A stretch of DNA of 64,000 nucleotides from Acrocarpospora macrocephala. GTDB taxonomy: Bacteria; Actinomycetota; Actinomycetes; Streptosporangiales; Streptosporangiaceae. A program made the translations under genes and the position numbers. Under the pieces are notes generated by a model. It had not been told where the DNA came from and searched no databases. It saw only the letters and a program-made list of their open reading frames with translations. Of this stretch, positions 1 to 64,000 are shown piece by piece (position 1 is the first letter of the stretch; every line of letters begins with the position of its first letter). The DNA lies in contig NZ_BLAE01000007.1 in the NCBI RefSeq assembly GCF_009687865.1, positions 62,001 through 126,000 on the forward strand, read 5' to 3'.

Positions 1-2
1 CC

Positions 3-596
3 TGGCGGGTCACCTACATCGACTGGCGCCGGCGGCGTTGCTTTGTCGAGCCGTCGGACGGACAGGGAAAGGCACGCTGGAACAGCATCAAAGGGCTGAG
101 CGGACTGTCGCACATGCTGACCCAGGCGATGCGTTCAGTGCTGCTCGGCGAGGATCCGCCGGTGCGGCTCACCCAGCGAGCGAAACAGCATCTCGCGACG
201 ATCCGCGAGGGGGCCATCGACACTGTTCATCCTGCTGGCACCGTCGTCACACGCGACAGGAACGGGGAAGTCCGGTGGTGGACATGGGGTGGGTTCCGCG
301 CCAACGCGACCCTCGCGTCAACGCTGACGGATATTGCCAGCCCAGGACAGCGGGTCGAGGACGACTCCATCAGGCTCCGCGATGACGTCACCTTCGAGCA
401 ATGGAAGGTGGCCGTGGCGGATGGGGTCGCCCGGCTCTCCCTCCCGGAAGTCGACCAGAAGGCCCTCAACGGACTCAAATTCAGTGCGGCGCTCCCGCGT
501 CGGCTCGCCGAGGCAACGCTCGCGGCCCGGCTTGCCGACTTGGAAGGCGCCGCAGCAGTCCTCCGGGAATCGGCACGCTGGACGGTCCTCATGTAG
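3..596 (+). CDS. DEAD/DEAH-type helicase, C-terminal part (5' truncated by window edge)
   Basis: The frame is open from base 3 and ends at the TAG at 594-596, so only about the last 197 residues are present. They start WRVTYIDWRRR and include a stretch TVVTRDRNGEVRWWTWGGF that resembles the C-terminal region of large Lhr-like DEAD/DEAH helicases; no helicase motor motif lies inside the window. Family knowledge: such proteins unwind DNA/RNA in repair or defence loci. The neighbours (a candidate nuclease, a STAND ATPase and a DUF2075 helicase) fit a defence island. The exact family cannot be settled without the N-terminal motor domains. Confidence 0.6.
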   Translation, partial: WRVTYIDWRRRRCFVEPSDGQGKARWNSIKGLSGLSHMLTQAMRSVLLGEDPPVRLTQRAKQHLATIREGAIDTVHPAGTVVTRDRNGEVRWWTWGGFRANATLASTLTDIASPGQRVEDDSIRLRDDVTFEQWKVAVADGVARLSLPEVDQKALNGLKFSAALPRRLAEATLAARLADLEGAAAVLRESARWTVLM

Positions 597-901
597 ACAG
601 ATGGGAGATTTTCGAAGACCCTGGGCCCCGCCTTTGCGCTACTCCTCGGCCATGAGAGAGCCGTCGCTGGTGAGAAGCCGGAGGCGGGCTCGCCGAGGGA
701 CTCGTTCAAGCCCAGTGACGCGAACCTGGTCAGGTCCTCGGCATCGTCACCTGCGACGGGGCTGTGCTGAACAAGGACCTCAAGTCCTCTGACCACGCGG
801 TGGGCTACACGGAGGACAGAGAACGGCGCAAGGGCTTCCCCGACGACCAGGCAACGTTGGTGACGCAGTCGACATTGGCCCACGTTTGCCGATCCGAGTG
901 T

Positions 902-925
902 GATTCCGGCCCTTCGGCCGGAATC
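902..925. terminator. Strong hairpin, probable terminator between convergent genes
   Basis: A perfect 10-bp stem (gattccggcc / ggccggaatc) with a 4-base cttc loop. There is no clear T-run, as is common for actinomycete terminators. It lies between the helicase stop (596) and the leftward gene ending at 979, so it could serve both strands. I see no supportable gene in the rest of 597-978. Confidence 0.5.
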
Positions 926-978
926 AATAGTTGCGCCCCAGAATTTACAATTCATCTCTTTTGTTGATGTGGCTATGG

Positions 979-2007
979 TTAAGCATCACTATCTCGTTTA
1001 GAAGTGGTAATCGGATCATCTGACTGGATGATCTTCATCATGGCTTCACGCTGAGATGCTGGCGCCGGTATGCGTACGAAAGCCCCCGACTCGGTCTTGT
1101 AAACGCAATCGATGCCGTAGCGATGGAGTAGACCGGTATCGGCATCGGTGGGCTGAGCGGGGAACAGTCCGGTGAGTCGAGTCACTGGCTGCGGACTGTG
1201 GGGGCCGTAGTCCAGGAGTTGCCCGAGCGCCTGGCGGACGAAGGCGTGGTCTGCCGACCGCTTGGCCTCTACGATCTCGGTGTCGTCGGATGTGACGATA
1301 TACAGGTCGGTGATGCCAGCCGGAGCGCGGAAGCGAGCAACCGCGACACCGAGGGTCGCCTGGTAGCTCTGCACGAGGTGCGCTTCCACGCGGTTGACAA
1401 GGGTCGTCCCGCCCAGTCGATCGAAGCTGGTGCGGAGGATATTGACCGCTTCGACGCCGATGACCTGAACACCGCTGTCATTGAGAGTGGTTATGGCGCG
1501 CTCTGTCAGCGTCTCGATGCCGAGGCCGTCGAGGACGTTTCTGCTCTTCTCCGCGTCGAGGAGACGCAGACCCATGAAGTTATCCCCCGGGGTGAAACCG
1601 GGCAGGTCCCAGATTTCCGTGTAGGGGATCGCGGTCTGCTCGTAGTTGAGCAGGCTATAGACGTTATGCCAGGAGCCGTGTTTGGCATGAGGGGACCACA
1701 GGGTGTCGGCGAAGGAGGCGTTGCGGAATGAGTGGCCGATCTCGCCGACCGCACGTACATGATTCTTGCCGGTCAGCAGGACGATGTCGCCCGTACGCAA
1801 TTTCGCCATTTTAGCGTCGTGGATGCCTGTTGCTCCCCAGAACCTCGCCTTGCCATCGGGGTGCAGAGCGTCGAGGGCTGTCCGTTCCTCCAGTGTCAGG
1901 GGCGTCGCGTACGGATCCGTGTGGTAGTCGATGGGCTGATTTAGGGTGATCTTCCAGTGCCGAAGCGCTTCGGCATTGCCTGACGGGTGGATGAGGACCT
2001 GCGTCAA
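979..2007 (-). CDS. EVE/PUA-like domain plus PD-(D/E)XK nuclease-like protein
   Basis: The frame is fused in register to upstream sequence, but a TTG at 2007 preceded by aaggaa is the likely true start, giving 342 residues (MTQVLIHPSG). Residues about 30-150 carry a FWGATG...GDIVLLTGK...VGEIG...LW pattern like EVE/PUA or modified-base reader domains. Residues about 250-285 read ITDLYIV..EIVEAKR..QALGQLLDY, which fits a PD-(D/E)XK nuclease core (Asp, E-x-K, then a Gln helix). Reader plus nuclease is the architecture of modification-dependent (type IV-like) restriction enzymes; that role is inferred, not shown. The start overlaps the 3' end of a decayed DUF2075 gene. It could instead be a general DUF4263-like protein. 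Confidence 0.6.
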   Translation of the reverse strand: MTQVLIHPSGNAEALRHWKITLNQPIDYHTDPYATPLTLEERTALDALHPDGKARFWGATGIHDAKMAKLRTGDIVLLTGKNHVRAVGEIGHSFRNASFADTLWSPHAKHGSWHNVYSLLNYEQTAIPYTEIWDLPGFTPGDNFMGLRLLDAEKSRNVLDGLGIETLTERAITTLNDSGVQVIGVEAVNILRTSFDRLGGTTLVNRVEAHLVQSYQATLGVAVARFRAPAGITDLYIVTSDDTEIVEAKRSADHAFVRQALGQLLDYGPHSPQPVTRLTGLFPAQPTDADTGLLHRYGIDCVYKTESGAFVRIPAPASQREAMMKIIQSDDPITTSKRDSDA

Positions 2008-2035
2008 TGAAATCGTTCCTTGTGGGGTGGGCTCG

Positions 2036-2682
2036 TCACAAAACGGGGATGCCGAGATCGGCGAACAGCCGGTTGGTGGCGGGGTCGGTGGAATAGAGGA
2101 CCGCGCCGGACATGCCTCGGGTGGCCAGGACCCGGTAGGTGTTGCGGACCAGTTCCCGAATCGGGGGGCACCGTGGACCTCCTTGTCCTTGTTGGCTCGG
2201 CGGTTGGCTTGCCAATCCTGACCGGTCCAGATCAGATCATCGCCGAAGATGACGCCCGCGTAGTCGTACTCGAAGCCCTGCGCGGTGTAAATGCAGCCGA
2301 TCCGACCGAAGCCAGCGGGGTGAGTAGCCCACAGACTGGATGGAGGGATGCCGTTGGTCTCCCTATCTGTACTGGAGTTCCAAGGGCGGCGCCAGTCGCC
2401 GATTTGGACGTCGTCGACCAGGGTGCCGTCGGCAAGATGGTCACTCCACGGCCAGCAGAAGCCGGCACCGATGCGGGCGCTGTACCCGTCGGCCTGCTTG
2501 GCCCGTAGGAAGTCTGAGGTGCTACGGCGATTCCGGACAGCCGTGTATGAGCGCAGGCTGTGCGGCTGCTTAAGCTGAAAGGAACCCGTCGCGTACTTCC
2601 AGGGGTGCATCACCGAAACGACGAAAGCCTTGGCCTGCCTCATAGGCATCCCGGGCTTCGACGGTCGCGCGTCTAAGATCAT
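2036..2682 (-). pseudogene. DUF2075 (Schlafen-type) helicase, C-terminal fragment, frameshifted
   Basis: The ATG at 2682 overlaps the STAND gene stop (ATGA). The fragment contains AGFCWPWSDHLADG and IYTAQGFEYDYAGVIFGDDL, matching the C-terminal part of the DUF2075 protein at 5637-7519. The N-terminal nuclease-like and P-loop parts are absent. The frame is lost at a run of six G (2163-2168); one base later the other frame gives ELVRNTYRVLATRGMSG and ends with the stop at 2036-2038, the expected family C-terminus. It is therefore truncated and also frameshifted, unless the G-run is miscounted. It overlaps the start of the EVE/nuclease gene. Confidence 0.7.
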
Positions 2683-5207
2683 TCTGTGAGGAGCTCCAAG
2701 GCCGCGTGCTCGACCCTGGCCGCCGTTGTCAGGGGATGGTCGTGCCCGTGAGCTCGCAGGGAGTGGTCCACGACGATGATGTACTCGGCCCGGGCTTCGG
2801 CCGTGCGGCCCTGCTTCGCCATCAGGCGCGCCAGTTCATGGCGGGTGGCGATCGTTTGGGGGTTGTCGGCGCCCGCCACTCTGGTCTGGTCACGCATGAC
2901 CGCCATCAGCACGTCTTCGGCCGCGTGGTACTCGCCTTTGGCCAGAAGGGTCCGGCCGAGTTCGTATCTGATGTCGAGGGTGTACACATGGTCGGCACCT
3001 CGCACCCGGATGGAGATGTCCAGGGCCCTGCGCAGGTCTTCTTCGGCCTCGGCGTGCCTGCCAAGCTCCGTGAGTGTCGAGGCCCTGTTGGACAGGCTCA
3101 GCAAGGTGTCTGAGTGCTCCGGCCCCAAGATCCGCACCTGTTGCACCAGCAGGGCGCTGTATTCTGCCTCGGCCTCTTCGAGAAGGCCCTGGTCGACTAG
3201 GTTAGTGATCAGATTGAGCCTGGTTCGGAGCGTAAGGGGGTGCTCTGCACCAATGACCCTCGTGCGTACAGCAAGCAGATCCTGGTAACCCGCGTCAGCT
3301 TCGGCGTAGTGTCCCAGCTCGCCGATGGCGCGGATCCAGTGGAACCGTGTGGTGAGCGTGTCCGGATGTTCGGGGCCGAGGACACGCGTACGGACCGCCA
3401 GCACTTCCTTGCAGGCACGCTCGGATGCGGCGAACAAACCGCGGGCCGCCAAGGCGCGCGCGATCTCATGCCGCGTTGCCAGGGAGTCGGGGTGATCGGC
3501 TCCAAGGACGTCGTTTTCGATCTCTAACAGGTTCTCGTACGTCTGACGCGACTCCTCGTAGCGTCCCTGGGCGAACAACGCTTGCCCGAGGCCGTGTCGT
3601 ACGGCAAGCGTGTCGGGGTGTCGTGGGCCCAATGTCGCCTCCTGGAGGAGGACCTGTCGTAGCTCGGCTTCGGCCACGACTGCGTCGCCCAGGTCGACGC
3701 GGGCCCTCGCCCGCTGGTGGCGCAGTGCCAGCACCCGCTTGTGCCGCGCGCCCAGCACGTCGCACTGCCGAAGCGCGAGCGCCCCCAATTCCGCCGCCGC
3801 GACGTATGCGCCGATCACCCGCAACGCGGCCGCCCCTCGAGCGGCCACGTTGGCGAGCTGGTCGAGGACGGGCTCCTCGATGACAGCAGGGGACAGGCCG
3901 AGGAGGGCACGCAGGTGCGGCATCAGGCCCTGCCACGCCGGCCAGTTGGAGGGCTCGTCCTCGCGCAGGTCCGAGACGACACGGTGGACCACTCCGACGG
4001 CGGCTCGGGTGAGCTCAGGGGAGGCATGAAGTCGACCCGCGGCTGCCACCAGGGGATGGACGATCAGCCCTCGCCGTTTCCAGCCCGGCACCGTGCGAGT
4101 CTCCACCAGGCCCATCGAGAGCAGTGCCTCCAGCCCGGACCGCACCTTCCGCTCCCCGCCGCTGACCTTTGACAACACTCGTGTGTCCAGCCATCCGGTA
4201 TCGATCTCCACCGACGGCGCGAAACAGGACAGCACTCGCAGCAGCGGCCTTGCCTGTGCCTGTCCCTGCCGGGCCAGGGTGTCCAGCGACACCTCCCACG
4301 TGCTCGTCACCGCAGGGTCGTCACTGCCTTCGCCGAGCAGTTCGGGCAGCCGGTCGTCCAGCGCGGTTGTATAGGCGGTGAACGTCTGCTCGGCTGAGAG
4401 TGGTGAGGACAGATGGTGTCCGGCATGCGTCAGAGCCAGCGGCAGACCACCCAGCCGACCTGCGAGAGCTCTGGCCTCGTCGAGCGTTCCTCCGTGCGCG
4501 GCAAGGCTTACCAGCAGCCGGGCCCCTTCGTCCTGGCTCAGCGGCGCGAGTGGATGAAGCGCGCCGTGCCGCCCCCACGCTCCGGCGTCGACGACCCGGC
4601 TCGTCACCAGGATCAGCCCCGACCGGGTTGGCCGCAGCCACCCGGTCGCCTCCATGACCGGAGCACCGGCCACTTGCAGGGCGTGCAGATCGTCGGCATT
4701 GTCGAGGACGAGCAGCCACCCGGTCCTCTGCTCAAGCCTGGCCCACAACACGTCGGCGGCAATCCGACGGCCGGCCCGAGCCTCCTCCACCTCACCCAGC
4801 GGCGCGCCGAGTTCCCCGGCGAGCCTCAGCAACGGCGCTGTCATCGAGGCTTCGTCGATCGCGCTCACCCACCACACCAGGCAGCCCAGCTGCCGTGCCC
4901 GTTCGGCCAGCGCCAGAGCCACAGTCGTCTTGCCCACCCCGCCCAGCCCTGCCAGCACGTGGAAACGGCCGTCTGGCTCTATCAGGCGTTCCTCCAGCTT
5001 CGTGAGGAGTTCCTGCCTGCCGGATAATTCGCCGAGCTTGCCCGTCGGGGCCAGCAACCTCGGCACAGGCTCGGTGGTGGCAGTGGTGGTGACGGTGACG
5101 GCGGGAACACGAGCGTTGCGCTCGCGTGGCGTTCGCCGAAGCTGCAACACGGCGACAACCGCCGCAGCCACTCCTGCTAGCGTGCCCACCAGGGCCACGA
5201 GGTCCAT
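2679..5207 (-). CDS. STAND-class NB-ARC ATPase with TPR sensor domain
   Basis: About 842 residues from the ATG at 5207 (an in-frame GTG at 5270 is an alternative start). The N-terminus is one hydrophobic segment (DLVALVGTLAGVAAAVVAVL), suggesting membrane anchoring. The NB-ARC domain has Walker A GLGGVGKTT near residues 87-95 and a Walker B-like LLVLDNADD near 170. After a winged-helix region, about residues 480-830 form repeated TPR units with a recurring LGPEHPDTL-type signature (42-residue period, the usual actinomycete FxSxx/NB-ARC-TPR type). Family knowledge: STAND proteins are ligand-triggered switches, some of them antiphage. The context (helicase and nuclease remnants) favours a defence role, which is inference. 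Confidence 0.85.
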   Translation of the reverse strand: MDLVALVGTLAGVAAAVVAVLQLRRTPRERNARVPAVTVTTTATTEPVPRLLAPTGKLGELSGRQELLTKLEERLIEPDGRFHVLAGLGGVGKTTVALALAERARQLGCLVWWVSAIDEASMTAPLLRLAGELGAPLGEVEEARAGRRIAADVLWARLEQRTGWLLVLDNADDLHALQVAGAPVMEATGWLRPTRSGLILVTSRVVDAGAWGRHGALHPLAPLSQDEGARLLVSLAAHGGTLDEARALAGRLGGLPLALTHAGHHLSSPLSAEQTFTAYTTALDDRLPELLGEGSDDPAVTSTWEVSLDTLARQGQAQARPLLRVLSCFAPSVEIDTGWLDTRVLSKVSGGERKVRSGLEALLSMGLVETRTVPGWKRRGLIVHPLVAAAGRLHASPELTRAAVGVVHRVVSDLREDEPSNWPAWQGLMPHLRALLGLSPAVIEEPVLDQLANVAARGAAALRVIGAYVAAAELGALALRQCDVLGARHKRVLALRHQRARARVDLGDAVVAEAELRQVLLQEATLGPRHPDTLAVRHGLGQALFAQGRYEESRQTYENLLEIENDVLGADHPDSLATRHEIARALAARGLFAASERACKEVLAVRTRVLGPEHPDTLTTRFHWIRAIGELGHYAEADAGYQDLLAVRTRVIGAEHPLTLRTRLNLITNLVDQGLLEEAEAEYSALLVQQVRILGPEHSDTLLSLSNRASTLTELGRHAEAEEDLRRALDISIRVRGADHVYTLDIRYELGRTLLAKGEYHAAEDVLMAVMRDQTRVAGADNPQTIATRHELARLMAKQGRTAEARAEYIIVVDHSLRAHGHDHPLTTAARVEHAALELLTE

Positions 5208-5394
5208 GACCGGTACTCTATGAACCCACAAGGCCGGGTGTTGTAACAGCATCAAGACCGCTGGCGGCACTGTCTCCGACGACGCTCCACGTTGCGCCGT
5301 TTCGAAACGATCACGAATCGCAATCGTGATCTCTCACTCCGCTACCGGGCGGCTGGGAGTGTGATCGGGAGCGGACGGCCTATGGGAAGCTCTC

Positions 5395-5600
5395 CGCCGG
5401 TCCAGTTTCCCGAACCCGGGGACGCCGTGAACCTCCTTGCCCTCGTTGGCTTTGCGCGCGACCTGTACGCCCGGGCCGGCCCTGGTGGTCAAGTTGTTGC
5501 CGAGGACGACGCCCGCGTAGTCGAACTCGAATCTCTGAGCGGTGGAGACCGGTCGATTTGGCCGAAGCCGGGCCGGATGGGCGGCACGCAGACTAGGGGG
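5395..5600 (-). pseudogene. Second decayed copy of the DUF2075 C-terminal module
   Basis: The reverse strand of about 5600-5395 encodes RFEFDYAGVVLGNNL followed by KANEGKEVHG, clearly related to QGFEYDYAGVIFGDDL in the fragment at 2036-2682 and to the intact-frame copy just downstream. The preceding bases resemble the SLWATDPAGF stretch but are degenerate. There is no start, no full domain and no sensible 3' end. It lies between the STAND gene and the longer DUF2075 gene and shows that the C-terminal module exists three times here in different states of decay. Confidence 0.55.
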
Positions 5601-5636
5601 AGGGCGGCTGTTACCAAATCCGCGTCGCTCATGGGC

Positions 5637-7519
5637 TCAGCCTTCCAAGACAGGTACACCGAGGTCTTCCAGAAGATGGTTGATAGCGGGGTCTTCGGCA
5701 TAGAGGACGACCCCGCGCATTGCGCGTGTGGCCAGCACCCGATACGTATGGCGGACGAGGGTGTCGAAACTGGGAGCGCTGCGCTGGTCCGGGTCCAGGT
5801 TTGCCTGCCGGACCGTGGCCCAGCCTGTGGGGGTCCATGTCAAGTCGCGGCCGATGATGACTCCGGCGTAGTCGAACTCGAAGCCTTGAGCGCTGTAGAT
5901 GCAGCCGATCTGGCTGAAGCCGGCGGGGTCGGTGGCCCACAGTGGCCACGGGGGATGCCGTTGATTGGCTCATCGGCTTGAAGGTTCCATGGGCGCTCCC
6001 AGCCGGGCAGCTTGACGTCCACGGGGAGAGGATTGTTGGCGGTGGGTTCGGGTTCGCTCCATGGCCAGCAGAAGCCGGCCATGATGCGCGCGGTGTGGCC
6101 TTCGGTCACCCGTTCCTGCAGGAACTTCTCCATGGCGGCTGGATGACGGGCGATCTGGACGGTGAATCCGTCGATTTGCTGCCACATGGGCTTGCCGTTC
6201 GTGGGTGCAAGCTTCAACAGTCGCTCGATCCAGTTGACGTAGCCGGGCGAGCCGGCACAGCGGAACTGATGCCGTAGGTCGATACGGGTCACTGAATATC
6301 CAGCGCGGGAGGCCGCTTCTTCGATGAGGGCAATGGAACCGAGTTCGTTGCGGCGCACGATCTGGAATTCGTCCAGGAGGAAGACCGGCACATGGGCGGC
6401 GTTGATCAGTTCATCGATCTGGGGCGGAGCGACGCGCGTGTCATCCATCGCCTGGCGGTCTCGTGAGGTGCGGCGGATGCGGTGCGCTTCGTCGGCGATC
6501 AGAACGTCCAGGTCTTTGGCGGTGACGTCGGTGAAGTTGTTGAAGTAGGCGAACCCGCCGCGCGCCTTGCCGGTTAAGCCCGCGCGGGCTCGCAGCGTCT
6601 GGGTGAACGCGCGACTGCCGGTGGCGTGCACCGCCCGGGTGCCCTGGCGGTTGAGCGCGCCAAGCAGTTCGACGGCGATCACGCTCTTGCCGGTACCCGG
6701 ACCGCCGACAATAACGACGACCTCCTTGTGGCCTGCCTTAGCCTTCTTGACCTGGGCCCGCACGTAGTCGTAGGCCTCCCGCTGCTCGTCCAGCAGAGGA
6801 AACACGCTGCGGGTGCGGACGGCCTCGGCGACCTTGGTCATGAGCCCCTCGGCTGGGGTGACAACCGACTCAAGCAGGTCATCGGCGCACTGCGCGGATC
6901 GCTCGGCCGACAGCACCGCCCGCAGAGTCTCCTGGAACTCTTCACCCTGGTCCTTACCGAACAGGCGCACCCAATGGGGAATCACGGGGTCGAGACCTTG
7001 GGCGCCAGGATGAATCGCTGCCACCTGCTCGCTCGGGGCGTTGTGGAGGTTGACCACGCCGCACACCATGGCGTTACGAAGCAACGGGACGAAGTCCGTC
7101 AGCACCTGCCGATACCCCCACACCTGGTTGGCCGGGTGAAGGGTCGCCTTGCCGCCGCGGCTGATGCGCACAAGCTCCGATTCGGACACCGGCTGCACCC
7201 ACGACCACTGCTTGTTTTCCACCACGACCACCGACATGCGGCCGGAGGTGGGATGCGTGCCGACCAGGACCATGTCCATGCGCACATCGGTGATGGGGGT
7301 CTTCATCTCCAGCAGCACGGTCACATCGCCGAGCCCAGCTTTGAGCAGGGCATCTACCACCGTGGGGATGCTGTTAGCCCACGAGCTAACCTCGCTTGGG
7401 CTCGGTTCCTGCCACAGCAGTTCCCGGTAGGCTTTGACCAGTTGCTGGGTCAGGTTGCCCTCAGCGATGACATCGGCGAGTTCGCGTGCTGTTGCACGGT
7501 GCAGGCAGGAGATCGCCAT
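5637..7519 (-). pseudogene. Schlafen-type DUF2075 DNA/RNA helicase with one frameshift
   Basis: Starts at ATG 7519 (MAISCLHRAT). The N-terminal about 200 residues hold a nuclease-like core (DMVLVG...VVVVENKQW). Next come a Walker A motif VGGPGTGKS, a DEAH box (LIADEAHRIR) and LDEFQIV, the DUF2075 motor. The frame breaks at a five-G run (5950-5954): one frame ends NGIPRGHCGPP, whereas the +1 frame continues LWATDPAGFSQIGCIYSAQ to the stop at 5637. Restoring one base gives a full-length protein of about 637 residues. Either a recent mutation or a homopolymer sequencing error. Family knowledge: these proteins occur in defence islands, often with restriction or STAND genes, as here. Confidence 0.8.
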
Positions 7520-7708
7520 AACTGTGAGCCCCCAGACGAGCGTCGCCAACGTTAGAACTAAAGATCATCTCGGAGTAGATCCATCAGCCTACGACGTTCG
7601 CCTCGACCTCGCGGAGGTGTCCGCTGGGAGTGACTTCTGCTGCGGTAATTCGACCCTCGCCATCCAGGTGGAGCTGCCCCGGTTTGATGGACACATCAGG
7701 GCTTTCGG

Positions 7709-8138
7709 CTACGCGGCAGCATAGTCGCTTTCGTGGATGGGTTTGAGTGCCTGCCGGCGCTCGTATTCGGCGGGGCTGAGCTGGCCGTTTGCCGAGTGGC
7801 GGCGGCGCGGGTTGTAGAACCCCTCGATATAGGCGAACACCGCCCGCTCGGCCTCTGACCTGGTACGGAAGGTCCGTCGGTCGATCAGTTCGCACTCCAG
7901 GGACGCGAAGAAGCTTTTCGGTGATCGCGTTGTCGAAGCACGTCCCGGTCCGGCCCGTCGACGGGCGGATGCCCGCCTGCTCGCAGCGCCGACCGAAGGC
8001 GATCGAGGTGTTGCGACGACCAGTTGAATCCGCCCCGAGGATCTCGGGCCCTCGCACGTCCAGAGAACACCAAGCCGGTTGACCACCGCTCCCGTCACGC
8101 ACAGCAACATTCGGCCAGCACTCCCAGCCGTTCAGCAC
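7709..8138 (-). pseudogene. IS3-family transposase (OrfB) C-terminal remnant
   Basis: Two overlapping reverse frames together give the C-terminal half of an IS3/IS150-type integrase-core transposase: SIAFGRRCEQAGIRPSTGRTG, CFDNAITEK, then, after a frame change near 7920, FFASLECELIDRR and FYNPRRRHSANGQLSPAEYE, ending at 7709. The last catalytic Glu region is recognisable, but the N-terminal half and the first catalytic Asp are missing and the frame is broken, so it is not functional. It separates the defence-like genes from the regulatory genes of the mobile element. I see nothing supportable in 8139-8394. Confidence 0.75.
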
Positions 8139-8394
8139 GCTCCGGATGTCACCAACATTTCAAGCTCGTTGATCAGTAACTGGCCCCCAAATCCATCTAC
8201 ACCCGGCTCTCGTTTACGCCTTCATAGCCACACGCGAAGACCTCTCCCACCGCGTCAGCCCAAGATCACCACGGCCCAGTACCAGAACTTATTCATCCGC
8301 CACAGCCGCACACAGGGGTGGTCGGGCCTAATACAAGCCAGGCTGAGAACTCGGGCGCGTCGGAGGCCCTCCCACGTCTTTAGGGCTACTTGGG

Positions 8395-9459
8395 TCACTG
8401 GTCGGAGTCCGCCACCGCTCTCTCACCCTCACCCGTGCCCCGCAGTGGCGTCCCCTGCGGGACGATGAACCTGGCCGCCCTGCCCACGGTGTGGACCAGC
8501 CCACGCTCATGTAACTCCTGGAGGGCCTTCCGGGCGCTCATCGGCGATACCTCGAACTCGCGGCGCAGCTCGCTCTGATTCGGCACCCTCGCGCCGGGCT
8601 TGATCTCCCCATTCGCGATCTCTTCCGCGAGGATGTCAGCGATCTGCCGGTAGACCAGTTCCGGGCCGCCACGGTAGATCTTGGCCGCCCGCCCCTCACC
8701 CCGGGTTGGCCACTTGGTTTCCGGGGTGACCACGAAGGTTCTCGGTCCCAGCGGCACCGCCCAGCGCTGCGAGCACAAGACCCGCACCGCCCGGTACGCA
8801 TGCTTTCGGCTGGTCTCGCCGAACGAGCGCATCAACTCGGCCTGAGGCGGGATACGCGCCCCCACCGCGAGTTCCCCCGACCGGATCCGGGCGATGACCT
8901 CATCTGCCATCAGCCGCCACACCTCCCGCTCTTGCGGACCCGACGAGCGGAGCGCGCGCAGCCCGGACACCACGGGCAACCCCGGCCGCGCGGCAACCAC
9001 ATCCCGGCGCAGTCGCCCGCGTCCGCGTATCTCCACCCCCGCAGCCAGCAGCCGCGCCCGAACCCGATGCGCGGACATCCCGAACTCCACCCCCAGCGGG
9101 CTCAGGCCCCACCCCGCCCGGTACAAGCCCGCCAGCTCTTCCCCGCTCACCTCCCGCTTCTCAGCCGACGCCGCCACCGGCTCCACCGATCTCCCCAGCT
9201 CCGCCCGTACCGGCGTGCGGACCCGACGACCAGGACGCCGGATCTGCACGCCCGCCTCCGCCAGCCACGTGCGAACGGTCTTGGAATCCACCCGAGCCCA
9301 CGCGGCAATCGCCGCCAAACTTGCCCCGCCCCGATACCGCGCCACCAAATCTGCGGTCGTAATCCCCGGGATCTCCTGGCCACAACGACCGCACGCAGGC
9401 CGCAACGGCTCATTTCGATACGTGCGCACCAGCACCTCTGTACCGACCTGGCGCTTCAC
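8395..9459 (-). CDS. GntR-family regulator with two winged helices and N-terminal HTH repeats
   Basis: 354 residues from a GTG at 9459 that overlaps the stop of the upstream GntR gene (GTGA). The N-terminal third has a CGRCG zinc-knuckle-like pair and two short resolvase-like HTH repeats (ASLAAIAAWARVDSKTVRTW; PLGVEFGMSAHRVRARL). Residues about 180-245 and 265-335 are each a GntR winged helix; the second is canonical (VYRQIADILAEEI...VPNQSELRREFEVS). No effector-binding domain follows. Such multi-wHTH proteins are common in actinomycete integrative elements, where KorSA-type GntR proteins control transfer; a similar role is inferred. Confidence 0.8.
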   Translation of the reverse strand: MKRQVGTEVLVRTYRNEPLRPACGRCGQEIPGITTADLVARYRGGASLAAIAAWARVDSKTVRTWLAEAGVQIRRPGRRVRTPVRAELGRSVEPVAASAEKREVSGEELAGLYRAGWGLSPLGVEFGMSAHRVRARLLAAGVEIRGRGRLRRDVVAARPGLPVVSGLRALRSSGPQEREVWRLMADEVIARIRSGELAVGARIPPQAELMRSFGETSRKHAYRAVRVLCSQRWAVPLGPRTFVVTPETKWPTRGEGRAAKIYRGGPELVYRQIADILAEEIANGEIKPGARVPNQSELRREFEVSPMSARKALQELHERGLVHTVGRAARFIVPQGTPLRGTGEGERAVADSDQ

Positions 9460-10379
9460 CGGCCACCCCCGGCGCTACCCACCGGCACTCGTCTACCGGG
9501 ATCGCATCCATTGCGACCGACTCCCGACCCCGGCACAGTCCCGGCCCCCGAACCGAGAGGGCGTGCGCCCCGCTCGGCCGTGGCCGCCTCCCACACCTTC
9601 CACGCGGGCCACCGCTCCGGCCGCGCCGCGAAACTCGCCCGCCGCGCCACCGTGTACACCCACCCCGCCTCACGCAACACCCTCACCGCACGCCGGGCCG
9701 TGACCAGCGAAACGCCATACCGCATGATCAGCGCCTGCTGACTCGGGATCCGCCGATCCGGCGCAATCCGGCCCACCCGGATCTGATCAGCGAGATCCCG
9801 CGCGATCACCACATACACCGGCCGCAAACCCGAATCCGCCGAACCGACCCCCAGCCCGACGATCGTTCCCGCCCCGCCGAGAGTGTAGGCCAGCCCACGC
9901 TCCCGCAACTCCCGATGCACCGACCGCGCCGTCTCCCGCCCGACCCCATACACCCGGCGAAGCTCACTCTCACTGGGAACCACCGCCCCAGCAGCCAACT
10001 CCCCGTTCTTGATCATCCGGGCCAGGATGTCGGCGATCTGGCAGTACAACGGAACCGGCCCCACCCGATCCAGCACATCACCCCGCAGACCAGCACTCCT
10101 GTCCGGGCTCCTCTCCCGCCCGACCTCGCCCGCAACCACCACACGCCCGTTGCCGACGACGTGAATCAGTCCCCGCCCGGTCAACTCCCGCTGCACCAGC
10201 GCGGCGACACTCCTGCTGACCCCATAAGTGCGCATCAACTCCCACAGACGCGGAAACGGCGCACCAGCGGCCAGCTCACCACCACCGAGCTTGGCGACCA
10301 GGCTCTCGATCACCTCCCCGCAACGAGACCCGGCCACCGAATCCGTCACGGAATCGGCCACGCAGTGATCGCCGGTCAT
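9456..10379 (-). CDS. Triple-winged-helix GntR-family regulator
   Basis: 307 residues from the ATG at 10379. Three consecutive GntR-type winged helices are visible at about residues 20-85, 108-170 and 185-255: LRGDVLDRVG..LYCQIADILARMI..VVPSESELRRVYGV for the second, and VVIARDLADQIRVGRI..IPSQQALIMRYGV for the third. The tail is low-complexity Gly/Arg-rich. No ligand-binding domain is present, so it looks like a DNA-binding array. It is translationally coupled to the downstream GntR gene and, by ATGA, to a tiny upstream frame left over from an ATPase gene. Probable transfer/maintenance regulator of the mobile element (inference). Confidence 0.8.
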   Translation of the reverse strand: MTGDHCVADSVTDSVAGSRCGEVIESLVAKLGGGELAAGAPFPRLWELMRTYGVSRSVAALVQRELTGRGLIHVVGNGRVVVAGEVGRERSPDRSAGLRGDVLDRVGPVPLYCQIADILARMIKNGELAAGAVVPSESELRRVYGVGRETARSVHRELRERGLAYTLGGAGTIVGLGVGSADSGLRPVYVVIARDLADQIRVGRIAPDRRIPSQQALIMRYGVSLVTARRAVRVLREAGWVYTVARRASFAARPERWPAWKVWEAATAERGARPLGSGAGTVPGSGVGRNGCDPGRRVPVGSAGGGR

Positions 10380-10405
10380 ACGGCCACCTCAAACCACACC
10401 GTCCG
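10363..10405. repeat. 43-bp direct repeat, copy 1
   Basis: Identical except for one base to 10755-10797. It covers the 3' end of an ATPase frame plus the start of the GntR gene. The 349 bp between the copies (10406-10754) hold no supportable gene beyond the mini-ORF start and a GC-rich dyad near 10651-10673. Confidence 0.8.
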
Positions 10406-10420
10406 CTCTGCGAACATCAT
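10376..10420 (-). CDS. 14-residue mini-ORF coupled to the GntR gene
   Basis: Reads MMFAERTVWFEVAV from 10420, preceded by aggag at a good distance, and its TGA overlaps the ATG of the GntR gene (ATGA). The last nine residues are nearly the C-terminus of the ATPase encoded at 10768-11172 (TVWFEVAV). It looks like the 3' end of a lost ATPase gene copy that acquired its own start and may keep the GntR gene translationally coupled. Confidence 0.35.
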   Translation of the reverse strand: MMFAERTVWFEVAV

Positions 10421-10754
10421 CAGCTCTCCTACTCGTGTTCTCTCGTCGTGAACGCGACACCACATCGGCGACCGAGGGGATCTCCGGCATCCCGCGCTGT
10501 CTGATCTCAGCGGGCATCCCGCCGCATCTCACGCGTGGCGGAACGGGGAGCGCGGCCCAAATCCGCGCATCACCCGCCCCGCCACACCAACCCCCGGCCA
10601 CCCACATCCCGCGCCCGAACCTGGAAAGTCAGCACGGAACCGCTCGACCCCGGGAGGAGCCACCTCCGGGGGAGCTAGGGCCAGCCAGGGGCAGCCTCAT
10701 CCCCCCGCCATGGCCGCAGAGATCATCCGCAGCCCTTCACCAGACCCCGGCAAA

Positions 10755-10797
10755 CAGTGATCGCCGGTCATACAGCCACCTCAAACCACACCGTCCG
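10755..10797. repeat. 43-bp direct repeat, copy 2
   Basis: Second copy of the repeat at 10363-10405, here at the genuine 3' end of the ATPase gene. It shows that the ATPase and GntR genes were once directly coupled and were separated by a duplication or an insertion followed by decay. Confidence 0.8.
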
Positions 10798-11172
10798 GCC
10801 CGAACCGTCCTCATCCCAGTCCCAGCCACGCGCGATCTGCTCCACCAACCGCAGCCCACGCCCCCCAGCGGACAGCAATCCCTGGTCGTCCCGGACCTGC
10901 GGTTTGCTCGCATCCGAGCCCTGGTCGCAGACCTCCACCCGCACGATTCGGTCAGGGCAGCCGATGACCACGACCCCCACCCGTCCGCCATGCCCGGATT
11001 CGCTGTGCGCGACGGCGTTACTGACCAGCTCCGAGACCAGCAGCAGCACATCCGACGCCTCACCGACACCCGCCCGCTCCAGCAGCCCCCGCACAAAAGC
11101 CCGCGCCCGCACCACCGAGGCAGCCTCACCGGGCAGGTCAACGACCCCCAGCACCCCCAAGCGGCTCACCAC
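10768..11172 (-). CDS. Anti-sigma-factor-type serine/threonine kinase (HATPase_c)
   Basis: 134 residues from GTG 11172, overlapping the upstream stop. It is the short single-domain GHKL ATPase type common in actinomycetes: the N-box LLLVSELVSNAVAHS, a CDQGSD G1-like motif and the G2 motif GRGLRLVEQIA are all present. Family knowledge: RsbW/SpoIIAB-like kinases bind sigma factors or anti-anti-sigma proteins, but many streptomycete-type members have no known partner and no sigma gene is nearby here. Its place in an operon with GntR regulators suggests a regulatory role in the mobile element. Confidence 0.85.
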   Translation of the reverse strand: MVSRLGVLGVVDLPGEAASVVRARAFVRGLLERAGVGEASDVLLLVSELVSNAVAHSESGHGGRVGVVVIGCPDRIVRVEVCDQGSDASKPQVRDDQGLLSAGGRGLRLVEQIARGWDWDEDGSGRTVWFEVAV

Positions 11173-11516
11173 GACACCGCCCGCAGGATCAACCCCACCG
11201 GGTCCTCACCCTGCGCCCACACCGTGGAGGCACCCACGGTGTACTGCCAGCCCCTGAGCTCTTTGCGCATCCGCACCCGCACCACCCCGGACATGCCTCC
11301 CGGCATCTCCAGAACCGCAGGCACCCCCGGCTGACCCGACAGCCGCAGCGTGCACGACACTCCCCGTCCCTCCAACGCAAACGCCAGACGCGCCAGAAGA
11401 TCGAACCGCTCACGCCGCATCTGCTCCCGCAGCGACAGCCCACCGCTCGCCGGCCGCGGATCTTCCCGACGGCCTCTCCGTCTGCGACGGCCACGCCTCC
11501 CTCTAAACTCGTTCAC
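11166..11516 (-). CDS. Small basic protein of unknown function upstream of the ATPase
   Basis: About 116 residues. GTG 11516 is chosen because ggaggt lies about 8 bases upstream. The N-terminus is very Arg-rich (RGRRGRRRRRGRRE); the rest is a small alpha/beta domain (RFDLLARLAFALEG..CTLRLSGQPGVPAVLEMPGG). Its stop overlaps the start of the ATPase gene, so the two are co-translated. I do not recognise a named family. The basic head could bind nucleic acid. Confidence 0.6.
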   Translation of the reverse strand: MNEFRGRRGRRRRRGRREDPRPASGGLSLREQMRRERFDLLARLAFALEGRGVSCTLRLSGQPGVPAVLEMPGGMSGVVRVRMRKELRGWQYTVGASTVWAQGEDPVGLILRAVSW

Positions 11517-11763
11517 GGTTCGCACCTCCAGTTGTGCGAGCAAGGGTCCGTCTGGTCGTTCGCAGCGCCAGCCGGACCCGCCCTATCCCGGGCCATCAGC
11601 CCTCTCAGCACGCAATCGTTGACGTCACTTTCGGTAGCCGACAAGGCGCGCAATGTGGGCGCTGCGACCACGCCAGGACCACAAGCCGACCTCATCGCGC
11701 AACGTTTGACCGGTGGCGACCAGCCATCTCACTGACCCATCGCCCCGACCACTACCGAAACGT

Positions 11764-11780
11764 GTGGTCACGATGACCAC
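11764..11780. promoter_or_regulatory. Perfect palindrome, candidate operator in divergent promoter region
   Basis: GTGGTCA-CGA-TGACCAC, followed at 11785 by tgaccacgatcacga, which recurs at 11902-11916 over the start of the XRE gene. The 385-bp gap (11517-11901) lies between the leftward regulator operon and the rightward XRE gene, so repeated TGACCAC elements here are plausible binding sites for one of the element's regulators. No clear -10/-35 pair can be assigned with confidence. Confidence 0.45.
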
Positions 11781-11924
11781 ACCCTGACCACGATCACGAC
11801 GGAGCCGATAAGCCCTGCCGTGGTGCAATAGGGGAAGTCTCTGGGGGTACCCGGCAAAGCCATACGGCACGGGTCACGGATTCCACAACCGACCCGCACC
11901 GTGACCACGATCACGAGGATGACG

Positions 11925-13250
11925 ATGACCAGAACATCGCTGCCTGCCCGGCCGAACGCCTTCCCCTCCCGGCTACTCGGCTATGCGCTCCGCTGGTGGC
12001 GCGATGTCCGGGGCATGTCCCTGCGGGAGGTTGCCGAGGCCATCCGTATGGACCATTCGCACCTTGCCAAGCTGGAACGCGGGGAACGGCCGACACCGCC
12101 ATACCTGGTCCCCGACCTGGACCGCCTCTACACCGCCGATGGTCAGTTGATGGCGCTCCACACCGCCATCACGCATCTGGACCAGATACGCGCCAACACT
12201 CTTGGCATAGCTTCCCCCGCTCACGGCAAGGATGAGGACATGGAACGTCGACGGCTTTTACAGCTTGCCGCCGCGACAGCCGGACTCGGAGCGCTCGGTG
12301 CCGCAGGCGAACCGGTACGCCAGCTACTTGACCTGTCCCTCAATCACGAATCCCGGAGCATCGAGGAATGGGAACTTGCCGTCGCCGCCCATCTGTACGG
12401 ACTGCGCACACGACCGGCGGCCCAGGTCCGAGATGACCTCGTCGTGGATCTGATGACCGCACAACGGCAGCTGGACAGGACGCCCATCCAGGACAAAGCC
12501 GAGATCCAACGGGTCATCGCTGCACTCTCCACTCTGCACGCGAACGCGCTGACTCGACTGGGTGACCACGGAGCGGCCTTGCGCTGGTGGCGCACGGCAC
12601 GCGTTGCAGCCCACGAGTCCGGGGATCTGCAACTGGAGTTGGGCATCTACGCGACGGAAACAGGCCACGCCAATTACGGTCAGCGCGACCCGCTAAGCAC
12701 CCTGCAGCTGATCCAAGGCGCGCAGCAGATCGCGGGAACCACACCCTCACTTGGCTTGGCACTGGTCACCTGCTCTGAAGCGAAAACACTTGCTCTGCTC
12801 GGAAGGCACGATGAGGCTCGCCGGGCGTTGAATCACACCAGCGATTTACTGGAGGTCCAACCACCCCCACCAAGCATCATGCCGAACTACTGGCAGGCTG
12901 GTCAGCTTCCGTTCGCGGAGAACCTGGTTCACACATACGCCGGGAAGGAGGCCAAAGCGAGTGAGGCAAAGGATCGCTCGCTTGTCGTGTTGGGCGTTAC
13001 CGGGGATCAGCAATATTCTTCAATTCTTCAACTCCACGACGCCCTATGCGCAGTGCTGAACGGTGGAATCGATCAAGGCGTACAAAGTGCCGCCTCAGTG
13101 ATCAATGATCTTCCGACTGTACAACGCAGTAACATGATCATGGAGACAGGGCGCAAGTTACTCCGCGCGGTACCTATTGATCGCCGGGACCGCCCGGCAG
13201 TCGGAGAGTTCCGCGAATTACTGGCCATCGCCCCCGCCACCAGCGCCTAA
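11925..13250 (+). CDS. XRE-family regulator with TPR-like C-terminal domain
   Basis: About 441 residues. ATG 11925 is preferred because gagg lies 7 bases upstream; GTG 11901 and ATG 11919 are possible. The HTH is at about residues 12-60 (ALRWWRDVRGMSLREVAEAI, then SHLAKLERGER). An MERRRLLQLAAATAGLGALG segment resembles the hydrophobic 'twin-Arg-like' stretch typical of this actinomycete family, followed by an all-helical TPR-like region. These large XRE proteins are frequent in actinomycete genomes and mobile elements; the signal sensed is unknown. It converges on the leftward XRE gene. Confidence 0.8.
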   Translation: MTRTSLPARPNAFPSRLLGYALRWWRDVRGMSLREVAEAIRMDHSHLAKLERGERPTPPYLVPDLDRLYTADGQLMALHTAITHLDQIRANTLGIASPAHGKDEDMERRRLLQLAAATAGLGALGAAGEPVRQLLDLSLNHESRSIEEWELAVAAHLYGLRTRPAAQVRDDLVVDLMTAQRQLDRTPIQDKAEIQRVIAALSTLHANALTRLGDHGAALRWWRTARVAAHESGDLQLELGIYATETGHANYGQRDPLSTLQLIQGAQQIAGTTPSLGLALVTCSEAKTLALLGRHDEARRALNHTSDLLEVQPPPPSIMPNYWQAGQLPFAENLVHTYAGKEAKASEAKDRSLVVLGVTGDQQYSSILQLHDALCAVLNGGIDQGVQSAASVINDLPTVQRSNMIMETGRKLLRAVPIDRRDRPAVGEFRELLAIAPATSA

Positions 13251-13293
13251 GAGCGACGGGCGATTCGCGATGAGCACTGGCACCGAAGGAATA

Positions 13294-14721
13294 TCATCCG
13301 CGCGAAGACCCGAACTGGGCCTTTGTCATCGCAATATCTTCCAAGAACGCCCGGACCAAAGGTTGATTTCGCCAGCGCATCAATCCCTGGCCAAGCGCTT
13401 CATATTTCGGCAGCCAGATTGTGTACGCCGTTTCCCTCAGCGCAGTAAGGCCTTGCAACGCTAGCCTTGCCGTCTCATTGACTGCACCCTGAACGAAGTA
13501 TGCCGTTGCGATGGTTTCAAGGATGATCACAGATCGTTGCCTTCGCGACTGCGGCAATCGCGCCAGCAAAGTAAGCGCTGACTCCTGCGCCTCATCGACT
13601 CTGCCCACGCCAGCAAGTGTCGAGATTCGGAAAGTATCGAACCGTTCTTGATCCAGGAACCGAGTCCAAACGCGATCCTCTTCTGGATCGGCCATGCTGT
13701 ACGCTTCCTCTGCTTTCGCCCAAGATCTCAGAGCTTGTGAGCGATCCCCCAGCGCCACGCTTTCCTCAGCATGTCGTGCGGCAATCCATGACAGGGTTCC
13801 GGGGGAAGCAGTGGGAGAAAGAATCTCCAGGGCACCGCTTAAGAGAGCTCGTGAGCGCCCGTGGGCACCTTTCATCCCGGAACTGTAACTTCGGTATCCG
13901 AGCACGCAGGCATGGATCTCAGGGTCGTTCGCCTCTTTCGCGGCCCTTTCTGCGGTTTGGTAGAAGCTGCGAGCAGTTGTGATGTCTCCTTTATCGGCAG
14001 CGATCCAGCCCGCAAGCGTGCTACTTTCTCCGGCGACCACGATAAGACGGTGCCGTAATTCGTCACGCGGATCAGCCGCTGTACCGCTCAGAAGGACACT
14101 GACCTCTCTGAGATGCGCAGCGATGCCCCCGAAGAGGATTGGGGCTGCGATCAGTTGCTCAAGTCGATGAAACCCGAATGACCTGGCCTCGATCTCTCGG
14201 ACTATCGACTCATCCATAGCATTCGGTCTGGCCAGGGCTGCTGCCAGCCTTTCGGCAATTTCGCTCTGTGCCATGACTGCGGAGGAGCCAATTTTCCCCG
14301 CCAGTTGAAGTAATTCACGACGTCTCACGCTCTCCCCGCCTCTTCCTACGGCCTCCGCCAGCAGCTGGAGTTCATATGTGTCGGTGGGTAGACCATTTCC
14401 TTGGACGGAAGGCGAGATCTTGCCCGGCTCACTAGCCGCTGCGAGTCCCAATGCCCGACGTAGGTTCGCGGGCATGTCCAAGCCGTTGGCTACAGATTCA
14501 AAAATAGACTTGGCCATCGGCACCCGCTTGCCGGTCTTGTACTCACTCAAGCGCCCCTGGGAGATACCCGTGAGACCAGCGATCTTGCCCTGAGTGACGC
14601 CGTACTTCATCAGGGTCCGGATGATCGCCCCGAGATCGCGCGTTCTGCACGCAGCTTCCATCTCTTGACCTGCAAATATGCGCTCCAGGTTCTCTCTGAG
14701 GTCTTGCTGGTCCAAGGCCAT
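13294..14721 (-). CDS. XRE-family regulator with helical repeat domain
   Basis: 475 residues from ATG 14721. The N-terminal HTH (YGVTQGKIAGLTGISQGRLS) at about residues 40-65 is followed by KTGKRVPMA. The remainder is TPR-like and contains a RRRELLQLAGKIGSS segment like that in the neighbouring XRE protein. G/C bias at third codon positions is lower than around it, consistent with transferred DNA. Regulator of unknown target. Together the two XRE genes bracket a convergent junction at about 13.27 kb. Confidence 0.8.
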   Translation of the reverse strand: MALDQQDLRENLERIFAGQEMEAACRTRDLGAIIRTLMKYGVTQGKIAGLTGISQGRLSEYKTGKRVPMAKSIFESVANGLDMPANLRRALGLAAASEPGKISPSVQGNGLPTDTYELQLLAEAVGRGGESVRRRELLQLAGKIGSSAVMAQSEIAERLAAALARPNAMDESIVREIEARSFGFHRLEQLIAAPILFGGIAAHLREVSVLLSGTAADPRDELRHRLIVVAGESSTLAGWIAADKGDITTARSFYQTAERAAKEANDPEIHACVLGYRSYSSGMKGAHGRSRALLSGALEILSPTASPGTLSWIAARHAEESVALGDRSQALRSWAKAEEAYSMADPEEDRVWTRFLDQERFDTFRISTLAGVGRVDEAQESALTLLARLPQSRRQRSVIILETIATAYFVQGAVNETARLALQGLTALRETAYTIWLPKYEALGQGLMRWRNQPLVRAFLEDIAMTKAQFGSSRG

Positions 14722-15014
14722 GGCAGGCGTATCGTCCCCTAGGCATCAGCACTGCGAGAGCAGGTATAGGACCTCCAGTCCATCACACCGTGAGATATCA
14801 CGAGCAGATACGAGTGCGATCAGTCAACTTACAACGAGGATCGCTTTAGTTCCGTCACTCTCGCACCGCCCATCACACCGAGCAGCCCAGGTCACGAGCC
14901 GAAGAGCTCGCATAGGTGTAGGCCGCTTAGGGCGGACTGTCACCAGAGACATGCCTCCACCCCTTTACTGAGGCGGGAATCGGCTGGGCACTATCACCAG
15001 TAACAGGCGAATCA

Positions 15015-15383
15015 TTATTCGCTGTGATGTGGATCGGCAGGTCTCCTGATGGGGCGGGCGTCGCGCGCTTCGACCTCATCTGCGATCCATCGCAAATAGG
15101 CGGAATTGCCCGCGATGATCGGGGTCGCGATCACCTCAGGTGTGTCGTAGTCATGATTGGTCTCGATGTATTCGATTAGATCGGGGACTCGCCCAGCGAC
15201 CGTCTTAATGAAGAGCTGCCATTCTGTGGACGCTTCCATGGCGCCTTGCCACCAGTAGCAGGAGCGTATGGGGCCTCCGATTTGAACGCATGCCGCTAGT
15301 CGCGCTTCTACGATTCCCTGCGCTAAGCGTGCTCCGGCCTCTTCGCTATCCACCGACGTCTGAACCTGCACGTACTCAACCAT
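15015..15383 (-). CDS. cutA: CutA1-family divalent-cation tolerance protein
   Basis: 122 residues from ATG 15383. The full CutA1 fold signature is visible: VQTSVDSEEAGARLAQGIVEARLAACVQI, CYWWQGAMEASTEWQLFIKT and the C-terminal YDTPEVIATPIIAGNSAYL. Family knowledge: CutA1 is a very stable trimer linked to copper/divalent-metal tolerance, molecular role unclear. It sits alone on the minus strand between an XRE gene and the transfer genes, odd cargo for an integrative element; either it is element cargo or the element has a different left end than assumed. Confidence 0.9.
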   Translation of the reverse strand: MVEYVQVQTSVDSEEAGARLAQGIVEARLAACVQIGGPIRSCYWWQGAMEASTEWQLFIKTVAGRVPDLIEYIETNHDYDTPEVIATPIIAGNSAYLRWIADEVEARDARPIRRPADPHHSE

Positions 15384-15550
15384 GGCTCCACCCCTTCACT
15401 CTGCTCGTGATCTCACCCTGCGATAAATGAATCTCGCGCTGGAATAAAACGATCGCACCGTCGGATCTCACTCGGCAATGGGTTACACCGATCTCCCAAA
15501 CCTACTGTCGCTGCCATAGGAATCAAGCGAACTCAGGGAGGAGAACGGTA

Positions 15551-15778
15551 ATGGACATCTTCACACTGATCGTGTTGGGGGCGGTGTTCCTGGCCGGTGC
15601 CGCGCTGGGAATTTTTCTCCTCCTGTTCGTCGGCATCCGCCTCGGTGATCGCCCGTCTCGTACCCCCCAAAGCAGCGCACTTGGGGCTGTGACTCGTCGC
15701 GCTGTGGGCCTGTACCAGCGCAATCCCATTCCCACAACTAACGATCCCGATTCGACCATGCGAGGAGGTGAAGTCTGA
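15551..15778 (+). CDS. Small single-pass membrane protein of the transfer module
   Basis: 75 residues with a strong Shine-Dalgarno site (gggaggag) upstream. Residues 4-30 are one hydrophobic helix (FTLIVLGAVFLAGAALGIFL), then a polar tail. It is the first gene of a rightward run (15551-18378) joined by overlaps or short gaps that ends with the FtsK-like transfer ATPase. Small Spd-like membrane proteins typically accompany Tra in actinomycete elements; assignment to Spd is by context only. Confidence 0.6.
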   Translation: MDIFTLIVLGAVFLAGAALGIFLLLFVGIRLGDRPSRTPQSSALGAVTRRAVGLYQRNPIPTTNDPDSTMRGGEV

Positions 15779-15915
15779 TGCGCGCTCTCTCCCTGCCGTC
15801 CTTCGGTCGCCGGTGCCTGTGCGGCGCGGCCCTGCAGTCCTCCAACGCCAAGTGCCACAAGTGCCGTGCCCGTGCCCGCTGGTACCGCCGCAAGGCCCAC
15901 CACGACGGCATCTAA
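15778..15915 (+). CDS. 45-residue zinc-ribbon-like basic protein
   Basis: ATG 15778 overlaps the upstream stop (TGATG). The product carries CLCGAAL then CHKCRARARWYRRK, i.e. C-x-C and C-x-x-C pairs that could coordinate one zinc, with a strongly basic C-terminus. Third positions are nearly all G/C, as expected of real coding sequence here. The position between two small membrane proteins in the transfer operon suggests a nucleic-acid-binding accessory, but no function is established. Confidence 0.6.
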   Translation: MRALSLPSFGRRCLCGAALQSSNAKCHKCRARARWYRRKAHHDGI

Positions 15916-15959
15916 CCCCACCCCATCCGCGCCCACACCAGCAAAGGAGGTGATGACCT

Positions 15960-16148
15960 GTGGAGATCTCCATTCCCATCGTGCTGATCTTGGGCGCTGT
16001 CGTGCTCCTCGCATGGCGCTACCTGCGCCTCAGCCTCTGGCAAGCCGTGGCGTGCACACTGTTCGGCTTCCTGCTGGCCGCAACCGCCGCCGCCCCCACC
16101 ATCCGGACCGCCGTCAACGCCGCGCTGCGATGGCTGACCAACCTGTGA
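15960..16148 (+). CDS. Small two-helix membrane protein (Spd-like)
   Basis: 62 residues from GTG 15960, with aaaggaggtg upstream. Two hydrophobic segments (ISIPIVLILGAVVLLAW and ACTLFGFLLAATAAA) separated by a short basic loop. Likely membrane protein in the transfer operon; related in style to Spd proteins that help plasmid spread between mycelial compartments (family knowledge, inferred here from context). Confidence 0.6.
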   Translation: MEISIPIVLILGAVVLLAWRYLRLSLWQAVACTLFGFLLAATAAAPTIRTAVNAALRWLTNL

Positions 16149-16204
16149 CCAGCCACGAGCACCCGCAGCGCTCGTGATCGTCTCGACCCAAAGGAGTGAT
16201 GCCC

Positions 16205-16549
16205 ATGACCGACCTTCCCCCGCCCGACATCGACCTTCAGGAGATCACCACCAGACACCACACCGCCCGACGCCTGCTCACCGCCCTATCCGCCTCGACC
16301 CTGACCCTCGCCGACCTGTGGAACAGCCTCCACGCGGCGTTGGACGACATCCCCGCCCTGTGCGCGGAGATCCTCCGCATGCGCGACGACATGACCGCCC
16401 TCTACCACAGTCGCGCCGACCTGCTCGCAGCCGCCCGCGCCACCCTGTCCGCCGACCACGCCGGCGAAACCGACCCGCTGTACTACCTGCGAGACGAACT
16501 CACCCAGCACACCCCACCCCCAAGCGACGATCAAGGGGACACGTGGTGA
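16205..16549 (+). CDS. Helical hypothetical protein upstream of the transfer ATPase
   Basis: About 114 residues from ATG 16205 (ggag 8 bases upstream). Mainly amphipathic helices (HTARRLLTALSASTLTLADL; DDIPALCAEILRMRDDMTAL). Its stop overlaps the start of the FtsK-like gene (GTGA), so the two are co-translated. No motif allows a functional call; a partner of the transfer ATPase is a reasonable guess. Confidence 0.6.
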   Translation: MTDLPPPDIDLQEITTRHHTARRLLTALSASTLTLADLWNSLHAALDDIPALCAEILRMRDDMTALYHSRADLLAAARATLSADHAGETDPLYYLRDELTQHTPPPSDDQGDTW

Positions 16550-18378
16550 GGCGCTCCACCTCCCGGTATCGCATCCGCCGCAACGCCCGCCAGGTCCGCC
16601 GCTACGGAGCCGAACCCATCGTGCTCCTGTCCGATGACCTGGACCTGGCACCCCTGCTCATCACCGCCATCGGACGTGTCCTGTGGCGGTACCGGTCCGA
16701 ACTCGCGCCGTTCCTCACTGCCGCCCTGATGGTCGGGACGGCGGTGCTGCTGCACGGCAATGCCCCCAACCGCTGGGTGACGGTTCTGGCTGTGACCGCC
16801 GCTGCCGTGGGCGCGGTGGTGGTCTTGCGGCGGTGGCTGGACCTGCGCCCGATCGAAGCGGCCTACGCCGCTACCGTGCTGGCACTCGTCGGCGGATGGA
16901 CAGGCGCGGCCACCGTCATCGGCCCGTTCACGCCACCCCTGCCCCTGGCGTTGGCCATCGGGGGTGTGGTGGTGGCCGTCCCCTGGTGGGCGCACCGCCG
17001 CAGACGCGCCCGGGTGCGCGTGGAACGCAAGCTCGCCGCCTGGCCCGACATCGCGCACGCGGTCGGCCTGGCCGGTTCACGCGTGCAATCGGCGCTGGTG
17101 GACCTGTGGGGATACCGCGTCCGCGTCGCGCTGGCCCGTGGCCAGACCGTAGAGGACGCGGTGGCGAAGATTCCCGCCCTGGAGTCGGCGTTGGGGGCGC
17201 GCAGGGGTGCGGCACGGATCCAGCCGGTTCCCGAACGCGCCGACCGCATGGAGCTGCGGGTGATCGAAACCGACCCGCACGCCGACGCCATCGGCTGGAC
17301 CGGACCCTCGATCACCTCAATCGCCGAACCGGTCACGCTGGGGCTGTTCGAGGACGCCACCCCGGTACGCGTGTCCCTGCTGCGCCGTCACGCCCTGGTG
17401 GGCGGGGTGGCCGGCGCCGGCAAGAGCGGAGCCATCAACGTCATACTCGGGGAACTCACCGCATGCCCCGACGTGATCATCTGGGGCATCGATCTCAAAC
17501 GCGGCATGGAGTTGCTCCCGTGGGCGTCCTGCCTCGACCGGCTGGCCACCACCCCGCAGGAAGCTGAACGCCTGCTCAGGGACGCGATAGCGATCCTGGA
17601 GGCCCGCGCCGATGCCCTGGCCGGCGACGGCCTGCGGGTGTGGGAACCGAACCCGGACGCCCCCGCGCTGATCATCCTCATCGACGAGTACGCCGAACTC
17701 GTCGATGAGGCACCGGAAGCCGTCCGGCATGCCGATTCCATCGCCCGACGCGGACGTGCGGTTGCGGTGACCTTGGTCGCCGCAACCCAACGCCCCAGTC
17801 AGAAGGCCATGGGACACGGCGCGGTCCGCTCACAGATGGATGTGCGGCTGTCCTTCCGCGTCCGCGAACAACGCGACGTGGACTTGATCCTGGGACAGGG
17901 GATGCTCAAGAGCGGATGGCACTCCCACACCCTCAACGCGCCCGGCAAGTTCCTGCTCAGCGCCCCCGAGCATGACATCCCGCGCCGCGCCCGTACCTAC
18001 CTCATCGATGACCACCAGGTGCAGCGCACCGCCAGCACGCACGCGCCGCACCGCCCCCTGCTGGACCCCATCTCAGCCACCGCACCCCAGGCTGCTAGGC
18101 CGCACGGACACGGCCACGAGCATGGTTCAGAAGCCGACCCTCAGCAGGCACGGGAACCGGACCGGAACGGCCGTCACAGCGCCGTGCAGGACGCCGAGAA
18201 CGCGCTGTGGGAAGCGCTGTGGCGTGCCCCCTCAGAAGGCATCTCGATCGATGAACTGCTCCGCGTCACCGCCATGAGCCGACCCTGGCTCTACAAACGG
18301 CTCAAAGAGCATTCCGATGCCGGGCGTATCAGCCAGGTCTCCCGCGGACGGTGGCGCGGCTACCCGACCGTGAACTAA
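16543..18378 (+). CDS. FtsK/SpoIIIE-type DNA translocase (conjugal transfer protein, Tra-like)
   Basis: About 611 residues from one of the tandem GTGs at 16543/16546, overlapping the previous stop. An N-terminal basic stretch and two to four membrane helices (residues about 45-145) precede the motor. Walker A is GVAGAGKSG near residues 288-296, Walker B LIILIDEYAEL near 377-387, followed by VAATQRPSQKA. The last about 60 residues form a winged helix (ISIDELLRVTAMSRPWLYKRL), as in TraB/TraSA proteins that recognise short repeats on double-stranded DNA. Family knowledge: single-protein, dsDNA transfer between hyphae. The key mobility gene of this element. Confidence 0.9.
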   Translation: MVRRSTSRYRIRRNARQVRRYGAEPIVLLSDDLDLAPLLITAIGRVLWRYRSELAPFLTAALMVGTAVLLHGNAPNRWVTVLAVTAAAVGAVVVLRRWLDLRPIEAAYAATVLALVGGWTGAATVIGPFTPPLPLALAIGGVVVAVPWWAHRRRRARVRVERKLAAWPDIAHAVGLAGSRVQSALVDLWGYRVRVALARGQTVEDAVAKIPALESALGARRGAARIQPVPERADRMELRVIETDPHADAIGWTGPSITSIAEPVTLGLFEDATPVRVSLLRRHALVGGVAGAGKSGAINVILGELTACPDVIIWGIDLKRGMELLPWASCLDRLATTPQEAERLLRDAIAILEARADALAGDGLRVWEPNPDAPALIILIDEYAELVDEAPEAVRHADSIARRGRAVAVTLVAATQRPSQKAMGHGAVRSQMDVRLSFRVREQRDVDLILGQGMLKSGWHSHTLNAPGKFLLSAPEHDIPRRARTYLIDDHQVQRTASTHAPHRPLLDPISATAPQAARPHGHGHEHGSEADPQQAREPDRNGRHSAVQDAENALWEALWRAPSEGISIDELLRVTAMSRPWLYKRLKEHSDAGRISQVSRGRWRGYPTVN

Positions 18379-18382
18379 CCCA

Positions 18383-18479
18383 GCGTGATTGTCTTCGTCT
18401 CCCCACTTGTCTCCGTCTACGGGCGCGCCTGCACGTAGGCGGGATGCGGAGACGGAGACAAAGACGAAGACAATCACGC
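18383..18479. repeat. Large imperfect inverted repeat between tra and xis
   Basis: The outer arm gcgtgattgtcttcgtct (18383-18400) pairs perfectly with 18462-18479; a second arm pair tgtctccgtct (18408-18418) / agacggagaca (18450-18460) lies inside, and a small hairpin (cgcct..aggcg, 18426-18441) sits at the tip. It directly follows the transfer ATPase stop, where a replication initiator is usually found in such elements. Candidates are a cis-acting transfer or replication site, or a large terminator. Confidence 0.75.
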
Positions 18480-18545
18480 AGCGTGAAGTACCGACGAAAT
18501 CGGGTGGGCGTTCTGTCCAGGGGAGGAAAAGGAGGTGGTGCCCTC

Positions 18546-18719
18546 ATGCAGGCATACACCGTCGAGCAGGTAGCAGAGATCCTCAACATCGGCCGCGACA
18601 AAGTCTACGCGCTGCTCCGTACGGGACAGCTCAACAGCATCAAGATCGGCAAGCTTCGTCGGATCACTGATCGGCATCTCGCCGATTTCGTCGCTTCCCT
18701 CGAAGCGAAGGAGTCTTGA
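18546..18719 (+). CDS. xis: Excisionase (MerR/HTH_17-type DNA-binding protein)
   Basis: 57 residues from ATG 18546, preceded by aggaaaaggaggtg. The complete helix-turn-helix 17 pattern is present: YTVEQVAEILNIGRDKVYAL then RTGQLNSIKIGKLRRI. The position just upstream of the integrase, after the transfer gene, is the standard AICE order (tra - xis - int). Expected role: bending DNA at att sites to drive excision. Confidence 0.85.
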   Translation: MQAYTVEQVAEILNIGRDKVYALLRTGQLNSIKIGKLRRITDRHLADFVASLEAKES

Positions 18720-18875
18720 CAATCATGTATAGCAAAGCATTACATAGCTATACAAGCTGGCGGCGCGCCCTCTACTCACCAGAGGGAAGGTCTCCGGTTT
18801 CTCGCCCCTTGAGAACTTCAACGACGCGACGCGCCCACTGTGCAGGGTGTCGACTTCATTGGAAGGATGCGCTGC

Positions 18876-19061
18876 ATGACGAGCGACAAGACCGCCATGC
18901 TCCCTCCTGTACGCGTGGAGGCTGCTCTCAAAGAGCGCCTAGGCCGCTACGCGGAATCGCAGGAGCGCGCCGTGTCATGGGTGATCAGGAAGGCGATCGA
19001 GGAATATCTCAACCGCCACGAGGAGGGATCACTTGGCAAAGATCATGATCGGCAAACATGA
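18876..19061 (+). CDS. Ribbon-helix-helix DNA-binding protein
   Basis: About 61 residues from ATG 18876 (aagga upstream). PVRVEAALKERLGRYAESQE followed by SWVIRKAIEEYLNRHEE is the CopG/Arc pattern. It overlaps the integrase start by 29 bases. It may repress the xis-int region or assist excision; alternatively it is an orphan antitoxin, but no toxin gene adjoins it. Confidence 0.75.
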   Translation: MTSDKTAMLPPVRVEAALKERLGRYAESQERAVSWVIRKAIEEYLNRHEEGSLGKDHDRQT

Positions 19062-20229
19062 AGGGACCATCTACCCCGAGGGAGACGGCTTCACCGGAGC
19101 TATCTCTCTCGGGTTCGGCCCCGACGGCAAGCGCCTGCGGCTCAAGCGGAAGGGCAGGACCAAAGCAGAGGTCAAGGACAAGCTCATCAAAGCCGTCAAG
19201 GACCTGGAAGCCGGCATCACCAGTCCCGACAACTACCTCGTTCGTGGTGCGGTCGAAGACTGGCTGACTATGGGACTCAAGGGCCGGAGTGAGAAAACCA
19301 TCACCACCCTGCGCATCATGGCCGACAAGCATGTCAACCCGCTGATCGGCAAAACCAAGGTCAAACTGCTGCGGGCTGATGATGTCGATGCCTGGCTCGA
19401 TGGGCTGACAGACAAGCTGTCCACCCGCAGCCTGCAAACCATCCACTCGATCCTCAAGCGCGCCATCCGCCACGCTCAGGCCCGCGACATGGTGCTCAAG
19501 AACGTGGCCGAACTGGTCACCACCCCCAAAGGCAGGGCTGGACGTCCCAGCAAGTCTCTGACCTTCGTGCAGGCCACAGCAGTCCTTGAGGCTGCCAAGT
19601 CGTCGCCGTTACACACCTATGTGGTGCTCAGCCTCATGACGGGCGTACGCACCGAGGAGGCCCGTGCCCTGCGCTGGGATCACATCGTGGCGTGGGTAGA
19701 GGACGTCCAAGGCTGGCGACCGGTAACCGAAGCAGGGTTCGATCACAAGAAATTCGCCATCTACGTATGGCGCGCGGAGCGAGTGGGGGGCGACACCAAG
19801 ACTCCCAAGTCGCGGCGCACGCTGGAACTGCCACGGCTGGCTGCACAGGCACTTCGGCGTCACCACAAGGGCCAGGCTGCAGAACGGCTTGCGGCGGGGA
19901 AAGCATGGCAAGACCATGGCCTTGTCTTCTGCACCACGGTCGGCACACCTTGGGACGCTGCCAACGTGCGGCGGTCCTTTCGGGCGATCACCAAGAACGC
20001 GGGGATCGGAGAGGAGTGGACTCCTCGCGAACTACGACACTCATTCGTATCGATCATGAGTGACAACGACGTGCCCATCGAGACCATCGCCGATCTCGTC
20101 GGACATGCGGGCACCAGGGTCACCGAGCAGGTCTACCGACACCAGCTCAAACCAGTGATCACCAGAGGTGCCGAAACCATGAACACGATCTTCGGCGACA
20201 AGAAGAAGCGTAAGCCAAAGTCCGCGTGA
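19033..20229 (+). CDS. int: Tyrosine recombinase (site-specific integrase)
   Basis: 398 residues from TTG 19033 (gaggaggg upstream; ATG 19045 is an alternative). The N-terminal arm-binding and SAM-like core-binding regions (residues about 60-150) precede the catalytic domain: the first Arg in MTGVRTEEARALRW, the HxxR-type box in ELRHSFVS, LVGHAG, and the nucleophile Tyr in TEQVYRHQL. All expected catalytic positions are present, so it should be active. It ends 92 bp from the 3' end of tRNA-Val(CAC), the likely attachment site. Confidence 0.92.
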   Translation: MAKIMIGKHEGTIYPEGDGFTGAISLGFGPDGKRLRLKRKGRTKAEVKDKLIKAVKDLEAGITSPDNYLVRGAVEDWLTMGLKGRSEKTITTLRIMADKHVNPLIGKTKVKLLRADDVDAWLDGLTDKLSTRSLQTIHSILKRAIRHAQARDMVLKNVAELVTTPKGRAGRPSKSLTFVQATAVLEAAKSSPLHTYVVLSLMTGVRTEEARALRWDHIVAWVEDVQGWRPVTEAGFDHKKFAIYVWRAERVGGDTKTPKSRRTLELPRLAAQALRRHHKGQAAERLAAGKAWQDHGLVFCTTVGTPWDAANVRRSFRAITKNAGIGEEWTPRELRHSFVSIMSDNDVPIETIADLVGHAGTRVTEQVYRHQLKPVITRGAETMNTIFGDKKKRKPKSA

Positions 20230-20320
20230 GGTTGGCTCCCCGTTTGGCTCCCCAACGACCTTCAAGATCGAAAAAAGGGCTCGGCTTGACACCGAAACCC
20301 TTGTCACCTGCTACGACTGG

Positions 20321-20392
20321 TGGGCGATACTGGGATCGAACCAGTGACCTCTTCGGTGTGAACGAAGCGCTCTCCCGCTGAGCTAATCGCCC
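20321..20392 (-). tRNA. tRNA-Val(CAC)
   Basis: Complete cloverleaf on the minus strand: acceptor GGGCGAT/ATCGCCC, D-arm GCTC..GAGC, anticodon stem CTTCG/CGAAG with loop TTCACAC (anticodon CAC), T-arm ACTGG..CCAGT. CCA follows the discriminator A. Its 3' end faces the integrase gene, the usual geometry for an AICE inserted at a tRNA 3' end. I found no second copy of its 3' half to the left, so the other attachment site is not identified. Confidence 0.95.
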
Positions 20393-20890
20393 GGGATGGC
20401 CGGGCGTTGGCCCGACGTGGAAAACCATACCGTACTCGGGGGGTGGTGCGCGAAGTGCTTGGGACGGGCGGGCGAGGATGCGATGGGTGAGCGAGTGAGT
20501 GCGGAGCGGTGGATTCCGGGGTGTTCTGGTGGTGTGAGGGGCAGCGCGCCGCAAGTTGGGGCGCATCGTCACCGAAAGGTTCTCTGGAGTGCGGCGGCGT
20601 GGCGGTGTGTTGTCATAGCATCGTGATGCCCCACACTCGACCAATACGCACCACCTGAGACCGATACACCCCTCCCGACGACACGCAAAACCCTTGCAAA
20701 CATGCACCTGTTGGTGACGTTTGCGCAGGTAGTCGCCTAAATGTCTTGCTGTGAACTGCGTTACAGAAGGGCCTGAGAGCGGAATCTTTCCTACAGGTTT
20801 CTTCGTTCCGCGTCATAGCACGGGACGTAGTCCGTGTGAGCAGTGAAAGCCCCGTTGAGGGGACCCGACGACGAAAAGGTTTGGCTGACG
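20393..20890. other. Non-coding stretch upstream of ssgB
   Basis: About 500 bp with no supportable gene on either strand. It should carry the promoters of the leftward tRNA-Val and of the rightward ssgB gene. The bases just before ssgB include a small ccccgttgagggg dyad at about 20851-20863, but no promoter can be named safely. Confidence 0.5.
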
Positions 20891-21307
20891 ATGAACAGCA
20901 CCACCGTCTCTGCCGAGCTGGGCCTTCGGCTTGTGGTCCCTGACCGTACTACCGTCCCCCTGCTCGCCGGACTCAGCTATACGGCCGAGGATCCGTACGC
21001 CATCCGGATGGCCTTCCACGTGGGGAACGACGAGCCGGTCGAGTGGATCTTCGCGCGCGAGTTGCTGACCGTCGGCATCGTGCGGCGGGTGGGTGACGGG
21101 GATGTCCAGGTCTGGCCGGCGCGGTCGGACGGTGAGCGCACGCTCAACATCAGCCTGACGTCGCCGTTCGGGCAGGCCCTGTTCGAGGTGCCGCTGGCGC
21201 CGCTGACCGAGTTCCTGCACCGTACGTATGAGCTGGTGCCCGCTGGGCGTGAAGTCGACTTCATGGACCTGGACGAAGAATTGACGAATATGCTCTGGAG
21301 CTCCTGA
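20891..21307 (+). CDS. ssgB: SsgA/SsgB-like sporulation and cell-division regulator
   Basis: 138 residues from ATG 20891 (MNSTTVSAELGLRLV). The SALP family pattern is clear: AELGLRLVVPDRTTVPLLAGL, YTAEDPYAIRMAFHVG, VEWIFARELLTVG, a GDGDVQVWPARSDG stretch and a DLDEELTNMLWSS tail. Length and sequence fit SsgB, the most conserved family member, which positions FtsZ at future septa during sporulation. It marks a mycelial, spore-forming actinomycete. It stands alone with its own promoter. Confidence 0.88.
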   Translation: MNSTTVSAELGLRLVVPDRTTVPLLAGLSYTAEDPYAIRMAFHVGNDEPVEWIFARELLTVGIVRRVGDGDVQVWPARSDGERTLNISLTSPFGQALFEVPLAPLTEFLHRTYELVPAGREVDFMDLDEELTNMLWSS

Positions 21308-21380
21308 ACTGTTACCTATTCCCGACACAGCCCATGCTTTCCTGACATAGCGTCCTGTCTGGAGATAGGGGGGCGCCGAG

Positions 21381-22787
21381 ATGGGGCGTGGGACGGGAGC
21401 GTCGCTGCTCGCGGGGGTCTTACTGCTGGGGGCGTGCGCGTCGCCGGCGGTGGAGGAACCGCCTCAAACGCGGCCCCCGATCGCCGCCACGACCCCACCG
21501 GAGACGGGAGGCATGCCCGGCGTCGACGAGATCAAGCACAGTGACAACGTCAGGCTGGTCGCCAACGTGCCGCTGGAAGCGCCGTTCGACGGACCGCAGG
21601 CCTGGGGGACAGATCTCGCGTTCCAGGGCACGTACGCATATGTCGGCAATTATGAGGGTTTCACGATTGTTGATATCGCGGATCCGGCGGAACCCGCGGT
21701 GGTGTCGCGGACCGTGTGCCTGGGTGGGCAGAACGATATTTCGGTATCTGGGAATTTGCTCTTCCTGTCGGTGGATTCGCCCAGGAGCGATGACACCTGC
21801 CAGGGTCAGGCGTCGGATCCGGGTGCGCCGACGGCCTGGGAGGGCATCCGCGTATTCGACATTTCCGACAAGGCCAAGCCGGAGTACGTGACCTCGGTGC
21901 GGACCGACTGCGGATCCCACACGCACGCGCTCGTTCCCGGTAAAACGTCGATATATGTGTACGTGTCGTCGCCGGCTTCCGTACCGGACGAGCGGAACTG
22001 CCCGCCACCGCATCAGAACCTGACGATCGTCGACGTACCGGTGCAGAACCCCAAGGCCGCCCGGGTGGCCGCGAAACCCGACGTCTTCCAGGATCGGCCG
22101 GGCGGGGACGGGGAGTCCGAGTTCAATCCGGCCGGATGTCATGACATCACCGTCTATCCCGAGCGGAAACTGGCGGCGGCCGCGTGTTTCGGGGACGGTT
22201 TCCTGCTGGACATCACCGATCCTTTGCGGCCGAAGACGCTGCAGGTCGTCCAGGACGAGAACTTCGCGATCTGGCATTCCGCGACGTTCAACAACGCGGG
22301 CACCAAGGTCGTCTTCGGGGACGAGCTGGGCGGCGGCATGGCTCCGACCTGCGACGCGAACGTGGACGAGACCCAGGGCGCGAACGCCATCTACGACCTC
22401 GTCGCCGGTCCGAAGCTCCAGAAACGCGGATATTTCAAGATTCCGCGGGCGCAGAGTCCGGAGGAGAACTGCGTCGCGCACAACGGCTCGCTGATCCCGG
22501 TGCCGGGCAAGGATGTCATGGTCCAGGGCTGGTACCAGGGCGGCGTCTCGGTCTGGGACTTCACCGATTCCGACAATCCTCGCGAGATCGGGTTCTTCGA
22601 GCGCGGACCGCTGCCGCCGGGCAAGCAGCTCGGCGGGTCATGGTCGGCGTACTACTACAACGGTTACATCTACTCCAGTGACATCACCAAGGGCCTGGAC
22701 GTCCTGGAAATCACCGATCCGCTGACCGATCCCGCCAAAGCCGTGAAGATGACCGAACTCAACGTGCAGACCCAGCGGTCGTACTAG
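21381..22787 (+). CDS. LVIVD-repeat beta-propeller lipoprotein
   Basis: 468 residues. A signal peptide with lipobox LLGAC (cleavage before Cys about residue 19) and a Pro/Thr-rich spacer are followed by LVIVD-type repeats (GFTIVDIADPAEPAVV; IRVFDISDKAKPEYV; GVSVWDFTDSDNPREI; GLDVLEITDP), which build a seven-bladed-like propeller. Anchored outside the membrane. Its stop codon is tail-to-tail with the DUF305 gene in a shared CTAG; in actinomycetes these two families are often neighbours, which suggests a linked extracellular role, still unknown. Confidence 0.85.
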   Translation: MGRGTGASLLAGVLLLGACASPAVEEPPQTRPPIAATTPPETGGMPGVDEIKHSDNVRLVANVPLEAPFDGPQAWGTDLAFQGTYAYVGNYEGFTIVDIADPAEPAVVSRTVCLGGQNDISVSGNLLFLSVDSPRSDDTCQGQASDPGAPTAWEGIRVFDISDKAKPEYVTSVRTDCGSHTHALVPGKTSIYVYVSSPASVPDERNCPPPHQNLTIVDVPVQNPKAARVAAKPDVFQDRPGGDGESEFNPAGCHDITVYPERKLAAAACFGDGFLLDITDPLRPKTLQVVQDENFAIWHSATFNNAGTKVVFGDELGGGMAPTCDANVDETQGANAIYDLVAGPKLQKRGYFKIPRAQSPEENCVAHNGSLIPVPGKDVMVQGWYQGGVSVWDFTDSDNPREIGFFERGPLPPGKQLGGSWSAYYYNGYIYSSDITKGLDVLEITDPLTDPAKAVKMTELNVQTQRSY

Positions 22788-23389
22788 AGCATTTCGCGCA
22801 TGCGGGCGATCTCGATCCGCTGGCCGCGCGCGACGTCGGTGGCCAGGGTGCGCATCATGCGGTCACGGCCGTCGCGGAGTTCCTCGGCGGCCATCGTCAG
22901 CGCGCCTTCGTGGTGCTTGATCATCAGGGTGAGGAAAAGCCGGTCGAAGGCCGCGTTCCTGGCCGTGCGGAGGTTGTTCATTTCGGGCAGGCTGGCCATG
23001 CCGTACCCATCCGGGTGATCGTGGGCGGGCGCGCGGCCGAGAGCGGCCAGCCAGGAGGTCATGACCGCGATCTCGGGGCGCTGCGCCGCCTCGATGCGCC
23101 GCGCCAGGGCCGTGACCTGGGCGTTCGTGGTACGGTCCGGGACCAGCCCGGCCATCTCCAGGGCCTGCCGGTGATGCGGGATCATCATCTCCGCGAACCG
23201 GACATCCGCGCCGGTCGAGCGGGACTCCCCCGTCCCGATCCGCTCCCCCGGCGTCGCCGTACGGCCCACGCCGCCGGGCCCGCCCGGCACGACCACCGGC
23301 GCGCCGGACCCGGCGACCAGCGGCGTCTCCGGCGTGGCCGCCGAGCAGGCGGCCACGAGCACGGCGGCGAGGGCGACGGCCGCTCTCAC
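22784..23389 (-). CDS. DUF305 exported protein
   Basis: 201 residues from GTG 23389, overlapping the stop of the aminotransferase gene (GTGA). The N-terminus is a lipoprotein signal (VALAAVLVAACSAA). Two DUF305 motifs are present: AEMMIPHHRQALEMA and LMIKHHEGALTMA, ferritin-like four-helix elements with paired His suggestive of metal binding. The upstream in-frame sequence is the aminotransferase gene in another frame and is not part of this protein. Likely co-transcribed with pabB-pabC. Confidence 0.85.
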   Translation of the reverse strand: MRAAVALAAVLVAACSAATPETPLVAGSGAPVVVPGGPGGVGRTATPGERIGTGESRSTGADVRFAEMMIPHHRQALEMAGLVPDRTTNAQVTALARRIEAAQRPEIAVMTSWLAALGRAPAHDHPDGYGMASLPEMNNLRTARNAAFDRLFLTLMIKHHEGALTMAAEELRDGRDRMMRTLATDVARGQRIEIARMREML

Positions 23390-24216
23390 GGATCGAGATC
23401 GTCCGCCGAGCGCGCGGCGAAGGTCCGCATGGCGGCCAGCGTCACCGGGCCCGGCGCCTGCGGCAGGGGCTTGCCGTCGACCCAGCCGATGGGCTGGATG
23501 TCGCGGGTGGTCGAGGTGAGGAAGGCCTCTTCCGCGTCGTAAAGCGTGGAAAGCGGAACGTCCTGCTCGGCGCCGTCGCACCATTCGAGGGTCAGCGCCC
23601 TGGTCACCCCGGCCAGGCAGCCGGACGCGAGGGTGGGCGTGATCAGCCGCCCCTTGGTCACCAGGAACACGTTGCTGCCGGTGCCCTCGCACAGGTTGCC
23701 GGCCAGGTTCTCGAAGATGGCCTCGCCGCCACCGCGTTCCTTGGCGTAGGCGAGGGCTTTGGCGTTGTCGCCGTACGAGGTGGACTTCACGCCGGCGAGG
23801 GCGCCGCGCTCGTTGCGCGGCCAGGGCACGACGACGACCTCGGCCGCCGCGGGGAACGGCTTCTGCTCGCCCACGATGATGATCGTGTTGGTGCCCTCGG
23901 CGCCCCGGTCGGAGCCGAGCGGGCCCGGGCCGCTGGTGTAGGTGACGCGGATGCGGCCGAGCGCCCAGGCCGGGGCGGCTTCGAGGCAGCGCCGGACGCC
24001 GTCGGCGATGGCGGCCAGGTCGGGTTTGGGGAGATCGACCCGCTTCGCGGAGAGCGCCAGCCGGTCGAGGTGGCGGGTGAGCGCGAACGATTTCCCGTCC
24101 ATGCATTTGATCGTCTCGAAGACGCCGTCGCCGACCATCAGGCCGTGGTCGAAGACGGACACGACCGCCTGCTCCGGTGCCAGCAGGTCGCCGTTGACCC
24201 AGATGGGGACACTCAT
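23386..24216 (-). CDS. pabC: Class IV aminotransferase / aminodeoxychorismate lyase-like
   Basis: 276 residues from ATG 24216. PLP fold-type IV features: VFDHGLMVGDGVFETI near the N-terminus, the Lys of GVKSTSYGDNAKAL (PLP Schiff base), and LCEGTGSNVFLV. The ATG lies 3 bp after the pabB stop. Given the pabB neighbour, the best call is 4-amino-4-deoxychorismate lyase, releasing pyruvate to give p-aminobenzoate for folate; by sequence alone a branched-chain or D-amino acid aminotransferase is possible. Confidence 0.82.
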   Translation of the reverse strand: MSVPIWVNGDLLAPEQAVVSVFDHGLMVGDGVFETIKCMDGKSFALTRHLDRLALSAKRVDLPKPDLAAIADGVRRCLEAAPAWALGRIRVTYTSGPGPLGSDRGAEGTNTIIIVGEQKPFPAAAEVVVVPWPRNERGALAGVKSTSYGDNAKALAYAKERGGGEAIFENLAGNLCEGTGSNVFLVTKGRLITPTLASGCLAGVTRALTLEWCDGAEQDVPLSTLYDAEEAFLTSTTRDIQPIGWVDGKPLPQAPGPVTLAAMRTFAARSADDLDP

Positions 24217-24219
24217 TAC

Positions 24220-25212
24220 CTAACCTCCAAAGGACGCCAGACCGATGAGCCGTTCGGCCTTCAGTTCGGTTTCCCGCCACTCAAGCCGGGGATCGGAGCC
24301 CCAGGTTATGCCCGCTCCGGTGCCGAAATGGATCTCTTCACCGGAGATCCAGAAGGTGCGGATGCCAACGGCCAGCGCCGCTTCGCGCCGGTCGGCATCC
24401 ACCCAGCCCACCGCCCCACAGTAGGGCCCGCGCGGCTCTGGTTCGAGCCGATTGATGATGCGAAGCGCCGAAGACTTGGGGGCCCCGGTGACGGAACCGG
24501 GCGGAAAGGTCGCGCCGAACAGCTGCGGCCAGCCCGCGGTGGTACGCGCCCGGACGGTCGAGACAAGATGCACGAGACCGGGATGTTCCTCGACTTCGCA
24601 CAGCGCGGGAACGCTGACGGTTCCGACCTCGGCGACCCGGCCGAGATCGTTGCGCACCAAGTCGACGATCATCACATTCTCGGCGTAGTCCTTTTCGAGA
24701 AGGTCGTCCGGGGTCACGCCGGTGCCTTTGATCGGGCGTGACTCAACTATGTCGCCATTTTTACCGAGATAGAGCTCCGGGGAGGCGGAGATCACGGCCA
24801 GGCCGGGGACGCTGATCACGGCCTCGTACGGGGCGGGGTTGCCCTCGGCCAGGCGGACGGCGAGGGCGAGCGGGTCCTGCGGGCCTTCGAGGGGGGCGGA
24901 CATGATTCGGCAGAGGTTGGCCTGGTAGACCTCACCTCGTTCGATCTCGTCGCGAATCTCCTGGACGGCGTGCTCGTAGCCCTTCTGGTCGAGGGAGGAG
25001 CGCCAGGAATCCTGGGCAGGTCCTCGCCAGGGGCGGGTGGGCGTGGGGAGCGAGGAGGGCCGTACCTGGTCGAAACGGGCGCAGGTGACCTTGCCCTCGA
25101 AATCCACGACGACCCCCCACCAGCCCTCGGAGTCCAGCGCCGCGAGGTCGGTGGTCACATCCCGCAGGCCGACGGCCAGCCGGCCGCCAATATGGGCGAA
25201 CGCGTCGTGCAT
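24220..25212 (-). CDS. pabB: Aminodeoxychorismate synthase component I (chorismate-binding)
   Basis: About 330 residues from ATG 25212 (MHDAFAHIG). The C-terminal chorismate-binding domain is complete: EIERGEVYQANLC, ESRPIKGTG (with the Lys typical of PabB), DLVRNDLGRVAEVG, PGSVTGAPK and GAGITWGSDP. PabB transfers ammonia to chorismate together with a PabA amidotransferase, not encoded nearby. The N-terminal domain is shorter than in E. coli. Forms an operon with pabC and the DUF305 gene. Confidence 0.88.
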   Translation of the reverse strand: MHDAFAHIGGRLAVGLRDVTTDLAALDSEGWWGVVVDFEGKVTCARFDQVRPSSLPTPTRPWRGPAQDSWRSSLDQKGYEHAVQEIRDEIERGEVYQANLCRIMSAPLEGPQDPLALAVRLAEGNPAPYEAVISVPGLAVISASPELYLGKNGDIVESRPIKGTGVTPDDLLEKDYAENVMIVDLVRNDLGRVAEVGTVSVPALCEVEEHPGLVHLVSTVRARTTAGWPQLFGATFPPGSVTGAPKSSALRIINRLEPEPRGPYCGAVGWVDADRREAALAVGIRTFWISGEEIHFGTGAGITWGSDPRLEWRETELKAERLIGLASFGG

Positions 25213-25270
25213 CCGCCCATTCTCCCAGCCCTCCGCCCGTGGCGGCATTCGGGCTTAGCGTCCCGAAATT

Positions 25271-26806
25271 TCAGGACAGCTGGCCGGTTGTGGCCTCGAC
25301 TGCCGCGACGAGGGATCCGTCCGCGATTAGCCGTACCACCGCCTCGATCTCGGGCGCGAGGAACCGGTCGGGCCCCGGCCCCGAGACGGACTCGCGCAGC
25401 AGCGCCACGGCCGCGCCCGTCCCCGCCGCCGGCTGGTACGGCTGCCGCAACTCGATCGCCCGCGCCGCGGTCAGCACCTCGACGGCGAGCACCCGGGTGA
25501 GCCCGTCGATCGCCCGCCGCAGCTTCCGCCCCGCCGACCACCCCATCGACACATGATCTTCCTGCATGGCCGAACTCGGAATCGAGTCCACACTCGCCGG
25601 AACAGCCAGCCGCTTGAGCTCGGAAACGATCGCCGCCTGGGTGTATTGGGCGATCATGTGCCCCGAGTCCACTCCCGGGTCATCCGCCAGGAACGCCGGA
25701 AGCCCATGGTTCCGCGCCACATCGAGCATCCGATCGGTACGCCTTTCGGACATGGAAGCCACATCCGCCACCGCGATGGCCAGGAAATCGAGGACATATC
25801 CCACCGGCGCGCCATGGAAGTTCCCGTTGGACTCCACCCGCCCGTCCGCGAGCACGACCGGATTGTCGATCGCGCTGGCCAGCTCCCGCTCCGCCACCGC
25901 CGCCGCGTGCGCGACCGTGTCCCGCGCGGCCCCCGCGACCTGGGGCGCGCACCGCAACGAGTAGGCGTCCTGCACCCGCGTGCAGGTCCCGTCCCGATGC
26001 GACTCCATGATCCCCGAACCGCGCAGCAGCCGCCGCAGATTGCCCGCGCTCGCCGCCTGCCCCGGATGCGGGCGCAACGCCTGCAGATCGGCCGAGAACA
26101 CCCGATCGGTCCCCAGCAGCCCTTCCACGCTCATCGCCGCGCTGATGTCCGCGACCTTCAGCAACCGGGTCAGATCCTCGATGGCGAGGACCAGCATCCC
26201 CAGCATCCCGTCGGTCCCGTTGATCAGCGCGAGCCCTTCCTTGGCCGCCAGCTCGACCGGCTCGATCCCGGCACGCTTGAGCGCCTCGGGCGCGTCCATG
26301 AGCACACCGTCCGCATCCCGGACGACCCCCTCCCCCATGATCGTCAACGCCACATGGGAAAGCGGAGCGAGGTCCCCGGAACAGCCCAGACTGCCGTACT
26401 CATGCACAACCGGCGTGATCCCCGCGTTGAGCAGGCTCTCCAGCACCCGCGCCGTCTTCGGCCGGATCCCCGTGTGCCCCGACGCCAGCGTCCTGAGCCG
26501 CAACAGCATCAGCGCCCGCGTGACCTCATCCTCGACCTCGGCCCCCGACCCCGCCGCATGCGACCGCACCAGGCTCCGCTGCAACTGCGCCCGCAGCCCC
26601 GGATCGATATGCCTGGTCGCCAGCGCCCCGAACCCGGTCGAAACCCCGTAAGCCGGGGTGTCCCCCTCGGCGAGCTCCTCGATCCTCCCCCGCGAGGCGA
26701 ACATCTCCGCGACGGCCACCTCACTCAGCCGCACCCCGGCCCCATACCTGGCCACCCGTACGACATCCGCAAAGCCCAACGGCCCAGGCCCAACCTCAAC
26801 GTCCAT
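25271..26806 (-). CDS. hutH: Histidine ammonia-lyase
   Basis: About 511 residues from ATG 26806 (ggagg 7 bases upstream; an in-frame ATG at 26839 is less likely). Carries the MIO region GSLGCSGDLAPLSH, where the usual Ala-Ser-Gly triad is Cys-Ser-Gly, a variation I believe also occurs in other actinobacterial HALs. NGTDGMLGM, SIPSSAMQEDHVSMG and GNFHG complete the family signature. Converts L-histidine to urocanate and ammonia. No other hut gene is nearby. It reads away from the tRNA pair. Confidence 0.92.
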   Translation of the reverse strand: MDVEVGPGPLGFADVVRVARYGAGVRLSEVAVAEMFASRGRIEELAEGDTPAYGVSTGFGALATRHIDPGLRAQLQRSLVRSHAAGSGAEVEDEVTRALMLLRLRTLASGHTGIRPKTARVLESLLNAGITPVVHEYGSLGCSGDLAPLSHVALTIMGEGVVRDADGVLMDAPEALKRAGIEPVELAAKEGLALINGTDGMLGMLVLAIEDLTRLLKVADISAAMSVEGLLGTDRVFSADLQALRPHPGQAASAGNLRRLLRGSGIMESHRDGTCTRVQDAYSLRCAPQVAGAARDTVAHAAAVAERELASAIDNPVVLADGRVESNGNFHGAPVGYVLDFLAIAVADVASMSERRTDRMLDVARNHGLPAFLADDPGVDSGHMIAQYTQAAIVSELKRLAVPASVDSIPSSAMQEDHVSMGWSAGRKLRRAIDGLTRVLAVEVLTAARAIELRQPYQPAAGTGAAVALLRESVSGPGPDRFLAPEIEAVVRLIADGSLVAAVEATTGQLS

Positions 26807-26929
26807 AATCACCCTCCGGAGGTAACCATCGTCAAGCATGGTAGCTCCTTACACGACAATTGATTTGGGGAGTCAGCCAGGATTCGCTAGTGTTCTCTCC
26901 GTGAGCCGGGCCCCACCCGGCAAGATCAC

Positions 26930-27001
26930 GCGGAAGTGGCTCAGTGGTAGAGCATCACCTTGCCAAGGTGAGGGTCGCGGGTTCGAATCCCGTCTTCCGC
27001 T
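26930..27001 (+). tRNA. tRNA-Gly(GCC)
   Basis: Full cloverleaf: acceptor GCGGAAG/CTTCCGC, D-arm GCTC..GAGC, anticodon stem TCACC/GGTGA with loop TTGCCAA (anticodon GCC), T-arm GCGGG..CCCGT. No encoded CCA. Only 10 bp separate it from tRNA-Val(GAC), so the pair is presumably one transcript. Confidence 0.95.
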
Positions 27002-27011
27002 CGCAGTCCCC

Positions 27012-27083
27012 GGACGATTAGCTCAGCGGGAGAGCGCTTCCCTGACACGGAAGAGGTCACTGGTTCAATCCCAGTATCGTCCA
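27012..27083 (+). tRNA. tRNA-Val(GAC)
   Basis: Cloverleaf: acceptor GGACGAT/ATCGTCC, D-arm GCTC..GAGC, anticodon stem CTTCC/GGAAG with loop CTGACAC (anticodon GAC), T-arm ACTGG..CCAGT. No CCA. A decayed integrase gene points toward its 3' end, so it is a probable island insertion site. Confidence 0.95.
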
Positions 27084-27085
27084 CT

Positions 27086-27246
27086 CAACAAATCCCAGGC
27101 CAACGGCCTGGGATTGTTCGTTTCGAAGATCGTTGACCCTGGGATCAGGAGCAAAACGGGAGCACACTGCTCCCGGAAGATCAAGACCACTACCCCGATC
27201 GGTAGCGGTCTGCCCGGTTTAGCCGGGTAGAGGTCACCCCGAAACC
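27086..27246. repeat. About 160-bp direct repeat, copy 1 (next to tRNA-Val)
   Basis: Nearly identical to 36698-36856. It contains the terminator hairpin, an inner dyad around gggagcacactgctccc and gatcggtagcgg. It lies between the tRNA 3' end and the integrase remnant. The second copy is joined to the same integrase sequence after a deletion. Confidence 0.85.
27091..27115 (+). terminator. Terminator hairpin after the tRNA-Gly/Val pair
   Basis: Perfect 11-bp stem aatcccaggcc / ggcctgggatt with a 3-base loop, starting 7 bp after the tRNA and followed by a T-rich stretch. It recurs at 36703-36727 in the second copy of this region. Confidence 0.75.
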
Positions 27247-27317
27247 GGGAGCATTTCTGCTCCCTCCGGAGCACACCCCGAGCGGGACCCTTCAGCGGTC
27301 CGCCGGCCACCGCCGAA

Positions 27318-28304
27318 TCACCGTTTCCGACCCTTGCCACGTTTGCGCCAGCGGCGCTGCAGCTCATCCATCAGACGGGTGCGCATCGCCTCGGTGACGT
27401 GACCGTAGACGCCGTCCATGCCGCCCAGTTCGTGCCCGAGCCGCTCGAACTGCAGAACGTGCGGGATACCGGCCTCCATCAAGACGCTCTTGTACAGATG
27501 CCGCAGCCCGTGAAAGACCGCGCCGGGAAGAATCTTGGGGCCGTCGTCGCAGGCGGGCCTCCAGATCCGGCGAGCGAAATTGGAGCGGCGTAACCACCCG
27601 CCCTCCAGGCCGGAAAAGACCAGCTCATGCGTGTGGGCGTCCATCGCCTCCTCCAGCAGGGCGGCGAGGAACGGCGGCAGATCGATCCGGCGGACCGCCG
27701 CCTGGCTTTTGGGCGGGCCCAGCCACAGTTCCCCTTTCACCTCGTGCAATGCCCCGACCTCGGCGTGGATCCAGATCATGTTCTCGCTGGTGCGGCAGTA
27801 GGGGCGGGCCAGCCCGGCCAACTCGCCCCAGCGCATGCCGGTGAACGCCGCGGTCAGGACCCTGGATCTCGGCGGTGCGGCCGCCTAACCTTCCGGCCCA
27901 TTCCGCCAGGGGCAGGATGTGCTTTCCTGGGGGATCGGGCGGCCGTGACGTGGATTGCCGCCGCCGGTGCGGCTGCTGATCTTCAGGGTTGACCGCGATC
28001 ACCTGCTCGTGCACGGCCGCGTTCAGCACCACCGACAGCAGCGTGACGATGCTGGAGACCGTGGCCGGGGCGTAGCGGACGGCCAGGTCGGCGGCCCACT
28101 CCCTGACCGCCATCCGCCGGATGCCATCAAGGCTTACCTGACCGAAGATCGGCGGGATGTGCTGATCGAGGTGATGGTCGTACTTGGCGCGGGTGCCGGG
28201 GCGGCATTCTTGCTGGGGTATTTGTCAGGAGTGGTGTGCACGCCGCCGTCGGCGTCGCGGTAGCGGACCCGGAACCACGGGCCGCGTTTCTCCGCCCATG
28301 CCAT
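27318..28304 (-). pseudogene. Tyrosine integrase, frameshifted remnant
   Basis: Reading right to left: the start MAWAEKRGPWFRVRYRD at 28304, a frame change near 28210, then LDGIRRMAVREWAADLAVRY and SSIVTLLSVVLNAAV in a second frame, and from about 27850 a third frame with AAFTGMRWGELAGL, HGLRHLYKSVLME, LGHELGGMDGVYGHV and a basic tail ending at 27318. The catalytic Arg, HxxR, His and Tyr are still readable, but at least two frameshifts break the gene. It was the integrase of an element inserted at tRNA-Val(GAC). Confidence 0.8.
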
Positions 28305-28374
28305 GATCGCCTCCACAATCATTCGGGTGGATGGGGTGGGTAGGGGTCATCGACGCTCCCCTGCCCGCGAGTGG

Positions 28375-28560
28375 TCAAGCCGCCGGGCGATGCCCGGCCG
28401 CGGCGATCGCCTCCAGGTCGGTGCGGGAGAAGCGCAGGTGCTTGCCGAGGAAGGTGCACGGGACGGCGCGGGCGGCGGCCTTGCGGCGCAGCCAGGAGGG
28501 CTTCACTCCGAGCAGGACGGCCGCCTCGTCCGGGGTGTAGAGCAGCTTGGACTCTGCGAT
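28375..28560 (-). pseudogene. Excisionase-like HTH fragment without start codon
   Basis: One reverse frame gives AESKLLYTPDEAAVLLGVKP then SWLRRKAAARAVPC and RFSRTDLEAIAA, the HTH_17 excisionase pattern, ending at the stop 28375-28377. No ATG/GTG/TTG is found in frame upstream (only ATC at 28560), so the 5' end appears lost. It sits just upstream of the integrase remnant, the usual xis-int order. Confidence 0.6.
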
Positions 28561-28833
28561 GGTCGACCATCGAGTACGGCCCCGAGAGACCGGCCACTGA
28601 CATCTACAAAGACCTGCCCAGACCCCTTCCCCGGGACAAGTTCACTGCGGATCGGGCACGGTTGGATGACCGAGCGCGCGTGATGCTGATCGAAGAGGGT
28701 TACCTCGCAGGCGCTGTTGCGTATCGCCTCTGCTCGACCAGGAGCCGACCAGGAATCGTGCCAACCTCGCACAACCGAGCTGACAGACAACCGTGGACCG
28801 AGAGGACTTTCCATGACCGGACCGCCGGGAGCA

Positions 28834-29042
28834 CGGTTCACCCCCACGGTCGTGGGGAGCAGCCCTTCAGCCAGTCGACCACCTCCCCGGCCTTCGGTTC
28901 ACCCCCACGTGGGGGTGAACCGGCGCCCGTCAGTCGTGACGTGATCTCGTCGCCCTGCTTCCCACGCCGGTGGGCGTGAACCGAGTGCCATCGTCCTCAG
29001 TCCTGTTCGTGCCAGCTGCTCCGGCGCCGGTGGGGTGAACCG
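28834..29042. CRISPR. Relic type I-E-like CRISPR array: four degenerate repeats, three 32-nt spacers
   Basis: Repeats at 28834-28862, 28895-28922, 28955-28983 and 29016-29042 with start spacing 61, 60 and 61. The three gaps (28863-28894, 28923-28954, 28984-29015) are each exactly 32 nt and unrelated to one another, the hallmark of type I-E spacers. Repeat 1 reads cggttcaccccca..gtggggagcag; repeats 3 and 4 are the opposite strand of that unit (ctgct..gtgaaccg). Repeat 2 is a perfect 28-bp palindrome made of the first half of one orientation and the second half of the other. No cas gene or obvious leader is in the window. Flanking positions one period away show no repeat. Confidence 0.75.
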
Positions 29043-29219
29043 CTCCCCGGATCGCGGGCATGGTCCGTGCCGACCTGACACGATTCTCGGCATCTATGGG
29101 TCCAACGCCGTGGCTGAGCCATTCGACCGGCGGCCGGCGGAAGGTTCACGCGGTCGAGGTGACCTGGCCTGCCAAGCGCTCGGATTTGCGAGTTGAGCAT
29201 CCGAGCGCTTGGGCTTGGC

Positions 29220-31886
29220 CTAGCGGGAGGGGGACGTCCTGACCGTGAGGTTGCCGGTGGCGGTCGGGACGTTGGCGGTGTAGGTGGCGTTGGGTGTGGA
29301 GATGGTGACGATGAAGGCGTCTCGGAAGAGGGGGCCCTTGTCCGTCACGGTGGCCCGGAGTTTGGCGGGGCCGCCGTTGAAGGTGCCGGTGGTTTCGAGG
29401 ATGGCCTTGTCGCCTGAGGCGATCATCCAACTGGTCCTACTGGCGATGAAGAGCTTGGTGCCGTAGGTGAGGGTGGTCGTGCCGAGGGGGTGGGTGCCCA
29501 GGTAGAAGAGGGCCGAGGTGAGCAGGACGGTGGTGCCCGGCTGGGTACCGCTTCGGGCGGCGGGCTCCTGGGATCTGCCCAGGGCGGAGCCGGTGAGGGT
29601 GGCGCCGGGGTCGTACAGGGCGAGACTCGACTCGACCGTGGGGGCGGAGAAGAAGCCGCCGTTCGTGGTGAGGTTCACCGACCAGAGGTCGGCGGACGCG
29701 TTGAGCCGGATGGTGGCGTTGCCCGCCGCGTCGAAGATCGCCGTACGGACCAGGGAATTGTCGCCGAGCGTGGGGGTCAGCGTGACGGTGACACCGGCCT
29801 TGGTGAGGTCGCCGGGGTGGCCGTCGTTCTCTTGGACCGCCTTGAGCGTCAGGGTCGCGCCGAACGCGGCCTGTGTGCCGTCACTCGTGACCGTCACCGT
29901 CGCCTTCTCAGGGTTCACGGTGAACGGCGCGACGGTGGAGCCGCCGCGGTAGAGCGCGTCCTCGGGGGTCTGGACGTGGATCGCGTACCCGCCGGGCGAG
30001 CCCCCTGCCCAGGTGGCGCGGGCGACCCCGGCCGCGTCCGTCGTCGCCTGGAAGGTGTCGGTGCCGACGGTGAAGGTCACCTGCTTGCCGGTCACGGGCT
30101 GGGCGGTGATGCCGTCCCGGATCGCGGCGACGAGTTGCGCCGGGTCGGAGTAGTCGCTCGACCGGTCGCCGCCGTAGGTGAGCACCAGCGGACGTTTGAC
30201 GATGTCCGCCAGGAACTGGTAATCGGTCCGGACGTCCGGGTTGGTCGTGCTCCGGCCCGAGGCCCGCAGCGTGGTGCGGTCATACAGGATGCCGGTCGGA
30301 ACGGTGACATTGATCACGGCAGTGGACGCCACACCGGGGCCGAGGGTCATCGTGTCCGTGGTGGCCGACCAGCCGTCGGGCCCGTACACGGTGAACTCGA
30401 AGGTGTCGGTGGCCTCGCCGGTGTTGCGCACCGGGTACGTGAACTCGAAGGTGCTACCCAGCGCGACCGTCGGGTGCGGCGCGTTGCCGTCACTGCGGGC
30501 CGGGTCGATGAGGATGCCGGGGCCGCGCACGTCGAGGTAGGCCAGGAAACGCTTCTCGTTGGAGGTGTCGGCGTAGAACGGGCGGCCGATCGCCCGGATG
30601 GCGACCTTGGCGGGGCTTCCGTCGGCCCAGGCGGCGTTCATCGTCCGCAGCACGGTCCGGGTGTCGGTGGGGTTCCAGGCATCGGTGTCACTCCCGCCGT
30701 AACAGTTCCCGTCGTCCTCTTTGACGTCCTCGTCGATCCGCCCGTCGCGATCGTCGTCCACGTCGTTGTCGGGGTCTTCGCCTTCCCGGCCGTCCAGGTC
30801 CTCGTCGTCGCAGCCGGGGATGCGCACACCGTCCGGCCGGATCAGCTCGACTCCGCGCTTGGATTCGATCCCGCTCCGAACGTTCCGCTCATCGATGCGC
30901 CAGACCACGAGCCCGCTGTCGGAGGCGTTCTCGTCGTAGGTACCAGGCGCGGGGTCCCTGGCCTCGACCAGGAAGTAGTCGTCGGTGCCTTTCTCCGGGT
31001 CGTACAGCAGGTACGCCTGACCGATGGAGGAGGCGGACAGGTCGACGTACCCGTCCTTGACGGCCACGATCGGCTTCTGGCCGCCCAGGTGCATCCGGTG
31101 CCAGATGTTGGTTTCGAACCACCATTCACCCTGGATGCAGGTGGGCCCGGCGATGTCCAAAGCGCCGACGCCGAAACCGTAGTGGTCCTCGAGCTCGTAG
31201 ACTTGGTGGGCGAGCTCGTGGGCCAGGGTCATCCGGTTGGTCGCGGTTCCCGCGTCCCCGGTGCGGAACGCGACCCTCTTGCCGTCCAGTTCGCGACCCT
31301 GGGCCACGCCCCTGGTCTGCCCGCAGTAGTCCGTACCGGGGCGGGAGGTGAAGATCGTGAAGACGGCCAGTTCGGAGTCCTCAACCGAGCCGTTGTGGTT
31401 GGTGTCGTACCGGGCGAAGTCGACGAACGGGTCGGCGAGGTCCAACATCCTGCGACGGCGCTCCGCCGCGTCCTGCGCGATGGCGGGCCCGGAGGCGCCC
31501 AGATCGACCAACACGACCCCGTTGTTCTGCTCCCCGAAGGTCTCCACCACCGGGGCGATCGTGGCCAAGCCGTTGGCGAAGAAGTAGTTCGTCACCGTCT
31601 TGAACGTGGTGTGCGGGAAGAACCTGTCCTCGATGCTCTGCTCGGTGGTGTTGGCCTGGTCGTTGAACGTCGCGTAGACGACCAGAAGCGGGATCGGGAG
31701 ATCGCTGCGATCCCTGAACAGGGGCGCGTGGGGCCGGTTCGGATGAGAGAAGTCGGGCAGCGGATTCGGATAGGCGACCTCGGCGTGAGCGGGCGGAGCG
31801 ACCAGCAACCCACCCGCCAGGAGAGCCACGACGGCCCCGGCCAACACCCGCAACCACTTCGTACCATGGGCAGACCAAGCGAACAT
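29220..31886 (-). CDS. Secreted M6-like zinc metalloprotease with Ig-like C-terminal domains
   Basis: 888 residues. The signal peptide (VLAGAVVALLAGGLLVAPPAHA) ends near residue 35. The zinc site HELAHQVYELEDHYG near residues 220-234 carries HExxH and a third His in the position used by M6/InhA-type enzymes. A Lys-less acidic run (DDRDGRIDED and similar, about 360-395) looks calcium-binding. The C-terminal half comprises several beta-sandwich domains (FTYPVRNTGEATDTFEFTVY; KQVTFTVGTDTFQATTDAAG). Exported protease acting outside the cell on unknown proteins. Monocistronic; a long open frame on its opposite strand is a GC artefact. Confidence 0.85.
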   Translation of the reverse strand: MFAWSAHGTKWLRVLAGAVVALLAGGLLVAPPAHAEVAYPNPLPDFSHPNRPHAPLFRDRSDLPIPLLVVYATFNDQANTTEQSIEDRFFPHTTFKTVTNYFFANGLATIAPVVETFGEQNNGVVLVDLGASGPAIAQDAAERRRRMLDLADPFVDFARYDTNHNGSVEDSELAVFTIFTSRPGTDYCGQTRGVAQGRELDGKRVAFRTGDAGTATNRMTLAHELAHQVYELEDHYGFGVGALDIAGPTCIQGEWWFETNIWHRMHLGGQKPIVAVKDGYVDLSASSIGQAYLLYDPEKGTDDYFLVEARDPAPGTYDENASDSGLVVWRIDERNVRSGIESKRGVELIRPDGVRIPGCDDEDLDGREGEDPDNDVDDDRDGRIDEDVKEDDGNCYGGSDTDAWNPTDTRTVLRTMNAAWADGSPAKVAIRAIGRPFYADTSNEKRFLAYLDVRGPGILIDPARSDGNAPHPTVALGSTFEFTYPVRNTGEATDTFEFTVYGPDGWSATTDTMTLGPGVASTAVINVTVPTGILYDRTTLRASGRSTTNPDVRTDYQFLADIVKRPLVLTYGGDRSSDYSDPAQLVAAIRDGITAQPVTGKQVTFTVGTDTFQATTDAAGVARATWAGGSPGGYAIHVQTPEDALYRGGSTVAPFTVNPEKATVTVTSDGTQAAFGATLTLKAVQENDGHPGDLTKAGVTVTLTPTLGDNSLVRTAIFDAAGNATIRLNASADLWSVNLTTNGGFFSAPTVESSLALYDPGATLTGSALGRSQEPAARSGTQPGTTVLLTSALFYLGTHPLGTTTLTYGTKLFIASRTSWMIASGDKAILETTGTFNGGPAKLRATVTDKGPLFRDAFIVTISTPNATYTANVPTATGNLTVRTSPSR

Positions 31887-32035
31887 TGCCCCTCCAGCCT
31901 CGACTTAGCGCGGATCATCCGCAGTCGTCATCGTGGCTCTGGGGGATCTAGGTTCGCATGAGTAGCCCCTTACTCAACGACGCGGGACGAAAGAGCTTGT
32001 TGAGCGACGCCCGGTTAGCTCTGAGATTGTGCAGT

Positions 32036-32753
32036 TCAAGCGGCACGCGAGTATTCGTGAAGGACTCCACCGAGCCGGTCCCGTCGGCGTACGCTCAAGT
32101 CAACGATTCCAGCCGGATCGGTGATGGGATCCGGGACGGCGCGTAGCGGAGCCGCCTGATCCAGGGCTTGATGGGCCCGATGTGACAGTCTCGATGAAAT
32201 CGCAGGCCAGCAGCGCGTCAGCCTGGGACCGCAAGAAGGCGGCCCACGTGGTGGACGCCCGCTCGGGTGCCGGATCAACACCTTCCTGCTTGAGGATCTC
32301 CCAGACGGTGGAGGGCGCGACCTTGATACCGAGAGTGGTGAGTTCGCCGTGCACGCGCCGGTAACCCCATGCCGGATTCTCTTTGACCAGCCGTAGAACG
32401 AGAGCGCGGATGGAGCGCACCGTAGGCGGCCGGCCGGGCCGCTTCTTCCGGCACACGCGAGCATGGCCCTTCCTGACCAGATCGCGGTGCCGGCGAAGGA
32501 CAGTGTCCGGACGGACGAGCAGCCGGAGCCCGCGCAGGACTTCGCGGGGCAGCGACGTCAGGAGAGCTGCGAGGAAGGCCCGGTCCTCCGGGGCGAATCT
32601 CACCCTGGTGCCGACGCCGAGTTGCCGTTCCAAAATGGTGATCTGGTGTCGCAGGGCAAGGATCTCGACATCCTTGTCTCGATCTCCCAGCGGCAGCAGC
32701 CGCAGCGCGGCAAAGGCGTTCGTGACAGTCAGGTAGGCCAGACGGAAGAGCAC
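32036..32753 (-). pseudogene. Integrase-core IS transposase with the catalytic core deleted
   Basis: From ATG 32753 the N-terminal half is intact (ALRHQITILERQLGV, ENPAWGYRRVHGELTTLG, LLACDFIETVT), reaching the first catalytic Asp at about 32190. The sequence then jumps to the C-terminal end of the same family in another frame: HQALDQAAPLRAV and RRRDRLGGVLHEYSRAA, with the stop at 32036. About 100 residues holding the remaining DDE residues are missing. So it is one IS copy reduced by an internal deletion, not two insertions. Confidence 0.75.
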
Positions 32754-32974
32754 GAGGGATCATTTTGCCCCGCCCCAGTGGCTGTCGACAGCCGGAGCAG
32801 GCACACGTCACGAAGGGTCAGGAAAGCCGTATGGCCTGCACGGATGACGTTATCGGCAGGTACAGGTGTGCCGTTCATATCCCGCATCGCCCATCGTCCC
32901 CTGGTAGCGGCGCGCCGGCCGGTTCAGGTAGGCGCCTGCATGATCCGATTGGCCGCCCGTGCCTGATCTGCTAC

Positions 32975-33649
32975 TCAATAGGGCCAGGTGTCGATGAACT
33001 TGGCGGGGGACTCCGACTTCGCGTATGTGTTGGTCGCCACGCTGACGGCCATCCACTTCGCGTCGAACTTCGGCCGGATCGTCTTCTCGAAGTAGCCCGT
33101 GCCGTCAGTCCTCACCGAGGTGAAGGAGTGCCAGGCCGTGGTGCCGGACTTCCGGTAGTAGATCCGGACCAGCTTGTGCCTGAGGTCGGCGTCAGAGGTG
33201 ATCCGATAGACGTGGCCGTACAGCTTGACTTTGGCGCCCTTGGGCACCGAGGTCTTGGTCGCGACTAGAGTCGTCGCCGTCTTCCGCTTCACCCAGAAAG
33301 TTCGGGTCGTCGTGGTGGTGGTATCGCCGTCGGTGGCGGTGATCTGCAGGGTCCACGCCCCGGTGGGCATGTCGCCGCCGATCCTCGCGATGCCGGTCCA
33401 GTAGTCCTCGGTGTATTCGGTGAACAGGCCGAATGTCACCTCGTCGGCACCGTCACGACTGCTGGCCGTCGCGGTCACCGAGTCGGCGTCCACGACCTTG
33501 ACCTTGACCGTCACCGTCGCCCTCTTCGACTGGGACACCTCGACTGTCGTGGGGGAGATCCTCACAGAGGAGATGTCCGGGTCGGCGAGCGCCGGGGTGG
33601 CGACGCCGAGCGTGAGAACGAACGCTCCGAGCAGCGGCACGATCTCCAT
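32975..33649 (-). CDS. Secreted protein with Ig-like repeats, function unknown
   Basis: About 224 residues from ATG 33649 (gaggag upstream). A signal peptide (LLGAFVLTLGVATPALA) then two beta-rich parts: VRISPTTVEVSQSKRATVTV...TGAWTLQITATDG and LVATKTSVPKGAKVKLYGHV...WHSFTSVRTDGTGYFEKTI. The second resembles the all-beta domains repeated in other actinomycete exported proteins. No catalytic motif. Probably an extracellular adhesive or structural protein. Upstream in-frame residues lack an RBS and are excluded. Confidence 0.75.
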   Translation of the reverse strand: MEIVPLLGAFVLTLGVATPALADPDISSVRISPTTVEVSQSKRATVTVKVKVVDADSVTATASSRDGADEVTFGLFTEYTEDYWTGIARIGGDMPTGAWTLQITATDGDTTTTTTRTFWVKRKTATTLVATKTSVPKGAKVKLYGHVYRITSDADLRHKLVRIYYRKSGTTAWHSFTSVRTDGTGYFEKTIRPKFDAKWMAVSVATNTYAKSESPAKFIDTWPY

Positions 33650-33829
33650 TCGGGCATTCTCCTCTGCAGTACGACATGTCACCACGAAGCTGAGCAATGC
33701 GGTCCATCTTGCTATGCACCCCACCTCGGCGCCACCGCTGCTGTCGTGCATGGCGGGCGTAGCGCTCCGGCGGAGTTCGCTGGACATAGACATCGAGACG
33801 CCGGTCCCATACGAGCACACCATGGGTAT

Positions 33830-34258
33830 TCAATCGGGATCGTCGGTGATCTCGATGATGTGGAGGGGATCGTCCAGTGCTCGGGACGGACCGCTCCATT
33901 TGGCGGGGTTGATGGTCAGGATCGGGCAGATACTCGCGTCGGCGATGGCCGCGACGTGGCCGTCCCACGGGTCCAGGCCAGTACGGTTCATCACTCGGAC
34001 GAGGGCGAATGCCTGCTCGACCCCGTGAAGCTGGGCGACGGTCACGGCATCCATTCGGGCCATCCCGGCGAGAAGGTCTTGCGCTTCCTGGATGCCGTGC
34101 AGTGCGGTGGCCACGCCCGCGATGGCCAGTGAGGGCGCGATGAGGTTTTGGCCGAGACTGTCGTAGCGCTGGACCAGCTCGATCAGCCCGGCGTCGCCGC
34201 GGGCGATGTCTTCCATGACGCTGGTGTCCAGGATGAGAGGCGTGCGGATGTGGCTCAC
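33830..34258 (-). CDS. PIN-domain toxin (VapC-like)
   Basis: 142 residues from GTG 34258, overlapping the antitoxin stop. The PIN features are LILDTSVMEDIARGD (first Asp), a mid-protein helix, and DPWDGHVAAIADASICPILT followed by NPAKW, the usual acidic cluster and final strand. Family knowledge: Mg-dependent RNase cleaving tRNA or rRNA. The antitoxin gene directly precedes it, the standard order. Confidence 0.85.
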   Translation of the reverse strand: MSHIRTPLILDTSVMEDIARGDAGLIELVQRYDSLGQNLIAPSLAIAGVATALHGIQEAQDLLAGMARMDAVTVAQLHGVEQAFALVRVMNRTGLDPWDGHVAAIADASICPILTINPAKWSGPSRALDDPLHIIEITDDPD

Positions 34259-34536
34259 GCGGCGCCCGGGGCGGAGAAGCCGTGCGCCTGGAGCTGCTGG
34301 TCCACTTTCGCCTGGAGCCGGTCGACGCGGGCGGCTATGTCTGGCTGCTGGGCTTCCTCCAGCTTCGCGGCCCAGGCCGCTGCGGCTCGCAGGTCTCGGG
34401 CACGGAGTTCCCGCATCGCGGTGTTGACCACCGCGGAGACGGAAGGAGCGATGCCCCCTTCGACCATGCGCTCGGCGTATTCGTTCAGGTCAGGGTCGAC
34501 CGTTACCGAGATCCGCGCCTTCCTACCATCGCTCAT
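34255..34536 (-). CDS. Ribbon-helix-helix antitoxin
   Basis: 93 residues from ATG 34536. The N-terminal part (KARISVTVDPDLNEYAERMV then VSAVVNTAMRELRARD) is a MetJ/Arc fold; the acidic, helical C-terminus should wrap the PIN toxin. TATGAT lies 6 bases before the ATG as a possible -10 element, implying a short leader and autoregulation, as is typical. Upstream to 34851 I see no gene. Confidence 0.82.
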   Translation of the reverse strand: MSDGRKARISVTVDPDLNEYAERMVEGGIAPSVSAVVNTAMRELRARDLRAAAAWAAKLEEAQQPDIAARVDRLQAKVDQQLQAHGFSAPGAA

Positions 34537-34851
34537 ACAAAAATCATACTGCCCCTGGATGGGGTTCTCCAGCGGCCTGCCAGCGCCCGAAATGGTGTCA
34601 CCGGCTCCAACACGCACCCTACGATCATGTAAGCGAGGGGCACCAGCAGCTCGCGATGCTCTCAGATCTGCCCACGCCGCTGCTGGCAAAGTCCCAGCTC
34701 CCACCCAGGTTCGAGTTTCCGTGCGGCACAGTTGACACCCTTACAGGTCCTGGGCCGCGCTCGGGGCTCGAGGAGGTGAAGGCAGTGGTGGCCCGTTCAT
34801 GGCGCGGGCCATCACCATTGAGCGCCCGGGGATCTCACCGCGCCCGACACG

Positions 34852-34885
34852 ACAAAAGCCCCCGACCGCAACGGTCTGGGCTCTG
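34852..34885 (-). terminator. Intrinsic terminator of xylB
   Basis: On the minus strand gcccagacc-gttgc-ggtcgggggc is followed by TTTT, starting 7 bp after the xylB stop at 34892. One of the few hairpins here with a proper T-run. Confidence 0.7.
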
Positions 34886-34891
34886 GCGCCG

Positions 34892-36307
34892 TCAGCCAGC
34901 CCGGTCGAGGACGTTCGCGCGGGCCACGGCGTACCGTTCGCGGATCGCCGGCACGGCGTCCGCCTCGTGCATCTCAACCTGCCCGACCGTCCACGATGGC
35001 GGCCGCTGCCCGCCCGACAACACCCAGGCCGCCTGACGGGCGGCGCCGTCGGCGACGTACTCCCCCAGTGGTGGGACGAGCACGGGGCGGCCGAAGACTG
35101 TAGGAGCGATCTGGCGCACCGCCTCCGAGCGGGCGCCGCCGCCGACCAGGATGACCCGGTTGACCGTCGTGCCCTGCGCGATCATTGCGTCCAGCCCGTC
35201 GGCGAGTGCGCACAGCATGCCCTCCACCGCCGCGCGGGCCAGGTGTGCGGGGGTCGAGGTCCGCAGGGTCAGGCCGTGCACGGCTCCGGTGGCGTGCGGG
35301 CGGTTCGGTGTGCGCTCGCCCTCCAGATAGGGCACCAGGACCAGCCCGTCGGCGCCCGGCGGTGCGGACAGCGCCCGCGCCGACAGCCCTGCGTGGTCCA
35401 CCCGCAGCATGGTCGCGGCCGCGTCCAGCACCCGGGCGGCGTTGAGCGTGCACACCAGCGGCAGGAACCGGCCGGTCATATCGGCGTACCCGGCCACGAT
35501 CCCGCTCGGGTCCGCGGCCGGCACGTCGGAAACGGTGGACACGATGCCGGAGGTGCCGATCGACACGATCACGTCGCCCGACTCGGCACCGACACCCAGC
35601 GCCGCCGCGGCGCAGTCGCCGGCACCGGGGCCCAGCGGCGCGCCGGTGCGCAGGTGCCCGGCCTGACCGGTCGGCCCGAGCACCTGCGGCAGCAGCACAT
35701 CGTCGCGACCGAACGCCAACCGGAGCAGGTCCAGGCGGTACTCACCGGTCGCGGCCGACCAGTATCCGGTCCCGCTGGCCTCGCTGCGGTCGGTGCGCAG
35801 CGCATCGAGCCCCGGTGCGCCGGACAGTCGCCAGGTCAGCCAGTCGTGCGGCAGACACACCGCAGCTGTACGGGCGGCGTTGTCCGGCTCCGCCAAGGCC
35901 AGCCAGCGCAGCTTGGTGACGGTGAAGCTGGCCACCGGTACCAGGCCGACCGCCTCCGCCCATGCTCGCTGTCCCGCCTCGCCGCCGCCGAGATCCGAGA
36001 TCAGGTCGGCGGCGGCGCCGGCCGAGCGGGTATCGTTCCACAGCACGGCGTCCCGGATCACCGCGCCGCCGTCGTCCAGGCACACCATGCCCTGCATCTG
36101 CCCGGCGATCGAGGCAGCCGCTACGTCGTCCAGTCCGCCGGCCTGTGCGACCGCGTCGGACAGTGCGGCCTCCCACGCGGCCGGCGGCACGGCGGTGCCG
36201 ACAGGGTGTGGTGCGCGACCTTCTCGCACCAGCTTCCCGGTCTCGGCGTCGCGGATGACGACTTTGCACGACTGGGTCGACGAGTCGACCCCGGCGACGA
36301 GGGGCAC
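34892..36307 (-). CDS. xylB: Xylulokinase (FGGY carbohydrate kinase)
   Basis: 471 residues from GTG 36307 (ggagg 4 bases upstream). FGGY features: [15 protein letters not shown] at the N-terminus, [25 protein letters not shown], the catalytic Asp in [32 protein letters not shown] and [14 protein letters not shown]. Phosphorylates D-xylulose to xylulose 5-phosphate. It stands alone with its own terminator; a TTGACA on the minus strand near 36501-36506 may be its -35. A short upstream frame (FGFNRLAVDHLV, about 36345-36400) is faintly like a xylose-isomerase C-terminus. Confidence 0.9.
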
Positions 36308-36697
36308 CGGTCCTCCGGGGGTTGTCGGGTGCGGGTCAGGTGGCGCGGTCGGTCAGCGGGGGCGCGGACCAGGTGGTCGACGGCGAGCCGGTTGAATCCG
36401 AAGCCCTCGGCGCCGACCGTGTCTGAGGGCGAAGCTCTAGAACGCTTTGAATCATTTGTCGAATGGCTGAAATATTCGGCTGCGCCAGATGCGTTGTCAA
36501 GATCATGACGCAGCCCACGGCGGGTTACCGAAGCTGATCATCAGCGGCGTTAACAACTGCCCTGGCAGCCAGCACGTCTTCGGTCGACGTACGGCCACCA
36601 CGCCGGCAACGCCGGCTCGACCTTGCGCCTGACCGGCCACATAGTCGGCCGCTATGTCCGCCTCGGTGAGACCTCCTGCGTGTGCCGAAAATTCATC

Positions 36698-36856
36698 CAA
36701 CAAATCCCAGGTCAACGGCCTGGGATTTTCGTTTCGAAGATCGTTGACCATGGAATCGGGAGCAAAACGGAAGCACACTGCTCCCGGAAGATCAAGACCC
36801 CTACCCCGATCGGTAGCGGTCTGCCCAGTTTTGCCGGGTAGAGGTCACCCCGAAAC
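36698..36856. repeat. About 160-bp direct repeat, copy 2
   Basis: Matches 27086-27246, including the terminator hairpin, with a few substitutions. Here no tRNA precedes it; the bases before 36698 differ from copy 1. The rest of 36308-36697 carries the xylB promoter region and no convincing gene. Confidence 0.85.
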
Positions 36857-36945
36857 CGCGCTGGGAAGGATCTGAGGGCCGTCGTCGCAGGCGGTCCGCC
36901 AGATCCGGCGAGCGAAGTTGGAGCGGAGCAGCCCGCCAGCGCGGG
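36857..36945 (-). pseudogene. Internal fragment of the same tyrosine integrase as at 27318-28304
   Basis: The minus strand encodes LLRSNFARRIWRTACDDGP, almost the same as LRRSNFARRIWRPACDDGP in the integrase remnant. It follows repeat copy 2 directly, because the about 270 bp that separate the two elements in copy 1 (including the catalytic His/Tyr end of the gene) are deleted. It ends 25 bp before the PKS stop. Confidence 0.75.
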
Positions 36946-36969
36946 CTGGTGTAGGACACCGCGTCCGAC

Positions 36970-39900
36970 TCAGTCGAAGGTGGTCCGGATCCAGTCACGT
37001 ATCAGGGCCGCTGTGTACGGGGCATGATCCTCCAACATGGTGAAATGGTTGCCGCGGGTGATGACGGTGGTGTCGTCGAACGGCCAGACGGGTTCCCAGT
37101 CTGCCGGCCAGCCCTCCAGCGGTTCCCCCGCACGCACGAACAGCACGGGGATCGGCAGATCAGTGAGCGTCGGATCGAGTGTCTGGTAATGCGGCGTGGC
37201 GGTGATCCAGCTGTCGTCGCCGGACATCACGAATGTCGGGTCCTCCAACCGGAGCTCCAATTGCTCACCCAGACCGGGTAGCAGTGGGCCGATCCGGCTG
37301 AACTCGCTGGAGTCGTAGCTGTCCAGCACGACGACACCGGCCGGCGGGGTGCCCTGGTCGCACAGGTACCGGGCGAGCATGTGAGCGATCAGACCACCGG
37401 ACGACAGGCCGGTGAGCACGAACGGCCGCTCTCGCAGTTCCGCACGCAGACCGGCTGCGTGCATCTCCAGCAGCACATCCTTGGTCTTCGGGAGCGCCTC
37501 GCCATCGCGGAAACCCGGCTGCCGCAGCGCCCAGACGTCTCGTTCACCCTGGAACGGCTTTGCCAGGCGGGAATACTGCACCGGATCCGACGTGCCAACG
37601 ACCGCGGTGACACAAACCAGTGCCAGTCCTTGCGGGCCCCTTGCCAGCCGGACCGGTCGGGGGATCTCAGGCAGCTCGTCCAGCGAGGTGAAGAACGTTC
37701 GTGATTTCTCCCATCCGGCCGCCCTGGCCCGGAGGAACCGCTCTCTGACGGTCTCGCTGTCCTCTTGCGTGGCCGGTTCGTCCTCGCCCTGGGCCAGCAC
37801 CTTCATCAGATGCCCGACCAGCAACAGCGGCGTTGGATGGTCGAAGGTGACGGTCGGCCGCAGCCGCAGGTCGAGTGCCTCGGTGAGGTGGTTGCGGATG
37901 CTGACCGCAGCCAGTGAGTCCACACCCATCTCCAGGAACTTGGCCTGCGGCCTGAGCTCGTCCGTGCCGTGGTGCCCGAGGGTCACCGCGACCTTCTCCA
38001 GCACCAGATCGAGCAGGGCCCGTTCCCGCTCCGGTTCCCCGAGCAGGTCGAGCAGCTGACGCTGATCCCCGTTCGAAGCCTCCGGCTGGCTCACCAGCTC
38101 CCGCAGCAGGGGCCTGGCCTGGCCACGCAGGTCGAGCCGGGCGGGCACCAGCACCGGATCGGCCAGCTCGACCGCGGTGTCGAACAGCGCCAATGCCTCC
38201 TTCGTGGACAGCGAGTCGGTCGCCGTGTCCAGATGGCGGGTCATGTCACTGCGTTCGGCCCACAGGCCCCAGGCAAGCGACACCGCGGGAAGTCCTCGCG
38301 CGCGCCGATGGTGGGCCAGTGCGTCGAGCACAGCGTTGGCGGCGGCGTAGTTCGACTGGCCCGCGCTGCCCACGGTGGCGGCAGCCGAGGAGAACAGCAC
38401 GAACGACTTCAGCGGCAGATCCTGAGTCAGCTCGTGCAGGACGAGCGCCGCCTCCGCCTTCGGCCGCAGGACAGCGCCGAGGCGGTCCTCGGTCATGGTC
38501 ATCACCACGCCGTCGTCGAGCACCCCGGCCGCGTGGACGACGATCGTCGGCTGGTGTGCGTCGAGCAGCTCGGCCACCTCTGCCCGGTCCGCGACGTCGC
38601 AGGCGGCCACAGTGACGGTGGCGCCCAGCGCGGTGAGTTCGTCCCGCAACCCTGGCGCGTCACCCCGGCGACTGACCAGGACCAACTGTCGCACCCCGTG
38701 CACAGTGACCAGGTGACGGGCCAGCAGCCCGCCGAGTGTGCCGGTCCCACCGGTGATCAGCACGGTGTCCTCAGCCCCGGCGAACTTCGCCGGCCCCTGT
38801 GGGAAGGCCCGCACCAGGCGGCGTGCCAGCAGCTGCCCGCCCCGCACGGCGACTTCCGGTTCGTTCGAGGCCAGGGCAGCGCTGATCGTCAGTGGGGTGA
38901 TCTCGTCGGCGTCCAGCAGGACGAACCGGCCGGGTTCCTCGGTCTGCGCCGACCGAATCAGGCCGATGACGGCCGCGCCGGCCAGGTCGCTGACGTCGTC
39001 GCCGGTCCTGGCCGCCACCGCGCCCGAGGTGAGGAACACCAGCCTGGACGCGGCGAACTCCGGACGCGTGCTCCATCGCTGGGCCAGTCTCAGCGCGCGG
39101 CCCGCGGACTCCCGCACCGAGCCGCTGGAGCCGGGGACAAGCACCGCGCCCGGCGGTGGCAGACCCGCGGAGACCGCCTTCTCCAGTTCCGCCAGATCCG
39201 GAAAAACGGGGAAGTGGTCGGTCTCGAGACCCACGGCCGCGACTGTCTCCGAGGCGACACTGCTCGCCGCGCCCACCTCGACCCACTTGTTCCGGAACAG
39301 CGCGTCCCGCGGCGCATCGCTTCGTACGGCAGCTGATCGCAGCACCAGCGAGTCCACCGACAACACCGGCATGCCCGCGCCATCGGTCACCGTCAGCCGC
39401 ACCCCGTCATCGACCGACCCGCTCAGCCGCACTCGCAGCGTCGCCGGTTCAGCTGTGTGCGCGGTCACACCGGTCCACACGAACGGGAGCACCGGTCCTT
39501 CGCCCGGTGCTGCCTCGCCGCTGAGTCCGAGAGCGTGCAGAGCGGAATCCAGAAGTGCCGGGTGGACCACGAAGCCGCGTGCGTCCACCGGGCACGCCAC
39601 CTCGGCGAAGACCGCGCCGCCGCGCCGCCACACTGTCCGCAAACCTTGGAATGCGGGGCCATATCGCAACCCGTGCCCAACCAGTGCGGCGTAAAGGCCG
39701 GTGTGCGGGACCACCTCCGCGCCGGCGGGTGGCCACTCCTCGAGCATCTCGGGCTCGGCGTGCGCCGGACTGAGCACGCCCTCGCCGTGACACACCCAGC
39801 GCGCACCGTCCACTTTCGCATGGAGGGTCAGCCCACGGCGCCCGGTATTGTCCGGTGCACCGACACGCAGCTGGACCGTCGCCGCACCGTCGTCCGGTAG

Positions 39901-42795
39901 AACCAGTGGCCGTTCCAGGGTGAGTTCCTCCACCGTGGCGCAGCCTGCCGCGGCGCCCGCGCGCAATGCGAACTCCAGCCAGGCGGTTCCGGGCAGGATG
40001 ACCTCATCCAGCACCCGGTGATCAGCCAACCACGGAGCCGACGCCACCGACAGGCGCCCGGTCAGCACCAGCTCGTCGCTGTCCGCCAGCTCCACCGGCG
40101 TATCCAGGACAGGATGACCAACGCTTTCGGACTTACGCGGGGTCAGCCAGAACCGCTTGCGTTCGAACGGATAAGTCGGCAGCTCGGTAAATTCGGGCGC
40201 TTCCGGGCCTGCCCAGGCAGTCCATTGCGGACACAGACCGCGGACGTACAGCTCGGCGAGCGAGGCGAGAAGCGCTCTGCGGCCGTTTTCCCCTCGGCGC
40301 AGCGATCCCACGACCACGGCCTTGTCATCGACGGCCGCCCGCATCGCCGGGACCAGCACGGGATGCGGGCCTACCTCCACGAAGAACGAGTGTTCCGGCA
40401 CCGCGAGCCCGGCGACTGCCTCGTCGAACCTCACCGGCATGCGCAGGTTCCGGTACCAGTACCCGGCATCCAGCTCGGTCCCGGCGAGCACGGCACCGGT
40501 TACCGAGGAGTGGAATGGGAGGTCCGTGGCCTTCGGCGACACCGGTGCCAACTCGGCGAGGACGCGGTCGCGGATGAGCTCCACCTGAGGCGAGTGGGAC
40601 GCGTAGTCCACCGCCAGCTTCCGCACCCGCACACCGGACTCGGCCAAGCCCGCCAGCAAGGCATCGAGCGCGTCGGTGGCGCCGGCGACCACCGCCGACC
40701 CCGGTCCATTGACCGTCGCGATCGACAGCCGCTCGCACAGTCGGTCCCGCAGTTCGTCCGCAGGCATCTCCACCGAAGCCATGCCGCCACGGCCGGACAG
40801 TGCCGTCAGCACCTTCGCGCGCCGGGCGACCACCAACGCGGCGTGCTCGAGGGACAGCGCGCCGGCGACGTAGGCGGCGGCGATCTCCCCCTGGCTGTGC
40901 CCCACCACAGCATCCGGCTCGATGCCGCAAGACCGCCAGAGGCCAGCGAGGGAGACCATGACCGCGAACAGCGCCGGCTGCACCACGTCCACTCGCTCCA
41001 GCGAGGGTGCGCCCGGCTGCTGCCGCAGCACCGCGAGCAGGTCCCAGTCGACATGTGGCGCCAGCGCTTCGGCGCAGCGGTGGATGTCCTCTCGGAACGT
41101 CGGCGACGCGTCCAGCAGGTCTGCGGCCATTCCCGCCCACTGACCACCCTGACCGGGGAAGACGAACACCACCTTGCCCATCAGGTCCGCAGTGCCCGTT
41201 ATCAGGCCCGGTACGGCGTCACCCCGGCTCAACGCGGTCAGCCCGGGCAGGGGATCCGGGTCGAGCACCACGGCACGACGCTCGAACGTACTGCGGGAGG
41301 TGACCAGCGCCTGCGCGATACCCGAGGGATCCCTACCGTCCACATGTGATAGCAGCTGCCTCGCCTTGGTGCGCAGCGCGGAATCGGTCCGAGCCGAGAG
41401 CACCCACGGCAGTGGCCGCGCTGGGCCGACGGCCGGCGCTTCGGCGGGCGGCGCCTCTTCGAGGATCACGTGGGCATTGGTGCCACTGATACCGAACGCG
41501 GACACCCCGGCGCGCCGAGGACGGCCCGCGCTCGACTGCCAGGGGCGGCTTTCTGTGAGCAGTTCCACCGCGCCCGCCCCCCAGTCCACATGCGACGACG
41601 CGCTGTCCACGTGCAGCGTCTTCGGAAGGGTCTGGTGGCGCAGCGCGAGAACCATCTTCATCACTCCGCAGATGCCGGCAGCGGCCTGCGTGTGCCCGAT
41701 GTTCGACTTCACTGACCCGAGTACCAGCGGGGTTTCCCGGTCACGGCCGTAGGCTGCCTGCACCGCGGCCGCCTCGACCGGGTCGCCGAGCCGGGTTCCC
41801 GTGCCGTGCGCCTCGACGGCGTCCACATCCTGGCTGCGCAGCCCCGCGTCGGCCAACGCGTCGCGGATGACGTGCTGCTGTGCGAGCCCGTTGGGTGCGG
41901 TCAGCCCGTTGGACGCCCCGTCGGAGTTGATCGCGGTGCCCCGCACCACGGCGAGCACCGGGTGGCCATGGGTGAGGGCATCGGTCAGCCGCTCGACGAC
42001 CACGACCCCGGCTCCCTCGCCCCATCCCATACCGTCCGCGGCCTCCGCGAACGCTTTGCACCGGCCGTCCGCGGCCAGCGCGCCCTGGCGCTGGAAGACG
42101 GTGAACACGCTGGGCGTGGCCATCACCAACACGCCCCCGGCCAGCGCGAGATCGCATTCCCTCGCGCGCAGCGACCGGACTGCTAGATGCAATGCCACCA
42201 GCGAGGACGAGCACGCGGTGTCAATCGAGACCGACGGGCCCGTCAAGCCGAGCAGGTAGGCGACTCGCCCGGACAGCACGCCCGCGGAGGTGGCGATCGC
42301 CAGGTGGTCACCGTCCTCGTGGTGGTTGCTGGGCTCGCCGAACAGACTGCGGTAGTCCTGGTCGCTGGTCCCGGTGAACACCCCCGTCCGCGAGCCGCGC
42401 AGGGACATCGGGTCGATTCCGGCCCGTTCCACCGCCTCCCACGAAATCTCCAGCATCAGTCGCTGTTGCGGGTCCATCCACAGGGCCTCACGGGGACTGA
42501 TTCCGAAGAAGCCCGCGTCGAACCAGGCCACGTCGGAAATGAACGCCCCCGCGCCGGTGAACTCCTCTGCCCAGCCACGGTCGGTAGGAAACGGCGTGAC
42601 CGCGTCCCGGCCGGCGTCGATCAGCCGCCACAGTCCGTCCGGGTCGTTCGCCCCACCGGGCAACCGGCAGCCCATACCCACGATGGCGATCGGCTCGTGT
42701 GCGCTCGCCTCGACCGCACGCAGGCGTTCCCGTGTGTCCCGCAGCGTGGTGGTGAGGCGCTGCAGGGTGTCGAGTAACTTGCGGTCGTCAGTCAT
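36970..42795 (-). CDS. Type I PKS, terminating module KS-AT-DH-KR-ACP-TE
   Basis: 1941 residues from ATG 42795, overlapping the upstream PKS stop by 8 bases. Domains: docking helix 1-30; KS 33-455 (Cys in DTACSSS near 195, EAHGTGT, NIGHT); AT about 545-840 with GHSQGE and YASHS near 730, the methylmalonyl-CoA signature; DH about 895-1150 (His in [16 protein letters not shown], Asp in [10 protein letters not shown]); KR about 1340-1515 (GGTGTLG, LDD motif, so B-type); ACP Ser near 1627 (GVDSL); TE about 1700-1935 ([16 protein letters not shown]). Predicted to add an alpha-methyl, alpha,beta-unsaturated unit and release the chain as acid or lactone (inference). Confidence 0.92.
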
Positions 42796-45700
42796 CGAGA
42801 CGGTCCCTTGCTGCCAAGTCGAGTTCTTGTTCGGCGCGGCTCAGCAGGGTGTCGAGATCCGCCGTCTCGAGCTCCTCCTGCACTGGGCGTTCAGGTTGCG
42901 CAGCGGCCGGGGCCGGAGCGAGTTCGGCGTCGAGGTAGCCGGCCAGCGCGGTGGGCGTGGGATGGTCGAACAACGCGCTCGCGGGCACCCGCAGTCCGGT
43001 CACCGCACTCAGCTGGTTGCGCAGCTCCACCACGCCCAGGGAGCTGAGCCCCTGCTCATGGAAGGGTTTCCCAGGCAGGATCGCCTCGACCGAGTCGTGC
43101 CCGAGCGCCTGGGCGGCGTGGTGGCACACCAGATTGCGCAGCGCACGGACACGCTCGGCCTGCGATACTCCGGCCAGCCGCCGGACAAACGAGGAGACCT
43201 CCGCGGACGGCGCAGCGGCCTTGCTCTGCCGCGCTTCGGACAGGTCCACGAGCAAGGGGCTGTGCCGGGTGGTCGCGAACACCGAAATGAACCGGGCCCA
43301 ATCGACATCCGCGACCACCAGTCCGGACTCGTCCTGTGCGAAGGCCAGGTCCAGCGCGGCGATCGCCAGGTCCGGGTCGAGCACCGTCATGCCGTTGCGG
43401 CGCAGTCGCGCGGCCACGATCTGCGCCTCCGCCCCGTCCACCGCCATGCCACCGGCCCCCCACGGTCCCCAGGCCACCGACGTGGCCGCGAGCCCGTCGG
43501 CGCGACGTTGTTCTGCCAGCGCGTCGAGGTAGGTATTGGCTGCCGCATAATTGGCCTGGCCGGCGTTGCCGACCGCGCCGGTGGCGGAGGAGAACAGCAC
43601 GAACGCCTTCAGCTCTCCGCCGGCGAGCTCGTGGAGGTTCTTCGCGCCTGCGACCTTGGCCCGCAAGACTCGCGCGAGCCGTTGCGGGTCCAGCGCGTCG
43701 ATCACGCCGTCGTCGAGCACCCCGGCCGCGTGCACGACCGCGGTCAGCGGGCGGTCCTCGGGGATCCCGGCGAGCAGGGCTGCCACCGCTTCCCGGTCGG
43801 CCACGTCGCAGGCGGCGACGTCGACCTCGGCGCCGAGCGCGGTCAACTCGGCGACCAGCTCGGGATCACTCGCATGCCTGCCTGTCAGGAGCAGTCGTTC
43901 GATGCCCTTAGCGGCCAGCCACCTGGCAAGCTGCCTGCCCAGCGCGCCGAACGCGCCGGTGATGAGCGTGGTACCGCGCGATGGCCAGTCGCGTCGGGGT
44001 CCAGTTCCGACCGGCGCGTGCAGCAGGCGCCGGACGAACATCCCGGAGGCGCGCACGGCGACCTGATCCTCCGCGGAGGAGAGCACACCGGCCAATCGTT
44101 CGGCCGCCGGTGAATCCACCGTGAGTGGTAGATCGACCAACCCGCCCCACCGATTTGGGTGCTCCAGCGCCGCGACCCGGCCGAATCCCCACACCATGGC
44201 CTGCACCGGGCTGCTGAGCCGGTCACCGTGGCCCGTGGACACCGCTCCCTGTGTCGCGCACCACAACGGCACTTCGAGTTCGGCGTCCCCCATGGCCTGG
44301 ATCAGCGCGGTGGTCAGCGCGAGCCCGGCGGGTACCTCGGCCGTTCCCGGATGCCCCCGCTCATCCAGGGCCAGCAGGGACAGCACCCCGTCGATCGGTT
44401 CGCCGTCACTTACGGACGACGCAAGGCGCTCGGCGATCTCCGCGCGGCCCGCACCGATACCGATGGGCAGCGTCTGGGCGCCGAGCTTGTCGCCGAGTGG
44501 TTCTGGCACGGGTAGGTCCTCGGAGTGCACGATCAGCCAGTTCCGCAGGCAGGCGGCCTGGTCCGCCCCGGGTTGCCAGGCGATCCGGTACCGCAGCCGG
44601 TCCATCGCGGCTTCCCGGTCATGGCTGCGTCGCCACCGCGCCATCGCGGGCAGCAGTTCGCTGAACTTCCGGTCGGTGCTCGTGCCCAACAGATCGGTCA
44701 GGCGCTGAAGGTCGTCGCGCTCAACGGCCTCCCAGAAGGCCGCGTGGGTCTGCTGGGAGTGGCTCTCGACCGCGTCGGGCATCAGCCAGAACCGCTTGCG
44801 CTGGAAGGCATACGTCGGCAGGTCCACTCGTCGCGCCCCGCTGCCGGCATACCACGCCGGCCAGTCCGGCCCGTGGCCACGGACATGCAGCGCCGCGACG
44901 GCGCCGAGCACGTCGTCGCGGCGCAGGACGGGGATCACCGCCGCGTCGGCGGTTTCGGTGAGGCAGTCGGCGGCCATCACGGTGAGCGTCGTTTCCGGTC
45001 CCAGTTCCAGGAACGTGTTGACGCCCTCGTCTTGCAACGTCCGCATCCCGTCGAGGAACCTGACCGTGCCACGTATGTGGCGGACCCAGTACTCGGGCGA
45101 ACACAGCTCGTCGGTGGTGGCCAGCCGCCCGGTCAGATCGGACACGATGGGGATCTCGGGTGGGTGGTAGGTCAGGCTTTCCGCGACCGCGCGGAACTCG
45201 TCGAGCATGGGATCCATCAGGGAGGAATGGAACGCGTGGCTGACCTGCAGGCGCCTGGTCTTGCGTCCCTGGGCTCGCAACCGCTCCGCCAGCGCGACGA
45301 CCGCCTCCTCGGTCCCGGAGATCACCACCGACCTGGGGCCGTTCACCGCTGCCACCGACACATCCGGGGGCAACTGCGCGACCTCGTCCTCCGAAGTCGC
45401 CACCGCGTACATCGCGCCGCCCTCGGGCAACGCCTGCATGAGCGAGCCCCGCGCCGCGACCAGCGTGCACGCGTCCCGCAGGGACAGCACTCCGGCCAGG
45501 TGGGCGGCGGCCAGCTCACCGATGGAATGCCCCAGCAGCAGATCCGGCCGGATACCCCAGCTCTCGAACAGCCGAAACAGCGCCACTTCGAGGGCGAACA
45601 GGCCGGTCTGGGCGAATTCCGTCCGGTCGAGGTGTTGCTGATCCGTACCGAACACCGTCTCCTTCACCGGCAGGCCCAGCCCGGCGCACACCTCGTCGAA

Positions 45701-48700
45701 TGCGGCGGCGAAGACCGGATACGCGGCATACAGCTCGCGTCCCATGCCCACTCGCTGGCTCCCCTGACCGGTGAGCAGGAAGGCCAAGCCGCCCTCGGCT
45801 ACCACGCCGACAATGAGGTCGGGGTCGGGTTTGCCCGTTGCCAGCGCGGTCAGCGAGCGCCGCAGCCGATCCCGGTCACCGCCAGTGAGCACGGCCCGAT
45901 GCGCCAGCGCCGACCGCGTCGTGGCCAGCGAGAAGCCGACGTCGCGCTCGCTGAGATCGGGGTGGGCGTCCCAATGCGCGGCCAGCCGGCCCGCCTGGGC
46001 GCGCAGAGCCGCTCCCGAACCGCCCGAAACTGTCCACATTGGCCAGACGGACGCGACGGGCTCCGCCATGGTCTCCGCCTGCGCGGGTGGCTGCTGAAGG
46101 ATCATGTGGGCATTGGTCCCGCCGATCCCGAACGACGACACGCACGCCCGCCGGGGCGGGCCGTGATCAGGCCACGGCATCTGCTCGGTGACCAACCTCA
46201 GTCCCGCGCGCCAATCCACGTGGGAGCTGGGCTGGTCGATGTTCAGGGTCGCCGGGACCACGCCGTGCCGCATTGCCAGCACCATCTTGATCAGCCCGGC
46301 CGCGCCTGCCGCGGCCAGAGTGTGGCCCAGATTGGACTTCAAGGAGCCCACCAGCAGCGGCCGGTCCGGCGGCCGATGCGCCCCGTAGGCCGCCAGCAGA
46401 GCGCCGGCCTCGATCGGGTCACCGAGCTTCGTGCCTGTGCCGTGCGCCTCCGCGACGTCCACGTCCGACGGCCGCAGCCGGGCGTCAGCGAGTGCGGAGA
46501 CCAGCAGCCGGTGCTGGGCGACGCCGTTGGGCGCGGTGAGCCCGTTGCTCGCTCCGTCCGAGTTGACCGCCGACCCCGTGATCAAAGCGAGAACCGGATG
46601 GCCGTTGCGGCGCGCGTCGGAGTACCGCTCCAGCACGAACATCCCACCGCCCTCGGCCCAGACGGTGCCGTCAGCGCCCTCGGCGAACGGTTTCACCCGT
46701 GCGTCCGGCGCGAGCCCGCCCTGGCGGCTGAACTCCACGAACACCATCGGTGAGGACAGCACGTTCACCGCGCCCGCCAGCGCCAGCGAGCACTCGCCAC
46801 GGCGCAGCGCGGCGGCGGCGAGGTGCAGCCCGACCAGTGACGACGAGCATGCCGTGTCGATGGACAGATTGGGCCCCTGCAGCCCGAAGGTGAACGAGAT
46901 CCGGCCGGAGGCCACGCTGGCCGCGGTCCCGATCGCCAAATGCGGACGCGCGGTCCAACCGGCGTACCCGGGGCCGATGCCATAGTCGTTGTGGCTCAAC
47001 CCGGCGTAGACCCCGGTGTCACTGCCGCGCAGCGCGGCGGGGTCGATGCCGGCCCGTTCGAACGCCTCCCAGGACAATTCAAGCAGCAGCCGCTGCTGAG
47101 GGTCCATCTCGAGAGCCTCGTGCCCACCGATGCCGAAGAACGCGGGATCGAACCCGGCGGCGTCGTGGAGGAACCCGCCCTTGCGCACATAGGTCGTGCC
47201 CGGCCGCTGTCGTTCCGGGTCGTACAGGGCAGCCAAGTCCCAGCCGCGGTCCTCCGGCATCGACGAGATGACGTCACGACCCGAGACGACCAGCTGCCAG
47301 AGGTCCTCCGGCGACTGCACTCCGCCGGGGAACCGGCAGCTCATCCCGACGATGGCGATCGGCTCGTCGGAACCGCTCCGGCGCGGGACCACGGCAACCG
47401 GCTGGGACGCGTGGCTGTCCAGGTGCGCGGCCAACTGGTTCGGGGTGGGGTGGTCGAACAGCGCGGCCGTGGCGATCTTCAGCCCAGTCCGCCTGCGCAA
47501 CCGGTTCACCAGTTCCACGGCGGCCACGGAGTCCAGTCCGAGCTCGACGAACGACCGGCCCGGCCGGTAGCCGCCCTTGAACATCGCCTCGACCTCGGTC
47601 CGGATCAACCTGGGCAGATCCGTCGGCCGGGAGGTGGCACGGGCGGGCTGGATCGGTTCGGTCGGCAGGTGCGTGCGCCGGCCGCCCCAGCCGCGGAAGA
47701 CCTCGGGCCAGTCCACCGGGACACCGTGGGTGTGCAACTCGCCCAGCGTGCCGAGCACGGCGTGCGGATCGGACTCGCCGCGCAGCGCGGCGGTGACGAG
47801 CACGTTCCCGGCAGCGGACTCGGGCAGTGTCTCCTCGACCAGCGCGGCGAGCACACCACTCGCGCTCATGTCCACGTAGGTGTCGACGCCCGCCGCGTCG
47901 AGGCTGGTCACGCAGTTGAGGAAGTGCCCGGTCCCGCGTAGCTGCGCGCCCCAGTACTCAGGACGGCAGACCACGTCGGGGTCCGAGCCGAACCCGGTGT
48001 GCACCGGGACGAGCGGGATACGCGGCGGCCGGGGCGAAAGACCACGGGCGAATTGCTCGAAGTCACCGGCCATCGCGGCCATGTGTGGGGAGTGGAAAGC
48101 CCGGTCGACTGGCAGCTGCTTCACCTTGCGGCCACGATCCGACCACAGTCCGGCGATCCGCAGCACGGTTTCCCGGTCCCCGGACACGACCACGGAGTTC
48201 GGGGCGTTCACCGCGGAGATCCCGGCCAGGTGTTCGAGCCCGGACAACGATTCCAGCGCCTCCGCCTCGGTGACGCGCATCGCGATCATAATGCCGCCGA
48301 CGGGTGTCTTCTCCCGGAACAACCTGATCCGCTCGGCCAGGAAGGCGCACACATCAGGCAGCGAGTACACCCCGGCGGCCGTCGCCGCAGCCAGTTCCCC
48401 AACTGAATGCCCCGCCACGAAGTCCGGGCGCACGCCACAGTGCTCGAACTGGCGGAACAGCGCCAGCTGGACGGCGAACAGCGCATCCTCGGTGTACAGC
48501 GCCTCGTCGGCAGGTGCGACCTCAGTGCGGCCATCGCCGAGCAGCAGACCGCGTACCGACCAGGTGGACACCGCGTCCAGGTGGTGGCACACCTCGTCGA
48601 GCGCGTCGGCGAACACGTCGAACATCGAGTACAGCTCACGTCCCATGCCCGCCCGCTGCCCGCCCTCACCGGGAAAGAGGAAAGCCACCTTGCGCCCAGT

Positions 48701-49678
48701 GCCGGCCTTCGCCGTGCCACCCCTGCCAGCCGCGACTTCACCGAGTCCGTCGGCGAGCTCCGCGCGGTCACTGGCGAGGACTACGGCCCGATGCGGTAGG
48801 TGCGGCCGTGCGACCGCCAGCGTGTGTGCGGTGTCCAGCAGGTCGGGGCTGCTGGGCTCGGTCAGGTGGACGCGCAGGCTTTCCGCCTTGCCGCGCAAGG
48901 TCTCTTCGCTGTCGGCCGACAGCAACAACGGCAGCGTCCGGACCCCGGGCCTGGTCGACGACGACGGGCGCGCGGGTGGTTCTGACAGCACCAATGCGCA
49001 GACCGTTCCGGCGTCGTCCGCGGAGCAGAGCACCGCGGTCAAGCGGCGGTTCAGGTCGATCGGAGCGTCAGCGACGGGAACCTGCCTGCGGTTGAGCAGC
49101 ACTGGCATCTCCAGGAGAGCCGTCACCGCGTCGTCCTCGCCGCCCGGCTCGTCGCCGTCGAACACTCTGTCCAGCGCAGCCTTGCCCGAGTGGTACCCGC
49201 GCCGCCACAGGAACTGGATGCTGTCGCGGTGCACCTCGGCGCGAGCACAGGCCTGCTGTGCGACCCGCCCCCGGCCCAGCGCGCTACCGTCGATCACGCA
49301 GTGGATCGGGTCACGGTCGGCCACCGCGGCAGGCATCGGCTTCAGCAGCAGGAATCCGCTGCTTCCACCGGGTGAAACCACCCCGGCGAGCGCGAGTTCG
49401 GACTCGCCGGCGTGAATGCTCTGGCAGGCCAGGTGCACCACCCCGGCGGGCTGGATGTCCAAGGTCACGGCGGGCCCGAGAGCACCCAGTCGGGTGGCGA
49501 TCAGGTCGGCGTGCGCCATGGCGAACACACCGGCCGCCGTATTCCGAAGCCGTTCCGGAGCAACTCCAGCATTTTCCAGCGCCCGAAATACTGCTTCGTC
49601 CGGTGGAATCGTCGAGGGGCTGTGTGACAAGCCGATAACCGCGACTGGCGCCGGGCGAGCAGTACTGCCGGTCTGCAT
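42788..49678 (-). CDS. Type I PKS, loading part (vestigial KS-AT-ACP) plus module KS-AT-KR-ACP
   Basis: About 2296 residues; ATG 49678 chosen because aggtgg precedes it (longer in-frame starts lack an RBS). Residues about 10-180 are a shrunken [17 protein letters not shown] aligns to a normal KS, but the Cys motif reads DIQPAG and HGTGT is absent. AT about 330-625 (GHSVGE, RAFHS: malonyl-like); ACP Ser near 715; KS about 780-1200 (DTACSSS, HGTGT, NLGHT); AT about 1310-1590 (GHSIGE, HAFHS: malonyl-CoA); KR about 1900-2080 (LDD, B-type); ACP near 2211 with GLSSL instead of G-x-DSL. It has no DH, so it should leave a beta-hydroxyl. It transcribes divergently from the acyl-tailoring operon. Confidence 0.9.
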
Positions 49679-50147
49679 AGAACCACCTGTCCTGATCATT
49701 ATCGACGGAAGTCGTTTCTGAACGCAGGCTGTCGAGCATGGTCCTGGGACGCCACCGAATATCGGCCCTGCCCAGGTAGCGGCACGTAGCGTTCTAGAGT
49801 GTAGCCAGCCAGACAAGCGCGTCCAGATTCCAATATGAGCAGGTTCGCGGGTCTGGTGAATTCCTTAGTATTTCCATCGCCAGCTTGTCGCCATACACAT
49901 CCGTGTGATGATGCTCGGGAAGGTACCCACACGGATCCGGCATCATGGAATTTGTTTTCCGGTCCGCGATATCCACGAAGCGAACCGGGCTATTCGCGCT
50001 GTCGAAGGCCCGTCGAACAGCACGCGGTGTGAGGTGTTCCTGCCTTCTGTCGTCCAGATCGCGCGCCTCGACTCACCGCCGACTGACCGCTCGACCGATC
50101 CGGTAACCAGCAAGATCCGGACTTCGCTGACCACGAAGGGAATCAGC
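49679..50147. promoter_or_regulatory. Divergent promoter region of the biosynthetic cluster with inverted repeats
   Basis: The 469 bp between the PKS start and the acyl-ligase start must hold promoters for both operons. ATCCGTGTG (49899-49907) and its complement CACACGGAT (49928-49936) form a spaced dyad, and ATGATGC (49908-49914) pairs with GCATCAT (49941-49947), an operator-like arrangement. No cluster regulator gene exists, so control presumably comes from elsewhere. Confidence 0.45.
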
Positions 50148-51860
50148 GTGAAGCCACCTGTGCGACCCGCCCTGCTGGACGGAGAGACTCTGGGGGAGAG
50201 CCTGGCCCGGTTGGCGAAGGCGTCACCGGATTCCTGCGCAAGATTCCCCACCGCGGGCGACGAGATCACCGCGGCGGAACTCGACTCCGCTTCCGCGGCG
50301 GGCGCACACGAGTTCCTGCGCGCCGGGGTGCGACCCGGTGAGATCGTGGGCGTACTGGTGTCCACCGCCGCCAGGTTCCTCACCACGATCTTCGGGCTCT
50401 GGCGGGCCGGGGCGGCGGTCAGCGTGCTGCCGGTCCAGGCCGGTTTCGGTGGTGTGCAGGGCACCGCGCGCCGTCTCTCGCGCATCATGGCCGTCGCGGG
50501 CATGCGCCACCTCGTACTGGACCCCGACTACGACGACCTCGGCCGCGAACTCACCACGGTGAGCACTGGCCTGGCCCTGCTGTCTCCGCCTTCGCCCAGC
50601 GGCACCGGCAGCGTGCTCACCCTGCCCGCCGTCGATCCCGGCGCACTTGCCATCGTCCAGTTCACCTCCGGCAGCACGAGCATGCCCAAGGGCGTGATGC
50701 TGCCTCATCGGACCACCGTGGCCGGTCTGCAAGCCTGCGTGGTGTCGGGCGCCTTTAGTCCCGACGACGTGTTCGTCCAATGGGTGCCGACCTTCCACGA
50801 TATGGGCTTGATCGGCCTGCAGTCGCACTTGCTCAACGGTGCCGACGTCCACGTCTTCCCCCCGATCACCTTTCTGCGGCGGCCGGGCGCGGTGCTCGAG
50901 TACTTGGCCGCACGCGGCGGCACCATGATGACCGGCCCCAACTTTTCCTACGACTACATACTCGACAACGTCCCTGCGGAGCGACTGGCCACCCTCGACC
51001 TGTCCAGCTGGCGGCTGGCGTTCAACGGCGCCGAACCGGTCAGCGCGGCCACCGTCCGGCGCTTCACCGAGGCGCTGGCACCCAGCGGCGTCGACCCATC
51101 GGTGATGTACCCGGTGTACGGCATGGCCGAGGCCACCCTGTCGATCAGTTACCCCAACCCCGGCGACACCGCGACGATCCGCGCGGTGGACCGCAACGAA
51201 CTGGCCAGGACCGGTGTCGTGCGCACTGTCGAGGAGACCGCGCCCGCGGCCAAACCGGTCGTCGCGGTGGGCCGCGCCGTGCACGGCATCGACCTGCGGA
51301 TCGTCGGCGAGGACGGGGTGGTGGCCGCCGACAGCACGCTCGGGGAGATCCAGATCGCCGGGGAACCGGTGACCACCGGGTACTTCCGCAACCCCGAAGC
51401 GACAGCGGCGGTGTTCGACAACGGCTGGCTGCGCACCGGCGACCTCGGCTTCCTGCTCGACGGCGAACTGTACATCACCGGGCGGCGCAAAGAGATGGTC
51501 GTGGTGCACGGGCAGAACTTCTTCCCCGACGACGTCGAGAACGTCGCGCGCACCGTGCCAGGCGTCTACCGCCGCCGCTGCGTCGCGTTCCCCGACACCG
51601 ACGCCGAGGGTGGCGAGCGAATCGGCGTCATCGTGGAGACCAGGGGGGATCCCGCCTTGGTACGCGAGGAAGTCCGCAGGCGGGTGGCCACCGAGTTGGA
51701 CCTCGCCCAGGTGGAGGTCTACGCGGTCAAGCCCCGCTGGATCCCCCGCACCACCAGCGGCAAGTGGCAACGCGTACTCGCCGCCCAGCGCGTCACCGCC
51801 GGTGACGATGAAGGGGTGTTCCCCGCCACCGGAAGTCGAGACCAAGGAGAACTGGTGTGA
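50148..51860 (+). CDS. Fatty-acyl-AMP ligase (FAAL)
   Basis: 570 residues from GTG 50148 (aaggga 6 bases upstream). Adenylate-forming motifs: QFTSGSTSMPKGV near residue 171, the FAAL-typical PTFHDMGLIG near 213, YPVYGMAEAT near 321, GWLRTGDLG near 425, GRRKEMVVVHGQNFFPDDVE near 446 and the Lys of TTSGKWQRV near 537. FAALs make acyl-AMP and pass the acyl group to an ACP rather than to CoA; the free ACP three genes downstream is the expected acceptor. First gene of a six-gene coupled operon. Confidence 0.9.
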   Translation: MKPPVRPALLDGETLGESLARLAKASPDSCARFPTAGDEITAAELDSASAAGAHEFLRAGVRPGEIVGVLVSTAARFLTTIFGLWRAGAAVSVLPVQAGFGGVQGTARRLSRIMAVAGMRHLVLDPDYDDLGRELTTVSTGLALLSPPSPSGTGSVLTLPAVDPGALAIVQFTSGSTSMPKGVMLPHRTTVAGLQACVVSGAFSPDDVFVQWVPTFHDMGLIGLQSHLLNGADVHVFPPITFLRRPGAVLEYLAARGGTMMTGPNFSYDYILDNVPAERLATLDLSSWRLAFNGAEPVSAATVRRFTEALAPSGVDPSVMYPVYGMAEATLSISYPNPGDTATIRAVDRNELARTGVVRTVEETAPAAKPVVAVGRAVHGIDLRIVGEDGVVAADSTLGEIQIAGEPVTTGYFRNPEATAAVFDNGWLRTGDLGFLLDGELYITGRRKEMVVVHGQNFFPDDVENVARTVPGVYRRRCVAFPDTDAEGGERIGVIVETRGDPALVREEVRRRVATELDLAQVEVYAVKPRWIPRTTSGKWQRVLAAQRVTAGDDEGVFPATGSRDQGELV

Positions 51861-52723
51861 ACAGCAAAACCCGGTCGCCTGCCGGGGTGCCCTTGCTCGA
51901 GGACGAACGGATGCACAGTGCCCGGGTGTTTGCGGCCTACCAGCACGCAACCTGGGAAATGCACCACATCCCGTGGGACGAGTTCCGAGCTGACTTGGTG
52001 CTGCCCGAACATATCGTGTTCGCCAAGGGCGCCATCGTGGGCGAGTCCAACGTCATCGCAGCCACCCACGGACTGCTCAACGAGTTCGCCATGGACTACG
52101 ACTTCTCCCAGTTCGCGTGCATCTGGGGTTACCAGGAGATCCAGCACCACCTCGCCTTCCAGACCTGGCTACAGCTGGCAGGGCACAACATCGACCACAG
52201 CACGATCGCCTCGATGCGTGCGGCGTACCCGCCGGGGGTGACCAGGGCGGCCACGCTGGCGACCAACGTCATCTGCGAGGTGCTGGCCACGCACGCCTAC
52301 AAGTGCGTCGCCCGCAGCATGCGGGAGCCGGTGCTCGCCGCGATCCTGCGGAAAGCCAGCGGCGACGAGGCGCGGCACGCGCGGGAATTCGTCCACTACA
52401 CCGCGGTGCAACTGGCCGAACGGCCGGAGGAATGCGCGTCAGTAGTGGAGACCCTGTACGTCTACATGGGCACCACGCGCGATCTGTACCGCCACCCGGT
52501 CAGCCGGTTCAAGGGAAACCTGCCCGAGCTGGCGAACCACGAGACCATCGACGAGATGTTCGCCTACTTCGCCGAGGTTGACGAAGGCGGCGCGGAGTGG
52601 GCGAAGTGCTGCGAACAGCTGTTCAAGTACTTCTCGCAGATCACCGGCTACAAGTTGACCAAGATGTCCGACGTGCGCCGGGCGATAGCCGACGAGTCGT
52701 CGAAGGACGTGGTCGTCGTATGA
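51857..52723 (+). CDS. Ferritin-like diiron oxygenase/desaturase
   Basis: 288 residues from GTG 51857 (GTGA overlap). A helical protein with metal-ligand motifs: GAIVGESNVIA, GYQEIQHHLAF (E-x-x-H) and SGDEARHAREF (E-x-x-H), plus CEVLATHAYK. This arrangement fits the acyl-ACP desaturase/ferritin-like superfamily. The likely substrate is the acyl chain on the operon ACP; it could desaturate, hydroxylate or act in N-oxygenation (AurF-like), and the chemistry cannot be decided from sequence. It differs clearly from the second desaturase at 54385, so they probably act at different steps. Confidence 0.7.
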   Translation: MNSKTRSPAGVPLLEDERMHSARVFAAYQHATWEMHHIPWDEFRADLVLPEHIVFAKGAIVGESNVIAATHGLLNEFAMDYDFSQFACIWGYQEIQHHLAFQTWLQLAGHNIDHSTIASMRAAYPPGVTRAATLATNVICEVLATHAYKCVARSMREPVLAAILRKASGDEARHAREFVHYTAVQLAERPEECASVVETLYVYMGTTRDLYRHPVSRFKGNLPELANHETIDEMFAYFAEVDEGGAEWAKCCEQLFKYFSQITGYKLTKMSDVRRAIADESSKDVVVV

Positions 52724-53247
52724 CCGCCCAGCACACCTTCGGCGAGGAGATCGAGTTCCCCTGGATTTCGGAGCCCTCGTTCAACTGTTTCGGTTGCTCC
52801 CCACACAATCCGGTCGGGCTCAAGCTGCGCATGCAACGGCTGTCGAACGGCGACTACGCCGCCGAGACGACGTTCTCCGAGTGCTACGCCTCCTACCCGG
52901 GAATCGTGCACGGCGGCATCGTGAACGTCCTGGTGGACGAGGTGATGGGCGACACCCTCACGCTGATCCACGGCATGCTTGCGTTCTCCGTGACCCTACG
53001 CAGCAGGATGCTGGCCCCTCTCATGGTGGGAGAGCGGTACCTGACCGTCGCGCGGGTAAGCGGCAGGGGCAACGGGGTGCTGCACACCGAGGCCACGATC
53101 ACCGGGCCCGGCGACGAGCTACACGTCATGGCAACCGGCACCTACCAGCCGATCCGATCCGAGCAGGCCAGAGAACTGATGAAGCTCGACGACGCCGCCT
53201 TCAGCCGCGTCCGGCACTACTTCGACCATGGAGCTGGAGAGACATGA
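52720..53247 (+). CDS. Hotdog-fold thioesterase (PaaI-like)
   Basis: 175 residues from ATG 52720 (ATGA overlap). CFGCSPHNPVGLKL, then YASYPGIVHGGIVNVLVDEVMG, is the classic PaaI-type hotdog signature, with the catalytic HGG and the following acidic residue on the central helix. Expected to hydrolyse acyl-ACP or acyl-CoA thioesters, as release or proofreading enzyme for the tailored fatty acyl group. Translationally coupled to the ACP. Confidence 0.85.
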   Translation: MTAQHTFGEEIEFPWISEPSFNCFGCSPHNPVGLKLRMQRLSNGDYAAETTFSECYASYPGIVHGGIVNVLVDEVMGDTLTLIHGMLAFSVTLRSRMLAPLMVGERYLTVARVSGRGNGVLHTEATITGPGDELHVMATGTYQPIRSEQARELMKLDDAAFSRVRHYFDHGAGET

Positions 53248-53522
53248 CCACCGAATCCGCCACCACCCGTGCAGAGATCGCCTCAGTCACGGCCGAATGC
53301 ATCGCTGCTGAGCTGAAGATCTCCGCCGCCGAGCTCAACGGCGCCGACGTGCTCAAGGAACTGCCCGGTGCAGACTCACTGAAGCTGCTACGTGTGGTGT
53401 CCAAACTGGAGCGCAGGTGGGACGTCGAGTTCGACGATGAGGCTATTTTCGGCGCGCGGACCATCGACGAGCTGGTCACCTTGGTCGAGAAGCACGTCAG
53501 CGGGGATCTGGCGGGGTCATGA
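53244..53522 (+). CDS. Free-standing acyl carrier protein
   Basis: 92 residues from ATG 53244 (ATGA overlap). Acidic, four-helix size; the phosphopantetheine site is GADSLKLLRV with the Ser near residue 47, followed by ERRWDVEFDDEAIF. It is separate from the PKS ACPs and coupled to thioesterase and methyltransferase genes, so it should carry the FAAL-derived acyl chain during desaturation and methylation. Confidence 0.9.
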   Translation: MTTESATTRAEIASVTAECIAAELKISAAELNGADVLKELPGADSLKLLRVVSKLERRWDVEFDDEAIFGARTIDELVTLVEKHVSGDLAGS

Positions 53523-54388
53523 CCACACTGACCCCGCAAGAGGCGTATCAGGCAACCAACAAGCACTACGAGCTGCCCGCCGAACTGTTCGGCATCTACC
53601 TCGACCGGCGGCTGAAGTACAGCTCCGGGTTGTACACCAATGGGCACTCTGATCTTGACCAGGCGCAGACGAACAAGCTGCACTTCGTCGCGCGGCAACT
53701 GGGCCTCACCGGCGGTGAGCGGCTGCTCGACGTCGGCTGCGGCTGGGGCAGCCTGATCCTGTTCATGGCGCAGGAGTACGGCTGCCACGCCACCGGCGTC
53801 ACCCCGTCACGCCCACAGGCCGAATACATCCGGGCGCAAGCGGAGAAGGCGGGCGTGGCCGAGCTGATCGCGCTGGAGCTCGGTTCGTTCACCGACGTCG
53901 AGGTGGCCGGGCCGTTCGACGCGGTCACCATGCTCGGCTCAATCGTGCACATGCCCGACCGGACTGCGGTGCTGCGCAAGGTGTACGGGCTGTTACGGGG
54001 CGGCGGGTCGCTGTACCTGTCGGAAAGCTGCTTCCGGGACCACGCCGCCTATGAGGAGTTTTCGCAGCGGCCGGGTACCAAGCACGTCACCGAGGGCATT
54101 TTCGGATTCGCCGACATGGTGCCGCTGTCGGTGCTGGTAGAGGCCGTGGAATCGGCCAGGTTCAGCCTCACAGGACTCGCCGACCTCACCGCGCACTACC
54201 ACCGCACCATCGAGGAGTGGGAACGGCGGGTTGGGGCCGCGCGTGACCACGTCGAACTGGTGGCGCCAGGTATGAGCGAGCCACTCATCCGATATCTCCG
54301 CACGGCCAATGCCGGCTGGGGTTACACCACCAAGCACTACGCGTTGAGCGCACTGAAATCCCGGATGGGTCCAACGGAGGCACCATGA
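53519..54388 (+). CDS. Cyclopropane-fatty-acyl-synthase-like SAM methyltransferase
   Basis: 289 residues from ATG 53519 (ATGA overlap). The N-terminus YQATNKHYELPAELFGIYLD and LKYSSGLY match the CFA synthase/mycolic-acid cyclopropane synthase family; the SAM site is LLDVGCGWGSL near residues 69-79. Family chemistry: transfer of a methylene from SAM to a cis double bond, giving cyclopropane, methyl-branched or exomethylene products. Together with two desaturase-like enzymes and an ACP it suggests that a double bond made here is then methylated. It lacks the extra N-terminal domain of E. coli Cfa, like the mycobacterial enzymes. Confidence 0.87.
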   Translation: MTTLTPQEAYQATNKHYELPAELFGIYLDRRLKYSSGLYTNGHSDLDQAQTNKLHFVARQLGLTGGERLLDVGCGWGSLILFMAQEYGCHATGVTPSRPQAEYIRAQAEKAGVAELIALELGSFTDVEVAGPFDAVTMLGSIVHMPDRTAVLRKVYGLLRGGGSLYLSESCFRDHAAYEEFSQRPGTKHVTEGIFGFADMVPLSVLVEAVESARFSLTGLADLTAHYHRTIEEWERRVGAARDHVELVAPGMSEPLIRYLRTANAGWGYTTKHYALSALKSRMGPTEAP

Positions 54389-55254
54389 CCGAGACCCTGC
54401 CCGAGTCCGATTCCCAGCGGTTGCGAAAGTTCGTCGACCCTGGGGAAATCCGGGAGCTGACGCGGAAGGCGGTGAGCCGCGCCGGCACGCGGCAGTGGTC
54501 GATCGACGAGCTGTCCTGGGCGTCGCTGCGGCCTGAGGAACTCACCGACACCGACCGGTCGGTGGTCCGGTTCATCACCTTCATCGAGGACCATATCCCT
54601 GGGTATCTCACCTATTTCCTGGGCGCCTTCCCCGTCTCCGGCGAGGATTTGGCGATCGAGGAGTTCTGCTTCAACCGGGAGTACTTCCGCTTCCTGATCT
54701 CCTGGGCTAACGAGGAGGAACGACACGCCTCGGTGCTGACCAGGTACCAGATCGAGGCCGGCATCAGCGACCCCGACACACTGATGCGGGAGTTGGCCGA
54801 GGAGGGCCGGAAGAAGTTCGCACTGCCCTACGAGAACCCGCTGCAGGCGTTCACTTATACGCTGGTGCAGGAGAAGGCCACGCAGCTGTTCTACCAGCGG
54901 TTCAGGACGGTGGCCACGGAGCCGGTACTGCGTGATCTGCTGCATCGGCTGGCCAGGGACGAGGCGCGGCATTTCGCCTTCTACTCCGAACTCGTCGGCG
55001 CCTACGTCAAGCGGCACGGGCTCGCGGCGAGCGTACCGGATCTCAAGGACGTGCTGTCCACCTTTCGGATGCCGCTGGCGGACACGCTGAACGGGTACTG
55101 GCGGTGGTCACTGAAAATCGCGGACGCCACGTCCTACGACCATACCGAGGCATACGAGGCGCTGGTCCGGCTCGTCAACGATTTCGCCACGTCGCAAGGC
55201 AATGCGGCAATGGCCGACCTGGCCGAGTTCGTGCACCGGATCCGCGCGGTCTGA
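54385..55254 (+). CDS. Acyl-ACP desaturase (FA_desaturase_2, soluble diiron)
   Basis: 289 residues from ATG 54385 (ATGA overlap). The ligand helices read VRFITFIEDHIPGYLTYFLG, SWANEEERHASVLTRY, VQEKATQLFYQRF and LARDEARHFAFYSELV, the E / EExxH / E / DExxH set of stearoyl-ACP desaturase-like enzymes (DesA in mycobacteria). Introduces a cis double bond into an ACP-bound acyl chain; electrons must come from ferredoxin not encoded here. Last gene of the coupled run; a 31-bp gap leads to the P450. Confidence 0.88.
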   Translation: MTETLPESDSQRLRKFVDPGEIRELTRKAVSRAGTRQWSIDELSWASLRPEELTDTDRSVVRFITFIEDHIPGYLTYFLGAFPVSGEDLAIEEFCFNREYFRFLISWANEEERHASVLTRYQIEAGISDPDTLMRELAEEGRKKFALPYENPLQAFTYTLVQEKATQLFYQRFRTVATEPVLRDLLHRLARDEARHFAFYSELVGAYVKRHGLAASVPDLKDVLSTFRMPLADTLNGYWRWSLKIADATSYDHTEAYEALVRLVNDFATSQGNAAMADLAEFVHRIRAV

Positions 55255-55285
55255 CCGGCTCGTCCACTCGTACAACAGGATGGAA

Positions 55286-56482
55286 ATGTCTATTACTTTC
55301 GACCCGCGAGATCCATCGATACGTACGGACCCATATCCTGTCTATCGACGCCTCCGCGAGACTGATCCGATTCATCAATCACATTTCGGCTATTGGGTTC
55401 TTTCCCGCTACGCCGACGTCGACGCCGTACTGTGCGCACCAGGGGCGTCGAGTGAGTTCTATCGGAACACCACATGGGCCAACCGCCGCGGCGGCGCGGA
55501 CAGCCCGCTCCTGCAGAGTGTGCGAAATTGGATGCTCATGCTTGACGGGCCCGCACACAGGCGGATCCGCGGCGTGATCGGCAAGGTTTTCACCCGCGCC
55601 TCCGTAGCGCGACTGCGGCCACGTATAACCGCTGAAACCGACCGGCTTCTCGACGCCGTGGGCGAAGGTGAGACCGATCTGATCGACAGTCTCGCACTGC
55701 CCCTTCCGGTGACCGTGACCTGCGAGCTTCTGGGCTTGCCCTCGTACGATCGAGACCAGTGCCGCCGTTGGACGGAACAAATAAGTCGCGTGATCGACCC
55801 CTCGATAACGTTCGAGGACACGGCCGGCATGAACACGGCGGAAGTAGAATTTCGGGAATACGTCGCCGAGCAGCTCGACGAGCGCAGGTCAACACCACGA
55901 GAAGACATCCTGTCTCTGCTCGTGCACGCTGAGGTCGATGGCGTCCGGCTGACTGACTGCGAGATCATCGCCAATGTTCTGTTTCTGTTCGTCGCAGGTC
56001 ATGAGACAACTGTCAATCTGATCGGAAACGGTCTGCTGGCGCTGCTCCGGCATCCCGACCAGTTGCGAATGCTGCGCGAGAACCCGGAGATGATCACTGA
56101 TGCCATGGACGAGATCACTCGCTACGACGCCCCCGTGCAGATCGTCTCCAGGCTCCTGACCGACAACGTCGCCCTTGAGGACGTCACGCTTCCTGCGGGG
56201 GCCAAGGTGATGTTGCTCTTCGGGGCGGCCAGTCGTGATCCGGCACGCTACTGCGACCCGGACCGCCTCGACTTGACTCGTACCGGAACAAAAACGCTGG
56301 CTTTCAGCAGTGGGCCCCATTACTGCATCGGCGCCGCGCTGGGAAAGCTGGAGACCTCTGTGGTGCTGACGGAGCTACTACGACGCTACTCCAGGATTGA
56401 ACTCACCAGCGAGAACCTGGTCTGGCGACCTAACGTCAGCTTCCGTGGCCTACAGAGACTGCCACTCAGGCTGATGCGCTGA
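55286..56482 (+). CDS. Cytochrome P450
   Basis: 398 residues from ATG 55286 (agga upstream; ATG 55280 also in frame). Motifs: I-helix FVAGHETT near residue 237, ExxR in DEITRYD near 278, and heme loop FSSGPHYCIGAALGK with Cys near 347. A class I bacterial P450 needing external ferredoxin and reductase. Expected late hydroxylation or epoxidation of the cluster product. Third-position G/C is a little lower than in the genes before it, so it may have joined the cluster separately. Confidence 0.92.
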   Translation: MSITFDPRDPSIRTDPYPVYRRLRETDPIHQSHFGYWVLSRYADVDAVLCAPGASSEFYRNTTWANRRGGADSPLLQSVRNWMLMLDGPAHRRIRGVIGKVFTRASVARLRPRITAETDRLLDAVGEGETDLIDSLALPLPVTVTCELLGLPSYDRDQCRRWTEQISRVIDPSITFEDTAGMNTAEVEFREYVAEQLDERRSTPREDILSLLVHAEVDGVRLTDCEIIANVLFLFVAGHETTVNLIGNGLLALLRHPDQLRMLRENPEMITDAMDEITRYDAPVQIVSRLLTDNVALEDVTLPAGAKVMLLFGAASRDPARYCDPDRLDLTRTGTKTLAFSSGPHYCIGAALGKLETSVVLTELLRRYSRIELTSENLVWRPNVSFRGLQRLPLRLMR

Positions 56483-56640
56483 CCTGGACAGGCGAAGCCA
56501 TCCCTCCAGCGGGACCCGTTATTCGGCGGGTTGGCGACCAACTGATGATCCTGGGGCCGGGACGCGACCAACGCGGGCAGAGGTCCCCTGCACGGGGGAG
56601 GACTGCGAACGCTCGATCTGTTCGGCGGCCCCTGGCTGGA

Positions 56641-56901
56641 TTGAGTAACCGACCTTCATCTCCTCTCTCCAGCCGCCACGTTCAACTCGGCCTTGCGCGT
56701 GCCGATTATTCATCCGTCCAGGTCAAGCCGCATGGCGATACTCCTGAGAACTCCACCAAGTCGACCACGCCGACGGAGGTCCAGGCGGGTGGGCCCGTCA
56801 AGTTGACGGTCCCTCCTCGTCGCCGCAAGCGCCCGCGCCCCGACGTCCAAGCCCAAGCAGCGGCCGACGCGGGGGGCGACCTGCTCAAGGCGCTGGGTTG
56901 A
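56641..56901 (+). CDS. Possible small basic protein or 3' remnant
   Basis: From about 56690 to the TGA at 56899 one forward frame shows coding-like third-position G/C and ends KLTVPPRRRKRPRPD..AGGDLLKALG. The only plausible start is TTG 56641 without a clear RBS, so this may be the tail of a lost gene. It converges on, and overlaps by 17 bp, the leftward gene ending at 56885. The rest of 56483-56640 holds nothing I can name. Confidence 0.25.
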   Translation: MSNRPSSPLSSRHVQLGLARADYSSVQVKPHGDTPENSTKSTTPTEVQAGGPVKLTVPPRRRKRPRPDVQAQAAADAGGDLLKALG

Positions 56902-59605
56902 GTTCGGCGTCGGGCTGGAGATAGATCAGCGAGGTCGGCGTGACGATCTCCCAGGGCTCGTCGACGGCGATCTCCATTCCCGGCCGGTCGAGGGCGTCGC
57001 CGATCAGTTCCTCGATCGGTGGATAGGGGTTGGAGCGGCCGCGCCACCGCTTCGGCGACAGCTTCGGAACCTCCGAGGTGGCGAAGTAATCCCCGACCGC
57101 GTGCTCGTACCCCGCCCGGACAGGCACCATCACCCGGGCCGCCCCGGCCCGCAGGAACGCCTCGTGGGTCGGATCCGTGCTGGTCCGGGCCCGGAGCGTG
57201 CCCCAGCGTTCCCGCCCGGCCCACTGGTACGGGTAGAACAGATACACCATGTTCTCCCAGTCGAAGACGTCCTCGAAGAACTGGATGTAGTCGGCCTCCT
57301 TGGCGAGCTCCATGCGGTTGATGCGCGGGGCGTCGTCGGCGGGGAAGGTGAGCGCGCCGAACAGGTCGAAATCCTGGCCGCTCAGCACGGTCTGGCACGC
57401 CCGCTTCAACTCCGCCTGCTCGACGCGCCGATTGACCGAGGAAGGCTGGTCGGACCGGTACGCCTCGCGCGCCTGCCGCCGTCGCTGGTCGTTCTCGTAG
57501 GCGGACGACTGCGCCAGATAACCGGCGCGGATCGTCTCGTACGTGCGCAGCCGCCACGCCTCGAAGGCGGCGCGCGTACGCTCGCAGCGCACCCGCACCA
57601 CCACCGTGAGGCCGCCGCGCTGATCGGCGCTGAGGCCGATGGGCAGCGGCCCGGGAAGCACATGGTCGAGCGGGACGGTGAGTTCGCCGTCGTCCGCGTC
57701 GCTGACGGTGACACGCTTCTCGCCGATCGCGATCTGCACCGCCTGGGTGGATTGGCCCCCCTCGGTGGAATACTCGCCGCTCTCCAACGCCCAGGTGACG
57801 GTCACGTAGGCGTCGCCGGCCGCATAGCCGTTCGGCACGCCGACCTCGCCGACGTAGGAGCTGTAGCCCCATTCCGGCTGGGACTTGTCGGTGGTGTTCC
57901 TGGGGTAGTCGAACGGCCGCGCCGCCGGATCGGCGAAGGTCGCGGTCGCGAACACCTCCTCCTCGGGCGGCGGCTCGACGCCGAGCACGTCCCAGCGCGC
58001 GGCCTTGGCGACGTAATTCTCCTCGGTCAGCTCCTCGATCTCCAGGAACCAGCCGGCCGGCTTCGGGACGGCGCCCTGATCGGTGTCCTGCTGCGCCAGG
58101 TAGACCAGCTGCGCGGCCGGCTCGGGGACGATGAACTCCAGCATCAGCCGCTCGCCGTAGTTGTAGAGCTGGGCCTGGTCGACCTTGTTGAGCCAGCGGT
58201 AGACGCCGGCGATGTTCGCCGAGCCGCCCGCATTGTCGAACCTGTGCTCGTTGGTCTCCGTCACGCGCGTCGTGCTGATGCTGGTGCGGCGCTGGGAGAC
58301 TTCGGTGCGCAGCAGCTCGGCGGCGCTCTCGGTCATGGTCTTGGCGTACGAGACGGCCGAGCTCATGCTCGTTTCCGTCGTGGTGGAGCGGTCGGCGTTG
58401 ATGTCGACGCCGGCCTGGATCGGGCCGAAGCCGCCGGAGACGCTGACGCCCAGCGACATGGAGGTGCTCTGCGTGGCCGCCGTCTGGAGCGCCCGGTCGA
58501 GGCTGTTCTGCTCGGTGGTCTCCAGTTCCCGGGTGGTCTCGGAGATCGACTGGGTCGAGGTGGTGATCGTCTCACTGGTCCGGGTGTCGACGACGTGAGT
58601 GCGGGCCCGCACCTCGCTGGCCAGCACGTTCTCGATGTGCGAGATCTCGCCGGGCTCGTAGCGCAGATGCGTGGTACGGATGATCATGAGGTCGCCGCGG
58701 CCCGCGATCCGCGCCTGGGCCTTCAGCACCGGCACGCTCGGCGGAATGTAGGCCGTCTCGGCCTCGACCGTGGCCTCGAAGTCTCCGGCCTCGGCCGTGC
58801 TCGACCGGCGGCGGGCGACGTCGCGTTCGGTGTCCAGGACCTTGCGGAGGCCGCGCAGCGTGGCGGTGGGCGGCACCCCGAGTTCGGCGGCGGCGAGCGC
58901 CGTCGCCTCGATGGCCGGGTGGAGGTCCTTGAAGCCGCCCGACTGCATGTCGGCGAGCGTCGGGTCCGGCTTGCCGGCGGCACGCGCCCGGGTCAGGAGA
59001 CGCCCGACCTCGACGCTCAGGCCGGACAACCGCTTGACCCGCTCGGCGTCCGGGTCCGGCGGCGGAACCGGCTTCGGCGGCGGCGGCAGCTCCAGTTCGC
59101 GGCCCCCGATCAGCGTGCGGACCAGGCAGGCGTCCTCGGCCTTCGAACTCGCGAGGCGGAGCAGCGCGATGCCGCGTAAGAGGCGGGTCAGCGCCGCCGC
59201 CGCGCCCCTCGGCCTGCCCAGGAACCGGCCGAGGACGATCATGTCCACGGCCCAGCGGGTCAAGTCGGCGACCGCGCCACGGGGCGGGTCCGGCGCCATC
59301 CGGCGTTCGGCGATGACCGCGCGCAGCTTTCCGACCGTGAGGCGCGAGTCGATGGCGGCGCGCAGCAGCAGGGCCAAGGCCAGCCGCCCGACGTCCTCCA
59401 GCAGGTCGTCGCGTTCCGCTGCCCGCGCGGTGTGCAGAGCCAGGGCCTGCTCGCGGTCGCCCGCCGTCACCGCCTCCTTCACCTGCGGCGACCAGTCGTC
59501 ACCGAAATCGACGACTTCCGTGACGACCTTCGGTCCGGTCGAGCACGAGCCGTCCGGATCGCTCGTACGGCGCAGCTGGACGAAACGTAACGAAGCCTCT
59601 GACAT
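56885..59605 (-). CDS. Large uncharacterised protein with GEI-HIENVL and EFIVPEPAA motifs
   Basis: 906 residues from ATG 59605 (aggtgagg upstream). The N-terminal third is helical (residues 60-170). Residues about 310-460 begin GEISHIENVLASEVRAR and run into a Ser/Thr/Glu-rich amphipathic stretch with SLGVSVSGGFGPIQAGVDIN, then GGSANIAGVYRWLNKVDQ and RLMLEFIVPEPAAQLVY. I recall similar motif combinations in large uncharacterised bacterial proteins, but no function. The C-terminal part is beta-rich, then helical. No signal peptide or clear membrane helix. Probably co-transcribed with the two genes upstream. Confidence 0.75.
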   Translation of the reverse strand: MSEASLRFVQLRRTSDPDGSCSTGPKVVTEVVDFGDDWSPQVKEAVTAGDREQALALHTARAAERDDLLEDVGRLALALLLRAAIDSRLTVGKLRAVIAERRMAPDPPRGAVADLTRWAVDMIVLGRFLGRPRGAAAALTRLLRGIALLRLASSKAEDACLVRTLIGGRELELPPPPKPVPPPDPDAERVKRLSGLSVEVGRLLTRARAAGKPDPTLADMQSGGFKDLHPAIEATALAAAELGVPPTATLRGLRKVLDTERDVARRRSSTAEAGDFEATVEAETAYIPPSVPVLKAQARIAGRGDLMIIRTTHLRYEPGEISHIENVLASEVRARTHVVDTRTSETITTSTQSISETTRELETTEQNSLDRALQTAATQSTSMSLGVSVSGGFGPIQAGVDINADRSTTTETSMSSAVSYAKTMTESAAELLRTEVSQRRTSISTTRVTETNEHRFDNAGGSANIAGVYRWLNKVDQAQLYNYGERLMLEFIVPEPAAQLVYLAQQDTDQGAVPKPAGWFLEIEELTEENYVAKAARWDVLGVEPPPEEEVFATATFADPAARPFDYPRNTTDKSQPEWGYSSYVGEVGVPNGYAAGDAYVTVTWALESGEYSTEGGQSTQAVQIAIGEKRVTVSDADDGELTVPLDHVLPGPLPIGLSADQRGGLTVVVRVRCERTRAAFEAWRLRTYETIRAGYLAQSSAYENDQRRRQAREAYRSDQPSSVNRRVEQAELKRACQTVLSGQDFDLFGALTFPADDAPRINRMELAKEADYIQFFEDVFDWENMVYLFYPYQWAGRERWGTLRARTSTDPTHEAFLRAGAARVMVPVRAGYEHAVGDYFATSEVPKLSPKRWRGRSNPYPPIEELIGDALDRPGMEIAVDEPWEIVTPTSLIYLQPDAELNPAP

Positions 59606-59617
59606 CAGTCCTCACCT

Positions 59618-61252
59618 TTAGATTTCCGGCAAACGCAGGGCGGCCGGCATGCCGTAATAATCGACCTGCAGATTGAGCCTTCGCACGAGCCCGTTCCACT
59701 CCTCACGACGGTCCGCGTCCTGAAGCAACCTGAGCGCGCTCTGCCATTCGTCCTCCTGCAACGCGCTCATGAGTTCGGCCAGGGTCCGCTGGTCCAATCC
59801 GACGACGGCGTCGGTGGCCCGGTCGAAATCGGTAAGGGGGAATGACCCCAAGGTCTCCCCCGACGGGAACGTGAACCCCGTGCGCCCCTCCGCGCGCTGC
59901 TCATAGGTGTAAAGGGACACCTCGTCCAGCGTCGGAATCGCGCGGTTTCCGTAGCGGTCGAGCCGGGTTCCGATGAAGTTTCGCCCCGCCTCGAGGTCGG
60001 TCCGCGCATGGTCCCATCGCCCCAGCAGATGCAGATTGCTTGGCTCCGACGCCCCGGTGATCATGGCAAGCCGACTCGCCCAGAACTCCTGAGGAAACTT
60101 ATCGGACTTCTTCGGGTACTGATTGCGCAGCCGCCGGACCCAGTCACCCATGACCCTGATGAAACGCTGAGTCCCCCCGACATGCTCCCACTCGTTGACC
60201 AGGACGGCCACGTCCAGCGCCTTAGGACGCGCCAGCGCCATCTCGAACAGTTCGTCCCTCGACAGCCGGTAGTACGGATCACGGGCGTAGCGGCTGCGAA
60301 AGTCGAGCGAATTTCCGGACCGCCGGACCGTGTCACTGCCAATCCGGGACCGGATCTGCTCAAGTTCGGCTTTATCGACCGTCAGAATCCTCTCGTCCTG
60401 GAGCCGGGCCGCGAGTTCCCACCGCGCCTGCACCACAGTGCGCGCCCTAGGTGGCCCCTGCTCGTAGCTGAAGTTGTAGATCGGCGCCTCGCCGGTCGAA
60501 ATCATGTGCGCGATCTGCACCTCGGAGAGCAGCAAGTCGGGGTCGTAGTCCCACGCGTGCACCTCGTCGTAGCTTCTGACCTGCAGCTCACGGAACAGTT
60601 CCACGTCACGCGCGGTGAGCGGGATCTCCCGGTTCCAGACCCGCGACGCCATCACCATGCCGATCGAGCGGTGGCCCCGCTTCGTCACCTTACTTCCGTA
60701 GGGCGGGTAGTGCAGGTCCGGGCCGACCGGCGCGTTCATGGGCGTGACGTTGAGATTGTCCGGCAACTCGACGTGGAAGCCCTCGTGATACCGGTACGAG
60801 CCGTAGGACACGCCGCCGTCGAAGGGCGTCATCGTCGTCCTGAAATCGAGATAGGCCCGCCGGAGCGCGTCGACGTACTCCTCGGGATTCGAGGTGCGCA
60901 GCAGCGTCGCCGAGGCCGGGCCGAGCCACGCGTCGACGACGGCGTGGAGCAGCGACCGGGAGTCTCCGCCGGCCAGGAAGCCCTCGATGCTGATGTTCGG
61001 AAAGTCCTCGCGTACGGCCTCGAAGGCGTTCTGCAGCCAGCCGGACCGCAGGCAGAGGCCGGATGGGTCGATCAGCTCGCGGGGATCCCGCGCGAACGAG
61101 CGGGGCGCGCGGTCAGCGGCGAAGATCGCCCGGACCTGCGGTGTCATGCGCTGGAGCTGGTTCAACAGCGCGAGTTGCTCCGGCATGGACCGGATCGGCG
61201 GGTTCGCGAGGAGCTCTCCCAGGCGTGTCCGGACCTCCCTCGGCGGGCTCAC
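59618..61252 (-). CDS. Uncharacterised 544-residue protein of the 57-63 kb operon
   Basis: Start GTG 61252, overlapping the upstream stop (GTGA); longer in-frame sequence upstream is Arg/Gly-rich shadow of the neighbour and is excluded. Mixed alpha/beta, with many Trp/Tyr, e.g. YGSYRYHEGFHVELPDNLNV, DEVHAWDYDPDLLLSEVQIA and LHLLGRWDHARTDLEAGRNF. No signal peptide, transmembrane helix or catalytic motif I recognise. Its stop lies 12 bp before the 906-residue gene, so the products likely act together. Confidence 0.7.
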   Translation of the reverse strand: MSPPREVRTRLGELLANPPIRSMPEQLALLNQLQRMTPQVRAIFAADRAPRSFARDPRELIDPSGLCLRSGWLQNAFEAVREDFPNISIEGFLAGGDSRSLLHAVVDAWLGPASATLLRTSNPEEYVDALRRAYLDFRTTMTPFDGGVSYGSYRYHEGFHVELPDNLNVTPMNAPVGPDLHYPPYGSKVTKRGHRSIGMVMASRVWNREIPLTARDVELFRELQVRSYDEVHAWDYDPDLLLSEVQIAHMISTGEAPIYNFSYEQGPPRARTVVQARWELAARLQDERILTVDKAELEQIRSRIGSDTVRRSGNSLDFRSRYARDPYYRLSRDELFEMALARPKALDVAVLVNEWEHVGGTQRFIRVMGDWVRRLRNQYPKKSDKFPQEFWASRLAMITGASEPSNLHLLGRWDHARTDLEAGRNFIGTRLDRYGNRAIPTLDEVSLYTYEQRAEGRTGFTFPSGETLGSFPLTDFDRATDAVVGLDQRTLAELMSALQEDEWQSALRLLQDADRREEWNGLVRRLNLQVDYYGMPAALRLPEI

Positions 61253-62988
61253 GGTGAGCTCGCTTCGGCGCGCTCGGCCGTCGCCTTCGCCAGCGCCGCG
61301 TCCGCGGACTCGACCGCCTCCGCCGCGTCGCGCAGGCGAGCCGACGGATTGTCGCCGACGGTCAAGACCCGGCGGCCGGAGGCCAGCAGGGACCTGCCCG
61401 CGCGTTCCGCGACTTCGGGGACGAGGACGCCGCCGAGGGTGAGGGCGGCCTCCAGACCGCTCATGGGCTCGCCGTACAGGTCCTTCCCGGTCAGCACATA
61501 GGCGCCGACGCTGCCCAGGTCGCGCAGGTCGTACATGGCCTGGATGGCCGGGTGCGGGATGAACTCGCCGATCGAGAGGACGATCTGCAGGATCTCCGCG
61601 ATGGTCGCCGGTCGGGACCGCAGGTCCGCGACGTCGACCTGCTCGTCCGCCGTGATCGCCAGCGGCACGTCGTCGAAATCCGCGACCTGCTCGCGGTACT
61701 CGACGATGCCCTCCAGATCGGACTCGCCGGCGGCGCCGATGGCGTCGTCCAGGAAGACGCGCACCTGCTCGGTGCGGACGACCGTCAGCCGGAAACTCGG
61801 CCCGCCGGGCACGGCCCTCGCGGGCGGCTCGGCGGAGGCCTTGCCGTCCGGGTCCAGGTAGTCGAGCCGGTAGGCGAAGCGGTCCGCCGCGCTCGCCGGA
61901 TCGACCCGGATGCGGATCAGCGCCGGCGCCGTCTCCGGCAGCCCGCCGAGCCATTCGACATAGGTGTCGAGAACGCTTATCACCAGCGAGAAGACGAAGT
62001 CGTCAAGGGCGTACGCCGCCTTGACCAGCCAGTCCGGCTGCCAGCCCCACGGGCGTCCCCTGGGTGGCCGGCGGAGATCCGGCTTCATCAGCAGCAGGTC
62101 GACGCCGTCCGGGCGCGTCTGCTGCACGGCCAAGGGCTTGGGCGCCTCGTTCTGCTCGCCGAAGGCGTGGCGCATCGCCACGGCGCTCGCCACGATGTCG
62201 GGCTCCGCCAACGGCGTCGGGCGGAGCGGCGCGCCGAGCGGCGGCAGCGTCATCGGATGCCGGTGGCGCTCGAACTCGAGGATGAGCGCCTGGTCGCAGG
62301 TGACCTCTGCTTCGCCGGCGACGTAGGCCGCGCGCGCCGCGCTCAACGCGGCCTCACCGAGGAGCGGCGCCTGCGTGAAACCGACGCCGGGCGCGGCGGC
62401 GATCCGGAGCCGCATCGCGCTCCAGTGATAGAGCGCCGCCGGGTCCAGTGTCGGATCGCCGTCCGGAGGCGACTCCGTGACGCAGAAGCCGCGGGCGGGT
62501 GTGAAGGCGTAGCCGAAGGGCAGGAGTTCGTATTCGATCGTTTTCGTTTCGGCGGCGTCGCCGAAGCTCCAGCTCCAGCCGGTCTCCCCGCCGCCGCTCG
62601 CCCGGACCTTGACGGTCTCGGTCGCGCCGCGGACCTTGTTCACCACGGTCAGGTCGAAGGAGAGCGGCTGCGCCGTTTCGACGTCCACCACGGTCGTCGT
62701 CGACAGCTCCGGAAGCCGGCCAAGGGCGCTGCTCGCCACCTCGAAGAACCAGCCGGGCAGATAGACGATCGAAAGGGACCCTCCGCCATACCGCGCATGC
62801 AGCACGTTGCCCATGGCGTCGACGCAGACGAACAGCGGGCTGCCCGGCGACCCGAGCCGGAGCTCCTCCCAGCGCCCTCCGATGGTGTCCGGAGCATCGA
62901 GGGCCCGCCAGACGTCTTCCAGCATAGGGCGCAAATGCCGCACAGTCTCCTCGACGGCCGCGAGCTTGGAGGTTTCCCCTGGCCCCAT
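61249..62988 (-). CDS. Uncharacterised protein with a pre-toxin-TG-like C-terminal segment
   Basis: 579 residues from ATG 62988 (no strong RBS). The first about 420 residues are a beta-rich unknown region (LFVCVDAMGNVLHARYGGG; WSWSFGDAAETKTIEYELLP). Residues about 480-530 read YDLRDLGSVGAYVLTGKDLY then EPMSGLEAALTLGGVLVPE, close to the pre-toxin TG pattern found before toxin domains in polymorphic toxins, but only about 50 residues follow and no nuclease motif is seen. It could be a structural or carrier relative rather than a toxin. Confidence 0.7.
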   Translation of the reverse strand: MGPGETSKLAAVEETVRHLRPMLEDVWRALDAPDTIGGRWEELRLGSPGSPLFVCVDAMGNVLHARYGGGSLSIVYLPGWFFEVASSALGRLPELSTTTVVDVETAQPLSFDLTVVNKVRGATETVKVRASGGGETGWSWSFGDAAETKTIEYELLPFGYAFTPARGFCVTESPPDGDPTLDPAALYHWSAMRLRIAAAPGVGFTQAPLLGEAALSAARAAYVAGEAEVTCDQALILEFERHRHPMTLPPLGAPLRPTPLAEPDIVASAVAMRHAFGEQNEAPKPLAVQQTRPDGVDLLLMKPDLRRPPRGRPWGWQPDWLVKAAYALDDFVFSLVISVLDTYVEWLGGLPETAPALIRIRVDPASAADRFAYRLDYLDPDGKASAEPPARAVPGGPSFRLTVVRTEQVRVFLDDAIGAAGESDLEGIVEYREQVADFDDVPLAITADEQVDVADLRSRPATIAEILQIVLSIGEFIPHPAIQAMYDLRDLGSVGAYVLTGKDLYGEPMSGLEAALTLGGVLVPEVAERAGRSLLASGRRVLTVGDNPSARLRDAAEAVESADAALAKATAERAEASSP

Positions 62989-63044
62989 GGCCGGGAGAAT
63001 ATCCGATAGCCGTACGCGACACCCAGACCTAAGTTTCCGCGTGG

Positions 63045-63551
63045 CTAGGACTCGTAGAGGTCCTTCTCGCTGAGGACCGGGCTGCCGTCTTCGGAACGTC
63101 CCAGCCGGGCCGCGGAGCCGAACATGGGACCACGAGCGCGCTGGATCCCGGCGAACCGTCCGAAGCCGAGCGGCTTGGGCACGTCATCGTAGACCGCCTC
63201 CATACCGCCCTTGGCCGAGTACGTCTCGTGCCAGAAACCGGTGCCGCCGGAATCTCGCAGGAAGTCGAGCCACCATTGTCGATGCGGCTCCGACCGGGCG
63301 AATGCGAGCAGCGAGGGCAGATCGCGCCAGTACTGGCGCATTCCCATGTTCATCGGGAAGAACGAGTAGTAGACGGGCTCGTGCAGCAGCAGTCCGTCCG
63401 GCTTGCCGGCGACCGACTCACTGATCTTCCGGCCGAAACTGAAGAAGGTCCGGATACCGTACAGCCGGTTCACCCGCATGCCGAGGTACAGGACCAGGAG
63501 GTCTGGATAGGCGGAGAGGTCGACGGTCTGCCGGATGACTCGGGTTGGCAT
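63045..63551 (-). CDS. DUF4188 family protein
   Basis: 168 residues from ATG 63551 (ggaggag upstream). Ferredoxin-like alpha/beta family with typical MRQYWRDLPSLLAFARSEPH, RQWWLDFLRDSGGTG and FWHETYSAKGG. Related families include monooxygenase-like dimers, but DUF4188 members have no settled activity. First gene of a leftward run; 56 bp separate it from the 579-residue gene. Confidence 0.82.
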   Translation of the reverse strand: MPTRVIRQTVDLSAYPDLLVLYLGMRVNRLYGIRTFFSFGRKISESVAGKPDGLLLHEPVYYSFFPMNMGMRQYWRDLPSLLAFARSEPHRQWWLDFLRDSGGTGFWHETYSAKGGMEAVYDDVPKPLGFGRFAGIQRARGPMFGSAARLGRSEDGSPVLSEKDLYES

Positions 63552-63623
63552 CTAGGGCTCCTCCGGGCTGGAGAACGACACGGCTCCGTGCGCATATCTC
63601 ATGTCCGCAGGCTAAATCGGCGT

Positions 63624-63664
63624 ACTTGACGAGAAATGAATCGCTCGTTCAGCGATCGTCAAGT
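63624..63664. promoter_or_regulatory. Nested palindrome upstream of the DUF4188 gene
   Basis: ACTTGACG (63624-63631) pairs with CGTCAAGT (63657-63664), and inside it ATCGCT (63640-63645) pairs with AGCGAT (63651-63656). It lies 73-113 bp before the DUF4188 start, a good place for a repressor. Further right, gtttg-gaatg-caaac at about 63790-63804 is a second dyad next to TTGACA. No gene is visible in 63552-63911. Confidence 0.45.
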
Positions 63665-63911
63665 GCCCGGGTTCGGTCCGAAACTTACATAGCTCAGGCC
63701 GTACCCACAGGAGCTGATCGACCGTGGTCAGTACGCTCTGACGGCGGCGAGAGCCCTCCCGATCGGGCGAGACCACCTTGACAGTATTTGTTTGGAATGC
63801 AAACTATGTGGACGACAAAAGGTCTTGCCGGGTGTGGATCGGGTACCTCGGCGCGGGTGGGCGGACCCCCGCCGGCGCCGGGCCGCATCGGCCGCAACCG
63901 TGAGGACTCAG

Positions 63912-64000
63912 ATGGTTCAATCGCGCCGGTCGCGTCTCCGCTCCATCATCGCGACCGTCATCCTGGTGCTCGCCGCCTTCGCCGCGACGCCCCTCCCCCA
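63912..64000 (+). CDS. N-terminus of an exported protein (cut by window edge)
   Basis: ATG 63912 with gagga upstream. The 29 visible residues start MVQSRRSRLRSIIATVILVL and continue AAFAATPLP, a basic n-region plus hydrophobic core, i.e. a Sec-type signal peptide or anchor. Nothing more can be said without the downstream sequence. Confidence 0.6.
   Translation, partial: MVQSRRSRLRSIIATVILVLAAFAATPLP

Follow-up and report, generated by a model that had tools for sequence, protein, structure and literature searches.

The soil actinomycete Acrocarpospora macrocephala carries, within the 64,000-nucleotide stretch analysed here (the window), a short type I PKS that faces an operon for acyl-chain tailoring, which raises the question of what the two halves make and whether they work together. 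A preliminary description had read them as one hybrid cluster, in which a desaturated and methylated or cyclopropanated fatty acyl unit starts, or is joined to, a polyketide chain. ORF calls and Pfam searches confirmed all of the genes named there and their order: two leftward PKS proteins and a divergent, rightward operon running from FAAL to P450 (Table 1). Five of the start-stop overlaps reported for the operon are real, each of 4 nt (at 51857, 52720, 53244, 53519 and 54385), the count of six having been wrong; PKS1 and PKS2 overlap by 8 nt on the minus strand. Three gene starts were revised, those of FAAL, PKS1 and P450. Because the PKS1 start moved to ~49678, about 480 bp of intergenic DNA lie between the divergent halves, and the P450 start placed by orthologue comparison leaves no overlap with DES. 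As the preliminary description had it, none of the nine block proteins was recognised by Pfam as a regulator or transporter. No NCBIfam family exceeded its own cut-off for the seven right-hand proteins (for FAAL, among the best 25 of 98 families).

Table 1. Features of the block and its edges, in window coordinates.
Feature	Coordinates	Strand	Basis
Recombinase-like gene remnant at the PKS2 end of the block	36728..36933		named by eye from translation
Block shared with Acrocarpospora pleiomorpha	36933..56483		blastn of the window against A. pleiomorpha stretches L018 and L019
PKS2	36970..42795	-	KS-AT(methylmalonyl signature GHSQGE/YASH)-DH-KR-ACP-TE, Pfam
PKS1	42788..49678	-	degenerate KS-AT-ACP loading module, then KS-AT(malonyl signature)-KR-ACP; Pfam, revised start
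Divergent intergenic region PKS1/FAAL	49679..50159		~480 bp, from revised starts
FAAL (fatty acyl-AMP ligase)	50160..51860	+	566 aa; AMP-binding E 3e-53; best PDB match FAAL 3pbk E 7e-68
DIIRON1, ferritin-like, acyl-ACP desaturase fold	51857..52723	+	ligand set, model, Foldseek
HOTDOG, 4HBT-type thioesterase	52720..53247	+	175 aa; PF03061 E 9e-5
ACP, free acyl carrier protein	53244..53522	+	92 aa; PP-binding PF00550 E 3e-9
CMAS-fold methyltransferase without cyclopropane-synthase bicarbonate residues	53519..54388	+	PF02353 CMAS E 3e-40
DES, soluble acyl-ACP desaturase-like diiron enzyme	54385..55254	+	PF03405 FA_desaturase_2 E 2e-16; PDB DesA2 E 9e-8
P450	55280..56482	+	~400 aa; PF00067 p450 E 2e-27; start (~55280) from orthologues

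The FAAL gene starts at ~50160 and not at 49905 as first called. Among seven relatives, five FAALs start at MRPALL, one starts a few residues later and that of Winogradskya starts elsewhere; the A. pleiomorpha protein begins with VRPALLDGETLGESL, and the DNA upstream of ~50160 shifts frame relative to that species. FAALs possess a specific insertion that is absent from acyl-CoA ligases. Relative to one such ligase, E. coli FadD with its first codons cut, the protein has an insertion of 20 residues (348-367 of the 566-aa form), whose columns are filled in >80% of 81 family members. Its predicted identity as a FAAL is thus borne out by its PDB relatives and by the insertion. The HGG motif (64-66) and D73-E74 of HOTDOG are retained in at least 98.5% of the 80 sequences compared, as is Ser45 of the ACP in at least 98.5% of 81.

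Two diiron proteins had also been proposed, and both contain complete predicted ligand sets of the E, ExxH, E, ExxH type found in soluble acyl-ACP desaturases such as castor stearoyl-ACP desaturase and M. tuberculosis DesA2. DES is related to these enzymes by its sequence match to FA_desaturase_2, and at least 98.5% of the 79 sequences compared retain its six ligands (E68, E111xxH114, E163, E193xxH196). The relationship of DIIRON1 is one of fold. Its Pfam search returned no FA_desaturase_2, only PF13668 Ferritin_2 at E 1.6e-4 and 22.3 bits, under the cut-off of 24.7, whereas its ligands E63, E94xxH97, E141 and E171xxH174 are invariant in all 61 aligned sequences and the 19 best Foldseek matches of its model (pLDDT 88.5) are all acyl-ACP desaturases (best E 1.6e-5), at an identity of 13-17%. 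With a Pfam score short of the cut-off and a remote likeness to desaturases, DIIRON1 could catalyse hydroxylation, N-oxygenation or halogenation.

By fold and sequence family, the methyltransferase belongs with the cyclopropane fatty acid and mycolic acid cyclopropane synthases: in addition to the Pfam CMAS match, its model (pLDDT 85.9) had CFA synthase (7qos, E 1.8e-20) and CmaA1 (TM 0.82) as top Foldseek matches. Its bicarbonate and base site differs from theirs. The corresponding residues of E. coli Cfa are C139, E239, H266, I268 and Y317. In 80 of 80 methyltransferase homologues, C139, E239 and H266 (E. coli numbering) have become S/A, V/I and S, respectively, and I268 is replaced too, so that Y317 alone of the five is kept. 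C139 and E239 carry this argument, because the H266 position is Q in control paralogues also. Judged by these residues, cyclopropane synthesis by the methyltransferase is to be rejected, and the cyclopropanation assigned to it in the preliminary description is not supported.

PKS1 and PKS2 form a modular type I PKS, with KS, AT and ACP in each module and a terminal TE, as judged from domains and active-site motifs, and these motifs support the proposed chain ending in an alpha-methyl enoate. PKS2 has an identity of 96% in A. pleiomorpha, of 76-80% along the full length in six genomes and of 53% in Winogradskya. AT, DH, KR, ACP and TE motif patterns are present in six of seven other PKS2 proteins; that of Winogradskya matched the GHSQGE, DH, KR and ACP patterns and left the YASH and TE patterns unmatched. 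The N-terminal coil of PKS2 resembles a docking domain, judged by eye. In PKS1, the loading KS has IQPAG in place of the TACSS of an active KS, and the PAG form was matched in six of the eight proteins having this region. All nine members of the subclade that shares this PKS have their own loading AT in PKS1, followed in eight by an ACP motif.

The cassette proved to be far more widespread than the PKS. FAAL, DIIRON1, HOTDOG, ACP, methyltransferase and DES keep their order and strand in 77 of the 81 actinobacterial loci compared, a sample biased by having been found via DIIRON1 patterns, and this conservation exceeds chance; in one locus (L067) the hotdog gene was not called, and in another (L105) DIIRON1 is relocated. 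The preliminary description overlooked this recurrence, which includes 72 further loci without a PKS1/PKS2-type PKS in the flanking DNA examined. P450-family genes lie near the cassette in 66 of these 72, a different KS-AT protein in four (4/72 clade B loci) and a PF00487-type gene family in six (6/72); in clade A, a modular PKS accompanies the cassette. At least 11 named genera have loci in which the cassette stays together as a block, and among 148 Nocardia genomes sampled, 54 contain the DIIRON1 marker. The six proteins give correlated distance matrices (r 0.81-0.96 across the 78 loci that they share), and in clade B none of 200 Mantel shuffles reached the observed value for any of the 15 protein pairs, a pattern that shared species descent would produce as well.

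In the nine-locus subclade, PKS1, PKS2 and an orthologous P450 join the cassette, and all nine genes are kept in 9/9 loci and in four arrangements; the loci are mutually related, so that these counts are not counts of independent events. The block is shared with A. pleiomorpha at 96.8% identity (36933-51150) and 98.8% (51151-56483), where it sits in a different context, its flanks being unrelated apart from an integrase remnant. Because the nine genes persist through rearrangement and the block is shared amid unrelated flanks, PKS and cassette look like one unit, in agreement with the single hybrid cluster first proposed. The recombinase-like remnant at the PKS2 end consists of repeats of 27117-27247 (95%) and 27517-27595 (87%), and related DNA adjoins PKS2 in A. 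pleiomorpha. The left flank can be aligned to three other genomes (G001-G003) no further than 36646, and alignment of the right flank to A. pleiomorpha begins at 56884, at sites that do not join up; no empty insertion site was found in the DNA stretches compared, and no tRNA lies at the block edges in either A. pleiomorpha stretch. Of 295 genomes in the genus of Streptomyces sp. NBS 14/10, 188 gave a match of some kind to the loading region of PKS1; a match along its length (67%) occurred only in NBS 14/10, itself a cassette carrier, the next best reaching 38% and 34%.

Taken from sequence, these findings make it rather probable that the rightward operon is a self-contained line for tailoring an ACP-bound acyl chain, coupled in one subclade to a triketide PKS. 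FAAL would adenylate a carboxylic acid and load it onto the free ACP, DES and DIIRON1 would perform two oxidations, probably desaturations, and the methyltransferase would add a methyl group without closing a cyclopropane; HOTDOG would then hydrolyse the product from the ACP for oxidation by the P450. The PKS would build a triketide with an alpha-methyl enoate end, an acetate-equivalent starter giving a 5-hydroxy-2-methylhex-2-enoyl unit. Gene content, motifs, conservation and linkage are observed directly; from them we infer all of the reaction steps with their substrates and sequence, and likewise whether the PKS acid feeds FAAL or later joins the tailored acyl unit. No gene that obviously joins the two halves was seen by Pfam among the nine proteins.

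One form of this tailoring-line reading, possible though doubtful, is sequential: the PKS TE would free a short acid that FAAL loads onto the ACP for oxidation and methylation, the acid coming from elsewhere in other clades. The terminal TE and the lack of a joining gene fit this order, as does a constant cassette beside a varying possible supplier of acid (the clade A modular PKS, the occasional KS-AT protein of clade B); Winogradskya retains the cassette beside a PKS that, counted by motifs, has two more modules. Against it, the soluble acyl-ACP desaturases among the PDB matches act on long fatty chains, which would make a C7 acid unusual as a substrate. The converse order, in which an unsaturated fatty acyl unit, cyclopropanated or methylated by the cassette, primes the PKS as starter, seems quite unlikely. 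A CMAS-family methyltransferase does adjoin two desaturase-fold enzymes, a FAAL and an ACP, and in jamaicamide, according to a review, PKS and NRPS extend a FAAL/ACP/desaturase unit. However, this part of the preliminary description is weakened by the loading AT that PKS1 itself carries throughout the subclade; the replaced Cfa residues and the 72 cassettes lacking such a PKS in the examined flank also speak against it.

Those 72 loci would equally suit two independent pathways lying merely side by side, which we regard as very unlikely given the 9/9 linkage through rearrangement, the single block shared with A. pleiomorpha and the restriction of the length-wide loading-region match to a cassette carrier. 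It is also unlikely that DIIRON1 acts as an aliphatic halogenase or N-oxygenase and gives a product with a halogen or nitrogen group: the azoxy synthase VlmB does appear in its fold search, but at rank 30 (E 8e-3), behind the 19 desaturases, and Pfam detected no aminotransferase or NRPS condensation domain among the nine proteins.

Tailoring lines built on FAAL and ACP occur in known alkyne, polyyne and cyanobacterial halogenase clusters, and the cassette represents such a line with a different tool set. Desaturases of the jamB type are PF00487 membrane proteins, whereas the cassette oxidases match Ferritin_2 and FA_desaturase_2; the cassette thus lacks the membrane desaturases beside FAAL and ACP that mark the jamABC/polyyne group, and has instead a CMAS-fold methyltransferase, with no rubredoxin among the nine block proteins. 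Common to both systems are a FAAL, an ACP, more than one desaturase and a thioesterase, as described for jamABC and polyyne clusters (caryoynencin, protegencin), with a P450 as well in a subset comprising 10 actinobacterial genomes (PMC8406139). CylC-type clusters (columbamide, microginin, puwainaphycin type) combine FAAL, ACP, a dimetal-carboxylate enzyme and type I PKS as here (PMC8406957); compared by gene content, our block differs in its two desaturase-fold enzymes, methyltransferase, hotdog thioesterase and own PKS loading AT. Products described for A. punica include azaphilone/phenanthrene and diterpenoid compounds, with no obvious link to the block. Consistent with the earlier remark that no described cluster has this exact set, the literature, a search with MIBiG outside it, yielded no published cluster with the same genes and a known product, and the cassette has no assigned product there despite its spread.

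More speculatively, the cassette may represent a widespread, undescribed actinobacterial pathway type, in which paired soluble diiron enzymes doubly oxidise an ACP-bound acid before methylation by a former cyclopropane synthase without its bicarbonate site. The methyl-cation chemistry would end in a non-ring product (branched alkene, alcohol or rearranged skeleton), and clades would feed different acids, here from a dedicated triketide PKS. An enzyme of this kind without the base would permit a direct test of the fate of the methylated carbocation, and the nine-locus PKS subclade, with its compact 19.5-kb block, offers a tractable target for heterologous expression.

Wider sampling gave a few further observations. 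At the phylum level, nine of 396 genomes matched, eight of them, besides the source genome, weakly (best 1.4e-7), and no further cassette was seen in this sample; a search for plasmid carriage gave four weak matches (26-27% identity), none covering 80%. Within the order, six of 345 genomes matched: three (G000, G004 and G322) have the cassette, and three (G079, G080 and G083, with context read for two) contain distant paired diiron genes.

The window lies on contig C7 of a 12.1-Mb genome in 166 contigs. The preliminary description read a short type I PKS and an acyl-tailoring operon as one hybrid cluster, and the gene set it reported is real and correctly called, with three starts now shifted. 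Six plus-strand genes, referred to here as the cassette, encode a FAAL, the ferritin-like diiron protein DIIRON1, a hotdog protein, an ACP, a CMAS-fold methyltransferase and DES, a soluble acyl-ACP desaturase-like diiron enzyme. Five gene junctions have 4-nt overlaps.

Genes of the cluster and features of the neighbouring DNA (window coordinates)
Feature	Position	Strand	Remark
Three adjoining genes	23386-26755		Resemble aminodeoxychorismate lyase, chorismate-binding enzyme and aromatic ammonia-lyase (by eye only)
tRNA-Val	27012-27836		Range also takes in a short tyrosine-recombinase-like ORF near the tRNA (named by eye)
PIN-domain protein	33830-34536		Small ORF before it; resembles a VapBC-type toxin-antitoxin pair
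Second remnant of the 27012-27836 recombinase-like DNA	36728-36933		Abuts the PKS2 end of the cluster
DNA common with A. pleiomorpha	36933-56483		96.8-98.8% identity
PKS2	36970-42795	minus
PKS1	42788 to about 49678	minus	Start revised to 49678
FAAL	from 50160	plus	Start revised; first plus-strand gene
DIIRON1, hotdog, ACP, methyltransferase, DES		plus	In this order after FAAL
P450	from 55280	plus	Start revised; follows DES
Three large ORFs	56885-62988	minus	906, 544 and 579 aa; no Pfam match
Monooxy_af470-like protein	63045-63551		Adjoins the three large ORFs

A DIIRON1 alignment, applied by way of two peptide patterns to a genome collection (84,980 species by the tool's figure), yielded 83 loci, of which 80 were retained; this is a minimum figure. 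The scan was baited with DIIRON1, so what counts as independent evidence is that the other five genes occur there too. In tblastn comparisons all 80 loci matched FAAL, ACP and the methyltransferase (the last only partially in L076), 79 matched the hotdog protein and 78 matched DES, both DES misses falling at contig ends. Gene calls showed the order FAAL-DIIRON1-hotdog-ACP-methyltransferase-DES on a single strand in 77 of 81 loci, the window included; of the four exceptions, L076 and L090 are cut by contig ends, L105 has DIIRON1 in another place, and L067 has no called hotdog gene. Record titles name Nocardia, Amycolatopsis, Pseudonocardia, Actinokineospora, Streptomyces, Kutzneria, Thermocatellispora, Actinomycetospora, Winogradskya, Frankia and Acrocarpospora. 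One full cassette is on a MAG contig labelled Acidobacteriaceae, which may reflect a binning error or transfer.

DIIRON1 was matched at E < 1e-30 in 54 of 148 genomes sampled from the genus of Nocardia amamiensis. An even phylum sample of 396 genomes gave a strong match in the window's own genome only, so the cassette is patchy, and three same-genus genomes (G001-G003) had no DIIRON1 match. Distance matrices of the six proteins correlated at pairwise r 0.81-0.96 (78 loci), and in clade B, the 72 loci outside the window's own clade, none of 200 shuffles reached the observed Mantel value for any of the 15 pairs. This fits joint inheritance of the six genes, to which shared species descent also contributes.

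Clade A comprises the window and L028-L035, and all nine loci carry PKS1, PKS2 and an orthologous P450. The PKS genes are divergent with the P450 after DES in the window, A. pleiomorpha, S. coffeae and Kutzneria (one extra P450 between), and divergent with the P450 beyond PKS2 in NBS 14/10 and S. milbemycinicus; they are collinear, with the P450 last and convergent, in S. cellostaticus and NBRC 109706, and Winogradskya has the P450 between PKS1 and FAAL. Because the gene set stays intact through this shuffling, PKS1, PKS2, the cassette and the P450 are probably a functional set, with the reservation that the nine loci are related to one another.

The DNA common to the window and A. pleiomorpha ends where PKS2 and P450 end. 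In the flanking 14.2 kb and 4.8 kb nothing else matches except a recombinase-like remnant, so the whole block was probably transferred together; combined with these findings in clade A, this gives the hybrid cluster stronger support than a sequence-only reading could. The tRNA-Val and recombinase-like remnants suggest delivery by an integrative element; a search for a clean empty insertion site found none. For the 906-aa ORF beside the block, the A. pleiomorpha match lies at another locus and is split in two (95% and 91%).

Clade B is formed by the 72 loci outside clade A, whose DIIRON1 is 44-51% identical to that of the window. In all six proteins the two clades, even at their closest, are farther apart than any two members of clade A are from each other, and clade B is internally diverse. 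Its flanks, taken to at most 10 kb, had no PKS1/PKS2 match in 68 of 72 loci; they contain P450-family genes (66/72), a FAD_binding_3 oxygenase family (51/72), a second 4HBT protein (48/72) and a second AMP-binding protein (19/72). Downstream of the cassette, four Amycolatopsis loci (L040, L052, L056, L066) encode another large KS-AT protein, with a 29-33% match to PKS1/PKS2. A Thermocatellispora genome also has a large KS-AT protein of a different kind, farther from the cassette (L021:2526-8918); these proteins are possibly alternative acid suppliers. A 4'-phosphopantetheinyl transferase family lies upstream of FAAL in seven clade B loci, a subgroup (e.g. L044, L054, L106) that also has two small conserved proteins. 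Distant DIIRON1 homologues occur as paired diiron genes at L012-L017 (genomes G079, G080, G083), and neither of the two contexts read had a FAAL match.

Viewed more broadly, the result is an acyl-ACP tailoring cassette that recurs in actinobacteria, for which the literature searched gave no description, together with a PKS-coupled subclade. Full-text searches of a library with few subscription papers brought up no title or abstract on this gene set, and we recognised no product of the set in Table 2 of a 2025 FAAL review (PMC11837247).

The top PDB match of FAAL is a FAAL, and members of its family carry an insertion of 20 residues that E. coli FadD lacks. DIIRON1 ligands are invariant (61/61 aligned); its model (pLDDT 88.5) had acyl-ACP desaturases as the 19 best fold hits, at 13-17% identity. 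DES belongs to FA_desaturase_2 with six ligands conserved. The conserved HGG and D-E residues of the hotdog protein favour a thioesterase. In NCBIfam (June 2026), no family scored above cut-off for the seven right-hand proteins (for FAAL, among the best 25 of 98 families).

In the PKS, the loading KS is degenerate, IQPAG or a similar PAG form replacing TACSS in 6 of the 8 proteins with the region. The PKS1 loading AT has GHSVGE/RAFHS and a conserved Arg by eye (RGFHS in Winogradskya), and a loading ACP motif is present in 8 of 9 clade A proteins. By the general rules relating AT motifs to specificity, module 1 has a malonyl-type AT, with a KR, and module 2 a methylmalonyl-type AT, with DH, KR, ACP and TE. 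If the starter is an acetate equivalent, the predicted product of the window's PKS is a 5-hydroxy-2-methylhex-2-enoyl unit. In Winogradskya the degenerate KS does not fit in the space available, and a motif count gives two more modules, so the cassette is constant across differing chain lengths.

We propose that FAAL and ACP would present an acid, which DES and DIIRON1 would oxidise and the methyltransferase then methylate; the hotdog protein would release the tailored acid, and the P450 would act as a finishing step. The preliminary description had this acid joined to, or starting, the polyketide chain. PKS1 brings a loading AT of its own, which makes a starter role unlikely. The PKS acid could instead be the FAAL substrate in sequence, or the PKS product and tailored acid could be joined later, a reaction for which no gene is evident.

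The methyltransferase model has the CFA synthase/CmaA1 fold (Foldseek), and cyclopropanation had been suggested. Residues C139, E239, H266, I268 and Y317 of E. coli Cfa are its bicarbonate/base residues; in the alignment the first four become S/A, V/I, S and S in 80/80 homologues, and Y317 is kept. Among controls, the own-genome CFA-like paralogue L003 keeps C139 and E239, as do second CMAS proteins of eight clade B loci (E239 in 8/8, C139 in all six covering the position); the other own-genome paralogue, L002, yielded no residues at these positions. Position 266 is Q in L003 and in 8/8 second CMAS proteins, and the case is therefore carried by C139 and E239, whose loss makes cyclopropanation unlikely and leaves N-, O- or non-cyclising C-methylation as candidate reactions. 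An SI-HMPD motif is common to the methyltransferase and MitM, an aziridine methyltransferase.
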